This document shows, piece by piece, positions 1 to 64,000 of a DNA stretch of 64,000 nucleotides. Under the pieces are notes generated by a model. That model searched no databases. It was given only the letters and a program-made list of their open reading frames with translations, and was not told where the DNA came from. Position 1 is the first letter of the stretch. Each line of letters begins with the position of its first letter. This stretch comes from Tubiluchus corallicola (taxonomy: Eukaryota > Priapulida > Priapulimorpha > Priapulimorphida > Tubiluchidae). The DNA lies in assembly GCA_030141605.1 (NCBI GenBank), contig JAQGDQ010000167.1, positions 1 through 64,000 of the forward strand, read 5' to 3'. The position numbers and the translations under genes are program-made.

Positions 1-56
1 TGCTGTATTTCATACTTATTAACCATTAATTGCTTTATGAGTATCTGCTGCTTTAG

Positions 57-191
57 ATATTGATGAATGTGCCGAAGGGAATCATAATTGTCACAGCAAT
101 GCCGAGTGTGCGAACACTAAAGGAAGTTTTTCATGCGAGTGCTTGCTAGGTTATGAGGGTGATGGAAAACAAGATGAGGATGGCTGCACTG
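57..191 (+). CDS. EGF-like exon 1 (type A, intact)
   Basis: Acceptor tttag, donor gtaaag, 135 nt, phase 1-1. It begins D-I-D-E-C, the calcium-binding EGF signature. It has six cysteines and the C-x-N-x4-F-x-C motif of cbEGF domains that can be beta-hydroxylated. The EGF fold would add one rigid link to an extracellular stalk. Confidence 0.85.
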
Positions 192-333
192 GTAAAGACT
201 GATAATTGTGATGCTAAAGTCACTGTGCTAGTACAGTGCTAATTTTGTCATATTTATTTTTTGCGCTTATTGCTTGCATTGCTGTATTTCGTTCCTTAAC
301 CATTAATTGCTTTATGAGTATCTGCTGCTTTAA

Positions 334-468
334 ATATTGATGAATGTGCCGAAGGGAATCATAATTGTCACAGCAATGCCGAGTGTGCGAACACTAAAGG
401 AAGTTTTTCATGCGAGTGCTTGCTAGGTTATGAGGGTGATGGAAAACAAGATGGGGATGGCTGCACTG
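334..468 (+). pseudogene. EGF exon unit 2 (type A', acceptor lost)
   Basis: The reading frame is intact with six Cys and a normal donor, but the acceptor reads ttTAAat instead of tttAGat, so the usual 3' splice site is missing. Probably skipped. Being phase 1-1 and 135 nt, its omission keeps frame. Confidence 0.7.
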
Positions 469-603
469 GTAAAGATCAATAATTGTAATGCTAAAGTCAC
501 TGTGCTAGCTAATTTTTTCATGTTTATTCTTTGCACTAATTCCTTGCATTGCTGTATTTCATACCTTAACCATTAATTGCTTTATGAGTATCTGCTGCTT
601 TAA

Positions 604-738
604 ATATTGATGAATGTGCCGAAGAGAATCAAATTTGTCGCTGTAATGCCAAGTGTGTGAACACTAAAGGAATTTTTTCATGTGAGTGCTTGCTAAGTTA
701 TGAGGTTGATTGAAAAAAAGATGGGTATGGCTGCACTG
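604..738 (+). pseudogene. EGF exon unit 3 (type P, acceptor lost and stop)
   Basis: Acceptor AG is AA. After E-V-D a TGA interrupts the frame (gttgattga), where intact units read G-D-G-K. A second change gives N-Q-I-C-R-C. A dead unit copied several times in the array. Confidence 0.8.
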
Positions 739-872
739 GTAAGGGCTGATAATTGTAATGCTAATGTCACTTTGCTAATTTTGTCACATTTATGTTTCAT
801 ACATAATCCTATAATTGCTGCATTTCTTACTGTGTTAACTTTTAATTGCTTTATGAGTATCTGCTGTTTTAG

Positions 873-1007
873 ATATTGATGAATGTGCCGAAGGGAATCA
901 TAATTGTCACAGCAATGCCGAGTGTGCGAACACTAAAGGAAGTTTTTCATGCGAGTGCTTGCTAGGTTATGAGGGTGATGGAAAACAAGATGGGGATGGC
1001 TGCACTG
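873..1007 (+). CDS. EGF-like exon 4 (type A, intact)
   Basis: Acceptor ttttag, donor gtaaag, 135 nt, six cysteines, D-I-D-E-C start, phase 1-1. Near identical to unit 1. Confidence 0.85.
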
Positions 1008-1142
1008 GTAAAGATCAATAATTGTAATGCTAAAGTCACTGTGCTAGCTAATTTTTTCATGTTTATTCTTTGCACTAATTCCTTGCATTGCTGTATTTCA
1101 TACCTTAACCATTAATTGCTTTATGAGTATCTGCTGCTTTAA

Positions 1143-1277
1143 ATATTGATGAATGTGCCGAAGAGAATCAAATTTGTCGCTGTAATGCCAAGTGTGTGAA
1201 CACTAAAGGAATTTTTTCATGTGAGTGCTTGCTAAGTTATGAGGTTGATTGAAAAAAAGATGGGTATGGCTGCACTG
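1143..1277 (+). pseudogene. EGF exon unit 5 (type P)
   Basis: Acceptor AA and in-frame TGA after E-V-D, as in unit 3. Confidence 0.8.
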
Positions 1278-1411
1278 GTAAGGGCTGATAATTGTAATGC
1301 TAATGTCACTTTGCTAATTTTGTCACATTTATGTTTCATACATAATCCTATAATTGCTGCATTTCTTACTGTGTTAACTTTTAATTGCTTTATGAGTATC
1401 TGCTGTTTTAG

Positions 1412-1546
1412 ATATTGATGAATGTGCCAAAGAGAATAATAATTGTCACTACAATGCCAAGTGTGTGAACACTGAAGGAAGTTTTTCATGCGAGTGCTTG
1501 CTAGGTTATGAGGGTGATGGAAAACAAGATGGGGATGTCTGCACTG
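1412..1546 (+). CDS. EGF-like exon 6 (type B, intact)
   Basis: Acceptor ttttag, donor gtaaag. [12 protein letters not shown] variant with C-V-N-T-E-G-S-F; six cysteines, the last in D-V-C. Phase 1-1. Confidence 0.85.
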
Positions 1547-1676
1547 GTAAAGACTGATAATTGTAATGCTATTGTCACTATGCTAATTTTGTCAGACATG
1601 TTTCATACATAATACTAACATTGCTGCATTTCTTACTGTGTTAACTTTTAATTGCTATGAGTATCTGCTGCTTTAG

Positions 1677-1811
1677 ATATTGATGAATGTGCCGAAGAGA
1701 ATCATAATTGTCGCTACAATGCCAAGTGTGTAAACACTGAAGGAAGTTTTTCATGCAAAAGCTTGCTAGGTTATGAGGGTGATGGCAAACAAGATGGGGA
1801 TGGCTGATCCT
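1677..1811 (+). pseudogene. EGF exon unit 7 (type C, stop at Cys6)
   Basis: Splice sites are intact (ctttag, gtaaga), but the fifth Cys is Ser (C-K-S-L-L) and the codon for the sixth Cys is TGA. If spliced in, it would end the protein or trigger decay of the mRNA. Confidence 0.75.
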
Positions 1812-1931
1812 GTAAGACCCGATAATTGCAATGCTAAATTCACTCCTAATTTTGTCCATACTTAATTTACGCATTGATACATTTCATGCTCTATTAGCTA
1901 TTAATTGCTTTATTAGTATCTGCTGCTTTAG

Positions 1932-2066
1932 ATATTGATGAATGTGCCGAAGGGAATCATAATTGTCACAGCAATGCCGAGTGTGCGAACACTAAAGGAA
2001 GTTTTTCATGCGAGTGCTTGCTAGGTTATGAGGGTGATGGAAAACAAGATGAGGATGGCTGCACTG
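1932..2066 (+). CDS. EGF-like exon 8 (type A, intact)
   Basis: Acceptor ctttag, donor gtaaag; identical in type to unit 1 (ends D-E-D-G-C). Starts the second higher-order block. Confidence 0.85.
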
Positions 2067-2208
2067 GTAAAGACTGATAATTGTGATGCTAAAGTCACTG
2101 TGCTAGTACAGTGCTAATTTTGTCATATTTATTTTTTGCGCTTATTGCTTGCATTGCTGTATTTCGTTCCTTAACCATTAATTGCTCTCTGAGTATCTGC
2201 TGCTTTAA

Positions 2209-2343
2209 ATAATGATGAATGTGCCGAAGGGAATCATAATTGTCACAGCAATGCCGAGTGTGCGAACACTAAAGGAAGTTTTTCATGCGAGTGCTTGCTA
2301 GGTTATGAGGGTGATGGAAAACAAGATGGGGATGGCTGCACTG
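2209..2343 (+). pseudogene. EGF exon unit 9 (type A', acceptor lost)
   Basis: Acceptor AA; start reads N-N-D-E-C rather than D-I-D-E-C (aataatgatg), which also weakens the calcium-binding motif. Frame otherwise open. Confidence 0.7.
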
Positions 2344-2478
2344 GTAAAGATCAATAATTGTAATGCTAAAGTCACTGTGCTAGCTAATTTTTTCATGTTT
2401 ATTCTTTGCACTAATTCCTTGCATTGCTGTATTTCATACCTTAACCATTAATTGCTTTATGAGTATCTGCTGCTTTAA

Positions 2479-2613
2479 ATATTGATGAATGTGCCGAAGA
2501 GAATCAAATTTGTCGCTGTAATGCCAAGTGTGTGAACACTAAAGGAATTTTTTCATGTGAGTGCTTGCTAAGTTATGAGGTTGATTGAAAAAAAGATGGG
2601 TATGGCTGCACTG
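2479..2613 (+). pseudogene. EGF exon unit 10 (type P)
   Basis: Acceptor AA and TGA after E-V-D. Confidence 0.8.
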
Positions 2614-2747
2614 GTAAGGGCTGATAATTGTAATGCTAATGTCACTTTGCTAATTTTGTCACATTTATGTTTCATACATAATCCTATAATTGCTGCATTT
2701 CTTACTGTGTTAACTTTTAATTGCTTTATGAGTATCTGCTGTTTTAG

Positions 2748-2882
2748 ATATTGATGAATGTGCCGAAGGGAATCATAATTGTCACAGCAATGCCGAGTGT
2801 GCGAACACTAAAGGAAGTTTTTCATGCGAGTGCTTGCTAGGTTATGAGGGTGATGGAAAACAAGATGAGGATGGCTGCACTG
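2748..2882 (+). CDS. EGF-like exon 11 (type A, intact)
   Basis: Acceptor ttttag, donor gtaaag, six Cys, phase 1-1. Confidence 0.85.
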
Positions 2883-3024
2883 GTAAAGACTGATAATTGT
2901 GATGCTAAAGTCACTGTGCTAGTACAGTGCTAATTTTGTCATATTTATTTTTTGCGCTTATTGCTTGCATTGCTGTATTTCGTTCCTTAACCATTAATTG
3001 CTCTCTGAGTATCTGCTGCTTTAA

Positions 3025-3159
3025 ATAATGATGAATGTGCCCAAGGGAATCATAATTGTCACAGCAATGCCGAGTGTGCGAACACTAAAGGAAGTTTTTC
3101 ATGCGAGTGCTTGCTAGGTTATGAGGGTGATGGAAAACAAGATGGGGATGGCTGCACTG
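3025..3159 (+). pseudogene. EGF exon unit 12 (type A', acceptor lost)
   Basis: Acceptor AA; N-N-D-E-C-A-Q start; open frame and normal donor. Confidence 0.7.
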
Positions 3160-3294
3160 GTAAAGATCAATAATTGTAATGCTAAAGTCACTGTGCTAGC
3201 TAATTTTTTCATGTTTATTCTTTGCACTAATTCCTTGCATTGCTGTATTTCATACCTTAACCATTAATTGCTTTATGAGTATCTGCTGCTTTAA

Positions 3295-3429
3295 ATATTG
3301 ATGAATGTGCCGAAGAGAATCAAATTTGTCGCTGTAATGCCAAGTGTGTGAACACTAAAGGAATTTTTTCATGTGAGTGCTTGCTAAGTTATGAGGTTGA
3401 TTGAAAAAAAGATGGGTATGGCTGCACTG
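3295..3429 (+). pseudogene. EGF exon unit 13 (type P)
   Basis: Acceptor AA and TGA after E-V-D. Confidence 0.8.
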
Positions 3430-3563
3430 GTAAGGGCTGATAATTGTAATGCTAATGTCACTTTGCTAATTTTGTCACATTTATGTTTCATACATAATCC
3501 TATAATTGCTGCATTTCTTACTGTGTTAACTTTTAATTGCTTTATGAGTATCTGCTGTTTTAG

Positions 3564-3698
3564 ATATTGATGAATGTGCCGAAGGGAATCATAATTGTCA
3601 CAGCAATGCCGAGTGTGCGAACACTAAAGGAAGTTTTTCATGCGAGTGCTTGCTAGGTTATGAGGGTGATGGAAAACAAGATGGGGATGGCTGCACTG
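3564..3698 (+). CDS. EGF-like exon 14 (type A, intact)
   Basis: Acceptor ttttag, donor gtaaag, six Cys, phase 1-1. Confidence 0.85.
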
Positions 3699-3833
3699 GT
3701 AAAGATCAATAATTGTAATGCTAAAGTCACTGTGCTAGCTAATTTTTTCATGTTTATTCTTTGCACTAATTCCTTGCATTGCTGTATTTCATACCTTAAC
3801 CATTAATTGCTTTATGAGTATCTGCTGCTTTAA

Positions 3834-3968
3834 ATATTGATGAATGTGCCGAAGAGAATCAAATTTGTCGCTGTAATGCCAAGTGTGTGAACACTAAAGG
3901 AATTTTTTCATGTGAGTGCTTGCTAAGTTATGAGGTTGACTGAAAAAAAGATGGGGATGTCTGCACTG
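3834..3968 (+). pseudogene. EGF exon unit 15 (type P, recombinant tail)
   Basis: Acceptor AA and TGA as in type P, but its last part and donor (gatgtctgcactg then gtaaagac) match type B. This suggests conversion or unequal exchange within the exon. Confidence 0.8.
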
Positions 3969-4102
3969 GTAAAGACTGATAATTGTAATGCTAATGTCAC
4001 TTTGCTAATTTTGTCACATTTATGTTTCATACATAATCCTATAATTGCTGCATTTCTTACTGTGTTAACTTTTAATTGCTTTATGAGTATCTGCTGTTTT
4101 AG

Positions 4103-4237
4103 ATATTGATGAATGTGCCAAAGAGAATAATAATTGTCACTACAATGCCAAGTGTGTGAACACTGAAGGAAGTTTTTCATGCGAGTGCTTGCTAGGTTAT
4201 GAGGGTGATGGAAAACAAGATGGGGATGTCTGCACTG
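4103..4237 (+). CDS. EGF-like exon 16 (type B, intact)
   Basis: Acceptor ttttag, donor gtaaag, six Cys, same as unit 6. Confidence 0.85.
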
Positions 4238-4371
4238 GTAAAGACTGATAATTGTAATGCTATTGTCACTATGCTAATTTTGTCAGACATGTTTCATACA
4301 TAATACTAACATTGCTGCATTTCTTACTGTGTTAACTTTTAATTATGCTTTATGAGTGTCTCCTGCTTTAG

Positions 4372-4506
4372 ATATTGATGAATGTGTCAAAGAGAATCAT
4401 AATTGTCGCTACAATGCCAAGTGTGTGAACACTGAAGGAAGTTTTTCATGCAAAAGCTTGCTAGGTTATGAGGGTGATGGCAAACAAGATGGGGATGGCT
4501 GATCCT
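4372..4506 (+). pseudogene. EGF exon unit 17 (type C, stop at Cys6)
   Basis: Acceptor ctttag intact. D-I-D-E-C-V-K-E start, C-K-S-L-L loss of Cys5, TGA at Cys6. Confidence 0.75.
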
Positions 4507-4626
4507 GTAAGACCCGATAATTGCAATGCTAAATTCACTCCTAATTTTGTCCATACTTAATTTACGCATTGATACATTTCATGCTCTATTAGCTATTAAT
4601 TGCTTTATTAGTATCTGCTGCTTTAG

Positions 4627-4761
4627 ATATTGATGAATGTGCCGAAGGGAATCATAATTGTCACAGCAATGCCGAGTGTGCGAACACTAAAGGAAGTTTT
4701 TCATGCGAGTGCTTGCTAGGTTATGAGGGTGATGGAAAACAAGATGAGGATGGCTGCACTG
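4627..4761 (+). CDS. EGF-like exon 18 (type A, intact)
   Basis: Acceptor ctttag, donor gtaaag, six Cys; same type as units 1 and 8. Confidence 0.85.
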
Positions 4762-4903
4762 GTAAAGACTGATAATTGTGATGCTAAAGTCACTGTGCTA
4801 GTACAGTGCTAATTTTGTCATATTTATTTTTTGCGCTTATTGCTTGCATTGCTGTATTTCGTTCCTTAACCATTAATTGCTCTCTGAGTATCTGCTGCTT
4901 TAA

Positions 4904-5038
4904 ATATTGATGAATGTGCCGAAGAGAATCAAATTTGTCGCTGTAATGCCAAGTGTGTGAACACTAAAGGAATTTTTTCATGTGAGTGCTTGCTAAGTTA
5001 TGAGGTTGATTGAAAAAAAGATGTGTATGGCTGCACTG
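4904..5038 (+). pseudogene. EGF exon unit 19 (type P)
   Basis: Acceptor AA and TGA after E-V-D. Here an A' unit is missing between units 18 and 19 compared with the other blocks; the upstream intron (tctctgag) is of A' type, so a deletion fused A' and P. Confidence 0.8.
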
Positions 5039-5172
5039 GTAAGGGCTGATAATTGTAATGCTAATGTCACTTTGCTAATTTTGTCACATATATGTTTCAT
5101 ACATAATCCTATAATTGCTGCATTTCTTACTGTGTTAACTTTTAATTGCTTTATGAGTATCTGCTGTTTTAG

Positions 5173-5307
5173 ATATTGATGAATGTGCCGAAGGGAATCA
5201 TAATTGTCACAGCAATGCCGAGTGTGCGAACACTAAAGGAAGTTTTTCATGCGAGTGCTTGCTAGGTTATGAGGGTGATGGAAAACAAGATGGGGATGGC
5301 TGCACTG
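5173..5307 (+). CDS. EGF-like exon 20 (type A, intact)
   Basis: Acceptor ttttag, donor gtaaag, six Cys, phase 1-1. Confidence 0.85.
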
Positions 5308-5442
5308 GTAAAGATCAATAATTGTAATGCTAAAGTCACTGTGCTAGCTAATTTTTTCATGTTTATTCTTTGCACTAATTCCTTGCATTGCTGTATTTCA
5401 TACCTTAACCATTAATTGCTTTATGAGTATCTGCTGCTTTAA

Positions 5443-5577
5443 ATATTGATGAATGTGCCGAAGAGAATCAAATTTGTCGCTGTAATGCCAAGTGTGTGAA
5501 CACTAAAGGAATTTTTTCATGTGAGTGCTTGCTAAGTTATGAGGTTGATTGAAAAAAAGATGGGTATGGCTGCACTG
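5443..5577 (+). pseudogene. EGF exon unit 21 (type P)
   Basis: Acceptor AA and TGA after E-V-D. Confidence 0.8.
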
Positions 5578-5711
5578 GTAAGGGCTGATAATTGTAATGC
5601 TAATGTCACTTTGCTAATTTTGTCACATTTATGTTTCATACATAATCCTATAATTCCTGCATTTCTTACTGTGTTAACTTTTAATTGCTTTATGAGTATC
5701 TGCTGTTTTAG

Positions 5712-5846
5712 ATATTGATGAATGTGCCAAAGAGAATAATAATTGTCACTACAATGCCAAATGTGTGAACACTGAAGGAAGTTTTTCATGCGAGTGCTTG
5801 CTAGGTTATGAGGGTGATGGAAAACAAGATGGGGATGTCTGCACTG
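5712..5846 (+). CDS. EGF-like exon 22 (type B, intact)
   Basis: Acceptor ttttag, donor gtaaag, six Cys; one synonymous change (aaa for aag before Cys3) from units 6 and 16. Confidence 0.85.
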
Positions 5847-5980
5847 GTAAAGACTGATAATTGTAATGCTATTGTCCCTATGCTAATTTTGTCAGACATG
5901 TTTCATACATAATACTAACATTGCTGCATTTCTTACTGTGTTAACTTTTAATTATGCTTTATGAGTGTCTCCTGCTTTAG

Positions 5981-6115
5981 ATATTGATGAATGTGTCAAA
6001 GAGAATCACAATTGTCACTACAATGCCAAGTGTGTGAACACTGAAGGAAATTTTTCATGCGAATGCTTGCTAGGTTATGAGGGATATGGAAAACAAGATG
6101 TGGATGGCTGCACTG
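5981..6115 (+). CDS. EGF-like exon 23 (type D, intact)
   Basis: Acceptor ctttag, donor gtaagg. D-I-D-E-C-V-K-E start, G-N-F-S-C, and Y-G-K-Q-D-V-D-G-C end; six Cys, phase 1-1. Confidence 0.85.
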
Positions 6116-6247
6116 GTAAGGGTCGATAATTGCAATGCTATTGTCACTGTGCTAATTTTGTCATATTTAGTTTTTATGCTTAATCCTAGCATTACTGCCC
6201 TTCTTACTGTGTTAGCTTTTAAATGCTATGAATACCCGCTGCTGTAG

Positions 6248-6382
6248 ATATTGATGAATGTGCTGAAGAGAATCATAATTGTCGCTACAATGCCAAGTGT
6301 GTAAATACTGAAGGAAGTTTTTCATGCAAAAGCTTGCTAGGTTATGAGGGTGATGGCAAACAAGATGGGGATGGCTGATCCT
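6248..6382 (+). pseudogene. EGF exon unit 24 (type C, stop at Cys6)
   Basis: Acceptor ctgtag and donor gtaaga are present, but Cys5 is Ser and Cys6 is TGA. Confidence 0.75.
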
Positions 6383-6502
6383 GTAAGACCCGATAATTGC
6401 AATGTTAAATTCACTCCTAATTTTGTCCATACTTAATTTAAGCATTGATACATTTCATGCTCTATTAGCTATTAATTGCTTCATTAGTATCTGCTGCTTT
6501 AG

Positions 6503-6637
6503 ATATTGATGAATGTGTCAAAGAGAATCGTATTTGTCACAGCAATGCCAAGTGTGTGAACACTGAAGGAAGTTTTTCATGCAAATGCTTGCTAGGTTAT
6601 GAGGGATATGGAAAACAAGATGAGGATGGCTGCACTG
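6503..6637 (+). CDS. EGF-like exon 25 (intact)
   Basis: Acceptor ctttag, donor gtaaag. [12 protein letters not shown] start, [14 protein letters not shown] end; six Cys. Confidence 0.85.
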
Positions 6638-6779
6638 GTAAAGACTGATAATTGTGATGCTAAAGTCACTGTGCTAGTACAGTGCTAATTTTGTCATATT
6701 TATTTTTTGTGCTTATTGCTTGCATTGCTGTATTTTGTTCCTTAACCATTAATTGCTCTCTGAGTATCTGCTGCTTTAA

Positions 6780-6914
6780 ATAATGATGAATGTGCCGAAG
6801 GGAATCATAATTGTCACAGCAATGCCGAGTGTGCGAACACTAAAGGAAGTTTTTCATGCGAGTGCTTGCTAGGTTATGAGGGTGATGGAAAACAAGATGG
6901 GGATGGCTGCACTG
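6780..6914 (+). pseudogene. EGF exon unit 26 (type A', acceptor lost)
   Basis: Acceptor AA; N-N-D-E-C start; frame open; donor gtaaag. Confidence 0.7.
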
Positions 6915-7049
6915 GTAAAGATCAATAATTGTAATGCTAAAGTCACTGTGCTAGCTAATTTTTTCATGTTTATTCTTTGCACTAATTCCTTGCATTGCTG
7001 TATTTCATACCTTAACCATTAATTGCTTTATGAGTATCTGCTGCTTTAA

Positions 7050-7184
7050 ATATTGATGAATGTGCCGAAGAGAATCAAATTTGTCGCTGTAATGCCAAGT
7101 GTGTGAACACTAAAGGAATTTTTTCATGCGAGTGCTTGCTAGGTTATGAGGGTGATGGAAAACATGATGGGGATGGCTGCACTG
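7050..7184 (+). pseudogene. EGF exon unit 27 (P/A chimera, acceptor lost)
   Basis: The 5' half is type P (N-Q-I-C-R-C, G-I-F-S-C), but the 3' half is from an intact unit ([12 protein letters not shown]), so the stop is repaired. Acceptor is still AA. A clear recombinant exon. Confidence 0.7.
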
Positions 7185-7318
7185 GTAAGGACTGATAATT
7201 GTAATGCTATTGTCACTATGCTAATTTTGTCAGACATGTTTCATACATAATACTAACATTGCTGCATTTCTTACTGTGTTAACTTTTAATTATGCTTTAT
7301 GAGTGTCTCCTGCTTTAG

Positions 7319-7453
7319 ATATTGATGAATGTGTCAAAGAGAATCACAATTGTCGCTACAATGCCAAGTGTGTGAACACTGAAGGAAGTTTTTCATGCGA
7401 ATGCTTGCTAGGTTATGAGGGTGATGAAAAACATGATGGGGATGGCTGCACTG
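7319..7453 (+). CDS. EGF-like exon 28 (intact)
   Basis: Acceptor ctttag, donor gtaagg. D-I-D-E-C-V-K-E start; [10 protein letters not shown] end; six Cys, phase 1-1. Confidence 0.85.
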
Positions 7454-7587
7454 GTAAGGACTGATAATTGTAATGCTATTGTCACTATGCTAATTTTGTC
7501 AGACATGTTTCATACATAATACTAACATTGCTGCATTTCTTACTGTGTTAACTTTTAATTATGCTTTATGAGTGTCTGCTGCTTTAG

Positions 7588-7722
7588 ATATTGATGAATG
7601 TGCCAAAGAGATTCATAATTGTCACAGCAATGCCAAGTGTGTGAACACTGAAGGAAGTTTTTCATGCAAATGCTTGCTAGGTTATGAGGGATATGGAAAA
7701 CAAGATGAGGATGGCTGCACTG
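7588..7722 (+). CDS. EGF-like exon 29 (intact, last of the array)
   Basis: Acceptor ctttag, donor gtaagg. [12 protein letters not shown] start; C-K-C-L-L and Y-G-K-Q-D-E-D-G-C; six Cys. The array ends in the following intron. Confidence 0.87.
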
Positions 7723-8488
7723 GTAAGGGAGCTGTTAATTGTCGTGCTAAATTATTAAAAAAATTCCTACTTAAGAAAAAAGAGGAAATGCATCCATTCA
7801 GCACTTACTGTAGTTTATCATTATTGCAAAAATTAACAGGAAAAAAATCACATAAAATTATTAAACACTAATTTGGTTTTTAGATGTTGTGTTTTCTTAA
7901 TTGAGAGATTTTTGTGTAATATTTATTAAAGTAAAAATTCTAGCATTGCTTCTAGAGACTTTTTTGGGACTTCTTTGAGACACTATAAAGCATCAGCAAC
8001 ATCATTTCTCTCTTTTGAACTTTGTTCTTTGTCTGGGTTACTTTTTGCAATAAATATGTTTGATAACTTCGCGAAGTTAGCCATTTATGTTTATTCCAGA
8101 TTTTTCTCTAATGATTCCTTGAAATATGTCTATTCTTCTCCTGACAATATAGATGCATATAACGTGAATGCAGCAATAATTTACCCAGCGAACCAGCCAT
8201 CGAAAATTTTACTAGACAAATTCTGTCTCAACATGGAAAAGTGCCTTCAAATAAAACTGCCAAGCTAAGCATCCTTGAGACCGAATTGCTAGTGTAATCA
8301 TCTTAGTTGCCTATGATGAATAGACGTAAATGAAACCAAGTCTAAAAGCAAATTTTTGAAGTCTGTTATGGCTTCTTCTTAAAATTGGGCAAATGTTTGA
8401 AAGTAATTGGTTTTACATCGGTTAGTTTGCAACATTTTTTGTTATGAACTTGTGCCGTGGCTTTTACTATTTCTTTTTTAAACAACAG
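7723..8488 (+). other. Intron, no recognisable element
   Basis: AT-rich intron between the last array EGF exon and the first diverged EGF exon. An open frame of about 97 codons at 7975-8268 has no family resemblance I can see and no splice context of its own. Confidence 0.6.
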
Positions 8489-8602
8489 AAACAGATGAAT
8501 GTTCATCTAAACCTTGTCAAAACAATGGAACTTGTTATGATGAAGTGAATCACTATAACTGTTCCTGCGCTCCTGGATATGAGGGGCATAGCTGCGAAAC
8601 AG
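8489..8602 (+). CDS. EGF-like exon (canonical EGF)
   Basis: Acceptor aacaacag, donor gtacgc, 114 nt, phase 1-1. Reads E-T-D-E-C-S-S-K-P-C, then Q-N-N-G-T-C and C-S-C-A-P-G-Y-E-G, ending C-E-T-G. This is the classic human-type EGF spacing with six Cys. It is clearly diverged from the array units, so it is not part of the recent expansion. Confidence 0.9.
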
Positions 8603-9235
8603 GTACGCAAACATGTAAAACAGACTAAATAAGTGATTTAAGTTTTGACAGTCCATGTAATAAAATGTGTAAGTGTACAGTGGCAAGCCCACAGTACTGC
8701 AGTTTGCTAGGACGAAGCTTCAAGGTGAAACTAAGGTTAAGTGTACTATAATTATCTTGTTCCCTTCTGGTTGCTACCAAGACCAAGTTTCGTTGACTTC
8801 TCTTTAGTGGCTTTTACTATACTGCCATACTTCGTTTCCACCTGGAAAATGGCCAGGAACAAAACAGTTGCATTAAACTGCTTATAAAAATAACCGGATA
8901 TACCGCAACCCATTACCCAGCAACCGCCTGGCAAATTAATGTATATGTTCAATGAGGAAATGCCAGTGACCTTTATATTAAGCCAGTCATATGAGGCTGG
9001 CGATATGCTTCACTGGATTGTAGACACTGACCAGACGTCAGGTGTTGTGCAAAATAATGCACGTTAATATGCTTTTATTGTTTACAAGCTGTACTGACTG
9101 TACATCGCATATTCACAATAGTAAAGTATTGATAACTCTGTTATTATTATCAATGCATATTCAGTCATAATAGCAGCTGACAAGAAAACATGTCATCGAA
9201 GCAAATTCTAGCAAAACATTTGTAGTTATGAGTTT

Positions 9236-9253
9236 TATATATATATATATATT

Positions 9254-9322
<69 letters not shown>

Positions 9323-9368
9323 ATGTGTAGTATTTCGAAACACACACACACACACACACACATACACA
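9236..9368. repeat. (AT)n-(GT)n-(CA)n microsatellite
   Basis: An AT run, about 29 GT repeats, then after about 20 bases a CA run of about 12 repeats. The GT and CA tracts are complementary and could pair as a hairpin. Intronic. Confidence 0.95.
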
Positions 9369-9644
9369 GTAAGCTACAGATTATATCTTTGAGTACAAGA
9401 CATCTTTATGTAAACAAAATTGTCTCAATAAAGGTGATTGATTTTCAGTGAGTCATTAATTCATTAACCTTTGGAGAAAAAATTAAGGACTCTAACCAGT
9501 GTACATTTGTCTGACTGTTTTGTGATTCGTCTGTCAAAATTTAACACACCCGGTTATAATGCCAAACTTGCTGTAACATTAACTTTTTCCATCTCAAAGT
9601 GGCCAGTGTAAAGCGGTTTAACAGTATAATGCAAAACACTTAAC

Positions 9645-9931
9645 GTTTTGTACATGCCCATTCTATTGATGTAGCAGCAGTTTTAACATGTTTTACAAGC
9701 TAGCTACAACCTTACCTAGTTCATTTTTCTTGTTTGCAAGCAAGATCCTGCTAGTAAATTACTCTATGCACAAACTAATTAAGTCCATGCAAAACAACTG
9801 AAGTTACTGAACCGATTCGGCAGACGGCTTTGGTTTACACACGTGTCAAGTGATGGTTGTAGTTTCTGTGTTACACTTAACCTTTGACCTGCGGCAACTG
9901 CGCGTGTGCACAACAAAACTGTGAAAAGGCT
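9645..9931 (+). repeat. MITE-like family A, truncated copy
   Basis: Shares tgctagtaaat, the gaagttactgaac core, the ttacacttaacctttgacc stretch and the end actgtgaaaaggctt with the copy at 22433-22807. The 5' end is poorly matched, so it is probably truncated or diverged. Confidence 0.7.
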
Positions 9932-10148
9932 TATTGGCCAGTGGTTTGGTCATTAAATATCAGAATTAAGAATTGAAAATGCAAATACCGAAAGCAAATT
10001 GTTACCATTCAACTTGGAACAGTGTTTTTATTTTCTTTACAATCACATAATCTCGTTGTTCAGTACATAGTCAGTTACGTTAAACTGTATTATACCACAT
10101 AAATAAATTAACAACCCACAATTGTTGCAGTAAAATGCTGTATATTTT

Positions 10149-10245
10149 TTGTTTATTTGATCAATATTTGGACATTACCTGTATATATTCACTATGTATT
10201 CTTGATCAGGAACTAGTAGTGTCAAAATATTGATCAAATAAACAA
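10149..10245. repeat. Perfect 21-bp inverted repeat, MITE-like hairpin
   Basis: Arms at 10149-10169 and 10225-10245 (core tttatttgatcaatattt) are exact reverse complements around a 55-bp loop. The size suits a very small MITE. No clear target duplication was identified. Confidence 0.75.
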
Positions 10246-10429
10246 ACAATACACTAGATTTTAAGGCAAGAAGCATTGACTACCTCACCTCTGTCAGTTT
10301 AGTGGCTCATTTCGGAGGGTTTTTGTTCATAATGGTCCAAGCTTCTGGTTTTTCACAAATGTCATTGGTGAGTGGACCATGTCAGTGAATGTTGATTGTT
10401 GTGTGGTCCATTATTTATACCGGAAAAAC

Positions 10430-10530
10430 TGTATGTGAAAAATTAAATTAAATTTAAATGATACAATCGCTAAGTATCAACTGTACAGATCCGTAGGTGT
10501 GAGTTTGATCCCTAAAAGTTCTTCTCTAGT
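10430..10530 (+). repeat. Possible tRNA-derived SINE fragment
   Basis: Contains gagtttgatccct, close to the RNA polymerase III B box. No convincing cloverleaf or A box, so this is weak. Confidence 0.25.
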
Positions 10531-10854
10531 GAAAGATTTTCTCTACTACTGGAATGTCTCCCGATTCGCTTAGTTTACTTACGATTTAAGTTTTCGATTT
10601 ACAACAGTGGTTACAGACATTGTCTATAAAGACGTGGAGAGTAATTTTTGGTTGTAAATGCTGCGCAGAAAATAACTCGCCTGCTTAAAAACTGCATCGA
10701 AAAATATTACGTATAGTACCTCATATCCAAAACAAGTTTGTATGGTTATACTGCTCAAGAAATTGCGTAGAAGGAAGATAGGCAACGTGACATGCGCAAA
10801 ATAAAATGGCTGCCATAGATATTCTTAAGAACTAATAGTTAACAATGCTGATGG

Positions 10855-11312
10855 TCGTCACGAAAGGCTAACAGAACGTTGGGCACGATAAAAAGTATTT
10901 TTATTAATATAGACAAAGATGTGATTATAAAACTGTACAAAAGTTTTGTTAGACCACGCTTGGATTATTGCATGCAGGCATGGAGACCATATATGGTAAA
11001 AGATATTAGATTGATTGAAGGTGTACAAAAGAGATCTATCAACTTGATCGAATGCCCTAGTTTTGCAGAGCTAACATATGAACACAAACTGAACAGATGC
11101 AGATTAATGCCCCTAGAACACCATCGACTGAGAGCAGATCTGATTAGAATTGTGAATGGACTCGAAGGTCTGGAATGTAAGGACAGTAGAACAAGAAATC
11201 ACTCAAAAAAATCAGTGAAAGGAAGGTCTAGATTTGATTTTAGAAAATACAGTATGAGCCAAAGGGTCATTAATTTCTGATCAAAACTTAAAAAAAACGT
11301 TTTTATTTTTAT
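10855..11312 (+). mobile_element. LINE (CR1/Jockey-like) reverse transcriptase fragment
   Basis: Reads K-A-N-R-T-L-G-T-I-K, then L-Y-K-S-F-V-R-P-R-L-D-Y-C-M-Q-A-W, then D-I-R-L-I-E-G-V-Q-K-R, followed by H-R-L-R-A-D-L-I-R and R-V-I-N-F. This is the conserved C-terminal (thumb) part of non-LTR retrotransposon reverse transcriptases. The usual Trp after R-V-I-N-F is TGA, and homology continues two to six residues past it. The 5' side is lost (in-frame TGA near 10849). A dead, 5'-truncated insertion in the intron whose 3' end abuts the next EGF acceptor. Confidence 0.85.
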
Positions 11313-11317
11313 TTTAG

Positions 11318-11431
11318 AAATTGATGAATGTGGTTATGGACCGTGCTACAATAATGCCAGCTGTATTGATAATGTAAATTCTTTCTTTTGTTTGTGTTTA
11401 CCTGGTTCCACAGGTTATCGTTGTGAGACAG
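11318..11431 (+). CDS. EGF-like exon (calcium-binding type)
   Basis: Acceptor attttag, donor gtaaag, 114 nt, phase 1-1. Reads E-I-D-E-C-G-Y-G-P-C-Y-N-N-A-S-C, C-L-C-L-P-G-S-T-G and C-E-T-G. Six Cys; D-x-N motif for calcium binding and hydroxylation. Confidence 0.9.
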
Positions 11432-12949
11432 GTAAAGGAATTTAAACTAAACATCAACAAAACAATCCTGTGGTGTGATTTGTGTTACTAAAGTTTTACT
11501 TTTCTCAAACCTTCCGTTCAATATTTTCAATTTTCTGATTAGTATTCAATTTCTGTGAAAGTAATGTTGGATACATTTTTAGAAAATTTGTTGAAAATGC
11601 TAAGATATAATAAATTTACTTAAATAACATCTTGCCTCGCTGGGATGAAGTTGTTTAAAGGTTTTACTATATAATTTCGTTGTTTTCATTTTTTCACTTA
11701 ACAACACCCGTTTCATTTTAACGTGGATTTTTTACTCTGCTCAAAGCCAATTTTTATTTTATCAACAACTTTTTACCTAATTTAATGTATTAAAACAGCA
11801 CATACTGTTATACTGTTCTAAAACGTACTAGTAATGTAAGCAGTGCAGTTATTATATAAGTATACATTTTTGCTTCCCAACTGACCACTAAATGCTAGTT
11901 GTTTGTATCAAGCCAGACCTGGCAGCAAACTTTATGGGGAGGAATTTTGCCTGCAAGCTGTTGTTATAGCAACCAGACTAGATAAAATTCTCAAGGTCGC
12001 TTCAAGACTTGGCTTTGAACTGCTGCCTAGTCTTATATGTTAACAAAATATAAACTGTTAGCTAGGTAAGTAAGATATATAGGTGGTTTCAGGCAAGTAG
12101 AAATTTTGAAAGAAAAATAGAAACTGTTAGCTAGGTAAGTAAGATATATAGGTGGTTTCAGGCAAGTAGAAATTTAAGATATTAATTAGTAGAAACATGG
12201 GTGAAACTCATAAAACCTTTAATTTATGTGATTTAAGCAGCATTAATCTGGAACGTATCTCACTTCTTTTACATAAATTTTTCTTATTTTTTCCCATTAA
12301 ATCACTTATAAATGTTTAAACAAATCACATGATTGGATAGCCGAGATTCTCCTAAATACCTAACTTATCACCATTTAATTATATCTGCACTAATACAGTA
12401 GCAGAAAAGTTGTAGTTCTTATAAGACTTATTGTAAATGTTGCAGTCTTGAAGGAGTTAAAGAATGTCCATCTTAACCTTTTTACTCGTAAGACTTCGGA
12501 TGATGATGTAAATTTTCTGCATACAAGATTTCATTAAAAATTTTCAATATTATTTAGCCGTTAATTCCTTACTTATTTGTTAATTAATTAATTGCCGTTA
12601 TCAAGAGGAGCTATTGTAAAGCAAGACTGAAATATTTCGTTTTCTAGTCATTATAAACTAGGTCAATATATATTTTTTATCGAATCTAGAATAAGTATAT
12701 ACTGTACAGTTTAGTGTATATAATGAAAAGAATAAAGTTGTTTAATAACTATTAGAGAAAACACTTATTTTAGATGTTCTTGTCGTTTCCTATTTGTTCG
12801 AAATTGTACAACATAGTAAAAAGTGCTACCCGAAGTTGTTTAAAAGCAACACTTATGCCGATCTGACGTTACCGTGACAACAACCAGTGGTCTATTACAA
12901 TAGACTAAAGCACCAGCAAACACTGTTCACAAAAAAACTTTAAAAATTC
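11432..12949 (+). other. Intron with one short tandem duplication
   Basis: AT-rich. Apart from the duplicated 54-bp segment at 12052-12175 I see no coding or mobile element signal. Confidence 0.5.
12052..12175 (+). repeat. Direct duplication, ~54 bp, period 69
   Basis: aaactgttagctaggtaag and the next 35 bases occur at 12052 and again at 12121, essentially identical, so the event is recent. Each copy contains gtaagtaag, a potential decoy donor. Confidence 0.9.
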
Positions 12950-13460
12950 ATCTTGAAATTTTATATTACTTATATGCCGTCTTATTGCATACAGTGAAAT
13001 TTTATATCATTGACATGGTGTCTTATTGCATGCAGAGCTGGGGTTAACAGTAACGCTATATAAAACTTGTAAATTTAAACTCCCTTGATGATAGTTAGGT
13101 GCAGCCATTTTAACAGTAAGTTGTTTGAGTCAAGTTTAGGTAAGATTACGCAAACCTTGAAAAAATAATCAGGGTGTTTGTTGCATACTCTCTGCTAACT
13201 AGGCAAAATTTTAATTTACTTTATATTGTCAGTAAGATCAATGTTTTGGTGATCTTTGGTATTTTTTGGTGAATCAGTGATGAATACTGGGATGATGATA
13301 GAATGCTGTTTTATCAGGTGGCTCGAATATTTTAAATTATTAAGAATTTTCTTTTCCAATTACGTAAATATTTCAAACAGGTAAGCGTAATGTTAAGTAA
13401 TGTAACTTTCTATGGAAAATTTTTGGGATTTATGTTAAAATTGCCTTTTCCCACTTTAAC
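12950..13460 (+). repeat. Dispersed repeat family C
   Basis: Matches 51130-51560 (+) and its left-arm counterpart at about 32046-32480 (-). Shared landmarks: cttgaaattttata, taacgctatataaaac, aaatttaaactcc, then ggtaagcg and ttgccttttc. No terminal repeats found. Confidence 0.7.
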
Positions 13461-13514
13461 AAATCACTTGGAATTAGTTAAGGTATTTACTAACTGTTTT
13501 TTTTCAAATTTTAG

Positions 13515-13634
13515 AAATCAATGAATGCGGTTCTAATCCCTGTGAGAATAACGCAACTTGTGTAGATAATGTAAATGCTTATAAGTGTGAATGTCCTGAT
13601 GGCTTTACAGGAGAAGTTTGTGAGTTACAAGTAG
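13515..13634 (+). CDS. EGF-like exon (calcium-binding type)
   Basis: Acceptor ttttag, 120 nt. Reads [25 protein letters not shown] and C-E-L-Q-V. The donor region is gtaggtaggt; I chose the end at 13634 because only that leaves phase 1 for the next exon. Confidence 0.87.
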
Positions 13635-13839
13635 GTAGGTTTCTAATTAATGAGCTGCTTTAATTTTAATTGTATAAGACAGTGTGTCTCTCAGTGTGGT
13701 ACGGATGTTCATTCATTTGCCAAAAGCTTGCCCCATGAGTTGCTTGACATGTAAAAGCTGATAAGTTTAGTGTTGTACAGAGAGGCATGTTATAGAGATT
13801 TTACCGTGGCAACTAAAATGTAAAATGCCATGTTTCAGT

Positions 13840-14470
13840 TACTTTAAAATTATTATCATAGCTAGGACTTTTTGATAAATCAACTAGTACAATAATGGTC
13901 AAAACAATTTACTCTTTAAAATATTGAAAGGAAACGTACTGTTTTTCAAAAAAGATGTGAAAGAATTGTTACCGCACTAACACAATTTCGTGTTCGCGCC
14001 TCTAGTTCTTCACTGTTACATGCATTTTACCATTCGCTAGTCAGACGGGTACAAGCGACTGCTTTTCGGAAATACGCTCGACAAAAAAGTGCTGTACCTC
14101 TGAGTTCATGTGTGTTAGTTTGTGACAAGCTGCACGCGCTTGACAGCTTATGCATGAGCAGAGCGGTAATTTTTAAATTTGAATTTTTATCTTAAAACGT
14201 GCCTGCACTGACTTAAATTTTCCCTTTTGCAAACATGTGCAACACGCTCACAGAATATTTTTGCTGTTGAAAATGTTGTTAGTTTGTGATGTAATTAATA
14301 GTTGGGCTCGCTTGTTGTCAATTAAGTTTTTAATCTATTATTAAATTATCAGAAACACTTTTGCGGTATTAATTATGTTAAAACGTATATTTTTTATCGG
14401 ATTTGAAAATGGGTAGTATATGGAAAATCATCTGGTCTTCCTTTAAGTCACTTTACGCTTCAAATTTCTA
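13840..14470 (+). repeat. Dispersed repeat family D
   Basis: Matches 52770-53390 (+) and its left-arm counterpart 30216-30836 (-). Landmarks: gtgaaagaattgttac, gctgtacctctgagttca, gaatttttatcttaaaa, aagtttttaatctatta and tcttcctttaa. About 600 bp; ends not resolved. Possibly a non-autonomous DNA transposon. Confidence 0.7.
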
Positions 14471-15313
14471 ATTATTTTCTTTTTCAAAAATTTCATTCTA
14501 TCTCAGCAAGGTTTCATGTGAGTCAAAAAGGGTCTTTAGCAATGCTTTTTATTTTTAACTCGAACCCCGTTACTATGGTAATGACAGTAACCAGTGATGG
14601 CTCGTAATTAAAATTAGTGTGGTGCTGCTTCGGAAAGTTTTTAGCCATTGTTTTAATACTGTGTAAAGCGAAACAAACTTGTGATTTTAATCTTGTAATG
14701 TTAAAGCAAACAAACATACTGAAATTTATACATAAGCTTAATAAAATCCTAAGCACAAGATATTGTTTGTTTACGAACAGCTTAAATTGTCGCAGTTCAA
14801 GAATATGCCGGTAAACACATGCGACAACTGACAACACACACTAGGTGAAAGAGAGTACTTTTTCTACCTAGAGTGCAGCATCTTATCTCAGACATTGCTT
14901 GAGCTGTGAGCCCTTTGTGCTTGACTGTGAAAAGTACTACCCTCACGTGCTCTGGACCATACAAGTTTAAAGAAAGAACTTAAGAAAAAAAGACATTATT
15001 GAATATAATCGGTAATATTGAGTGAAAATAAGGGATGCTGCATTACCACAGTACCTATACACGAGCTGCCACTGACAGTAATCATAGACATGAACTGTAA
15101 AGTCAGCCTACCAGAAGATCACTCAGCCACCAACTGAAGCTCTGCTTAAAATTCAGAGCACCAGATGCGCACACTATATTCTTACTATTAACAATATAAT
15201 TTTTCAACAAGGTGCAGCACTTTCTCATCAGCCATAGGCTGTGAGCCTGTATAAGCCATGCATTGGCTTGGTGTGTGTTAAACTGTAAAAAAATAATGTT
15301 TTTGTAAATTTAG
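14471..15313 (+). other. Intron, no recognisable element
   Basis: AT-rich. Open frames here are short on both strands and overlap each other, with no family resemblance. Confidence 0.5.
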
Positions 15314-15427
15314 CCATTGATGTTTGTGCTTCTATGCCATGCTTGAATGGTGCAACGTGTGTCAATGGCGAGATGTCGTACACGTGTATCTGTTTAGAAA
15401 AATATGCAGGAAGAGATTGTGAAACAG
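15314..15427 (+). CDS. EGF-like exon (last before the PKD-like exon)
   Basis: Acceptor aatttag, donor gtaatc, 114 nt, phase 1-1. Reads A-I-D-V-C-A-S-M-P-C-L-N-G-A-T-C, C-I-C-L-E-K-Y-A-G and C-E-T-G. Six Cys. Confidence 0.88.
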
Positions 15428-16357
15428 GTAATCAGGTAATTATTTGCAAGATACTGGGACTAAGAAATGAGATAATGTAACATAGTATAACAAAATGGTT
15501 AACGGCCAAATGGACTCACAATTATTATATTGTTGAAAACAAACTTGATCTGAAAAAAGGAAATTTGGAAAAGTCGAGAATGAGTCTTGATTTTAAGCAA
15601 GGAGCTTATTTAGATTGAAAGTACAATGTAGTGACCACTAGAGGCCATGCAATTATTTATTTTTTGATAAGACAATATAAAATGAGAGTTTACTTTTCAC
15701 TTGGTTGATATGAAAGAAGCTTAAAAAAGTCGGGACTGAACCTGTATTGCAGTTTCAATACCATGACTTATGCTCATTAATATGCATTCCTTCAAAAAAC
15801 ATCTGATAGCATGCATACCATGTGCTATTTGCATTATGTACCGATTTGATTTCAAAAGGTGTGGGCTTCGTTCTCATGCTGCATTAATCAACCAGTTGCA
15901 TAAATCTGATTGATTAAAAATTGTTTTTGACTTTTATAGTTAGAAACAAAAGGCGTATTGTGGACGTGCTCAAACCAATATTAACAAAAATGGCATACGG
16001 CTAATACCTCGGAAAAGTGTTTAATGAACTATTTTAGACACTTTACGTGGTTTGCTTTAGCCTCTATAAAATGCCTAGGCATTCTACAGAATACCTGATT
16101 TCACATTTTGCCTGTAACATATACACAAGCTGGCCAAAGAGGGATTCAAACTTTTATAAAAAAAAACACAGGAAGCGTGAAAATTCAGTGCCTGATGTGT
16201 GTACTGTTCTCAAATATTTTAAGCTAATTATTGTAGTGAATTACGAGCAAACTGTAAGAGAATATGTACATGCAACATAATAGGAATTACTTGAAGCACT
16301 TTTCTGGATGATTGTGAGAAAATCGTATCATCAGCAAATCGTTTTTTGTTGTTTCAG
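15428..16357 (+). other. Intron, no recognisable element
   Basis: A 77-codon frame at 16047-16280 has no recognisable motif and is not flanked by splice sites in phase with the gene. Confidence 0.5.
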
Positions 16358-17061
16358 AGAAGGTGTCTGGGTTATTTTTGGCAAGAGAACCCGATCTAGA
16401 TGCTTACATTGTTGGTGCAAACATTTCCTTTCTCTTATATTCTGAATATGTAGATGCTACTGTTGTTTTCTCGTGGAGCATGGGTGATCAGCATGTATTT
16501 ACCATTGATGATCAGCAATTCATACCTGTAAACCATTCTGAAGTAGCTGCTGAAAATGTTGCGAACTCAAACAGCACTATGGCATCTGTTGTGTTTGTGT
16601 ATCAGCATTCTTATTCGGAGCCGGGACTTTATGAAGTGATTGTTGTTGGCTCAGTGAATGATATGCAATTTTGGTCTGTATCAACGAGTGCATATGTAAT
16701 TGAACTGTCAGCTCGACTTGGCCCTGTTGCCGCAGCAGTTCCTGATTGCGACTTAGATGTGCGGATTAATGATGTTGGCTACAACGAAAGTGATGCACCA
16801 ACATTTGAATTGGGATTTGCTATTACAATAACATCATCAGTTTACGAAAATTGTGAGAACAAGGTCGATATCGGTTACGAGTGGGAAATGTTTCATTCAC
16901 ATCCGTCTACTGAAAATGCTGTGGTATTTCCAGAATTTGTTGTAACTGATGGCAGTGATGTAATAATACCAGCGAAATTTCTGCTCCCTGGTGCATACAT
17001 TATCTACCAGTCTGTCACTTTGACTTTTAGTACTGGCGAAACGAAACAAAGCACAGACCAG
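16358..17061 (+). CDS. PKD-like domain exon upstream of REJ
   Basis: The largest exon of the plus copy: 704 nt, acceptor tttcag, donor gtatgg, entering in phase 1 and leaving in phase 0. After E-K-V-S-G-L-F it shows V-V-F-S-W-S-M-G-D-Q at about residues 36-45, matching the W-x-[FM]-G-D core of PKD repeats. Then come H-S-Y-S-E-P-G-L-Y-E-V-I-V-V at about 88-101, the PKD closing strand. The second half (from about residue 125, with C-D-L-D-V and Y-E-W-E-M, ending L-L-P-G-A-Y-I-I) resembles the beta-sandwich segment preceding REJ in polycystins. PKD folds mediate extracellular adhesion and force bearing. Several N-x-S/T sites fit an extracellular location. Confidence 0.87.
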
Positions 17062-17079
17062 GTATGGCTTCTCATTAAT

Positions 17080-17640
17080 TAATTTTTTTTAAAGGAAAGA
17101 ACAACTTACTCAGTATGTTAGGTTTGTTTTACTGTTATCATTTAACTTAGAATAATTTAACAAAGAAATTTTCAAAGAACTGTCTATAAAGCATAAATGT
17201 AAAATGTACTACTTCTGAATAGATATTTTTACGCATGATGGTTGCCGCTGTTCGCCTCAAAATGGTGACAAAACTGGAAGACTTTGCGACTTTTCGTGAT
17301 CGCTTCATGGCTTCCCGTGAGCGTGCACTGCTTAAACTACTTCAGACGTCTGCAGCTTACCTAACGTCCTTGCAAAAAGTCATTACAGAATTAGCTTTTT
17401 TGTAACTACTTTTAATGAAGATTGACAGTGCACTGCTTTTCTTCGAGGCGAATGACGTCATTGGAGGAAGAATGGGCATTGAAAATGGGAGTGCCCCCAA
17501 GCATGAAGTGATCGCGAATTTAAAATGAACTTACTAGTTACTTGAGGCACTTATTGCAATTTTATTACTAAATCTTTTTAACATTTTTCGCGAACGTTAA
17601 AATAAGGTTAACCTCCCAGATTTTCTTGGCCTTTCTTTAA
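17080..17640 (+). repeat. Dispersed repeat family B
   Basis: Parallels 25790-26295: aaaggaaag start, tgtctataaagc, gcagcttacctaa, gattgacagtgcactgctt, gaaaatgggagtgccc and the aacattttt tail. About 550 bp, intronic. A fragment also lies at 21250-21420. Confidence 0.7.
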
Positions 17641-17865
17641 ATTTAAAAATTCATTTAGGAAAACGATTAGGTAGCCTTAGTCAAATATCTCAAAGTATAT
17701 GCATTAGCCTTGAATTTCAAGGTGTTTGGTATAGTTTCTGACTTGCTCAAAAAGCAAGTTTCTGCTGGTTCACTTAAGACTTAAGTTAAGCAGTGTTATA
17801 CAGAAACAGTTACTCATTTTTTGTCCAAGGTCAGAAATATTTCTAGATTCCTACTGGTTTTCCAG

Positions 17866-18062
17866 GGCTGGATTATGATCGAACATTCTGATTTGATTCC
17901 CGTAATAAGTGGCGGTCCTTTAAGGGCTGTTCATTGGGAATCTGATATTGTTATGGATGCTACTGAGTCTTACGATCCAGACATGCCAAGAGAACTTCTC
18001 CGGCGATGTAACTCCACTGCAGACACTTCTTCGTTTTGTGATGAAATGGTTGCCGATTTTTC
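17866..18062 (+). CDS. REJ module exon 1
   Basis: Acceptor ttccag, donor gtaaga, 197 nt, phase 0 to 2. Reads G-W-I-M-I-E-H-S-D-L-I-P-V-I-S-G-G-P-L-R-A-V, then I-V-M-D-A-T-E-S-Y-D-P-D. These are the hallmark start of REJ modules (I-x-G-G-x-x-R and S-Y-D-P-D). REJ modules in sea urchin sperm bind egg jelly; in polycystins they are extracellular FN3-like tandem folds. The right-arm copy of this exon would lie beyond the window. Confidence 0.93.
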
Positions 18063-20496
18063 GTAAGAATGATTGTAATTATTTAATTCTTCTAGCAATA
18101 TGCATTTTAATTTAGAATTTATTAGAGATATGTAGGCATACAGTTTTTGTTATATGAATGAATGTCTTTCTCGATTTTGATTAAGTAATAATAATAATAA
18201 TAGTAATAAAAATCGTTATCATCATCATCATCATCATTAATATGCAAAATCTTTAAACAGGATTGACCTGACTGAACACAGTGCTCATTTACAATAGAGT
18301 CCCAAGTTAAGAGGCAGCATGCAACAATAATCATAGATTACATCTAAACTTATACAAGAAATTGCTTAGATGATGTCTCAAGGCTTCGTAGCTTGAATAT
18401 TATTGATACATAAATTTACAGTTAACGCATATAGCTTAAATTGTATGATTTAACTTACTATACTTCAAGATATAAATGAAAAATTCATCTTGAAAGTGTT
18501 TCTTACGTGATTTCTAAATGCTTTGTCATTTGCACATTTGTTAGTTCTAAGTAATGGCAGTTTATAGTCGCCTCGGTGTTCTGATCGGTTATTATGATTA
18601 TGATCTGTTGGCAAAGTATCAGCAAATGAATGTGATGTGCAGATCTAATAAACTATTATTACTATGTTGGGATGTTCTTCAGCAATGTCCAGAATTGTTT
18701 AATAAGTTATTTCTTCAACAGTGTCCAAGAATGTCTAATAGCATATGTTCCTCAACAATCTCCTGAAGTGTCTAATAACATATGTTCTTCAACAAATGTA
18801 CAGGATTGTATAATAAGATATTTCTTCAACAATGTCCAAGAATGTCTACTAAGATATGTTCTTCAACAATGTCCAGGATTGCCAAATAAGATATGTTCTT
18901 CAACAATGTCCAAGATTGCCTAATAAGATTTGTTCTTCAACAATGTCCAAGATTGCCTAATAAGATATGTTCTTCTACAATGTCCAGGATTGTCTAATAA
19001 GATATGTTCTTCTACAATGTCCAGGATTGTCTACTAAGATATGTTCTTCAACAATGTCCAGGATTGTCTACTAAGATATGTTCTTCAACAATGTCCAGGA
19101 TTGTCTAATAAGATATGTTCTTCAACAATGTCCAGGATTGTCTACTAAGATATGTTCTTCTACAATGTCCAGGATTGTCTACTAAGATATGTTCTTCAAC
19201 AATGTCCAGGATTGTCTACTAAGATATGTTCTTCTACAATGTCCAGGATTGTCTAATAAGATATGTTCTTCAACAATGTCCAGGATTGTCTACTAAGATA
19301 TGTTCTTCAACAATGTCCAGGATTGTCTACTAAGATATGTTCTTCAACAATGTCCAGGATGGTCTAATAAGATATGTTCTTCAACAATGTCCAGAATTGT
19401 CTAATAAAATATTTCTTCAGCAATGTCCAGAATTGTCTAATAACATATGTTCCTCAACAATCTCCTGAAATGTCTAATAACATATGTTCTTCAACAAATG
19501 TCCAGGATTGTATAATAAGATATTTCTTCAACAATGTCCAGAATTGTCTAATAAGATATTTCTTAAATAATGTCCAAGAAAGTCTACTAAGATGTGTTCT
19601 TCAGCAATGTCCAGGATTGTCTAATAAGATATGTTCTTCTACAATGTCCAGGATTGTCTAATAAGATATGTTCTTCTACAATGTCCAGGATTGTCTAATA
19701 AGATATGTTCTTCAACAATGTCCAGGATTGTCTAATAAGATATGTTCTTCAACAATGTCCAGGATTGTCTAATAAGATATGTTCTTCTACAATGTCCAGG
19801 ATTGTCTAATAAGATATGTTCTTCAACAATGTCCAGGATTGTGTAATAAGATATGTTCTTCAACAATGTCCAGGATTGTCTAATAAGATATGTTCTTCTA
19901 CAATGTCCAGGATTGTCTAATAAGATATGTTCTTCAACAATGTCCAGGATTGTCTAATAAGATATGTTCTTCAACAATGTCCAGGATTACTTAATAAGAT
20001 ATGTTCTTCAACAATGTCGAGGATTGTGTAAATAAACTGAGATGTTCATTAATTGTAGACCTTCAATGTTTAAACTAAAAATACCATGCCTATTGTTATA
20101 AAAATTGTAACAGGTTATATGCATTTTAGACGAGTTATAAAATTGTAAAAATTTATCAAGCCGAAGCTGCATTGGATGTAAAGGAGCACAAAGGCTTTAA
20201 ACAGCATTTTTGTCTCCAAATCACTCCTTTTCAACTGCACCCCGTTTTTAGACTTATACATAAATTCTGACTAATAAGTAGGATACTGCAGTTTATAAAT
20301 GCAATCTGCTTCACCGTTATCTTTTGAAAAATTATTATATCATTTAATGTATTTCTTTTTTGAGTGTATGCTATAAAAGTTTATTTGGCATTCAAAACAC
20401 ACAGCTGATTGTTGGTACGATATTAGCTGTATTCTTTTTCTCTTAGTTTGAAAATTGCGTAAATCATTAGATGTTTTTGGGTTTTTCGTTTTTTAG
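18063..20496 (+). other. Intron between REJ exons 1 and 2
   Basis: Holds small TAA and ATC microsatellites near 18186-18236 and the large 37-bp minisatellite. No coding exon seen. Confidence 0.7.
18670..20031 (+). repeat. 37-bp minisatellite, about 37 copies
   Basis: Unit approximately agatatgttcttcaacaa followed by tgtccaggattgtctaata, repeated head to tail with variants at two or three positions (tctaata/tctacta, tcaaca/tctaca). Copies at both ends are more diverged, the centre is homogenised. No spacers, so not CRISPR. 37 is not a multiple of 3, and open frames through it switch phase. Confidence 0.97.
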
Positions 20497-20597
20497 GTAT
20501 ACGTGGTACTGTTACAAGGGAACAGGGGCCATGCCTGAAGCTAGTTCCACTGCTTTGGCATGTTATAGTAACTATACTGTTCAGCTGCCCTTTACAG
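20497..20597 (+). CDS. REJ module exon 2
   Basis: Acceptor ttttag, donor gtatgt, 101 nt, phase 2 to 1. Reads (S)Y-T-W-Y-C-Y-K-G-T-G, then C-Y-S-N-Y-T-V-Q-L-P-F-T. The Y-x-W-x-C motif is conserved in REJ modules after S-Y-D-P-D. Confidence 0.9.
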
Positions 20598-21249
20598 GTA
20601 TGTGAAATTAATCTTCCGAAGGAGAAAGAATGATAAAGTAAAAGGGTAAGAGTAAGATAACAGTATAGACTGTTAATTGTCAAGCCCTGGACAATTCTTA
20701 GTTCAAGGAAAGATTAGTACCAAGATTGGTCTTGAATTGATCAGTTTTTTGGATATCAGTTTAACAGTTTTGTCTTTAGATCATATGTAACTTATTCATT
20801 GTATGTAAAGGAAATTTTGTAATGAAAGATGGTAATGCAGCAGCACTAATCCTAACTTAAGGAAGAACCAACTCTCGAACAACATTTATTGCCTCTTAAT
20901 ATACAATTTAAAATATTGAGATGTACGCACAATATATGTGCATAGAATGCCTTGCTTAAAAATGTAAAAGAGATTTAAACATTTTTTATCTCCCGCCAAA
21001 TGATCGTGGCTGCCAGCATATTTGAAAAAACGACGTAAGCTGGTGACTGCTATCCAGCATGAATGCTGTGAAGGCAAACTGTGATGAAGGTATGCATTGA
21101 GATACAACTTTCAGATACACATGTAAACCTGCGAGCATGCAATATATACCGGGTGGGTTGCTTAGTTTACAGAGTTTGCTCTATAAGTCAAAAAATGATT
21201 GCTTAAGCACTTGGCAGAATTACTGTTTATATTGCGCATTAACCAGATT

Positions 21250-21420
21250 ATGCCATTTTTTACCAAAATGAGTGCGCCCAAGCGTGAAGTGATCGCAATT
21301 TTAAATTGAAATTATTAATTACACGAAGCGCTTATCATAGTTTAATTGCTGAAACTTTTCAACATTTTTCTCAAATATTAGAATAAGCTCAACTTCCCTT
21401 GACTTTTGCTTTAAAGGTTT
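21250..21420 (+). repeat. Dispersed repeat family B, fragment
   Basis: agtgcgcccaagcgtgaagt and the following aacattttt and aataagct stretches match the 3' part of the family B copies at 17080 and 25790. Right-arm counterpart at 62157-62327. Confidence 0.65.
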
Positions 21421-21833
21421 GCCTACTGAACAAACATTTTCTGAAAATGTTAATTGGTTTGTAGGTTTACCAAAAACAAAAACACAAAAGCAGTGCTTGT
21501 TCTTGCTGAGCCACCCAAACAGTAAAACTTTATTTAGACTTAACTAAATTCTCTATATTATTGGTGAGAATGTTGGGTTATAGAACTAAAAGTTTGCAGA
21601 TCAAACCCAGGCTGAATTCCAATAATTTCCTATTTATTTATGTTTGAAAAATTTGTAAAGTTTTACATAGCTAAGTTTCCTTTCCTCAAATAATTTGTAA
21701 ATTTCTGATTATGTTTTATAAGAAAAACGCAAGCAAATGGATTTACTAAACAGACATCTGGGTTTCAAATCTGGTTTTCTATGTGAAAACTTTAACACAG
21801 TTCACTGAGCCCAACTTCTTATGTTTGTTTCAG

Positions 21834-21981
21834 AGGCGTCTTTCACAATTCCTGAGAAGAGTTTAACGTTGTTTTCAACTTTGACTTTTGTTCTCTTTTT
21901 TGGAAAGGCAAACCGGACTGTCCAGTCTACAAAACAAATTATAAATACTTACCTTGGAGACAGACCTGTTATTAAAATAAG
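21834..21981 (+). CDS. REJ module exon 3
   Basis: Acceptor tttcag, donor gtaaca, 148 nt, phase 1 to 2. Reads E-A-S-F-T-I-P-E-K-S-L, V-L-F-F-G-K-A-N-R-T-V-Q-S-T-K-Q, and L-G-D-R-P-V-I-K-I. Matches the REJ stretch with an R-x-S-type turn followed by G-x-x-P-x-V. Confidence 0.9.
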
Positions 21982-22432
21982 GTAACATTCAAATAAACTG
22001 GTCATTTTTCTGTTTCAGCATGTTTGTTATTTAATTAATTTTTCGCAAAAAATATGGATTCTAATTTAATTGGATACAATAGTAGTATTGGTAGAATACT
22101 CAGGACATTTTTGAATATTTCAGTTTGTTTAGAATAAGGGAAAGGAGATAGTAAAACAGCTGCCAGAATTTTGGATGATATGGGCTCTGACAAACTGCTA
22201 TGTTTCTGATAATCGAGTATTAGTTTAATTCAACAAATTTTAGAGTTTCTTCATAACAAAAGTCACTGATGGAGTATAAAATTTATTCCTTTATCTATTC
22301 ATTAGTGCGACCATATCAGCCAGTTTGTAGTATTTCTACTATGTACAATATATGTATGCATTCTGAAATGCCTTCAAGCTTGTACTTATATATGCGTGCT
22401 TGTATTAATAAAAATTTACAAGTGATTCAATT

Positions 22433-22807
22433 AGCCTTTTCACAGTTTCAGTGATTGATGACGATCGTGAAAACGTCAAAAGTTAAGTGAACCACGCAAT
22501 ATATTTTTGTACACTTTGCATCGCCTTTTGTGTTAGTAAAATTTTTTTCAGCTAGGTAGAACCTTAGCTAGTTCAATTTTTTTTTGCTCACAAGCAAGAT
22601 CCTGCTAGTAAATCACTCTATACACAGATTAATACATAATTAAGTAATGTCCACATAAAACAATTGAAGTTACTGAACTGATGCAGTAGACGGCTTCGCT
22701 TTACCCACATGTCATGTGACGGTTGCAGTTAAGATGCTTTGCTGTTGTACACTTAACCTTTGACCTACAGCAACTGCACATGTTCACAACGAAACTGTGA
22801 AAAGGCT
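22433..22807. mobile_element. MITE family A, full-length copy with terminal inverted repeats
   Basis: The ends are inverted repeats: agccttttcacagtttc at 22433 and gaaactgtgaaaaggct ending 22807. 375 bp, no coding capacity. A non-autonomous DNA transposon, superfamily not assigned. Related partial copies at 9645-9931 and 38297-38611. Confidence 0.85.
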
Positions 22808-22811
22808 TATT

Positions 22812-22890
22812 GCAAAAGTTAGTTAACGTATTCTGGCTAAGCAGAGGCCTAAGTTCAAACCCCAGCAGAGGTTGACTTTTTGAACAACTT
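22812..22890 (+). repeat. tRNA-like (SINE) fragment
   Basis: gttagttaacgtattctggc with aagttcaaaccccagc, close to the B box of tRNA genes. No full cloverleaf. Probably the head or remnant of a SINE. Confidence 0.35.
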
Positions 22891-22958
22891 TCAGTGCAAA
22901 AATTAAGTTGAAAACAATTTGGTCATGCAAACAATACAAAATTTCACGTTTCATTTAG

Positions 22959-23188
22959 GTGCTTAAAGAACTGTGAAGCAAAAGCCAACCATGAGGAAAA
23001 TCTTGTTCTGCAGGCCGAATGTACAAGCTGTGGAGAAACCTCTCTGCATTATGTTTGGTCGGTCAAGACTAGTAATGACCACTTATTTGACATTGCTTCG
23101 ATGTCATCGTTTTGTTCAGAGACTGATATCTTCCTGATAAAGAAAAATGCATTTGAAGAAGGAGAAAATTACACAGTTGAAGCGAAAG
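22959..23188 (+). CDS. REJ module exon 4
   Basis: Acceptor atttag, donor gtaata, 230 nt, phase 2 to 1. Reads C-L-K-N-C-E-A-K-A-N, L-V-L-Q-A-E-C-T-S-C-G-E, L-H-Y-V-W-S-V, ending G-E-N-Y-T-V-E-A-K. The C-x3-C, C-x2-C and Y-x-W-x-V pattern is the diagnostic centre of REJ modules. Confidence 0.93.
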
Positions 23189-23907
23189 GTAATAACTGTA
23201 AGCAGTGTTTTGTACATGTTACACGATGCATGAGCAAAATGCAAGAATGACTGTTTTTCAAAACATGAACAGAATGAACGATTTTCCATAATAATATCTG
23301 AGACAAAGATGAAGGAAACATTGGAAGATAAAGGAGCTAACAGAGTTTATTAACAATTTATTACCTGTTTGTTTTTATTTATTTAAGTAGATTAAGGTAG
23401 ATATTTCGAAAGTAGATGTAGATACTGTAGATATCTGTAGAAGCTGAGGAAAATAAATTAAAGGTAGGTGAGAAAAAGGTAGTTGTTCCAAACACTGACT
23501 GTAAGATTGGTAAGAATGGGCCAGACACTTGTATAGGATGATTTGCCAGTTTGTTCATGTTTCTGTTTTCTGTTTTATGTGATCCATGTATGTGATGATA
23601 TCAATGTCAGTAGTTTTTCTGCTTATTTCTTTCAAAATTTTCATAAACATTGTCATGTGTCGGGCTGAAACCTGACTTGCTAGCCTAAGTACATGTGTGG
23701 AGAGTAAAATTAAGTCACCAGTGAACTGTTATTGCACCTGCTGTTCGTGACGAAGGCATTAAAGTATATTCTAGTTTATGCAAACCTGATATCGCGAGAA
23801 CAGTAGTTTAGAGATTTAAAAGCAACTAAAGTAAATTCTTTACCACTGAAGTGTACAGTTGCCTGAGCTGATATTTGAACTAATTTGTAAAATGTTCTGC
23901 AGCATAA

Positions 23908-24310
23908 TCAGGGCAGGATTATTCTATAGACTAGTATAGACTGTGGCACAGGGCCGTTCAGGCTTGGGGCCCTCAAGAGGGCTGGATTATCCTATACACT
24001 AGTATAGGCTACAATGCTGGAAACTTGGGACCCTCAAGCTTTGGTGAAAAGTCTGTTTTTTTACTATAGTTGTGTTGAAATACGTGTTAATTTGTTTTGC
24101 AACAAATAGTAAAATAGTAGTTTTTCTTAAACAATATTTTTATTGACAAACAAAAGATAGTAATTCTAGTTTATTTAAAGAATTTGCTAGTTCACTTCAA
24201 GCTACGTAAATGTCGCGAAAATATATCATGTATGAAAAACATTTAAGTGTCAAGAGTTAGAGGGTGACTCCGTCACAGGGGGCTCCATAATTTCATTAGT
24301 CTGTGCCTGC
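23908..24310. repeat. Degenerate MITE-like repeat
   Basis: Contains ggattattctatagactag and a second copy ggattatcctatacactag about 60 bases later, with gggccctcaag blocks, ending ggggctccataatttc then attagtctgtgcctgc. The layout recalls common non-autonomous elements of invertebrates, but ends and target duplication are not resolved. Confidence 0.4.
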
Positions 24311-24423
24311 TTATAATGTATGTAATTTATTGTATACTCACTATGGCATTTTACTACTACTGGTACTACTTATTTATACTAATATCAGATACATTGTCAT
24401 GTCATTAATGCTGTTTTGTTTAG

Positions 24424-24519
24424 GTCATCTGAAAAGTGGTGGTTTTGGAATGGCTACACACGAGCTTTATGTTAATGAGCGGCCTGTGCCGGCAAATTGT
24501 ACTGTTATGCCGGTTAAAG
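24424..24519 (+). CDS. REJ module exon 5
   Basis: Acceptor gtttag, donor gtaagt, 96 nt, phase 1-1. Reads G-H-L-K-S-G-G-F-G-M-A-T-H-E-L-Y-V-N-E-R-P, then A-N-C-T-V-M-P-V-K. Matches the REJ strand pair L-x-V-N-x-x-P-x-x-G-x-C-x-V-x-P. Confidence 0.92.
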
Positions 24520-24733
24520 GTAAGTCTTTATCACATATGCTCAACATTAGCCATGACATGTCCTGTGCAGTTTTAAATTCTGCATCTTCTTGAAAGATAT
24601 ACTAAAATTTGAATATCTAAGAAGTTTTTGCACCTCTTCTGTTTATTTGGAACAATTGGCAGCTTACAATCTTGAGTTTTGACCATCGTGCATATTTCTG
24701 CTAATAAAAGCTCTTTTTTCTACATCTATTAAG

Positions 24734-24841
24734 GCATTGCTGTGGTTACCGAATTTTCTGTTGACTGTGAGAATTATATTGATGAAGACGTTCCATTAAC
24801 ATATGAATTTCACTACACAAGGGGCAACGAACTGAAACATG
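24734..24841 (+). CDS. REJ module exon 6
   Basis: Acceptor attaag, donor gtatgt, 108 nt, phase 1-1. Reads G-I-A-V-V-T-E-F-S-V-D-C-E-N-Y-I-D-E-D-V-P-L-T-Y-E-F. This is the highly conserved G-x-A-x-x-T-x-F-x-x-x-C and D-x-D-x-P-L-x-Y signature of REJ. Confidence 0.95.
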
Positions 24842-25314
24842 GTATGTATTATTTATCTAAATGTGCAATATATTGCTTATTATTAGTAAATTTAAGGGTA
24901 TTGTTGTTGTTATTATTATTATTATTTTTTTTTTAAGGGTATCGAAGTCCAATTAAATACTGATCGATATTCTTATCAGTTTAAAATTTATCTTACTCAT
25001 CTGACAATGTCTGACTCTAGTATTCATCTTTTATTAATGTATTGTTTACCATGGCAACAGTATTTGTAAAGTGCATTACTTCACTTAAGCGGTTCAGTTA
25101 TGAAATTGTTAATAATTGACAGAGCAGCATTTCAAGTTGTTTCCTTTCTTCTTTCTAAATAGAAAAATGTTTAGCTGCACTATAGCAAATAAAGATAAAA
25201 TCATTTTAGTTTGCAGGGTTTTGTAATTTGTCATATTGTATCAATGGTGTGTCAGCTAAAAATAAGCTCAGGTTAACAGTTTGGCTGTGGTTATCCAACA
25301 TTTTAGGATTATAA

Positions 25315-25789
25315 TAATCATACCTCCGTTGTCAAACGTCCCCGTACTCGTACAAAACGGTTTTCGACCAGAAAATTCGAGCTGAAATTGTCTGAAAATG
25401 CATGCACGGCGAACCGAGTAGAGCCGAGTGTAACCGACCACGCCCGAGAGTAGTCACGCATAACATTTGAATCGCCTAACATCGCTAAGTGCTTTCTCCA
25501 CTTCTTTTTTATGGGTTTTTTCGTGCATGAATAATTATGTTTTTCTTTGTGAGTAATTCTATTAAGTTTTTCTTATTAATTATATCATATTGACTGTTTG
25601 AATAAACATTTTTGCATTATTTTATTTCGTTTTAGTAATACTTTACAGTTCATTTGGTGCTTGAGAACAGATTATTTGTTCCACACTTTTACATTATTTC
25701 TTATGGAAATCAGTACTCAACCAAATCGGTTTTCAAACACTCTTTAGGAACGAATTGTAGTCGAAAACAGTGGTACTACTGTATATTAA
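25315..25789. repeat. MITE-like repeat with degenerate terminal inverted repeats
   Basis: One end reads cctccgttgtcaaacgtc and the other, reversed, tagtaccactgttttcgac followed by ttcgttcctaaag. Internally it has ttcttatggaaatcagtac and similar blocks typical of a widespread animal MITE type. No coding frame. Superfamily not assigned. Confidence 0.55.
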
Positions 25790-26295
25790 AGGAAAGGATA
25801 AGTCACTTAAACTTAGAAAAATGTAACAAATAAATTTTTAAAAAGCTGTCTACATATCGTAAAGTTAATTTATGCTATCACTGTATAGAAATTTTCGAGT
25901 GTAGTGGTAGTCGTCATTCACTTGAAAATTACAACGTAATTGTTGGACTTCGTGACTTTTTATAAGCGCAAGATGGCTTTCCGTAAACACGCAAATGCTT
26001 AAATTCACTCAAACATCTGCAGCTTATCTAATATTCATGCAAAAATATCGCAATATTAGCTATCTATTTTTTTTGCAAAAACTTATACTTTTTACGGAAA
26101 TTGACGGTGCACTACTTTCCTTCAGTCAATGAACGACATCATTGGTAAAAGAGTGGAAGTAGAAAATGGGAGCGCCCAAATGTGAAAAGATTGTGACTTT
26201 AAGCTTTCTTCACTTAATTATACTAGGAGCTTATCATGCTGTTATTACTAAATTCTTCGATTGTTTTTTGTGAACTTGAAATAAGCTTTTTATAC
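25790..26295 (+). repeat. Dispersed repeat family B
   Basis: Second long copy of the family at 17080-17640, with the same order of landmarks (aaaggaaag, gctgtctacat, gcagcttatctaat, aaattgacggtgcac, gaaaatgggagcgccc). Confidence 0.7.
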
Positions 26296-26415
26296 AGACA
26301 CTGCATTGTACATGTATAAGCAATAAACTCATAGAGAAGTCTCGGCTTTTCCTGTAATTACACTGAGATTAAGATACAAAGAATGCTTATCTAAATTTAT
26401 GACAATCTGTTTCAG

Positions 26416-26561
26416 AGACATTATTACACTACGGTTCTGAGCCTAAACTTCCACCTACTCTCCTATCTCCTGGCTTGGCAGAGAGGAATTATACAGCAGA
26501 ATTAGTGCTTATGGTGTCGGATTCATATAAATCAGCTACTTGGTCGAAATTTAATGTCACG
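26416..26561 (+). CDS. REJ module exon 7
   Basis: Acceptor tttcag, donor gtaaac, 146 nt, phase 1 to 0. Reads E-T-L-L-H-Y-G-S-E-P, T-L-L-S-P-G-L, and A-E-L-V-L-M-V-S-D-S-Y. Matches the REJ L-P-x-G and x-V-x-D closing strands. Confidence 0.9.
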
Positions 26562-26949
26562 GTAAACACTCTGGTTTATACTAGTTACATTTAAGTCTGA
26601 TTATTCTTTATGTTCTGCATAAGTATGTTGCATAATTTTTATATAACAAATTTCTTATTTATTTGTAGATTTAATCAGTTTTGTTAATGTATAATTTGTA
26701 TGTAAACAACATCAGGCTTTCGGTTTGTCTCCATTTGCATTAGTTATGCTGCATTTCCTCTGCCACAGAGAGATAGTAAAAATTAGCCTGTTTTCATGTG
26801 CAACAATTTTATAATTAAAACTAGCTGATTTAGTTTTAATTATTAATTAGATGTAGTTCTATGAAGCTCGTATTTCGAATCAACGATAACACTTTAACGA
26901 ACATATACTGAGATATGCACGGTAAAGTTTTTGAACCACAAACAGTGGC

Positions 26950-26950
<1 letters not shown>

Positions 26951-27030
<80 letters not shown>

Positions 27031-27056
27031 CGTCATCATCAATCATCATCATCACA
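26951..27056. repeat. (CAT)n microsatellite
   Basis: About 35 trinucleotides with a few interruptions. Its right-arm counterpart (56551-56620) is 36 bp shorter, i.e. 12 repeats fewer. Confidence 0.97.
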
Positions 27057-27541
27057 TGCCTATTACATCTATTGTAGGCAGTCGGCAGGCAGTATTCTAA
27101 AATAAAAGAAATCTGCCCTCAAGACAGATAAGCACAGCAGTAATCCCGCAAAAAACTAGACGCTGCTATGCCAGTGGCTTGTTAGGACCACTGCCGTTAA
27201 CTTCAATTATATAGATAGTGAATGTAACATGGAAATTTTTTTTCGGAAAGACACAGACTAATAAACCTAGAATTATTTGTAAAACTTTCCAAGACTTGTA
27301 CAATGGAGAACATCTCCAACGAGAATAAGAATGTTCATGTGGAGTTTTAAACACGGTGTAAAAAATCAATCTTATTACAATAATATCATTGGATTATTTT
27401 CTGTCAATATTGTTATTGCTGTCATTGTCGTATTGTTATTTTCTTCTCGAATATTGTTTCTTTGTTTTTGCCCTTTTCATTATTTTTTGGTAAGTTTACA
27501 ACGGTAGCATTAACGTTGTATGTGCTCGATGGATATTGCAG

Positions 27542-27692
27542 GTGTACCCGTACGGGCATGCCGATCTCCAGTTCCAGTTCGCAACAGTTCCTGAAATGGA
27601 CGTTTACGATGCGTTGAAAAAGCTGACCGTTTCAAGTGACTCTGATGGACCAAGTAAAGTTGATGAATTGTTAAAGGCCGGCGACATACAAA
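27542..27692 (+). CDS. REJ module exon 8
   Basis: Acceptor ttgcag, donor gtacat, 151 nt, phase 0 to 1. Reads V-Y-P-Y-G-H-A-D-L-Q-F-Q, then L-K-K-L-T-V-S-S and E-L-L-K-A-G-D-I-Q. The helical L-x(n)-G-D segment follows the last REJ beta-domain in polycystins. The donor sits at the start of a 130-bp tandem repeat. Confidence 0.85.
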
Positions 27693-28010
27693 GTACATAA
27701 GTGATTTTGTGATGATTAAGAGTTGTTGCTAGCTTACAATGTCCGAATCTATTTAAGCATAGATAACGACGACAATGACGAAAACCACGATGGTGACCAC
27801 GACCACGATGACGGTGTGCAAAGAACATAAGTGATTTTGTGGTGATTAAGAGTTGTTGGTAACTTACAATGTCCGAATCTATTTAGGCATTGATAACGAC
27901 GACGATGACGACAACCACGACCACGATGACGACATGCAAAGAACATAAGTGATATTGTGATGAATAAGAGATATTGGTAACTTACAATGTCCGAATCTCT
28001 GCAATGACCA
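27684..28010 (+). repeat. Tandem ~117-130 bp repeat, three copies
   Basis: Units start at about 27684, 27814 and 27931. Each has caaag-t/a-acataagtg, then a taagagttgttgg-type stretch, then acaatgtccgaatct, then an acgacgacgatgacg-type tract. The first copy includes the 3' end and donor of the adjacent exon; copies 2 and 3 have gaacat where the donor has gtacat. Confidence 0.9.
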
Positions 28011-28331
28011 CGACGACAACAACAGCAACAACATTGCTTTGTATATTAAAAGAGAAAGAATTGTGATGTTTTTTTGGGTTTTTTCAAGAGTAGCATAATG
28101 TGTACATATTACATTATGAGTGATGTCACAAGATGACCTCAGGTGACCTTGATTTATGTGTTTTATTTCACTTGGTAATGCATTTCTAAATGGCTTTCCT
28201 TTTTTCATAAATGCAAGATCTTTAGAGGAGCGACTGCCATTTCGATTTTCAACCAAATTAATTGAATTAGCTGTGAGGGTTAGTTGTTGTAGATTGGATA
28301 AGTGCATATAGATATATAAACATAAACAGTA

Positions 28332-28956
28332 TACCGTATATACTCATGTACAAGTCCAATTTTTGGGAGGCGATTTTAAGGTGAAATTTTTGGAGGTCGA
28401 GTTATACTTACGATATGTTTTCGGGAGATTTCGCCAAAGAGTCATCTACAATACGAATATGTAAAGAAATAATCCTTCATTATACGCTGGACTGAATGAA
28501 CAATCATACTGTGATACTTCACATCAGAGAATGTTCGCAACTTCACATTACTTCACAAAATTCACAAATATGACTGTAATTTATTTTAATGTATGTGAAA
28601 TTAAGTTAAAATTTATATATTATCGGTAAATAAACTAGCGATGGAGCACTCGATCAGAACATGGAAATCGCCAATGTTGTGCAGGTGCTGCTGCCTATCG
28701 GCTTCCGCAGGAAGTTTTCCACTGGCCTTGTATATGCGTGTTTTATTGGCAAAATATCGATTACCAGCATACATGCATAAATTTAACGCAACTATTGATT
28801 TATTATTCGGCCATAGTTGACATCATTTACTCTGGAAGATCTTAATATTTTATGGTCGACTTGTACACAGGTAATATATAAAATGATGCAATTTCTGATC
28901 TTAAAATGCACATCGACTTGTACATAAGGTCGACTTGTACACACGTATATACGGTA
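28332..28956. mobile_element. MITE with TACCGTATATAC terminal inverted repeats
   Basis: Begins taccgtatatactcatg followed by tacaagtc, and ends cgacttgtacacacg followed by tatatacggta. An inner cgacttgtacacagg lies near 28858. 625 bp, no coding capacity. A non-autonomous DNA transposon; TSD not clear. Confidence 0.8.
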
Positions 28957-29754
28957 ATTAAAATATGTATATTCGGTTCCAGTGTATAGTTATGCTAATT
29001 GCCTATTATGGTCTATTTGCATCCTTCAATAGAAGTGAAGCAAGTATAGCCTGCATTCATGTTCCCCTGCTTTCGTGTTCTTCACTCCATCTGAAATTGT
29101 CGCCTCTGGAACTTTTTGTAAATTTGTCAGTTTTGCCAGTATGTAAATTTGTCAGTTTTGCTAGTATGAGTAGTGCCGATGTGGCGAGGTCGTTTTGTGT
29201 TGAAAATATTTTCATGCCGATTCTATCTGTACAATAGAAGCGTATAAATGTTTGTTTGACTAAATACAGTGCTACAAAAAATTACTAATGGTTATGTCTA
29301 AGAACTGTTTCTGTTGTCGTCGAGTAATGTCAAGTAAAGGCCACATTGACTATTAAGATGTTTTTTTCCAAATTTAGTGCCACCCAAGGTGGTATTTACC
29401 CAAATTGCATTAAGTAGTAGAAGTAGTAATAATAGTATTGAGGGAATTTATCAGACGTCCCTATCACCTCGGGCCATAATGGTTTTCTACATATTTGCTT
29501 ATACTTTGCTGCATTTCTATTTATCATAGTTAAGAAAGGGCTAATCTGCTGTTGACTCTAAATATACAGAGTTGGCTTTTTAAAAAATCTTGTATTTTAC
29601 TGATAGTTTTACTGTTTACTGATGTGATTGCAGTGATAGTTGAAACATCTAAGTTTTTTGCATACCATGGTCACCTAAATTGTGTCTCTGACTAAGACCT
29701 TTTGCTGTTTTTTTAAAGCGGATATTATTACAAAAGTTTAGTAGTCTTCTTTAG

Positions 29755-29903
29755 GTATTGCAACTATAGTGAATGTTGCGACATCTGTGCTGAATGCGAA
29801 TGTGACGCGTCTCACGCGTCATGACGGCGTCTCACCAACCAAAAAGCATAAAACTTGGCAGGAAAAAGAAGAAGAGCGAGCATTTCTGCAGAAAAAAGCT
29901 CAG
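29755..29903 (+). CDS. REJ module exon 9
   Basis: Acceptor ctttag, donor gtaaca, 149 nt, phase 1 to 0. Reads (S)I-A-T-I-V-N-V-A-T-S-V-L-N-A-N, the conserved S-V-L-N of REJ, then a charged stretch K-K-H-K-T-W-Q-E-K-E-E-E-R. Confidence 0.87.
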
Positions 29904-30215
29904 GTAACAATGCGCTGAACGCTTGTAGGGAAATTTCTTTGCAAAGAGGGACCCAGGAAACTCTCTTCTTTTGCAAACACTCTTTCCACGACCAATAACT
30001 GGAAGTTAATTGTAGGTCTAATTTTGGGCATTTTTTGCTGGACCGTTGTTATGATGTCATCCCAATGTACTCTTTGTTTATAAATTGTTGGCTTGTAGAG
30101 ACATAGTGCACTTGTGCAGGCAATGAAAGTCAGTAAAATGTTTGATCTATGACCCAAGAATTATCAATTTTTGTTCGTGGAATTGAACTGTATTCTTCTA
30201 CATTGTTTTTTAATG

Positions 30216-30836
30216 AAAATATCGTTTCGTTTCACTTTGCTGGATCACATTAGTGTCATTAAAGGAAGACAGGATGATTTTTCATATACTACACCATTTT
30301 CAAGTTGGACAAAAGTATGCATTTTAACACAATTAATACTGCAAAAGCATTTCTGATAATTAAATAATAGATTAAAAACTTAATTAATGGCTTGCAAGCC
30401 CAACTATTGATGAAATCACAAACGAACATAATTTTTAACATCAAAAATATTCCATGAGCATGTAGCGTGTTTGTGGGGCAAAAATTGAAGTACAGTGCTA
30501 CTGTAAGATATTGTACTAAAACTAGGCATATTTTAAGATAAAAATTCATATTACAAATTTACCGCTGTGTTCACACATGAGCTGTCGAACGTGTGCAGTT
30601 TGTTGTAAACTAACACGTCTGAACTGAGAGGTACAGCACCTGTTTTTTGTGCAATGTGTTTTCGAAATGCAGGCGCTAGTGCCTATCTAACTAGTGAACA
30701 ACTAGCGAAATGCATGTAACAGCGATGAACTTGTGGCTCGAAAGCAAATTTGTGTTTGTGTGATAACAATTCTTTCACGTAAGTCATTTTCAAATAAATA
30801 GCATGTTTCCTACAATATTTTAACGAGTAGATTGTT
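30216..30836 (-). repeat. Dispersed repeat family D
   Basis: Reverse-complement match to 13840-14470; ends unresolved. Right-arm counterpart 52770-53390. Confidence 0.65.
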
Positions 30837-30997
30837 TTGACCTGCAGTTTAAGACGGGATCCGGTTTTGCTTTAAGCATGGACTTGCTGCATGTATTGAA
30901 GGAAATAGCTGTGATTTGTCTTTTATTAGCGAAAAGTTGTATACATTTTAAGTCCATGAATTTTTTTCTATGCAATTTTTTATTTTGTTAATTACAG

Positions 30998-31123
30998 GTA
31001 AGAGCATCACTAGTGAACGTTGTGGCTAAGATGCCTGTAGACAGCATGAGTGCTGTGAAGCAGACGTCAACTATTCTGAGTCGAGCCGCCGCAGTCGAAG
31101 CCGAAATGACAGCGAAAACTAAG
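30998..31123 (+). CDS. REJ module exon 10
   Basis: Acceptor ttacag, donor gtttgt, 126 nt, phase 0-0. Reads V-R-A-S-L-V-N-V-V-A-K-M-P, then M-S-A-V-K-Q-T-S-T-I-L. This is the L-x-x-L and T-x-x-L helical part near the C-terminal end of REJ modules. Confidence 0.87.
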
Positions 31124-31376
31124 GTTTGTTTAATCGTGAGTCAGATACTCCATTTACTTTTTATGTGACTCAATTACTTGACTTGTCTCTACTTTTGTTG
31201 GTTTTCTACAGAGAAAGGAGTTTCAAAAGTTTTAACAAGGTTCTTTCCAAATTTATTCTGAGACTTAAATTGAGACAAGAGCATGAACGTGGTCCTGAAA
31301 AAGTGTTTATGATAGACCTAACAATTAATATATGAATCATGTTATAATATTTTCTGAATGCAAGGTAAATGGCTGA

Positions 31377-31455
31377 GTGGTCACAGTATACTAAGTGAAT
31401 GAAGTTAAGTGACCCCGAGCTTAGTTCATAGGTGGATAGTGCAAAAAACTGTGTC
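31377..31455 (+). repeat. tRNA-like (SINE) fragment
   Basis: tggctgagtggtcac resembles an A box of Leu/Ser-type tRNAs, followed by ttaagtgaccccgagc. No full cloverleaf could be drawn. Confidence 0.3.
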
Positions 31456-32045
31456 TAGACAGGCTGCTTATGGATATTTACCTAGATGAAGTAAGATGTG
31501 TAAGATTGCTAACAATACGAAGACATCACTGCCAGTTTACTGTGTATTTTTCAGGTTTTTCCATTTGAATGAGCAAGATTCCAGCCCCCTCCCTCCCACA
31601 ATCATGTACATTACGTAGGGCCCTATACTGAATGCTGAATACTGAATTTTGCGATAAACTGTAAAAACGAGTGTTATAGTTGTAAATTAGTTTTTGTGTA
31701 ATTCAACAGTTTAATCTCAAAATTAAAAACTTTTAAATGGTTTAATTCACCCCATTTTATTAATTATACTTTGCAATGACTTTATTTGAGCTGTCGTTCA
31801 ACATTAAGTCTACGTTACATTTACATTATTAGCTTTTAATCTTCTTCACTTGTGGCTCAAAGAACAAGAAAAGGGGTAACTGAAGTAGGTTTAAGAAAAA
31901 TCGCCTTAAAAATAATATTACTTTATAGCAATTTTATGCATATATCGTACCTGCGTTAAAAGGAGTTTTTGTTTTTTTCCATTTCCTACAACACTGTTCC
32001 GACCACGCTAATACATGGGGTCATATACATACAATGTAAATGAGG

Positions 32046-32480
32046 GGGTTGAAAAGGCAATGTTAAATCTTATCTCAAAAAACTTTCCATACAAAGTTAT
32101 GTTACTTAGCATTTCTCTTACCTGCTTAAAAGACTTATGTAACTAGAAAGGACAATTATTATTTATTTAAAATGTTTTCACCAATTGGTAATATGTCGTT
32201 TTCTGACCCTCCAGGGTGCACCAATGACTAACTAAAATGATTTTTTCATCTTATTGACAAGATTCAGTGACGCGTGTGCCACGAATGTTCTGATTACTTT
32301 TTCAAACTTTACACAATGTCATCTAAACTTGTTTCAAATGACTTATCACGAGAATTGCTGCATCTAACTGTCATCTCTTGAGTTTAAATTTACATGTTTT
32401 ATACAGCGTTACTGCCGACACAACGTGGTATAAAATTTAAATTTCAAATTTTTTAGGCTTTGTATAAGTGGAGGGTTTAC
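32046..32480 (-). repeat. Dispersed repeat family C
   Basis: Reverse complement of the family seen at 12950-13460. Compared with the right arm it lacks about 30 bp near 32435. Confidence 0.6.
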
Positions 32481-32618
32481 ACTGTTTCCCGTGGAGCCCA
32501 TCAATGCATTAGTCAATTTCGATAAAAGTAAACATTTTATTACTGTGTATTTAACTCCCTGTGCCATTCTGCTAATGAGTTGTTGGAGACGTGTAATTAA
32601 TTTTGTTTGCTTTGATAG

Positions 32619-32716
32619 ATGGTTGCCATGGACAAGTTTCAGGAAATTGGAAAGGCTTTAAAACGTAATGCGATGGAACATGTTCCGAGCTCTTGCGATT
32701 TAGAAGATTCATCTAG
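32619..32716 (+). CDS. REJ C-terminal/GAIN linker exon 11
   Basis: Acceptor tgatag, donor gtattt, 98 nt, phase 0 to 2. Reads M-V-A-M-D-K-F-Q-E-I-G-K-A-L-K-R, a helical segment, ending S-S-C-D-L-E-D-S-S. Confidence 0.83.
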
Positions 32717-33016
32717 GTATTTTGTCATTCAGCCAGTCATCTTCCTATGACCCCCAATTTGATGCTGATGCAAGTTGCATGTCTGTAGTAAACATGGTGT
32801 TATCCTTAGGTCATAATGTTTGTCTTTATTAATGAGCTGAAATTATATAACAATATCAAATTTAGGTACCTAGGTAGGTGGCAGAAGATGTGATAACGCC
32901 ATTATAATGCAAGGTATGTTGTGATTTAGTCGTGATTTTGTTATCTGACTTCATGCTTTTTTCGCCCGTGCATGCCAGCAGCAGACGACGCTCCATTTTT
33001 TGTTAATCCCAGCAAC

Positions 33017-34100
33017 TAGGGATGTTGACGATAACAATATGTATCAATAATTGTCATATGGATAATTGTGGATTATCGTATCCTTACTAAAGATTCATTT
33101 TTATCCGTATCATATTGATAATAATCTAGAAATATCGTTATCGTATCGAATTGCGCGCGTATCATTGCTTATCGCTTACCTGTATAAAATCGCTTCACTT
33201 TGTTTTTCCATTTATTTAGATTAAGTACGCAGAAAAATTGACAAAAAGAATTATTTAAAATTATAAGCTCGTCAGCGCCGAATCATTTTCTTGTACTTTC
33301 CCCTAGCAATAGCGGCTATCTTCATTCTGATTTTTGAATCATACTGACGCATGATTGCCAAATACACTGTACAGTGTACCGTATACCCTATACGCATGCC
33401 TTGCACTCCGTCAGCAGCGACTGACTGTTTAGTAGAAGTCGTGACTGAGAAACAGTACAGCGGAATTATCAGAAACATTTCCCGTCTGTAAGTACTGCAA
33501 GAAAATTACACACAATTGTGGCTAAACATTTGAAAGAGGCATATGTCAATGCTAATTATAATACAGATGTAATTGCCAAATGAATCATTGCATCTGCTTG
33601 GTTTCTTAGTTCTTGCTCTGCAAGCAACAATGGGCTGCTCTTGCCAAACTACCCACCTCATTTACATAAACACTTTGTATTTATGCATTACTGAGAGCAC
33701 ATGATAATATAATTGACTATCTGTGACAGATTGGATTCGTGAAGCTAGTAGCTCTTATAGTAGTTGCCTATATTTATAGTACTACCAACTTAATCTGCCA
33801 ATCTGCAACTTAAAGTGTTAAAAACTTAATATAATTATAGTTAGATACCATGCCTCTTTATTAGACATAAAGACACAAAAGACTTGTGTTTCATAACTAG
33901 CAGCCATTTAAGTACACAACACTTAATAATTTTACTTATTAATGATACTTTTTCTGTTGTTCATAAATTGTCTTTTTTATCGCTAGCAATAATTTGTCGT
34001 ATCATATTGTCTAAAAATGGATCATCATTATCGTATCATTATAAAAGTATCGTATCGCATCGTTATCATGTCGCCAAATTTGCACCATTTAACATCCCTA
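33017..34100. mobile_element. hAT-type element, non-autonomous or decayed
   Basis: Terminal inverted repeats tagggatgtt and aacatcccta, flanked by 8-bp direct repeats ccagcaac (33009-33016) and ccagcagc (34101-34108), seven of eight matching. This is the hAT signature. The subterminal regions carry many gataac/atcgtatc motifs on both sides, possible transposase sites. An internal stretch near 33475-33575 reads P-V-C-K-Y-C-K-K-I in one frame and V-A-K-H-L-K-E-A-Y in another, faintly like a BED zinc finger broken by a frameshift. Confidence 0.8.
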
Positions 34101-34666
34101 CCAGCAGCTGCCATTTTTTCAGTTTTTCCGTGAAATCTCGATTTGCTGTGTCTGTTTGGGGCTGCCACCGCCGATGCCAATAGAATCCAGTAATAGCTTC
34201 CCGTTAATTAACACAAGTGATGTTGTTGCCTTACCTTGGGAGAAAGAATTAAAATATACAAAAAGCTACATCGGTTTCATATCGATATCAATATAAGGGG
34301 GAGGTAGGTGGTGGGGCATGTGATGACGCCGTTGTAACGCAAGGAAGGTAGGTCCTCGAAATTGGTCAAAAACTTGATATCGTTATATGTGGATGGCTCC
34401 GAATCAGATGTCTCGGTCGTGAAGTCGATCAGTCAGTAATAATTAATTAAGATATAAGAACAATTTTTATTATTTATTAAAAAAGTTAACAATAATAGTT
34501 GCTAAAGCTTGAGGGTGGCTTCGTGACTTTAAGCAGTCTCGAGGAAGCTGCTCTTCTCTAAAGTGCATGAAATATAATACTTGCACATGATGTTTCGAGT
34601 CCTTCACTCAAAAACTTACCCATAAAAGAACTTCTGTGCAATTAAAAGGTGTCTGTTTTTGCATAG

Positions 34667-34811
34667 GTCTATCTTAACTGGAGTTTCCACTTTGTTCGGA
34701 GGAGCAATAAAATTCATTAGGGCAGAAGTAATTGAGGACGATGTGGCAACAGATGAGGAAGAAGAAACTCTAGTGGTTGATACCCAGACAACTGAAGAAA
34801 AGTTTGCACAG
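34667..34811 (+). CDS. Linker/GAIN-side exon 12
   Basis: Acceptor gcatag, donor gtgtgt, 145 nt, phase 2 to 0. Reads (R)S-I-L-T-G-V-S-T-L-F-G-G-A-I-K-F-I-R, then an acidic run E-D-D-V-A-T-D-E-E-E-E-T. The right-arm copy has N for the second D of E-D-D-V. Confidence 0.83.
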
Positions 34812-35919
34812 GTGTGTATTGTACATGATTAAAAGTTATTTTTGTTATATCATTTCAACTGCATCTTTAAAAACAATTTGTCCTTGGTTTTTATGGCAAT
34901 AGTACTGCTAGTACAGCTTACGATGCAACTTATAGTGCCGAACTGATAGAGTTGACAGAATAGTCCTGTATTTGCAAATTCTTGCTGCTTTGTAATTCTG
35001 GTTAGTGCTGCATTGCTGCAATTCAGTAAACTATCTGAGAATCATGAGAATGTGGTTACCTACATGTGATAGATGTGCTTGAAAATGTGGAAAAACAAAC
35101 ATTTTATATAAAATGAAATTTCTACTGTAAATAATGTAATATGTGTTATTGTGTGGTTAGAGCAAGTAACATATTAACTTAATCAATATAGTGGTCACTA
35201 TAAGAAAAGGTAATGGCATTTCTAGCTAACGGTGCATTCAAACTAGGTATCCACTTTCCTATCTGGCAGCAAACTCGTAAGTGTGAACTGTCTTACGAGT
35301 TACTTCAAGAAATTTCAAACTTTCCGACAGTTGCTGCGAGTTGATTTACTGTCTAGTGTGAACCCTTTGGCTAGTGATTGGGAGCTAGTAGATTTTTCTG
35401 GTGGGGGTGGAACTCTTTACCTCCCAACTCATCCACAAATCTGACCAATCTGTTGTGTGATCCCTTATTCACAATAAAAGGTTTTGCAACATACGTGGGC
35501 GGTTGTTGTCCTGCAGTTTTTCAGACGGTAACAAGGCATATGAACCAGAAAATAAATGACACAAGTGTAATTAATCTCTTTTTTAGAGACGTTGCAATGT
35601 CAAAGGAGTCACTTGAAACACCAACGGGTCTAAGTCTTGATGTTACATTTCATGGGGGTCTGCATAGGCATTATTGTTCTCCATGTTGACTGTGACATAC
35701 ATAGATTTCAAACATTCCAACAACAAAATTTCATATGAAATGGAAAAAAGATCATGATTATTTCTATTACTTTTATTTACTTTTTAGTTCATTTAGATAA
35801 ATCAGAGCAGGTCATATTATCACAACTATCAATAACAGTTTTGCGAAGGACAGTTAAGAATAACAAAAATGACAAAGTAATAAGAAAACAAAATGTCTAC
35901 TTGTCAGTTTATCCTTCTC
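34812..35919 (+). other. Intron, no firm element
   Basis: A 103-codon frame at 35378-35689 shows no domain I recognise and loses its C-terminal part in the right-arm copy. Repeats of gtgtgaac/gttcacac type near 35290-35365 hint at an old DNA transposon. Confidence 0.4.
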
Positions 35920-36125
35920 CTGAGAGGTAAGCAACAAGTTCCAATGTGGTCCTGATTTTATTACCCACACGATGCTTCTAAAAACACGCGTGCTTGGTCA
36001 AAAAACCAACGCTACCATTTTTTAAGTCTTTGGTATAACTCGGTCTGAAGTTCAATCTGCGACCTCCTGGATGGGAAGTGAGCATGGTACCATTGAGCTA
36101 CGCCACCCAGTTTATGAACATGATT
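35920..36125 (-). repeat. tRNA-derived SINE candidate
   Basis: On the minus strand it reads gggtggcgtagctcaatggt, with a perfect A box (tagctcaatgg), then a B-box-like agattgaacttc about 40 bases on. The anticodon arm pairs four of five bases but the loop lacks the invariant T33, so it is not a working tRNA. A unique tail follows. Also in the right arm at 47490-47690. Confidence 0.5.
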
Positions 36126-36304
36126 ATAATCAGGAAGAGGTCAAACCAGAAAGTACAGATATATAATAATATATATACAGTTTAAGCATAATTGGCTGTG
36201 ATGCCGAGACTTTTATGCAAATTTTGCTTTTTTTGAATCTGTTTGTCCATTGACAAAGTTATGAAGAAATAGAGAAGTAATCAGAGCTTCTTATAATCTC
36301 CTAG

Positions 36305-36455
36305 GCAAAAGATGTTGCAAAAAAGTCCTTGGAGCTTATTGATGACATCGTTACATCCATTAGGACATACAAAGTGCGGGGAGAAGAACCGACTGTAATC
36401 TCTACTGATTTGTTAACAGTTCATGTTGAGCGACGGAAAGCTGTTCATTTAGGAG
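36305..36455 (+). CDS. Linker/GAIN-side exon 13
   Basis: Acceptor tcctag, donor gtagtc, 151 nt, phase 0 to 1. Reads A-K-D-V-A-K-K-S-L-E-L-I-D-D-I-V, then E-E-P-T-V-I-S-T-D-L-L-T-V-H-V-E-R. This resembles the helical-to-beta transition into a GAIN domain (strands with T-V-x-T-x-x-L-x-V). Confidence 0.83.
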
Positions 36456-37791
36456 GTAGTCAAATCTTGGTGATTTAGTTCTGAAAATAATATGTATGCT
36501 TACATAGCAAAATCGTCCAATAGCATAGTTGCCACTTAAGCTTTTCTAGTTATTCACATAGCCTGAATCTCCATTTAGTGAGAATCATTTTGATACTAAG
36601 GTCATTGCTGTACATTATTTTTAAGCTGAGATAATCCACGTTGAAATTGAGGTATAGGTTACATATGATATGAAACACATAATTTTGAGAGAATCGCTAT
36701 TAAAGTTAGCCATTGTTTTTTGTCATGTTTCTGCAAAACATTTAGCAATCGGTGGTTGCTATGGATTTTGCAAGAACCTATTGAAGTTCCCATGAATCCA
36801 ATAGAAAAAACCCGAAGCAAAATCAATGATTCCATGAGTTACTATTGGAGTTTGAAGTTTTTCTCAATTGCAGTGCTAGTTTCTAGCCAGAGAAGTTGGT
36901 ACGGGATTACAAAATTAGATTTTTAGTATTTTTTTAACATTTTCTTGATAGTTTGAACCTATAATATAAACGTCCAATATGTTTAGTGTTTGTTTTTATA
37001 AAAACAAAAAAATAGACATTTGACGAAAATTTCGGTGCATTTTACTTTGAAGCAGAATAATGTAGTTTTAACTATGCTGACTTATGGGGACGGTTTCGGT
37101 TTGTAAGCACACAAATTATGTAGTGTACTTGTCTGCTTTTTTCTTTTATCTGGTGGACTGAAATGTCGTGTTATTCACTTCTTTGTTGTTTGGCTTTTAT
37201 CAATGATTTTAGTCGAATAGCTAACTAATTAAATAATTGCTTTAAGAATTATTTTTATTTGATGAACAATGTAAGAGGTGTTGAACTACTAACATTAAAT
37301 ATTATATTGAATTTTATTTTAATGTAAAGGCAAATGTTTGCAGCATGTTATAGAATGGCAATAGGATCTATCTTCTAGGTTGCCTTACAACAAAATACAC
37401 ATAATTTCTGCAACTTTTATTTTCAGTTCTTTGTTGTTTTGCATGTTTAGAATGTACTGACATTTAGCTTACTTGTCTTGAGTTAATGTTTATTTACAAT
37501 TGTGTGAAAGATTTTGCAACAAACATTTGTATAATGAATTTTTAGAAACTTGGAGATCCTTGCATTTCTTTTCATTTGTTTTTTTGATATAATCGTTTTA
37601 CATAGTAGAGTTTCATTGTAAAAATGACAGGTTATCCAAGAACTGCACCAATATTAATTGTGATTGTAATTGTAGTTGAAAGCTTCAGCTATATCTTTGT
37701 ACTGATACATATTTGCTATCTCTCCATAGACGTATTGTATCTTGTTGCATTATTGATTTTTAGTTAGTAGAATGAATTCTTTTTTGCTTAG
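36456..37791 (+). other. Intron, no recognisable element
   Basis: AT-rich; nothing recognised. The stretch 36960-37110 differs more from its right-arm counterpart than the surroundings do. Confidence 0.5.
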
Positions 37792-37889
37792 GATCAAAAT
37801 TAGACATGGGAGATATTGGTCACTTTGTACTTCCTTCCTCAGAAGCCCTTGTAGATAGAGTGGCGGATGATAAAGTGCTTGACATTGAG
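37792..37889 (+). CDS. GAIN-like exon 14
   Basis: Acceptor gcttag, donor gtgggt, 98 nt, phase 1 to 0. Reads (G)S-K-L-D-M-G-D-I-G-H-F-V-L-P-S-S, like the F-x-L-P segment of GAIN domains, then A-L-V-D-R-V-A-D-D-K-V. Confidence 0.83.
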
Positions 37890-38296
37890 GTGGGTATCGA
37901 TGTGAAATAAAGCCATGTTGATCCTAGGTCTGTACGTCTGTCTGTGTTTATTTTCTTTTGCATGTACACTCATATCTTGGTTTGCTGGACAAAAGTGGAA
38001 AGACATCAGTCCGAATTTGCCAATTGTCCGTATTTACTGATACTACTTATATAAAATAGCTCTGCAATATTTTATATAAAAGAGATATGCACGTGGTTAC
38101 GCTGATGTAATAATCTAAACAAAGTGACGACCCGCCAGCTAGCGGTCAGCTCCCAAAACAGCGGACTGTGTCAGTAGTATGTGGATTTTGTCCATTCTTT
38201 CTATACCCTTAAAAGCGAGGTCGAGCAAACAGAGATAAGAGTGTACATGATTTTTTTAAAGAAATTAAGTAGTACAACCCTGGTATTGAATTGAAC

Positions 38297-38611
38297 TGAG
38301 TTAACTACAACCGTCACATTATGTGTGTAAAGCAAAACCGTCTGCCGCAACAGTTTAGTAACTTCAGTAGTTTTACATGTACTTACTTAATTATGCATTA
38401 GTCTGTACAGAGAATGATTTACTAGCAGGATCTTGCTTGGGGATAAGAAAAAATGAACTAGGTAATGTTCTAGCTAGCTGTTAAAACTGTTACTATTACA
38501 ACAGCAAGGGCTGTGAGATGTTGTCAAGAGTACACAAATGTGTTGCCTGGTACACTTAACCTCCGACCTTTTCACGATCAGCATCAATCACTGGAGCTGT
38601 GAAAAAGGCTT
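38297..38611 (-). repeat. MITE family A, truncated copy
   Basis: Reverse orientation relative to 22433-22807, sharing actgtgaaaaaggctt-type end, ttactagcaggatcttgc and agtaacttcagtag blocks. One terminal repeat is lost. Confidence 0.7.
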
Positions 38612-38722
38612 ATTACCTTAACTTCCTAAAGAATGTTGCACAGTTGGTATAAAAACCATTATGAAGGATGATGTGTACAGTGTGGCAGTATTAACTGATG
38701 ACATGCTTTTCTCTGAAAGCAG

Positions 38723-38879
38723 ATGCTTTACATGAGAGATAATCCGTACACCTGGGATGAATCTGCTGCTCTCGTTAACACACCTGTAGCTAGCATTGTT
38801 CTTGATGATGATGAAAATGTAACCACGCTTGAAGCTGTATCACTTTCTGAACCAATCGAGTTTTTTATTGATATACCAG
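38723..38879 (+). CDS. GAIN-like exon 15
   Basis: Acceptor aagcag, donor gtatga, 157 nt, phase 0 to 1. Reads M-L-Y-M-R-D-N-P-Y-T-W, then V-A-S-I-V-L-D-D-D-E and L-S-E-P-I-E-F-F-I-D-I-P. The N-P-Y-x-W and P-I-x-x-x-I strands are typical of the GAIN/GPS-proximal region in polycystin-1 proteins. Confidence 0.87.
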
Positions 38880-39462
38880 GTATGACGTCTTGCTTTTGTG
38901 TGCCGTAGAAGAGTGGTAGGTGCTTTTTTTAAAACCTATCTATTCACGAATTTTTGTAGAAAGTAAACCGGTGTACGTTTATTATTAATCTAATAAGATT
39001 AGTGTGCATTAAAAGTATGTACAGAAGTACGACATTTATTGCATGTATTTAGTTTTAGTCATATGTATTTGTCCATGCTAGATTTTGAGGTTAACACCTT
39101 CCATAGTTGAGTTGCGTATGTGGTCTTGATTGCTGTGCACTAGAGTTTGGTCACCAAGCACTAGTTATGCACTAACATCAAAAACATCTGCGATGTGGTC
39201 GTTGCTTCAACTCTTAAAGGCTGTTTTAATGGAAGAAGTCTTTGACTGACATGATATTAACATCCTACATTCTCACAAATATAAGACCATGGCACCTTTG
39301 GCAATAATACTTTGTTTTAGTTAGACGCTAATCGGAAATGGCTTGCCGGGCTTTGTTACTTTAACTATTGAATGCTTTGTAGCTAATTAATGTGCAAAGA
39401 GAGAGCAATAGAAATAATAGTAATAATTTTTGCACTGTAATAATTGAAAATTTTGCATTTAG

Positions 39463-39605
39463 ATATGGAACTTGTACCTTCCTATTTTATCATAAACTTT
39501 GAGGAAGCAACAGATGGCGATATCACGGTTCACGGTTTCAGCATCGATGCGAACAGTGATGCTATACTGGTATTTCTGGACGTACCATTGAATGTTTCAT
39601 TGAAG
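39463..39605 (+). CDS. GAIN-like exon 16 (last exon of the plus copy)
   Basis: Acceptor atttag, donor gtaatg, 143 nt, phase 1 to 0. Reads (D)M-E-L-V-P-S-Y-F-I-I-N-F, then L-V-F-L-D-V-P-L-N-V-S-L-K. The downstream phase-0 exon exists only in the spacer on the minus strand, so this copy has no partner in the correct orientation. Confidence 0.87.
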
Positions 39606-40230
39606 GTAATGAGTGTGTAGCAATGGCCAGGTTACATGTTGCTTGCAAACAGTTTATAAAATGCAACAGTTCTAGGCCGTACAAGTAGCTTCAGCCGACG
39701 AAGTCCGCGAAGGGCGAACGCTTCTGAAAAAATAAAAGTTTTTTGAGATTTAATAGGCACTTTCTTTTCTTTATGATTATAACCATGGAGGTCTCAGAAG
39801 AGCTCTATCTAATTTTCAAGCAATTGCAACAACCTTGCAATATGGCAGTTTCATGGTTACCGGTTTGGGAAATATTCAACTCTCATTATTCCTACGGTGT
39901 TAATACTTAGGCATGCGATTGCAAATAGTGCAATTACAAGTTTCATTGTTGTGCCTGATTAACTTGCTGACCATTGAGAAATTTCACTTTTTACACAATA
40001 TTCGTCAGTTTTGTTACAATGAGTATTTGCAGGTAAAACAGCCAACAAATCTATTAAGAGGGGTTCTTAAGCTTTGCAATGATCACATTTTTGTGTCGAG
40101 ATCATTTTTGGGTTTTGTGTGCATTCGGTAAATTTATTGATTGTTTTGTGCTGTTTTGTTCAGCAAATGAAGCATTTTTCATGGGGCATCGGTAGATTTT
40201 TCTCAAGTAGTTAAGTTATTTTCCTACCTT

Positions 40231-40455
40231 AACCCTAATACTAATCTTCACACTAATCATAGCCAATAACCTTAACCCTAATACTAACCTTCACACTAAT
40301 CATAATCAATAACCCTTTCCCTAATACTAATCTTCACACTAATCATAACCAATAACCTTAACCCTAATACTAATCTTCACACTAATCATAGCCAATAACC
40401 TTAACCCTAATACTAACCTTCACACTAATTATAACCAATAACCTTAACCCTAACT
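40231..40455 (+). repeat. 43-bp minisatellite with CCCTAA motifs
   Basis: About five copies of aaccctaatactaatcttc followed by acactaatcataaccaataacctt, one copy irregular. It begins exactly at the left palindrome breakpoint. The aaccctaa core resembles telomere repeat but is interspersed, so this is not a telomere. Confidence 0.9.
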
Positions 40456-40638
40456 TTAGCCAAAATTAATTATGATTTTTCCGCTGACTTTATTAACGGT
40501 CATTGAGAAGACCAGCCTATAGTTTGCTGACACACAATCACAACAACCTTTACCCTCCTCCAAAAGACCTAAGGCTTATTAATGATAGATGTGGGGATAA
40601 TATAATTAGTAAAAGACAGGTAATTATGTAAACCTTAC

Positions 40639-41584
40639 CTGTTATTTCTGCTACGTCTTGTTTTACTGGCACGTCTGTTGTTTCACTTGAAATGTTCTTT
40701 GCCAACCACTTCTTAGTATGACTGCAGGCGCACAAAGCATCGCTGCTTTCTGTAAGTTTTCTGCACGAGTCTGAGACGGCTGAGTTGCAAAAACCAAATA
40801 TTTTCTCACAAGTTGAAGTGCAATCTAACAAAATGGCGGAATCACAAGATGGCTGACATCGGTAACAACTCTGGTTACACTTCGAAATATTTCTGTTGCA
40901 ATATACAGAAAACTTGCTGCTGCATTTTAAAAAAGAATTTTTACAATGCATTCGATGGTCTTCGCTGATTAAAGTTTCCCGGCAAACGGGATTGATTTTC
41001 TGAACACAAGCTGATACACTCTCACAGGTGCTGTTTGCGACAGCTGTGCAGTTCTTCTGCTGGTTCTGACAAAACAATTCACACCGCATAGAATTAATCT
41101 TGCTGGTACCGTAACAGTCTTTCTTACATTTCAGGAAATATGTCTCACAGTTTGCCTTTGACATATCGTGGCAGTTTTCCTGCTTTTGACGGCAACCAGT
41201 TGAGATATTTTTACAATGTTTAACCCAATGTGCATAGCAGATTTGCTGCTGCATGCACAAATCTACATTACAAGACTTATTTTTTTCCATTTCGCACCAC
41301 TGCCGATCTTTTCTGCCCACACACATCGATGTAACGTTTGCTCTGCACAACTCAGCTTCCCGTTGGCATAACAACGATGACCTGTAGCACGAAGGACTTA
41401 CATAAGCATCAAATAAAATGGCAACATAATATTCGACTGTACTGTTTTCATCATTATGCATATGAATAACATCGTTTGTTTGGTTAGGAGCAAAAGTGTC
41501 GTCAGTAGCATCCACAATGTAGAATACGTTGTCGACATCAGCGAAATCATCCAGAACAGGCTTTTCTTCTTTTTTGACAACAAC
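40639..41584 (-). CDS. Cysteine-rich GPS-like exon (spacer, minus-strand copy)
   Basis: 946 nt; acceptor tttttag, donor gtaagg, phase 0 to 1. The phase matches the exon at 44003-44145, which precedes it on this strand. It starts V-V-V-K-K-E-E-K-P-V-L-D-D-F, continues V-F-Y-I-V-D-A-T-D and Y-Y-V-A-I-L-F-D-A-Y. Next come 33 cysteines in about 245 residues, spaced mostly 5-8 apart, with several N-x-S/T sites. The block ends C-A-C-S-H-T-K-K-W, like the C-x-C-x-H-L-T-x-F end of a GPS, but with T-K in place of L-T. In polycystins the GPS is a short segment with two Cys before C-x-C. Here a Cys-rich block appears inserted into it. A disulphide-dense extracellular module is inferred; I know no family that matches. 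Confidence 0.85.
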
Positions 41585-44002
41585 CTAAAAACAACGATGC
41601 AGTTCAGTTAAAGAATATGGGATAATTAGGAATCAGTTCCTAATATATTCATAAACTGCTCATAAAAATTTTATAACAAACAAGTGAAAAGACATGACAA
41701 TTCAGTCCATCATTCTAAGTTATCTTTGGGTGAAAGATCACTAAATACCAGTGATGGTGGTAGTGATAGGTGTTTAATAAATTAAGGGATTTAATCCAAA
41801 TTATATACAAGATAATCTGATATAATTGATACAATCGAAATTAATTGAAAGCAAAATATAATGGCTAACTGAGGCAGTAGCTTAGTAAAAATAAACAGAA
41901 TCTTTGCTTTCTTTTTCCCTTCGTTTTTCTCACCTTACACAATGCACACAATTGTAAGCCACAGTGTTGCAAACTGAGGTCTTCAAATTTCTCAACACGT
42001 GACATAATTATTAGTGATCAGCAATCTTTACCAGAATGCGAATCTGAATCCAATTGAATTTGTGACTTTCAAATTTGAATCGAACTGAATTTTGAAAGAT
42101 TTTCAAACAAGTTTTCAAACCACTAGTAAAACGTGCCCTTACAAAGATCATGCATAGCACTTGATTTTGTTCTGCAGTAAAACCACTATTAGTTTATTAA
42201 AAATTATGCACAGAAATTACAGCTAAATTGTGCTAATTGCATGCTGTTTCAAACACTTTAATGATAAAGAATGTATGTTGCTGAAGTGCTGAATTATTCA
42301 AATCAATAATTCTAGGTTCGATTCGAATTCAGACTAAAAAAAAATCGTTCAAATTCGATGCTCACCCCTAACAGTCATGGAGTAGTTAATGAAAAAGCAC
42401 GTCGACTACAAAAAAACAGTTTATGAGTACGACAACGACGAAAGCCGTGAAGAAGTTTATAAGTTATATTTCACTGCAATCACTGAAAAATATGGCTAAA
42501 ACACTAAAAAAATCATGGCAGAAGATTAATCGTCATATCGAATTACAAAAACAGCTTATCATAGAATTACAAAATTCCAAAATCGCTCATCACTAGAAGG
42601 TGGGACATCGGTCACACTTTAACAGTTGATTAAACAAATACGACACCATTTCGATAATTGATTGCAAATGTTTTCTGCTATTTTATGACAAAGCAGGCGA
42701 GCATGAAAGCTTTGTGTTCATGCTTATGAGAAATCTTCGCATCTAAGCGACAACATCAGTGAGCTTAATTACTGCATGATGATATAGTGCCATAATACTT
42801 AATTTAAGATAAGGCCAGCTATATGGCATGAGATTTTTATGAAATTTCTGAAGAATCAGCTGAAAATGGTATTGGTAAATCGATGATCAGAAGCCTAAAT
42901 CGAGTATAATCAATTAATAGGTCCCACGACTATTAAGTACTATTTTTTGTTTTAACAATTATAACTCACTTGCTCATTTAGCTGACACTACAGCACAGAA
43001 AAAACACGAGCACAACTGGCACAAAATGTTAACAGAATGCAACTGCAAGTAGTGCTATTACACACTTGCAGTGTTTCTTTAACTCGCCGCAAGATGGCAG
43101 ATAAAAAATTGCTCAGTCACCATAGCAATGCCAACTTCAGCCATGTCCATTCCGGCAGTGTGATGTTAGAAGCTACAGCACGACAATGAACATAGCAGCT
43201 GCGTGTCACAAACACTATGGCAACGTATGTTCCAGCTAAGTTGTAGCTTGTTACTGCATGAAATTTTTTTTATAAATATCATTAGCACACAAAAAGTTTA
43301 TGCCCAGCATTTACATAAATAACATATTCCAGTTGGGATATTTCATTAGCTATTTGAAGATGTCGGCTGTTTTTGTTAAGGTAGGAAAATAACTTAACTA
43401 CTTGAGAAAAATCTACCGATGCCCCATGAAAAATGCTTCATTTGCTGAACAAAACAGCACAAAACAATCAATAAATTTACCGAATGCACACAAAACCCAA
43501 AAATGATCTCGACACAAAAATGTGATCATTGCAAAGCTTAAGAACCCCTCTTAATAGATTTGTTGGCTGTTTTACCTGCAAATACTCATTGTAACAAAAC
43601 TGACGAATATTGTGTAAAAAGTGAAATTTCTCAATGGTCAGCAAGTTAATCAGGCACAACAATGAAACTTGTAATTGCACTATTTGCAATCGCATGCCTA
43701 AGTATTAACACCGTAGGAATAATGAGAGTTGAATATTTCCCAAACCGGTAACCATGAAACTGCCATATTGCAAGGTTGTTGCAATTGCTTGAAAATTAGA
43801 TAGAGCTCTTCTGAGACCTCCATGGTTATAATCATAAAGAAAAGAAAGTGCCTATTAAATCTCAAAAAACTTTTATTTTTTCAGAAGCGTTCGCCCTTCG
43901 CGGACTTCGTCGGCTGAAGCTACTTGTACGGCCTAGAACTGTTGCATTTTATAAACTGTTTGCAAGCAACATGTAACCTGGCCATTGCTACACACTCATT
44001 AC
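41585..44002 (-). other. Intron of the minus-strand copy, crossing the right breakpoint
   Basis: 2.4-kb intron between the GAIN-like exon and the Cys-rich exon. The part 41585-43374 is unique to the spacer. At about 42005-42371 the ends ttagtgatcagcaatc and (reversed) ttaggggtgagcatc are similar, a possible diverged hAT-like MITE without visible target duplication. Otherwise nothing recognised. Confidence 0.6.
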
Positions 44003-44145
44003 CTTCAATGAAACATTCAATGGTACGTCCAGAAATACCAGTATAGCATCACTGTTCGCATCGATGCTGAAACCGTGAACCGTGATATCGCCATCTGTTG
44101 CTTCCTCAAAGTTTATGATAAAATAGGAAGGTACAAGTTCCATAT
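44003..44145 (-). CDS. GAIN-like exon 16, minus copy
   Basis: Inverted counterpart of 39463-39605 with the same splice sites and phases. Here it is followed, in phase, by the Cys-rich exon at 40639-41584. Confidence 0.88.
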
Positions 44146-44728
44146 CTAAATGCAAAATTTTCAATTATTACAGTGCAAAAATTATTACTATTATTTCTAT
44201 TGCTCTCTCTTTGCACATTAATTAGCTACAAAGCATTCAATAGTTAAAGTAACAAAGCCCGGCAAGCCATTTCCGATTAGCGTCTAACTAAAACAAAGTA
44301 TTATTGCCAAAGGTGCCATGGTCTTATATTTGTGAGAATGTAGGATGTTAATATCATGTCAGTCAAAGACTTCTTCCATTAAAACAGCCTTTAAGAGTTG
44401 AAGCAACGACCACATCGCAGATGTTTTTGATGTTAGTGCATAACTAGTGCTTGGTGACCAAACTCTAGTGCACAGCAATCAAGACCACATACGCAACTCA
44501 ACTATGGAAGGTGTTAACCTCAAAATCTAGCATGGACAAATACATATGACTAAAACTAAATACATGCAATAAATGTCGTACTTCTGTACATACTTTTAAT
44601 GCACACTAATCTTATTAGATTAATAATAAACGTACACCGGTTTACTTTCTACAAAAATTCGTGAATAGATAGGTTTTAAAAAAAGCACCTACCACTCTTC
44701 TACGGCACACAAAAGCAAGACGTCATAC

Positions 44729-44885
44729 CTGGTATATCAATAAAAAACTCGATTGGTTCAGAAAGTGATACAGCTTCAAGCGTGGTTACATTTTCATCAT
44801 CATCAAGAACAATGCTAGCTACAGGTGTGTTAACGAGAGCAGCAGATTCATCCCAGGTGTACGGATTATCTCTCATGTAAAGCAT
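44729..44885 (-). CDS. GAIN-like exon 15, minus copy
   Basis: Inverted counterpart of 38723-38879; same protein sequence and splice sites. Confidence 0.87.
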
Positions 44886-44996
44886 CTGCTTTCAGAGAAA
44901 AGCATGTCATCAGTTAATACTGCCACACTGTACACATCATCCTTCATAATGGTTTTTATACCAACTGTGCAACATTCTTTAGGAAGTTAAGGTAAT

Positions 44997-45311
44997 AAGC
45001 CTTTTTCACAGCTCCAGTGATTGATGCTGATCGTGAAAAGGTCGGAGGTTAAGTGTACCAGGCAACACATTTGTGTACTCTTGACAACATCTCACAGCCC
45101 TTGCTGTTGTAATAGTAACAGTTTTAACAGCTAGCTAGAACATTACCTAGTTCATTTTTTCTTATCCCCAAGCAAGATCCTGCTAGTAAATCATTCTCTG
45201 TACAGACTAATGCATAATTAAGTAAGTACATGTAAAACTACTGAAGTTACTAAACTGTTGCGGCAGACGGTTTTGCTTTACACACATAATGTGACGGTTG
45301 TAGTTAACTCA
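44997..45311 (+). repeat. MITE family A, truncated copy (right arm)
   Basis: Inverted counterpart of 38297-38611. Confidence 0.7.
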
Positions 45312-45718
45312 GTTCAATTCAATACCAGGGTTGTACTACTTAATTTCTTTAAAAAAATCATGTACACTCTTATCTCTGTTTGCTCGACCTCGCTTTTAAG
45401 GGTATAGAAAGAATGGACAAAATCCACATACTACTGACACAGTCCGCTGTTTTGGGAGCTGACCGCTAGCTGGCGGGTCGTCACTTTGTTTAGATTATTA
45501 CATCAGCGTAACCACGTGCATATCTCTTTTATATAAAATATTGCAGAGCTATTTTATATAAGTAGTATCAGTAAATACGGACAATTGGCAAATTCGGACT
45601 GATGTCTTTCCACTTTTGTCCAGCAAACCAAGATATGAGTGTACATGCAAAAGAAAATAAACACAGACAGACGTACAGACCTAGGATCAACATGGCTTTA
45701 TTTCACATCGATACCCAC

Positions 45719-45816
45719 CTCAATGTCAAGCACTTTATCATCCGCCACTCTATCTACAAGGGCTTCTGAGGAAGGAAGTACAAAGTGACCAATATCTCCC
45801 ATGTCTAATTTTGATC
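45719..45816 (-). CDS. GAIN-like exon 14, minus copy
   Basis: Inverted counterpart of 37792-37889; splice sites conserved. Confidence 0.83.
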
Positions 45817-47151
45817 CTAAGCAAAAAAGAATTCATTCTACTAACTAAAAATCAATAATGCAACAAGATACAATACGTCTATGGAGAGATAGCAAATATG
45901 TATCAGTACAAAGATATAGCTGAAGCTTTCAACTACAATTACAATCACAATTAATATTGGTGCAGTTCTTGGATAACCTGTCATTTTTACAATGAAACTC
46001 TACTATGTAAAACGATTATATCAAAAAAACAAATGAAAAGAAATGCAAGGATCTCCAAGTTTCTAAAAATTCATTATACAAATGTTTGTTGCAAAATCTT
46101 TCACACAATTGTAAATAAACATTAACTCAAGACAAGTAAGCTAAATGTCAGTACATTCTAAACATGCAAAACAACAAAGAACTGAAAATAAAAGTTGCAG
46201 AAATTATGTGTATTTTGTTGTAAGGCAACCTAGAAGATAGATCCTATTGCCATTCTATAACATGCTGCAAACATTTGCCTTTACATTAAAATAAAATTCA
46301 ATATAATATTTAATGTTAGTAGTTCAACACCTCTTACATTGTTCATCAAATAAAAATAATTCTTAAAGCAATTATTTAATTAGTTAGCTATTCGACTAAA
46401 ATCATTGATAAAAGCCAAACAACAAAGAAGTGAATAACACGACATTTCAGTCCACCAGATAAAAGAAAAAAGCAGACGAGTTCACTACATAATTTGTGTG
46501 CTTCCAAACCGAAACCGTCCATAAGTCCAGCATAGTTAAAACTATGTTATTCTGCTTCAAAGTAAAATGCACCAAAATTTTGGCCAAATGTCTATTTTTT
46601 GTTTTTTAAAAAAACAAGTGCTAAACATATTGGACATTTATATTATAGCATCAAATTATCAAGAAAATGTTAAAAAAATACTAAAAATCTAATTTTGTAA
46701 TCCCGTACCAACTTCTCTGGCTAGAAACTAGCACTGCAATTGAGAAAAACTTCAAACTCCAATAGTAACTCATGGAATCATTGATTTTGCTTCGGGTTTT
46801 TTCTATTGGATTCATGGGAACTTCAATAGGTTCTTGCAAAATCCATAGCAACCACCGATTGCTAAATGTTTTGCAGAAACATGACAAAAAACAATGGCTA
46901 ACTTTAATAGCGATTCTCTCAAAATTATGTGTTTCATATCATATGTAACCTATACCTCAATTTCAACGTGGATTATCTCAGCTTAAAAATAATGTACAGC
47001 AATGACCTTAGTATCAAAATGATTCTCACTAAATGGAGATTCAGGCTATGTGAATAACTAGAAAAGCTTAAGTGGCAACTATGCTATTGGACGATTTTGC
47101 TATGTAAGCATACATATTATTTTCAGAACTAAATCACCAAGATTTGACTAC

Positions 47152-47302
47152 CTCCTAAATGAACAGCTTTCCGTCGCTCAACATGAACTGTTAACAAATC
47201 AGTAGAGATTACAGTCGGTTCTTCTCCCCGCACTTTGTATGTCCTAATGGATGTAACGATGTCATCAATAAGCTCCAAGGACTTTTTTGCAACATCTTTT
47301 GC
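47152..47302 (-). CDS. Linker/GAIN-side exon 13, minus copy
   Basis: Inverted counterpart of 36305-36455; splice sites conserved. Confidence 0.83.
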
Positions 47303-47489
47303 CTAGGAGATTATAAGAAGCTCTGATTACTTCTCTATTTCTTCATAACTTTGTCAATGGACAAACAGATTCAAAAAAAGCAAAATTTGCATAAAAGTCT
47401 CGGCATCACAGCCAATTATGCTTAAACTGTATATATATTATTATATATCTGTACTTTCTGGTTTGACCTCTTCCTGATTATAATCATGT

Positions 47490-47690
47490 TCATAAACTGG
47501 GTGGCGTAGCTCAATGGTACCATGCTCACTTCCCATCCAGGAGGTCGCAGATTGAACTTCAGACCGAGTTATACCAAAGACTTAAAAAATGGTAGCGTTG
47601 GTTTTTTGACCAAGCACGCGTGTTTTTAGAAGCATCGTGTGGGTAATAAAATCAGGACCACATTGGAACTTGTTGCTTACCTCTCAGGAG
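47490..47690 (+). repeat. tRNA-derived SINE candidate (right arm)
   Basis: Counterpart of 35920-36125, here in the sense of the A box (gtagctcaatggtacc). Confidence 0.5.
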
Positions 47691-48781
47691 AAGGATAAAC
47701 TGACAAGTAGACATTTTGTTTTCTTATTACTTTGTCATTTTTGTTATTCTTAACTGTCCTTCGCAAAACTGTTATTGATAGTTGTGATAATATGACCTGC
47801 TCTGATTTATCTAAATGAACTAAAAAGTAAATAAAAGTAATAGAAATAATCATGATCTTTTTTCCATTTCATATGAAATTTTGTTGTTGGAATGTTTGAA
47901 ATCTATGTATGTCACAGTCAACATGGAGAACAATAATGCCTATGCAGACCCCCATGAAATGTAACATCAAGACCCGTTGGTGTTTAAAGTGAGCACTTTG
48001 ACATTGCAACGTCTCTAAAAAAGAGATTAATTACACTTGTGTCGTTTATTTTCTGGTTCATATGCCTTGTTACCGTCTGAAAAACTGCAGGACAACAACC
48101 GCCCACGTATGTTGCAAAACCTTTTATTGTGAATAAGGGATCACACAACAGATTGGTCAGATTTGTGGATGAGTTGGGAGGTAAAGAGTTCCACCCCCAC
48201 CAGAAAAATCTACTAGCTCCCAATCACTAGCCAAAGGGTTCACACTAGACAGTAAATCAACTCGCAGCAACTGTCGGAAAGTTTGAAATTTCTTGAAGTA
48301 ACTCGTAAGACAGTTCACACTTACGAGTTTGCTGCCAGATAGGAAAGTGGATACCTAGTTTGAATGCACCATTAGCTAGAAACACCATTACCTTTTCTTA
48401 TAGTGACGCTATATTGATCAAGTTAATATGTTACTTGCTCTAACCACACATATTACATTATTTACAGTAGAAATTTCATTTTATATAAAATGTTTGTTTT
48501 TCCACATTTTCAAGCACATCTATCACATGTAGGTAACCACATTCTCATGATTCTCAGATAGTTTACTGAATTGCAGCAATGCAGCACTAACCAGAATTAC
48601 AAAGCAGCAAGAATTTGCAAATACAGGACTATTCTGTCAACTCTATCAGTTCGGCACTATAAGTTGCATCATAAGCAGTACTAGCAGTACTATTGCCATA
48701 AAAACCAAGGACAAATTGTTTTTAAAGATGCAGTTGAAATGATATAACAAAAAATAACTTTTAATCATGTACAATACACAC

Positions 48782-48926
48782 CTGTGCAAACTTTTCTTCA
48801 GTTGTCTGGGTATCAACCACTAGAGTTTCTTCTTCCTCATCTGTTGCCACATTGTCCTCAATTACCTCTGCCCTAATGAATTTTATTGCTCCTCCGAACA
48901 AAGTGGAAACTCCAGTTAAGATAGAC
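48782..48926 (-). CDS. Linker/GAIN-side exon 12, minus copy
   Basis: Inverted counterpart of 34667-34811. Carries a GAT-to-AAT change (codon starting at 48853), giving E-D-N-V for E-D-D-V, plus a synonymous gaa/gag change. Splice sites conserved. Confidence 0.83.
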
Positions 48927-49493
48927 CTGTGCAAAAACAGACACCTTTTAATTGCACAGAAGTTCTATTATGGGTAAGTTTTTGAGTGAAGGACTCGAAA
49001 CATCATGTGCAAGTATTATATTTCATGCACTTTAGAGAAGAGCAGCTTCCTCGAGACTGCTTAAAGTCACGAAGCCACCCTCAAGCTTTAGCAACTATTA
49101 TTGTTAACTTTTTTAATAAATAATAAAAATTGTTCTTATATCTTAATTAATTATTACTGACTGATCGACTTCACGACCGAGACATCTGATTCGGAGCCAT
49201 CCACATATAACGATATCAAGTTTTTGACCAATTTCGAGGACCTACCTTCCTTGCGTTACAACGGCGTCATCACATGCCCCACCACCTACCTCCCCCTTAT
49301 ATTGATATCGATATGAAACCGATGTAGCTTTTTGTATATTTTAATTCTTTCTCCCAAGGTAAGGCAACAACATCACTTGTGTTAATTAACGGGAAGCCAT
49401 CACTGGATTCTGTTGGCATCGGCAGTGGCAGCCCCAAACAAACACAGCAAATCGAGATTTCACGGAAAAACTGAAAAAATGGCAGCTGTTGGT

Positions 49494-50591
49494 AACAGAT
49501 GTTAAATGGTGCAAATTTGGCGACATGATAACGATGCGATACGATACTTTTATAATGATACGATAATGATGATCCATTTTTAGACAATATGATACGACAA
49601 ATTATTGCTAGCGATAAAAAAGACAATTTATGAACAACAGAAAAAGTATCATTAATAAGTAAAATTATTAAGTGTTGTGTACTTAAATGGCTGCTAGTTA
49701 TGAAACACAAGTCTTTTGTGTCTTTATGTCTAATAAAGAGGCATGGTATCTAACTATAATTATATTAAGTTTTTAACACTTTAAGTTGCAGATTGGCAGA
49801 TTAAGTTGGTAGTACTATAAATATAGGCAACTACTATAAGAGCTACTAGCTTCACGAATCCAATCTGTCACAGATAGTCAATTATATTATCATGTGCTCT
49901 CAGTAATGCATAAATACAAAGTGTTTATGTAAATGAGGTGGGTAGTTTGGCAAGAGCAGCCCATTGTTGCTTGCAGAGCAAGAACTAAGAAACCAGGCAG
50001 ATGCAATGATTCATTTGGCAATTACATCTGTATTATAATTAGCATTGACATATGCCTCTTTCAAATGTTTAGCCACAATTGTGTGTAATTTTCTTGCAGT
50101 AATTTTCTTGCAGTACTTACAGACGGGAAATGTTTCTGATAATTCCGCTGTACTGTTTCTCAGTCACGATTTCTACAAAACAGTCAGTCGCTGCTGACGG
50201 AGTGCAAGGCATGTGTATAGGGTATACGGTACACTGTACAGTGTATTTGGCAATCATGCGTCAGTATGATTCAAAAATCAGAATGAAGATAGCCGCTATT
50301 GCTAGGGGAAAGTACAAGAAAATGATTCGGCGCTGACGAGCTTATAATTTTAAATAATTCTTTTTGTCAATTTTTCTGCGTACTTAATCTAAATAAATGG
50401 AAAAACAAAGTGAAGCGATTTTATACAGGTAAGCGATAAGCAATGATACGCGCGCAATTCGATACGATAACGATATTTCTAGATTATTATCAATATGATA
50501 CGGATAAAAATGAATCTTTAGTAAGGATACGATAATCCACAATTATCCATATGACAATTATTGATACATATTGTTATCGTCAACATCCCTA
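49494..50591. mobile_element. hAT-type element (right arm)
   Basis: Counterpart of 33017-34100. One terminus keeps aacatccctagttgctgg. The other is altered (cagatgttaaatgg), so the terminal repeat is decayed in this copy. Contains a 14-bp tandem duplication near 50086-50113 (agtaattttcttgc twice) absent from the left arm. Confidence 0.75.
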
Positions 50592-50891
50592 GTTGCTGGG
50601 ATTAACAAAAAATGGAGCGTCGTCTGCTGCTGGCATGCACGGGCGAAAAAAGCATGCAGTCAGATAACAAAATCACGACTAAATCACAACGTACCTTGCA
50701 TTATAATGGCATTATCACATCTTCTGCCACCTACCTAGGTACCTAAATTTGATATCGTTATATAATTTCAGCCCATTATTAAAGACAAACATTATGACCT
50801 AAGGATGACACCATGTTTACTACAGACATCTAACTTGCATCAGGATCAAATTGGGGGTCATACGAAGATGACTGGCTGAATGACAAAATAC

Positions 50892-50989
50892 CTAGATGAA
50901 TCTTCTAAATCGCAAGAGCTCGGAACATGTTCCATCGCATTACGTTTTAAAGCCTTTCCAATTTCCTGAAACTTGTCCATGGCAACCAT
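50892..50989 (-). CDS. REJ C-terminal/GAIN linker exon 11, minus copy
   Basis: Inverted counterpart of 32619-32716; splice sites conserved. Confidence 0.83.
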
Positions 50990-51129
50990 CTATCAAAGCA
51001 AACAAAATTAATTACACGTCTCCAACAACTCATTAGCAGAATGGCACAGGGAGTTAAATACACAGTAATAAAATGTTTACTTTTATCGAAATTGACTAAT
51101 GCATTGATGGGCTCCACGGGAAACAGTGT

Positions 51130-51560
51130 AAACACTCCACTTATACGAAGTTTAAAAATTTGTCTTGAAATTTTATACCATGTAAATACTGCCTTTTTGC
51201 AATCATTACTTGTGTCGGCAGTAACGCTGTATAAAACATGTAAATTTAAACTCCAGCGATGACCGTTAGATGCAGCAATTCTCGTGTTAAGTCATTTGAA
51301 ACAAGTTTAGATGACATTGTGTAAAGTTTGAAAAAGTAATCAGAACATTCGTGGCACACGCGTCACTGAATCTTGTCAATAAGATGAAAAAATCATTTTA
51401 GTTAGTCATTGGTGCACCCTGGAGGGTGAGAAAACGACATATTACCAATTGGTTATAATTACTTTTCTAGTTACATAAGTCTTTTAAGCTGGTAAGCGAA
51501 ATGCTAAGCAACATAACTTTGTATGGAAAGTTTTTTGAGATAAGATTTAACATTGCCTTT
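51130..51560 (+). repeat. Dispersed repeat family C (right arm)
   Basis: More complete than the left-arm counterpart, keeping a stretch (ccatgtaaatactgcc and about 20 more bases) deleted there. Aligns with 12950-13460. Confidence 0.7.
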
Positions 51561-52482
51561 TCAACCCCCTCATTTACATTGTATGTATATGACCCCATGT
51601 ATTAGCGTGGTCGGAACAGTGTTGTAGGAAATGGAAAAAAACAAAAACTCCTTTTAACGCAGGTACGATATATGCATAAAATTGCTATAAAGTAATATTA
51701 TTTTTAAGGCGATTTTTCTTAAACCTACTTCAGTTACCCCTTTTCTTGTTCTTTGAGCCACAAGTGAAGAAGATTAAAAGCTAATAATGTAAATGTAACG
51801 TAGACTTAATGTTGAACGACAGCTCAAATAAAGTCATTGCAAAGTACAATTAATAAAATGGGCTGAATTAAACCATTTAAAAGTTTTTATTTTTGAGATT
51901 AAACTGTTGAATTACACAAAAAGTAGTTTACAACTATAACATTCGTTTTTACAGTTCATCGCAAAATTCAGTATTTAGTATAGGGCCCTACGTAATGTAC
52001 ATGATTGTGGGAGGGAGGGGGCTGGAATCTTGCTCATTCAAATGGAAAAACCTGAAAAATACACAGTAAACTGGCAGTGATGTCTTCGTATTGTTAGCAA
52101 TCTTACACATCTTACTTCATCTAGGTAAATATCCATAAGCAGCCTGTCTAGACACAGTTTTTTGCACTATCCACCTATGAACTAAGCTCGGGGTCACTTA
52201 ACTTCATTCACTTAGTATACTGTGACCACTCAGCCATTTACCTTGCATTCAGAAAATATTATAACATGATTCATATATTAATTGTTAGGTCTATCATAAA
52301 CACTTTTTCAGGACCACGTTCATGCTCTTGTCTCAATTTAAGTCTCAGAATAAATTTGGAAAGAACCTTGTTAAAACTTTTGAAACTCCTTTCTCTGTAG
52401 AAAACCAACAAAAGTAGAGACAAGTCAAGTAATTGAGTCACATAAAAAGTAAATGGAGTATCTGACTCACGATTAAACAAAC

Positions 52483-52608
52483 CTTAGTTTTCGCTGTCAT
52501 TTCGGCTTCGACTGCGGCGGCTCGACTCAGAATAGTTGACGTCTGCTTCACAGCACTCATGCTGTCTACAGGCATCTTAGCCACAACGTTCACTAGTGAT
52601 GCTCTTAC
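52483..52608 (-). CDS. REJ module exon 10, minus copy
   Basis: Inverted counterpart of 30998-31123; splice sites conserved. Confidence 0.87.
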
Positions 52609-52769
52609 CTGTAATTAACAAAATAAAAAATTGCATAGAAAAAAATTCATGGACTTAAAATGTATACAACTTTTCGCTAATAAAAGACAAATCACAGCTA
52701 TTTCCTTCAATACATGCAGCAAGTCCATGCTTAAAGCAAAACCGGATCCCGTCTTAAACTGCAGGTCAA

Positions 52770-53390
52770 AACAATCTACTCGTTAAAATATTGTAGGAAA
52801 CATGCTATTTATTTGAAAATGACTTACGTGAAAGAATTGTTATCACACAAACACAAATTTGCTTTCGAGCCACAAGTTCATCGCTGTTACATGCATTTCG
52901 CTAGTTGTTCACTAGTTAGATAGGCACTAGCGCCTGCATTTCGAAAACACATTGCACAAAAAACAGGTGCTGTACCTCTCAGTTCAGACGTGTTAGTTTA
53001 CAACAAACTGCACACGTTCGACAGCTCATGTGTGAACACAGCGGTAAATTTGTAATATGAATTTTTATCTTAAAATATGCCTAGTTTTAGTACAATATCT
53101 TACAGTAGCACTGTACTTCAATTTTTGCCCCACAAACACGCTACATGCTCATGGAATATTTTTGATGTTAAAAATTATGTTCGTTTGTGATTTCATCAAT
53201 AGTTGGGCTTGCAAGCCATTAATTAAGTTTTTAATCTATTATTTAATTATCAGAAATGCTTTTGCAGTATTAATTGTGTTAAAATGCATACTTTTGTCCA
53301 ACTTGAAAATGGTGTAGTATATGAAAAATCATCCTGTCTTCCTTTAATGACACTAATGTGATCCAGCAAAGTGAAACGAAACGATATTTT
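52770..53390 (+). repeat. Dispersed repeat family D (right arm)
   Basis: Counterpart of 30216-30836; same orientation as the copy at 13840-14470. Confidence 0.65.
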
Positions 53391-53702
53391 CATTAAAAAA
53401 CAATGTAGAAGAATACAGTTCAATTCCACGAACAAAAATTGATAATTCTTGGGTCATAGATCAAACATTTTACTGACTTTCATTGCCTGCACAAGTGCAC
53501 TATGTCTCTACAAGCCAACAATTTATAAACAAAGAGTACATTGGGATGACATCATAACAACGGTCCAGCAAAAAATGCCCAAAATTAGACCTACAATTAA
53601 CTTCCAGTTATTGGTCGTGGAAAGAGTGTTTGCAAAAGAAGAGAGTTTCCTGGGTCCCTCTTTGCAAAGAAATTTCCCTACAAGCGTTCAGCGCATTGTT
53701 AC

Positions 53703-53851
53703 CTGAGCTTTTTTCTGCAGAAATGCTCGCTCTTCTTCTTTTTCCTGCCAAGTTTTATGCTTTTTGGTTGGTGAGACGCCGTCATGACGCGTGAGACGCG
53801 TCACATTCGCATTCAGCACAGATGTCGCAACATTCACTATAGTTGCAATAC
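53703..53851 (-). CDS. REJ module exon 9, minus copy
   Basis: Inverted counterpart of 29755-29903; S-V-L-N motif and splice sites conserved. Confidence 0.87.
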
Positions 53852-54649
53852 CTAAAGAAGACTACTAAACTTTTGTAATAATATCCGCTTTAAAAAAACA
53901 GCAAAAGGTCTTAGTCAGAGACACAATTTAGGTGACCATGGTATGCAAAAAACTTAGATGTTTCAACTATCACTGCAATCACATCAGTAAACAGTAAAAC
54001 TATCAGTAAAATACAAGATTTTTTAAAAAGCCAACTCTGTATATTTAGAGTCAACAGCAGATTAGCCCTTTCTTAACTATGATAAATAGAAATGCAGCAA
54101 AGTATAAGCAAATATGTAGAAAACCATTATGGCCCGAGGTGATAGGGACGTCTGATAAATTCCCTCAATACTATTATTACTACTTCTACTACTTAATGCA
54201 ATTTGGGTAAATACCACCTTGGGTGGCACTAAATTTGGAAAAAAACATCTTAACAGTCAATGTGGCCTTTACTTGACATTACTCGACGACAACAGAAACA
54301 GTTCTTAGACATAACCATTAGTAATTTTTTGTAGCACTGTATTTAGTCAAACAAACATTTATACGCTTCTATTGTACAGATAGAATCGGCATGAAAATAT
54401 TTTCAACACAAAACGACCTCGCCACATCGGCACTACTCATACTAGCAAAACTGACAAATTTACATACTGGCAAAACTGACAAATTTACAAAAAGTTCCAG
54501 AGGCGACAATTTCAGATGGAGTGAAGAACACGAAAGCAGGGGAACATGAATGCAGGCTATACTTGCTTCACTTCTATTGAAGGATGCAAATAGACCATAA
54601 TAGGCAATTAGCATAACTATACACTGGAACCGAATATACATATTTTAAT

Positions 54650-55274
54650 TACCGTATATACGTGTGTACAAGTCGACCTTATGTACAAGTCCACGTGCAT
54701 TTTAAGACCAAACATTGCATCATTTTATATCTTACCTGTGTACAAGTCGACCATAAAATATTAAGATCTTCCAGAGTAAATGATGTCAACTATGGCCGAA
54801 TAATAAATCAATAGTTGCGTTAAATTTATGCATGTATGCTGGTAATCGATATTTTGCCAATAAAACACGCATATACAAGGCCAGTGGAAAACTTCCTGCG
54901 GAAGCCGATAGGCAGCAGCACCTGCACAACATTGGCGATTTCCATGTTCTGATCGAGTGCTCCATCGCTAGTTTATTTACCGGTAATATATAAATTTTAA
55001 CTTAATTTCACATACATTAAAATAAATTACAGTCATATTTGTGAATTTTGTGAAGTAATGTGAAGTTGCGAACATTCTCTGATGTGAAGTATCACAGTAT
55101 GATTGTTCATTCAGTCCAGCGTATAATGAAGGATTATTTCTTTACATATTCGTATTGTAGATGACTCTTTGGCGAAATCTCCCGAAAACATATCGTAAGT
55201 ATAACTCGACCTCCAAAAATTTCACCTTAAAATCGCCTCCCAAAAATTGGACTTGTACATGAGTATATACGGTA
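54650..55274. mobile_element. MITE with TACCGTATATAC ends (right arm)
   Basis: Counterpart of 28332-28956 with a few substitutions. Confidence 0.8.
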
Positions 55275-55595
55275 TACTGTTTATGTTTATATATCTATAT
55301 GCACTTATCCAATCTACAACAACTAACCCTCACAGCTAATTCAATTAATTTGGTTGAAAATCGAAATGGCAGTCGCTCCTCTAAAGATCTTGCATTTATG
55401 AAAAAAGGAAAGCCATTTAGAAATGCATTACCAAGTGAAATAAAACACATAAATCAAGGTCACCTGAGGTCATCTTGTGACATCACTCATAATGTAATAT
55501 GTACACATTATGCTACTCTTGAAAAAACCCAAAAAAACATCACAATTCTTTCTCTTTTAATATACAAAGCAATGTTGTTGCTGTTGTTGTCGTCG

Positions 55596-55922
55596 TGGTC
55601 ATTGCAGAGATTCGGACATTGTAAGTTACCAATATCTCTTATTCATCACAATATCACTTATGTTCTTTGCATGTCATCATCGTGGTCGTGGTTGTCGTCA
55701 TCGTCGTCGTTATCAATGCCTAAATAGATTCGGACATTGTAAGTTACCAACAACTCTTAATCACCACAAAATCACTTATGTTCTTTGCATACCGTCATCG
55801 TGGTCGTGGTCACCATCGTGGTTTTCGTCATTGTCGTCGTTATCTATGCTTAAATAGATTCGGACATTGTAAGCTAGCAACAACTCTTAATCATCACAAA
55901 ATCACTTATGTACTTTGTATGT
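55596..55922 (-). repeat. Tandem ~117-130 bp repeat (right arm)
   Basis: Counterpart of 27684-28010; three copies retained. Confidence 0.88.
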
Positions 55923-56064
55923 CGCCGGCCTTTAACAATTCATCAACTTTACTTGGTCCATCAGAGTCACTTGAAACGGTCAGCTTTTTCAACGCATCGT
56001 AAACGTCCATTTCAGGAACTGTTGCGAACTGGAACTGGAGATCGGCATGCCCGTACGGGTACAC
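55914..56064 (-). CDS. REJ module exon 8, minus copy
   Basis: Inverted counterpart of 27542-27692, apparently identical in coding sequence. Confidence 0.85.
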
Positions 56065-56550
56065 CTGCAATATCCATCGAGCACATACAACGTTAATGCT
56101 ACCGTTGTAAACTTACCAAAAAATAATGAAAAGGGCAAAAACAAAGAAACAATATTCGAGAAGAAAATAACAATACGACAATGACAGCAATAACAATATT
56201 GACAGAAAATAATCCAATGATATTATTGTAATAAGATTGATTTTTTACACCGTGTTTAAAACTCCACATGAACATTCTTATTCTCGTTGGAGATGTTCTC
56301 CATTGTACAAGTCTTGGAAAGTTTTACAAATAATTCTAGGTTTATTAGTCTGTGTCTTTCCGAAAAAAAATTTCCATGTTACATTCACTATCTATATAAT
56401 TGAAGTTAACGGCAGTGGTCCTAACAAGCCACTGGCATAGCAGCGTCTAGTTTTTTGCGGGATTACTGCTGTGCTTATCTGTCTTGAGGGCAGATTTCTT
56501 TTATTTTAGAATACTGCCTGCCGACTGCCTACAATAGATGTAATAGGCAT

Positions 56551-56564
56551 GTGATGATGATGAT

Positions 56565-56620
<56 letters not shown>
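56551..56620. repeat. (ATG)n microsatellite (right arm)
   Basis: Counterpart of the CAT tract at 26951-27056 but 36 bp shorter and less interrupted. Confidence 0.97.
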
Positions 56621-57008
56621 GCCACTGTTTGTGGTTCAAAAACTTTACCGTGCATATCTCAGTATATGTTCGTTAAAGTGTTATCGTTGATTCGAAATAC
56701 GAGCTTCATAGAACTACATCTAATTAATAATTAAAACTAAATCAGCTAGTTTTAATTATAAAATTGTTGCACATGAAAACAGGCTAATTTTTACTATCTC
56801 TCTGTGGCAGAGGAAATGCAGCATAACTAATGCAAATGGAGACAAACCGAAAGCCTGATGTTGTTTACATACAAATTATACATTAACAAAACTGATTAAA
56901 TCTACAAATAAATAAGAAATTTGTTATATAAAAATTATGCAACATACTTATGCAGAACATAAAGAATAATCAGACTTAAATGTAACTAGTATAAACCAGA
57001 GTGTTTAC

Positions 57009-57154
57009 CGTGACATTAAATTTCGACCAAGTAGCTGATTTATATGAATCCGACACCATAAGCACTAATTCTGCTGTATAATTCCTCTCTGCCAAGCCAG
57101 GAGATAGGAGAGTAGGTGGAAGTTTAGGCTCAGAACCGTAGTGTAATAATGTCT
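57009..57154 (-). CDS. REJ module exon 7, minus copy
   Basis: Inverted counterpart of 26416-26561; splice sites conserved. Confidence 0.9.
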
Positions 57155-57274
57155 CTGAAACAGATTGTCATAAATTTAGATAAGCATTCTTTGTATCTTA
57201 ATCTCAGTGTAATTACAGGAAAAGCCGAGACTTCTCTATGAGTTTATTGCTTATACATGTACAATGCAGTGTCT

Positions 57275-57780
57275 GTATAAAAAGCTTATTTCAAGTTCAC
57301 AAAAAACAATCGAAGAATTTAGTAATAACAGCATGATAAGCTCCTAGTATAATTAAGTGAAGAAAGCTTAAAGTCACAATCTTTTCACATTTGGGCGCTC
57401 CCATTTTCTACTTCCACTCTTTTACCAATGATGTCGTTCATTGACTGAAGGAAAGTAGTGCACCGTCAATTTCCGTAAAAAGTATAAGTTTTTGCAAAAA
57501 AAATAGATAGCTAATATTGCGATATTTTTGCATGAATATTAGATAAGCTGCAGATGTTTGAGTGAATTTAAGCATTTGCGTGTTTACGGAAAGCCATCTT
57601 GCGCTTATAAAAAGTCACGAAGTCCAACAATTACGTTGTAATTTTCAAGTGAATGACGACTACCACTACACTCGAAAATTTCTATACAGTGATAGCATAA
57701 ATTAACTTTACGATATGTAGACAGCTTTTTAAAAATTTATTTGTTACATTTTTCTAAGTTTAAGTGACTTATCCTTTCCT
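57275..57780 (-). repeat. Dispersed repeat family B (right arm)
   Basis: Counterpart of 25790-26295. Confidence 0.7.
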
Positions 57781-58255
57781 TTAATATACAGTAGTACCAC
57801 TGTTTTCGACTACAATTCGTTCCTAAAGAGTGTTTGAAAACCGATTTGGTTGAGTACTGATTTCCATAAGAAATAATGTAAAAGTGTGGAACAAATAATC
57901 TGTTCTCAAGCACCAAATGAACTGTAAAGTATTACTAAAACGAAATAAAATAATGCAAAAATGTTTATTCAAACAGTCAATATGATATAATTAATAAGAA
58001 AAACTTAATAGAATTACTCACAAAGAAAAACATAATTATTCATGCACGAAAAAACCCATAAAAAAGAAGTGGAGAAAGCACTTAGCGATGTTAGGCGATT
58101 CAAATGTTATGCGTGACTACTCTCGGGCGTGGTCGGTTACACTCGGCTCTACTCGGTTCGCCGTGCATGCATTTTCAGACAATTTCAGCTCGAATTTTCT
58201 GGTCGAAAACCGTTTTGTACGAGTACGGGGACGTTTGACAACGGAGGTATGATTA
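57781..58255. repeat. MITE-like repeat (right arm)
   Basis: Counterpart of 25315-25789. Confidence 0.55.
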
Positions 58256-58728
58256 TTATAATCCTAAAATGTTGGATAACCACAGCCAAACTGTTAACCT
58301 GAGCTTATTTTTAGCTGACACACCATTGATACAATATGACAAATTACAAAACCCTGCAAACTAAAATGATTTTATCTTTATTTGCTATAGTGCAGCTAAA
58401 CATTTTTCTATTTAGAAAGAAGAAAGGAAACAACTTGAAATGCTGCTCTGTCAATTATTAACAATTTCATAACTGAACCGCTTAAGTGAAGTAATGCACT
58501 TTACAAATACTGTTGCCATGGTAAACAATACATTAATAAAAGATGAATACTAGAGTCAGACATTGTCAGATGAGTAAGATAAATTTTAAACTGATAAGAA
58601 TATCGATCAGTATTTAATTGGACTTCGATACCCTTAAAAAAAAAATAATAATAATAATAACAACAACAATACCCTTAAATTTACTAATAATAAGCAATAT
58701 ATTGCACATTTAGATAAATAATACATAC

Positions 58729-58836
58729 CATGTTTCAGTTCGTTGCCCCTTGTGTAGTGAAATTCATATGTTAATGGAACGTCTTCATCAATATAATTCT
58801 CACAGTCAACAGAAAATTCGGTAACCACAGCAATGC
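58729..58836 (-). CDS. REJ module exon 6, minus copy
   Basis: Inverted counterpart of 24734-24841 with the conserved REJ signature. Confidence 0.93.
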
Positions 58837-59050
58837 CTTAATAGATGTAGAAAAAAGAGCTTTTATTAGCAGAAATATGCACGATGGTCAAAACTCAAGA
58901 TTGTAAGCTGCCAATTGTTCCAAATAAACAGAAGAGGTGCAAAAACTTCTTAGATATTCAAATTTTAGTATATCTTTCAAGAAGATGCAGAATTTAAAAC
59001 TGCACAGGACATGTCATGGCTAATGTTGAGCATATGTGATAAAGACTTAC

Positions 59051-59146
59051 CTTTAACCGGCATAACAGTACAATTTGCCGGCACAGGCCGCTCATTAACA
59101 TAAAGCTCGTGTGTAGCCATTCCAAAACCACCACTTTTCAGATGAC
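59051..59146 (-). CDS. REJ module exon 5, minus copy
   Basis: Inverted counterpart of 24424-24519; splice sites conserved. Confidence 0.9.
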
Positions 59147-59259
59147 CTAAACAAAACAGCATTAATGACATGACAATGTATCTGATATTAGTATAAATAA
59201 GTAGTACCAGTAGTAGTAAAATGCCATAGTGAGTATACAATAAATTACATACATTATAA

Positions 59260-59662
59260 GCAGGCACAGACTAATGAAATTATGGAGCCCCCTGTGACGG
59301 AGTCACCCTCTAACTCTTGACACTTAAATGTTTTTCATACATGATATATTTTCGCGACATTTACGTAGCTTGAAGTGAACTAGCAAATTCTTTAAATAAA
59401 CTAGAATTACTATCTTTTGTTTGTCAATAAAAATATTGTTTAAGAAAAACTACTATTTTACTATTTGTTGCAAAACAAATTAACACGTATTTCAACACAA
59501 CTATAGTAAAAAAACAGACTTTTCACCAAAGCTTGAGGGTCCCAAGTTTCCAGCATTGTAGCCTATACTAGTGTATAGGATAATCCAGCCCTCTTGAGGG
59601 CCCCAAGCCTGAACGGCCCTGTGCCACAGTCTATACTAGTCTATAGAATAATCCTGCCCTGA
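59260..59662. repeat. Degenerate MITE-like repeat (right arm)
   Basis: Counterpart of 23908-24310. Confidence 0.4.
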
Positions 59663-60381
59663 TTATGCTGCAGAACATTTTACAAATTAGTTCAAATATC
59701 AGCTCAGGCAACTGTACACTTCAGTGGTAAAGAATTTACTTTAGTTGCTTTTAAATCTCTAAACTACTGTTCTCGCGATATCAGGTTTGCATAAACTAGA
59801 ATATACTTTAATGCCTTCGTCACGAACAGCAGGTGCAATAACAGTTCACTGGTGACTTAATTTTACTCTCCACACATGTACTTAGGCTAGCAAGTCAGGT
59901 TTCAGCCCGACACATGACAATGTTTATGAAAATTTTGAAAGAAATAAGCAGAAAAACTACTGACATTGATATCATCACATACATGGATCACATAAAACAG
60001 AAAACAGAAACATGAACAAACTGGCAAATCATCCTATACAAGTGTCTGGCCCATTCTTACCAATCTTACAGTCAGTGTTTGGAACAACTACCTTTTTCTC
60101 ACCTACCTTTAATTTATTTTCCTCAGCTTCTACAGATATCTACAGTATCTACATCTACTTTCGAAATATCTACCTTAATCTACTTAAATAAATAAAAACA
60201 AACAGGTAATAAATTGTTAATAAACTCTGTTAGCTCCTTTATCTTCCAATGTTTCCTTCATCTTTGTCTCAGATATTATTATGGAAAATCGTTCATTCTG
60301 TTCATGTTTTGAAAAACAGTCATTCTTGCATTTTGCTCATGCATCGTGTAACATGTACAAAACACTGCTTACAGTTATTAC

Positions 60382-60611
60382 CTTTCGCTTCAACTGTGTA
60401 ATTTTCTCCTTCTTCAAATGCATTTTTCTTTATCAGGAAGATATCAGTCTCTGAACAAAACGATGACATCGAAGCAATGTCAAATAAGTGGTCATTACTA
60501 GTCTTGACCGACCAAACATAATGCAGAGAGGTTTCTCCACAGCTTGTACATTCGGCCTGCAGAACAAGATTTTCCTCATGGTTGGCTTTTGCTTCACAGT
60601 TCTTTAAGCAC
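60382..60611 (-). CDS. REJ module exon 4, minus copy
   Basis: Inverted counterpart of 22959-23188; C-x3-C, C-x2-C and Y-x-W conserved. Confidence 0.92.
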
Positions 60612-60762
60612 CTAAATGAAACGTGAAATTTTGTATTGTTTGCATGACCAAATTGTTTTCAACTTAATTTTTGCACTGAAAGTTGTTCAAAAAGTCAACC
60701 TCTGCTGGGGTTTGAACTTAGGCCTCTGCTTAGCCAGAATACATTAACTAACTTTTGCAATA

Positions 60763-61137
60763 AGCCTTTTCACAGTTTCGTTGTGCATAAGTGCAGTTGC
60801 TGTAGGTCAAAGGTTAAGTGTACAACAGCAAAGCATCTTAACTGCAACCGTCACATGACATGTGGGTAAAGCGAAGCCGTCTACTGCATCAGTTCAGTAA
60901 CTTCAATTGTTTTATGTGGACATTACTTAATTATGTATTAATCTGTGTATAGAGTGATTTACTAGCAGGATCTTGCTTGTGAGCAAAAAAAAATTGAACT
61001 AGCTAAGGTTCTACCTAGCTGAAAAAAATTTTACTAACACAAAAGGCGATGCAAAGTGTACAAAAATATATTGCGTGGTTCACTTAACTTTTGACGTTTT
61101 CACGATCGTCATCAATCACTGAAACTGTGAAAAGGCT
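60763..61137. mobile_element. MITE family A, full-length copy (right arm)
   Basis: Counterpart of 22433-22807 with both terminal repeats; several substitutions, for example tgcataagtgcagttgc against the left-arm version. Confidence 0.85.
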
Positions 61138-61588
61138 AATTGAATCACTTGTAAATTTTTATTAATACAAGCACGCATATATAAGTACAAGCTTGAAGGC
61201 ATTTCAGAATGCATACATATATTGTACATAGTAGAAATACTACAAACTGGCTGATATGGTCGCACTAATGAATAGATAAAGGAATAAATTTTATACTCCA
61301 TCAGTGACTTTTGTTATGAAGAAACTCTAAAATTTGTTGAATTAAACTAATACTCGATTATCAGAAACATAGCAGTTTGTCAGAGCCCATATCATCCAAA
61401 ATTCTGGCAGCTGTTTTACTATCTCCTTTCCCTTATTCTAAACAAACTGAAATATTCAAAAATGTCCTGAGTATTCTACCAATACTACTATTGTATCCAA
61501 TTAAATTAGAATCCATATTTTTTGCGAAAAATTAATTAAATAACAAACATGCTGAAACAGAAAAATGACCAGTTTATTTGAATGTTAC

Positions 61589-61736
61589 CTTATTTTAATA
61601 ACAGGTCTGTCTCCAAGGTAAGTATTTATAATTTGTTTTGTAGACTGGACAGTCCGGTTTGCCTTTCCAAAAAAGAGAACAAAAGTCAAAGTTGAAAACA
61701 ACGTTAAACTCTTCTCAGGAATTGTGAAAGACGCCT
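61589..61736 (-). CDS. REJ module exon 3, minus copy
   Basis: Inverted counterpart of 21834-21981; splice sites conserved. Confidence 0.9.
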
Positions 61737-62156
61737 CTGAAACAAACATAAGAAGTTGGGCTCAGTGAACTGTGTTAAAGTTTTCACATAGAAAACCAGA
61801 TTTGAAACCCAGATGTCTGTTTAGTAAATCCATTTGCTTGCGTTTTTCTTATAAAACATAATCAGAAATTTACAAATTATTTGAGGAAAGGAAACTTAGC
61901 TATGTAAAACTTTACAAATTTTTCAAACATAAATAAATAGGAAATTATTGGAATTCAGCCTGGGTTTGATCTGCAAACTTTTAGTTCTATAACCCAACAT
62001 TCTCACCAATAATATAGAGAATTTAGTTAAGTCTAAATAAAGTTTTACTGTTTGGGTGGCTCAGCAAGAACAAGCACTGCTTTTGTGTTTTTGTTTTTGG
62101 TAAACCTACAAACCAATTAACATTTTCAGAAAATGTTTGTTCAGTAGGCAAACCTT

Positions 62157-62327
62157 TAAAGCAAAAGTCAAGTCTCTCGGGAAGTTGAGCTTATTCTAAT
62201 ATTTGAGAAAAATGTTGAAAAGTTTCAGCAATTAAACTATGATAAGCGCTTCGTGTAATTAATAATTTCAATTTAAAATCGCGATCATTTCACGCTTGGG
62301 CGCACTCATTTTGGTAAAAAATGGCAT
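62157..62327 (-). repeat. Dispersed repeat family B, fragment (right arm)
   Basis: Counterpart of 21250-21420, with small differences (ctctcgggaag for tcccttgac). Confidence 0.6.
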
Positions 62328-62979
62328 AATCTGGTTAATGCGCAATATAAACAGTAATTCTGCCAAGTGCTTAAGCAATCATTTTTTGACTTATAGAGCA
62401 AACTCTGTAAACTAAGCAACCCACCCGGTATATATTGCATGCTCGCAGGTTTACATGTGTATCTGAAAGTTGTATCTCAATGCATACCTTCATCACAGTT
62501 TGCCTTCACAGCATTCATGCTGGATAGCAGTCACCAGCTTACGTCGTTTTTTCAAATATGCTGGCAGCCACGATCATTTGGCGGGAGATAAAAAATGTTT
62601 AAATCTCTTTTACATTTTTAAGCAAGGCATTCTATGCACATATATTGTGCGTACATCTCAATATTTTAAATTGTATATTAAGAGGCAATAAATGTTGTTC
62701 GAGAGTTGGTTCTTCCTTAAGTTAGGATTAGTGCTGCTGCATTACCATCTTTCATTACAAAATTTCCTTTACATACAATGAATAAGTTACATATGATCTA
62801 AAGACAAAACTGTTAAACTGATATCCAAAAAACTGATCAATTCAAGACCAATCTTGGTACTAATCTTTCCTTGAACTAAGAATTGTCCAGGGCTTGACAA
62901 TTAACAGTCTATACTGTTATCTTACTCTTACCCTTTTACTTTATCATTCTTTCTCCTTCGGAAGATTAATTTCACATAC

Positions 62980-63080
62980 CTGTAAAGGGCAGCTGAACAG
63001 TATAGTTACTATAACATGCCAAAGCAGTGGAACTAGCTTCAGGCATGGCCCCTGTTCCCTTGTAACAGTACCACGTATAC
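62980..63080 (-). CDS. REJ module exon 2, minus copy
   Basis: Inverted counterpart of 20497-20597, the most upstream exon of this copy in the window. REJ exon 1 would be past base 64000. Confidence 0.88.
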
Positions 63081-63544
63081 CTAAAAAACGAAAAACCCAA
63101 AAACATCTAATGATTTACGCAATTTTCAAACTAAGAGAAAAAGAATACAGCTAATATCGTACCAACAATCAGCTGTGTGTTTTGAATGCCAAATAAACTT
63201 TTATAGCATACACTCAAAAAAGAAATACATTAAATGATATAATAATTTTTCAAAAGATAACGGTGAAGCAGATTGCATTTATAAACTGCAGTATCCTACT
63301 TATTAGTCAGAATTTATGTATAAGTCTAAAAACGGGGTGCAGTTGAAAAGGAGTGATTTGGAGACAAAAATGCTGTTTAAAGCCTTTGTGCTCCTTTACA
63401 TCCAATGCAGCTTCGGCTTGATAAATTTTTACAATTTTATAACTCGTCTAAAATGCATATAACCTGTTACAATTTTTATAACAATAGGCATGGTATTTTT
63501 AGTTTAAACATTGAAGGTCTACAATTAATGAACATCTCAGTTTA

Positions 63545-64000
63545 TTTACACAATCCTCGACATTGTTGAAGAACATATCTTATTAAGTAATCCTGGACAT
63601 TGTTGAAGAACATATCTTATTAGACAATCCTGGACATTGTTGAAGAACATATCTTATTAGACAATCCTGGACATTGTAGAAGAACATATCTTATTAGACA
63701 ATCCTGGACATTGTTGAAGAACATATCTTATTACACAATCCTGGACATTGTTGAAGAACATATCTTATTAGACAATCCTGGACATTGTAGAAGAACATAT
63801 CTTATTAGACAATCCTGGACATTGTTGAAGAACATATCTTATTAGACAATCCTGGACATTGTTGAAGAACATATCTTATTAGACAATCCTGGACATTGTA
63901 GAAGAACATATCTTATTAGACAATCCTGGACATTGTAGAAGAACATATCTTATTAGACAATCCTGGACATTGCTGAAGAACACATCTTAGTAGACTTTCT
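63545..64000 (-). repeat. 37-bp minisatellite (right arm, cut by window end)
   Basis: About 12 copies, reverse complement of the 3' part of 18670-20031. Base 64000 pairs with 19577. Confidence 0.97.

Follow-up and report, generated by a model that had tools for sequence, protein, structure and literature searches.

The window analyzed here, a stretch of 64,000 nucleotides (bases 1-64000 of the 458,203-bp scaffold C2061), holds a giant inverted palindrome that, judging from the assembled sequence, is very probably an assembly fold-back of a single locus at the scaffold end. We favor this reading because the second arm stops at the mirror of base 1 with an N run next to it, because another scaffold (C225) carries the arm end and the spacer in ordinary order, because the arms match each other fully over a stretch in which C225 departs from them, and because other scaffold starts also have an inverted copy, one of them (C1000) repeating the same anatomy.

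Anatomy of the palindrome and its left join

A BLASTN comparison of the window with itself aligns 19577-40233 with 64000-43375 (20,708 columns, 98.9% identity), which bears out the giant inverted palindrome described in the first-pass annotation. The arm length of at least 20.6 kb given there holds, yet the coordinate 19577 merely reflects the end of the window: With C2061 60001-100000 added, the inverted match extends over 40,282 columns, and the palindrome is about twice the length visible inside the window (Table 1). The 3.1-kb spacer between the arms was also correctly described.

Scaffold base 1 pairs with base 83576, the final base ahead of a run of 4,300 Ns (83577-87876). The arm ends are thus mirrored at the same base and coincide with contig or scaffold ends, as expected of an artefact. 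The mirror of the EGF array (scaffold 75826-83576) aligns without any indel, as does the 37-bp minisatellite, whose mirrored copy spans the right window edge (63546-64000); we count this for a fold-back artefact as well. Past the N run lie 515 bp of EGF array in the opposite orientation, adjoining an element with inverted ends; a scaffold join or this element are candidate causes of the reversal.

Table 1. Coordinates of features in and around the palindrome (window numbering)
Feature	Position	Strand	Remarks
Left arm	1..40233	+	99.4% inverted match to C2061 83576-43375; starts at scaffold base 1
Right arm	43375..64000, on to scaffold base 83576 beyond the window	-	Arm end and spacer collinear with C225
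EGF exon/intron tandem array, 269-bp unit, 28.8 copies	1..7751	+	TRF
37-bp minisatellite, ~37 copies	18672..20047		No indel between arms
REJ-domain exon, polycystin-1-like gene	22912..23247	+	Pfam PF02010, E 8e-10
Stretch with most arm differences	31627..37130		93 of 125 substitutions
8-bp microhomology ACCTTAAC at the left, novel join	40226..40233		Arm end coincides with the beginning of a 43-bp array unit
43-bp tandem array, 5.3 copies	40226..40453		TRF; holds the putative fold-back join
Spacer, 3,141 bp	40234..43374		Putative loop of the fold-back; collinear with C225 6065-2969, minus strand, ~95%
344-aa open frame in spacer	40553..41584	-	Strand shared with the gene in the right arm
Native partner of the 8-bp match	43375..43382		Arm passes undisturbed into the spacer here

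The left join lies within sequence, without N, at an 8-bp match, and a microhomology of 8 bp or more occurred in 0.022% of 200,000 simulated random joins. A single-copy spacer of 3,141 bp and a short inverted homology at the join (ACCTTAAC) are the features of fold-back inverted duplications of the type reported in PMC3907307. They also fit what snap-back priming would give. The first-pass annotation judged a simple hairpin read artefact to be unlikely, given the spacer and the SNPs. As an argument against a fold-back artefact this is unsound, since snap-back of a 3′ end through a short match produces a loop of single-copy sequence, and SNP clusters can arise later, we infer, through allele mixing in consensus building or polishing.

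The genuine order would be the 5′ side of the gene, the right arm (83576 to 43375), the spacer, the 43-bp array, and then the PLAT and channel exons of C225. The path on C2061 would instead reverse inside the 43-bp array and retrace the same arm, halting at the same point of the EGF array. This would probably be triggered by a chimeric molecule or read, in which a 3′ end halted at 40226 would pair by eight bases with its own strand at 43382-43375 and copy the arm, the unpaired 3.1-kb loop remaining as the spacer. The right arm is then most likely the genuine, collinear copy, and the left arm would most likely be its spurious duplicate, written a second time in inverted orientation. Two other artefacts are disfavored: A hairpin read with a missing adapter would leave no spacer, unlike the 8-bp stem and 3.1-kb loop seen here, and a De Bruijn graph crossing would take place at a long shared repeat, whereas arm and array share just eight bases at the join.

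The arm gene, its probable continuation on C225, and differences between the arms

Among three left-arm reading frames searched against Pfam, one matches EGF, one matches REJ, and one has no match. Polycystin-1-like genes carry REJ, PLAT, the polycystin domain, and the channel together in one collinear gene. On C2061, neither arm leads on to PLAT, polycystin, and channel exons; such exons are found on C225, in the order one arm end, spacer, 43-bp array, and then these exons. The 43-bp array has matches at C225 5850-6399, and the related array there continues to ~6399, past which the sequence leads to a PLAT domain (18157-18447, with a second, below the cut-off, at 11055-11273) and to Polycystin_dom and PKD_channel (37166-38302); a CTP synthase lies at 43001-44911. 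The counterpart of the 344-aa spacer frame, at C225 4719-5750, differs from it by five nucleotides and one amino acid, and a Pfam search with this counterpart gave no match. As read from the DNA alone, REJ is in the arm and PLAT, Polycystin_dom, and PKD_channel are downstream of the shared spacer on a separate scaffold. C225 is thus a normal, collinear arrangement that contradicts the fold-back, and since it has the PLAT and channel exons past the shared spacer, the fold-back would truncate the gene on C2061.

C225 is probably the other haplotype, or another copy, of the arm-end locus. With C225 6500-9500 as query, the one long match among the best 40 of 1,311 candidates is the query itself; in the same set, 36 other scaffolds share only a repeat of ~200-425 bp near the query end, except C1894, which matches over 629 bp at 73%. 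The whole arm gave no usable copy count as a query, with dispersed repeats dominating the best 38 of 18,347 candidates and the arm's own place absent among the matches listed. The lower-repeat piece 33600-37300 was used instead: Among the best 40 of 3,874 candidates its long matches are the two C2061 arms only, and the others listed are a repeat of ~550 bp or short pieces.

Aligned with MAFFT, the arms differ by 125 substitutions and 13 indels, and their substitution divergence is only 0.31% over 40 kb. The substitutions (74 transitions and 51 transversions) fall into 24 clusters. Neighboring substitutions are ≤60 bp apart in 97 of 124 cases, whereas 1,000 random placements gave 21 such cases on average and never more than 34. 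The first indel is at 21397, and the largest, 36 bp, is inside a CAT microsatellite. The differences end at 37130, near where C225 starts (~37347), and the inner arms have none in 2,926 aligned columns (~2.9 kb). Because C225 differs by ~4% over this same stretch, the arms look like one haplotype rather than two: If C225 is the other haplotype, as seems probable, the arms do not differ as haplotypes do.

Under the favored fold-back of one locus, the clustered differences would be second-haplotype alleles absorbed by either writing at the consensus or polishing step. This polishing origin, like the chimeric molecule and the assembler step, is a probable rather than an observed part of the account. 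Several points tell against an artefact. The differences are variant-like clusters with indels and not homopolymer read errors, and gene conversion between two real copies could produce the same pattern. Allele leakage gives no special account of the sparse differences left of 31.6 kb. The 8-bp match and the 3.1-kb spacer also suit fold-back inverted duplications in living genomes, and two real arms that are nearly identical could be halted by a graph-based assembler at one shared branching point.

Other scaffold starts and alternative explanations

We searched 10 other scaffold starts (out of 20 fetched) genome-wide and found an inverted copy on the same scaffold for three (C1000, C2200, and C2340). 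C1000 has the same anatomy as C2061: arms of ~38 kb, a 1.7-kb spacer, and N at the mirror of base 1, with base 1 pairing with 78419 ahead of an N run at 78420-78545. Its inner arm ends are at 38291 and 39965 (from an arm read outside 800-36000), one where a 104-bp array starts, the other within short repeats. The arms of C2340 (1-1577 and 3951-5527) are 99.9% identical, and this start sits in a tandem array; those of C2200 (1-2138 and 5310-7540) are 96%-97% identical. No N was met within the stretch fetched for these two, and they could be ordinary inverted repeats. As a control, none of 70 interior 160-bp pieces of C225 had an inverted copy (at least 150 bp at ≥96%) in C225 1-80000. The contrast with the scaffold starts is in the expected direction, for a control that is small, confined to one scaffold, and narrower in scope.

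That the sequenced animal carries a genuine inverted duplication of recent origin, with a palindromic allele that truncates the gene and C225 as the normal allele, appears improbable. The duplication could have formed by a break in the 43-bp array, resection, fold-back by the 8-bp match, and copying. The microhomology, rare by chance, and the spacer agree with this route, human fold-back duplications being reported with spacers and 2-8 bp of inverted microhomology (PMC3907307), and C225 could serve as the other allele. Yet here, as on C1000, the outer ends of the arms are exact mirror positions, one being the scaffold end and the other adjoining an N run; the EGF array and the minisatellite align between the arms without indel; and inverted copies at three of 10 starts seem too many for independent rearrangements.

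The first-pass annotation offered such a duplication and an assembly of two haplotypes joined in inverted orientation. An assembly joint was rightly listed, but a tail-to-tail joint between two haplotypes of one locus, made by an assembler or scaffolder, fits the data poorly, and we regard this as very unlikely. Clustered differences with indels do look allelic, and precedents exist: In Adineta vaga, palindromes of homologous copies have assembly artefacts named as one possible cause (PMC5916493), and palindromes can, as a survey cautions, result from erroneous scaffolding (PMC7953838). Against this, the arms show no difference over the inner 2.9 kb where C225 is ~4% different, they diverge little as a whole, and the join is inside sequence at the 8-bp match rather than at Ns. 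There is a similarly slight chance that fold-back inverted duplications are truly numerous in this genome, having arisen by snap-back at tandem arrays and being polymorphic between haplotypes or somatic, that scaffolds break inside them, and that C2061 is a palindromic null allele of the polycystin-1-like gene.

If the palindrome is an artefact, one part of a gene has been written twice and truncated on C2061, with the remainder on another scaffold. Perhaps a sizeable share of scaffolds then begin with a mirrored stretch, as at three of the 10 starts tested, and counts of gene copies, inverted repeats, and palindromes from the assembly would be inflated. If it is real, it offers a rare glimpse of a fold-back duplication newly formed in the genome of an animal.

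Comparison with known inverted joins

Of the 475 chimeras in one whole-genome amplification study, 406 were inverted, and in 337 of these the joined segments lay <10 kb apart; chimeras from multiple displacement amplification had a complementary match of 2-21 nt at >70% of junctions, as reported in PMC1855051. Palindromic reads after amplification have been described, as have inverted duplications carried into an assembly (PMC6218980). C2061 resembles the displacement amplification chimeras of PMC1855051 in its inverted join, in segments <10 kb apart, and in a short complementary match. In contrast to these, its arms reach 40 kb, a length that a single chimeric read need not have, and an assembler would therefore have to extend the fold-back.

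Artificial assembly palindromes, of the kind warned of in PMC7953838 and discussed for A. vaga in PMC5916493, likewise consist of inverted homologous copies on one scaffold, with several cases in one assembly. The A. vaga palindromes, from one published assembly, were not observed in A. ricciae, a contrast for which the authors consider assembly artefacts a possible cause alongside true differences (PMC5916493). Those involve homologous gene copies, whereas on C2061 the two sides are almost identical in sequence, with C225 as the divergent copy.

Among the human fold-back duplications reported in PMC3907307, all 21 sequenced junctions have a spacer (766-70,466 bp, median 3,428); 13 have 2-8 bp of inverted microhomology, three are in LINE or Alu repeats, and five have insertions. 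C2061 shares with them the single-copy spacer of a few kilobases and a microhomology within this range. The human cases come from patient DNA, where array CGH and breakpoint sequencing revealed them, whereas the arms on C2061 terminate at the scaffold end and next to an N run, and other scaffold starts show a similar pattern.

Extent and outer ends of the palindrome

The palindrome is really present in the assembled sequence, but it most likely belongs to the assembly, not to the genome; its best explanation, very probably the correct one, is a fold-back in which a single arm was written twice. Self-comparison of the window found the inverted repeat where the first-pass annotation had placed it, but the outer limit reported there was merely the edge of the window, which covers bases 1-64000 of scaffold C2061. 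With C2061:60001-100000 added, the arms (1-40233 and 43375-83576) of this scaffold (458,203 bp; genome record, 343,548,820 bases in 2,344 contigs) align over 40,282 columns at 99.4% identity, with 125 substitutions and 13 indels. The substitutions are grouped into 24 clusters: 97 of 124 neighboring pairs lie ≤60 bp apart, against a maximum of 34 in 1,000 trials of random placement. The last difference is at 37130, near the start (~37347) of coverage by C225, a second scaffold of the assembly.

Base 83576 is the mirror partner of base 1, and a 4,300-N run opens at 83577, so C2061 1-83576 is self-mirroring except for the spacer. Both outer arm ends halt at the identical base of a 269-bp EGF array, which is expected if one assembly stretch was written twice. 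Had two real copies been built from different long reads, a shared stop base would be unexpected, although a graph-based assembler might halt two real arms at one branching point; we consider a real fold-back allele in the genome improbable.

Beyond the N run and the window, C2061 87877-90050 opens with 515 bp of EGF array in reversed orientation. Next comes an element with inverted ends (~88392-89905), two thirds of which recur in inverted form at 95623-96664 (99.8%); a short stretch of EGF sequence follows it, oriented like the gene. Within the window, a 142-aa open frame (10852-11277) resembles, by eye, part of a LINE-type reverse transcriptase.

The second scaffold and the haplotypes

C225 (131,535 bp) is collinear with the C2061 arm end and spacer, beyond which the 43-bp array goes on and gives way to PLAT/channel-bearing sequence (see table).

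Matches and features of scaffold C225
Feature	C225 position	C2061 match	Support
Arm end	80-654 and 773-2969	37460-40233	~94-95% identity
Spacer and adjoining arm	6065-773 (minus strand)	40226-45555	~94-95% identity
Second PLAT exon	11055-11273		Pfam, under curated cut-off
PLAT exon	18157-18447		Pfam E 1e-4
Polycystin_dom and PKD_channel	37166-38302		Pfam E 4.5e-21 and 8.8e-32
CTP synthase, after channel exons	43001-44911		

Pfam identifies EGF and REJ exons within the arm. Since the domain order of polycystin-1-like receptors is EGF, REJ, PLAT, channel, C225 appears to carry the 3′ half of a gene that has its 5′ half in the C2061 arms; this 3′ half follows neither arm on C2061. Three of nine frames had no Pfam match (the C225 spacer frame, window 16318-17079, and C225 24704-25447). 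The 344-aa spacer frame differs between C225 and C2061 by five nucleotides and one amino acid.

In the genome, the only long matches of a low-repeat arm piece (33600-37300) are the two C2061 arms, the remainder being a ~550-bp dispersed repeat or short pieces (best 40 of 3,874 candidates). The one long match of C225 6500-9500 is to its own location, and the matches on 36 other scaffolds are short repeats (best 40 of 1,311 candidates). Dispersed repeats lie at window 30259-30876 (~620 bp) and ~35370-35930 (~550 bp), with dozens of genome copies at 82%-86% identity among the matches listed.

If the genome is diploid, C225 would represent one haplotype and both arms the other. Across the inner arm covered by C225, the arms show no differences in 2,926 columns, whereas C225 is ~4% divergent (excluding its first, poorly aligned block), so that the joint of two haplotypes listed as one option in the first-pass annotation is disfavored and is the least probable of the explanations. 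One reading of the arm differences is allele leakage: second-haplotype reads lacking their own scaffold left of C225 would leak into either arm during consensus or polishing. This does not explain the sparse differences left of 31.6 kb, and the clean inner 3.1 kb could be due to chance, given 24 clusters over 40 kb.

The left join and other scaffold starts

The native passage from arm to spacer reads ...TTTTCCTACCTTAACAAAAACAG..., and the left join reads ...TTTTCCTACCTTAACCCTAATAC..., passing into the 43-bp array with 8 bases in common; at least 8 shared bases occurred in 0.022% of 200,000 simulated random joins between the two stretches. Under the fold-back reading, a 3′ end halting at 40226 would anneal to positions 43382-43375 of its own strand and be extended back along the arm, leaving a 3,141-bp loop as the spacer. 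The 43-bp repeat (window 40226-40453) contains telomere-like CCCTAA words and has relatives at 67%-75% identity on at least 37 other scaffolds among the matches listed.

We sampled the first 800 bases of 20 scaffolds and kept 10 of these starts, a single 160-base piece of each serving as query. The starts left out were two all N (C900:1-800 and C1200:1-800, which may be masked, withheld, or gap sequence), three of low complexity, one repetitive, and four bacterial-looking by eye, an uneven exclusion in that the retained C500 start scored no higher than one excluded start. Among the best 40 of 776 candidates, an inverted copy lies on the query's own scaffold for three of the 10 starts (C1000, 100%; C2340, 100%; C2200, 96%), and C866 (22,307 bp), matched by a scaffold-start query, carries the piece near both ends in opposite orientations. 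The C2340 and C866 starts both lie inside a tandem array. C1000 is built like C2061: its base 1 is mirrored by 78419, an N run starts at 78420, and the inner arm ends (38291 and 39965) lie at or within tandem repeats; the portions compared are 100% (outer 800 bases) and 98.7% (inner 2,300 bases) identical. The arms are shorter in C2340 (1.6 kb, 99.9%) and C2200 (~2.1 kb, 96%-97%), with no N run met in either fetched stretch. As a local background from one scaffold, none of 70 interior C225 pieces has an inverted copy within C225 1-80000.

The C400, C500, and C1800 pieces have 99%-100% copies on another scaffold (best 40 of 776), which suggests that certain stretches are given on two or more scaffolds of the assembly; the pairs among the matches listed are C1800/C1597, C400/C1687, and C500/C2213. 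For C100, C300, C800, and C1100, no other copy at ≥96% was found among the best 40 of 776 candidates.

Comparison with known fold-backs

Searches not directed at the species returned no paper on this C2061 locus, and one may exist. Of 475 chimeras from multiple displacement amplification, 406 are inverted, 337 of those joining sites <10 kb apart, with complementary stretches of 2-21 nt at >70% of junctions (PMC1855051); their geometry is like that of the C2061 left join. Inverted duplications seen in one assembly have been blamed on inverted reads of the amplification type (PMC6218980). The junction alone is indecisive, because amplification chimeras and living fold-backs are alike there: human fold-back duplications bear the same junction signature as C2061, with a spacer at 21 of 21 sequenced junctions (median 3,428 bp) and 2-8 bp shared at 13 of the 21 (PMC3907307).
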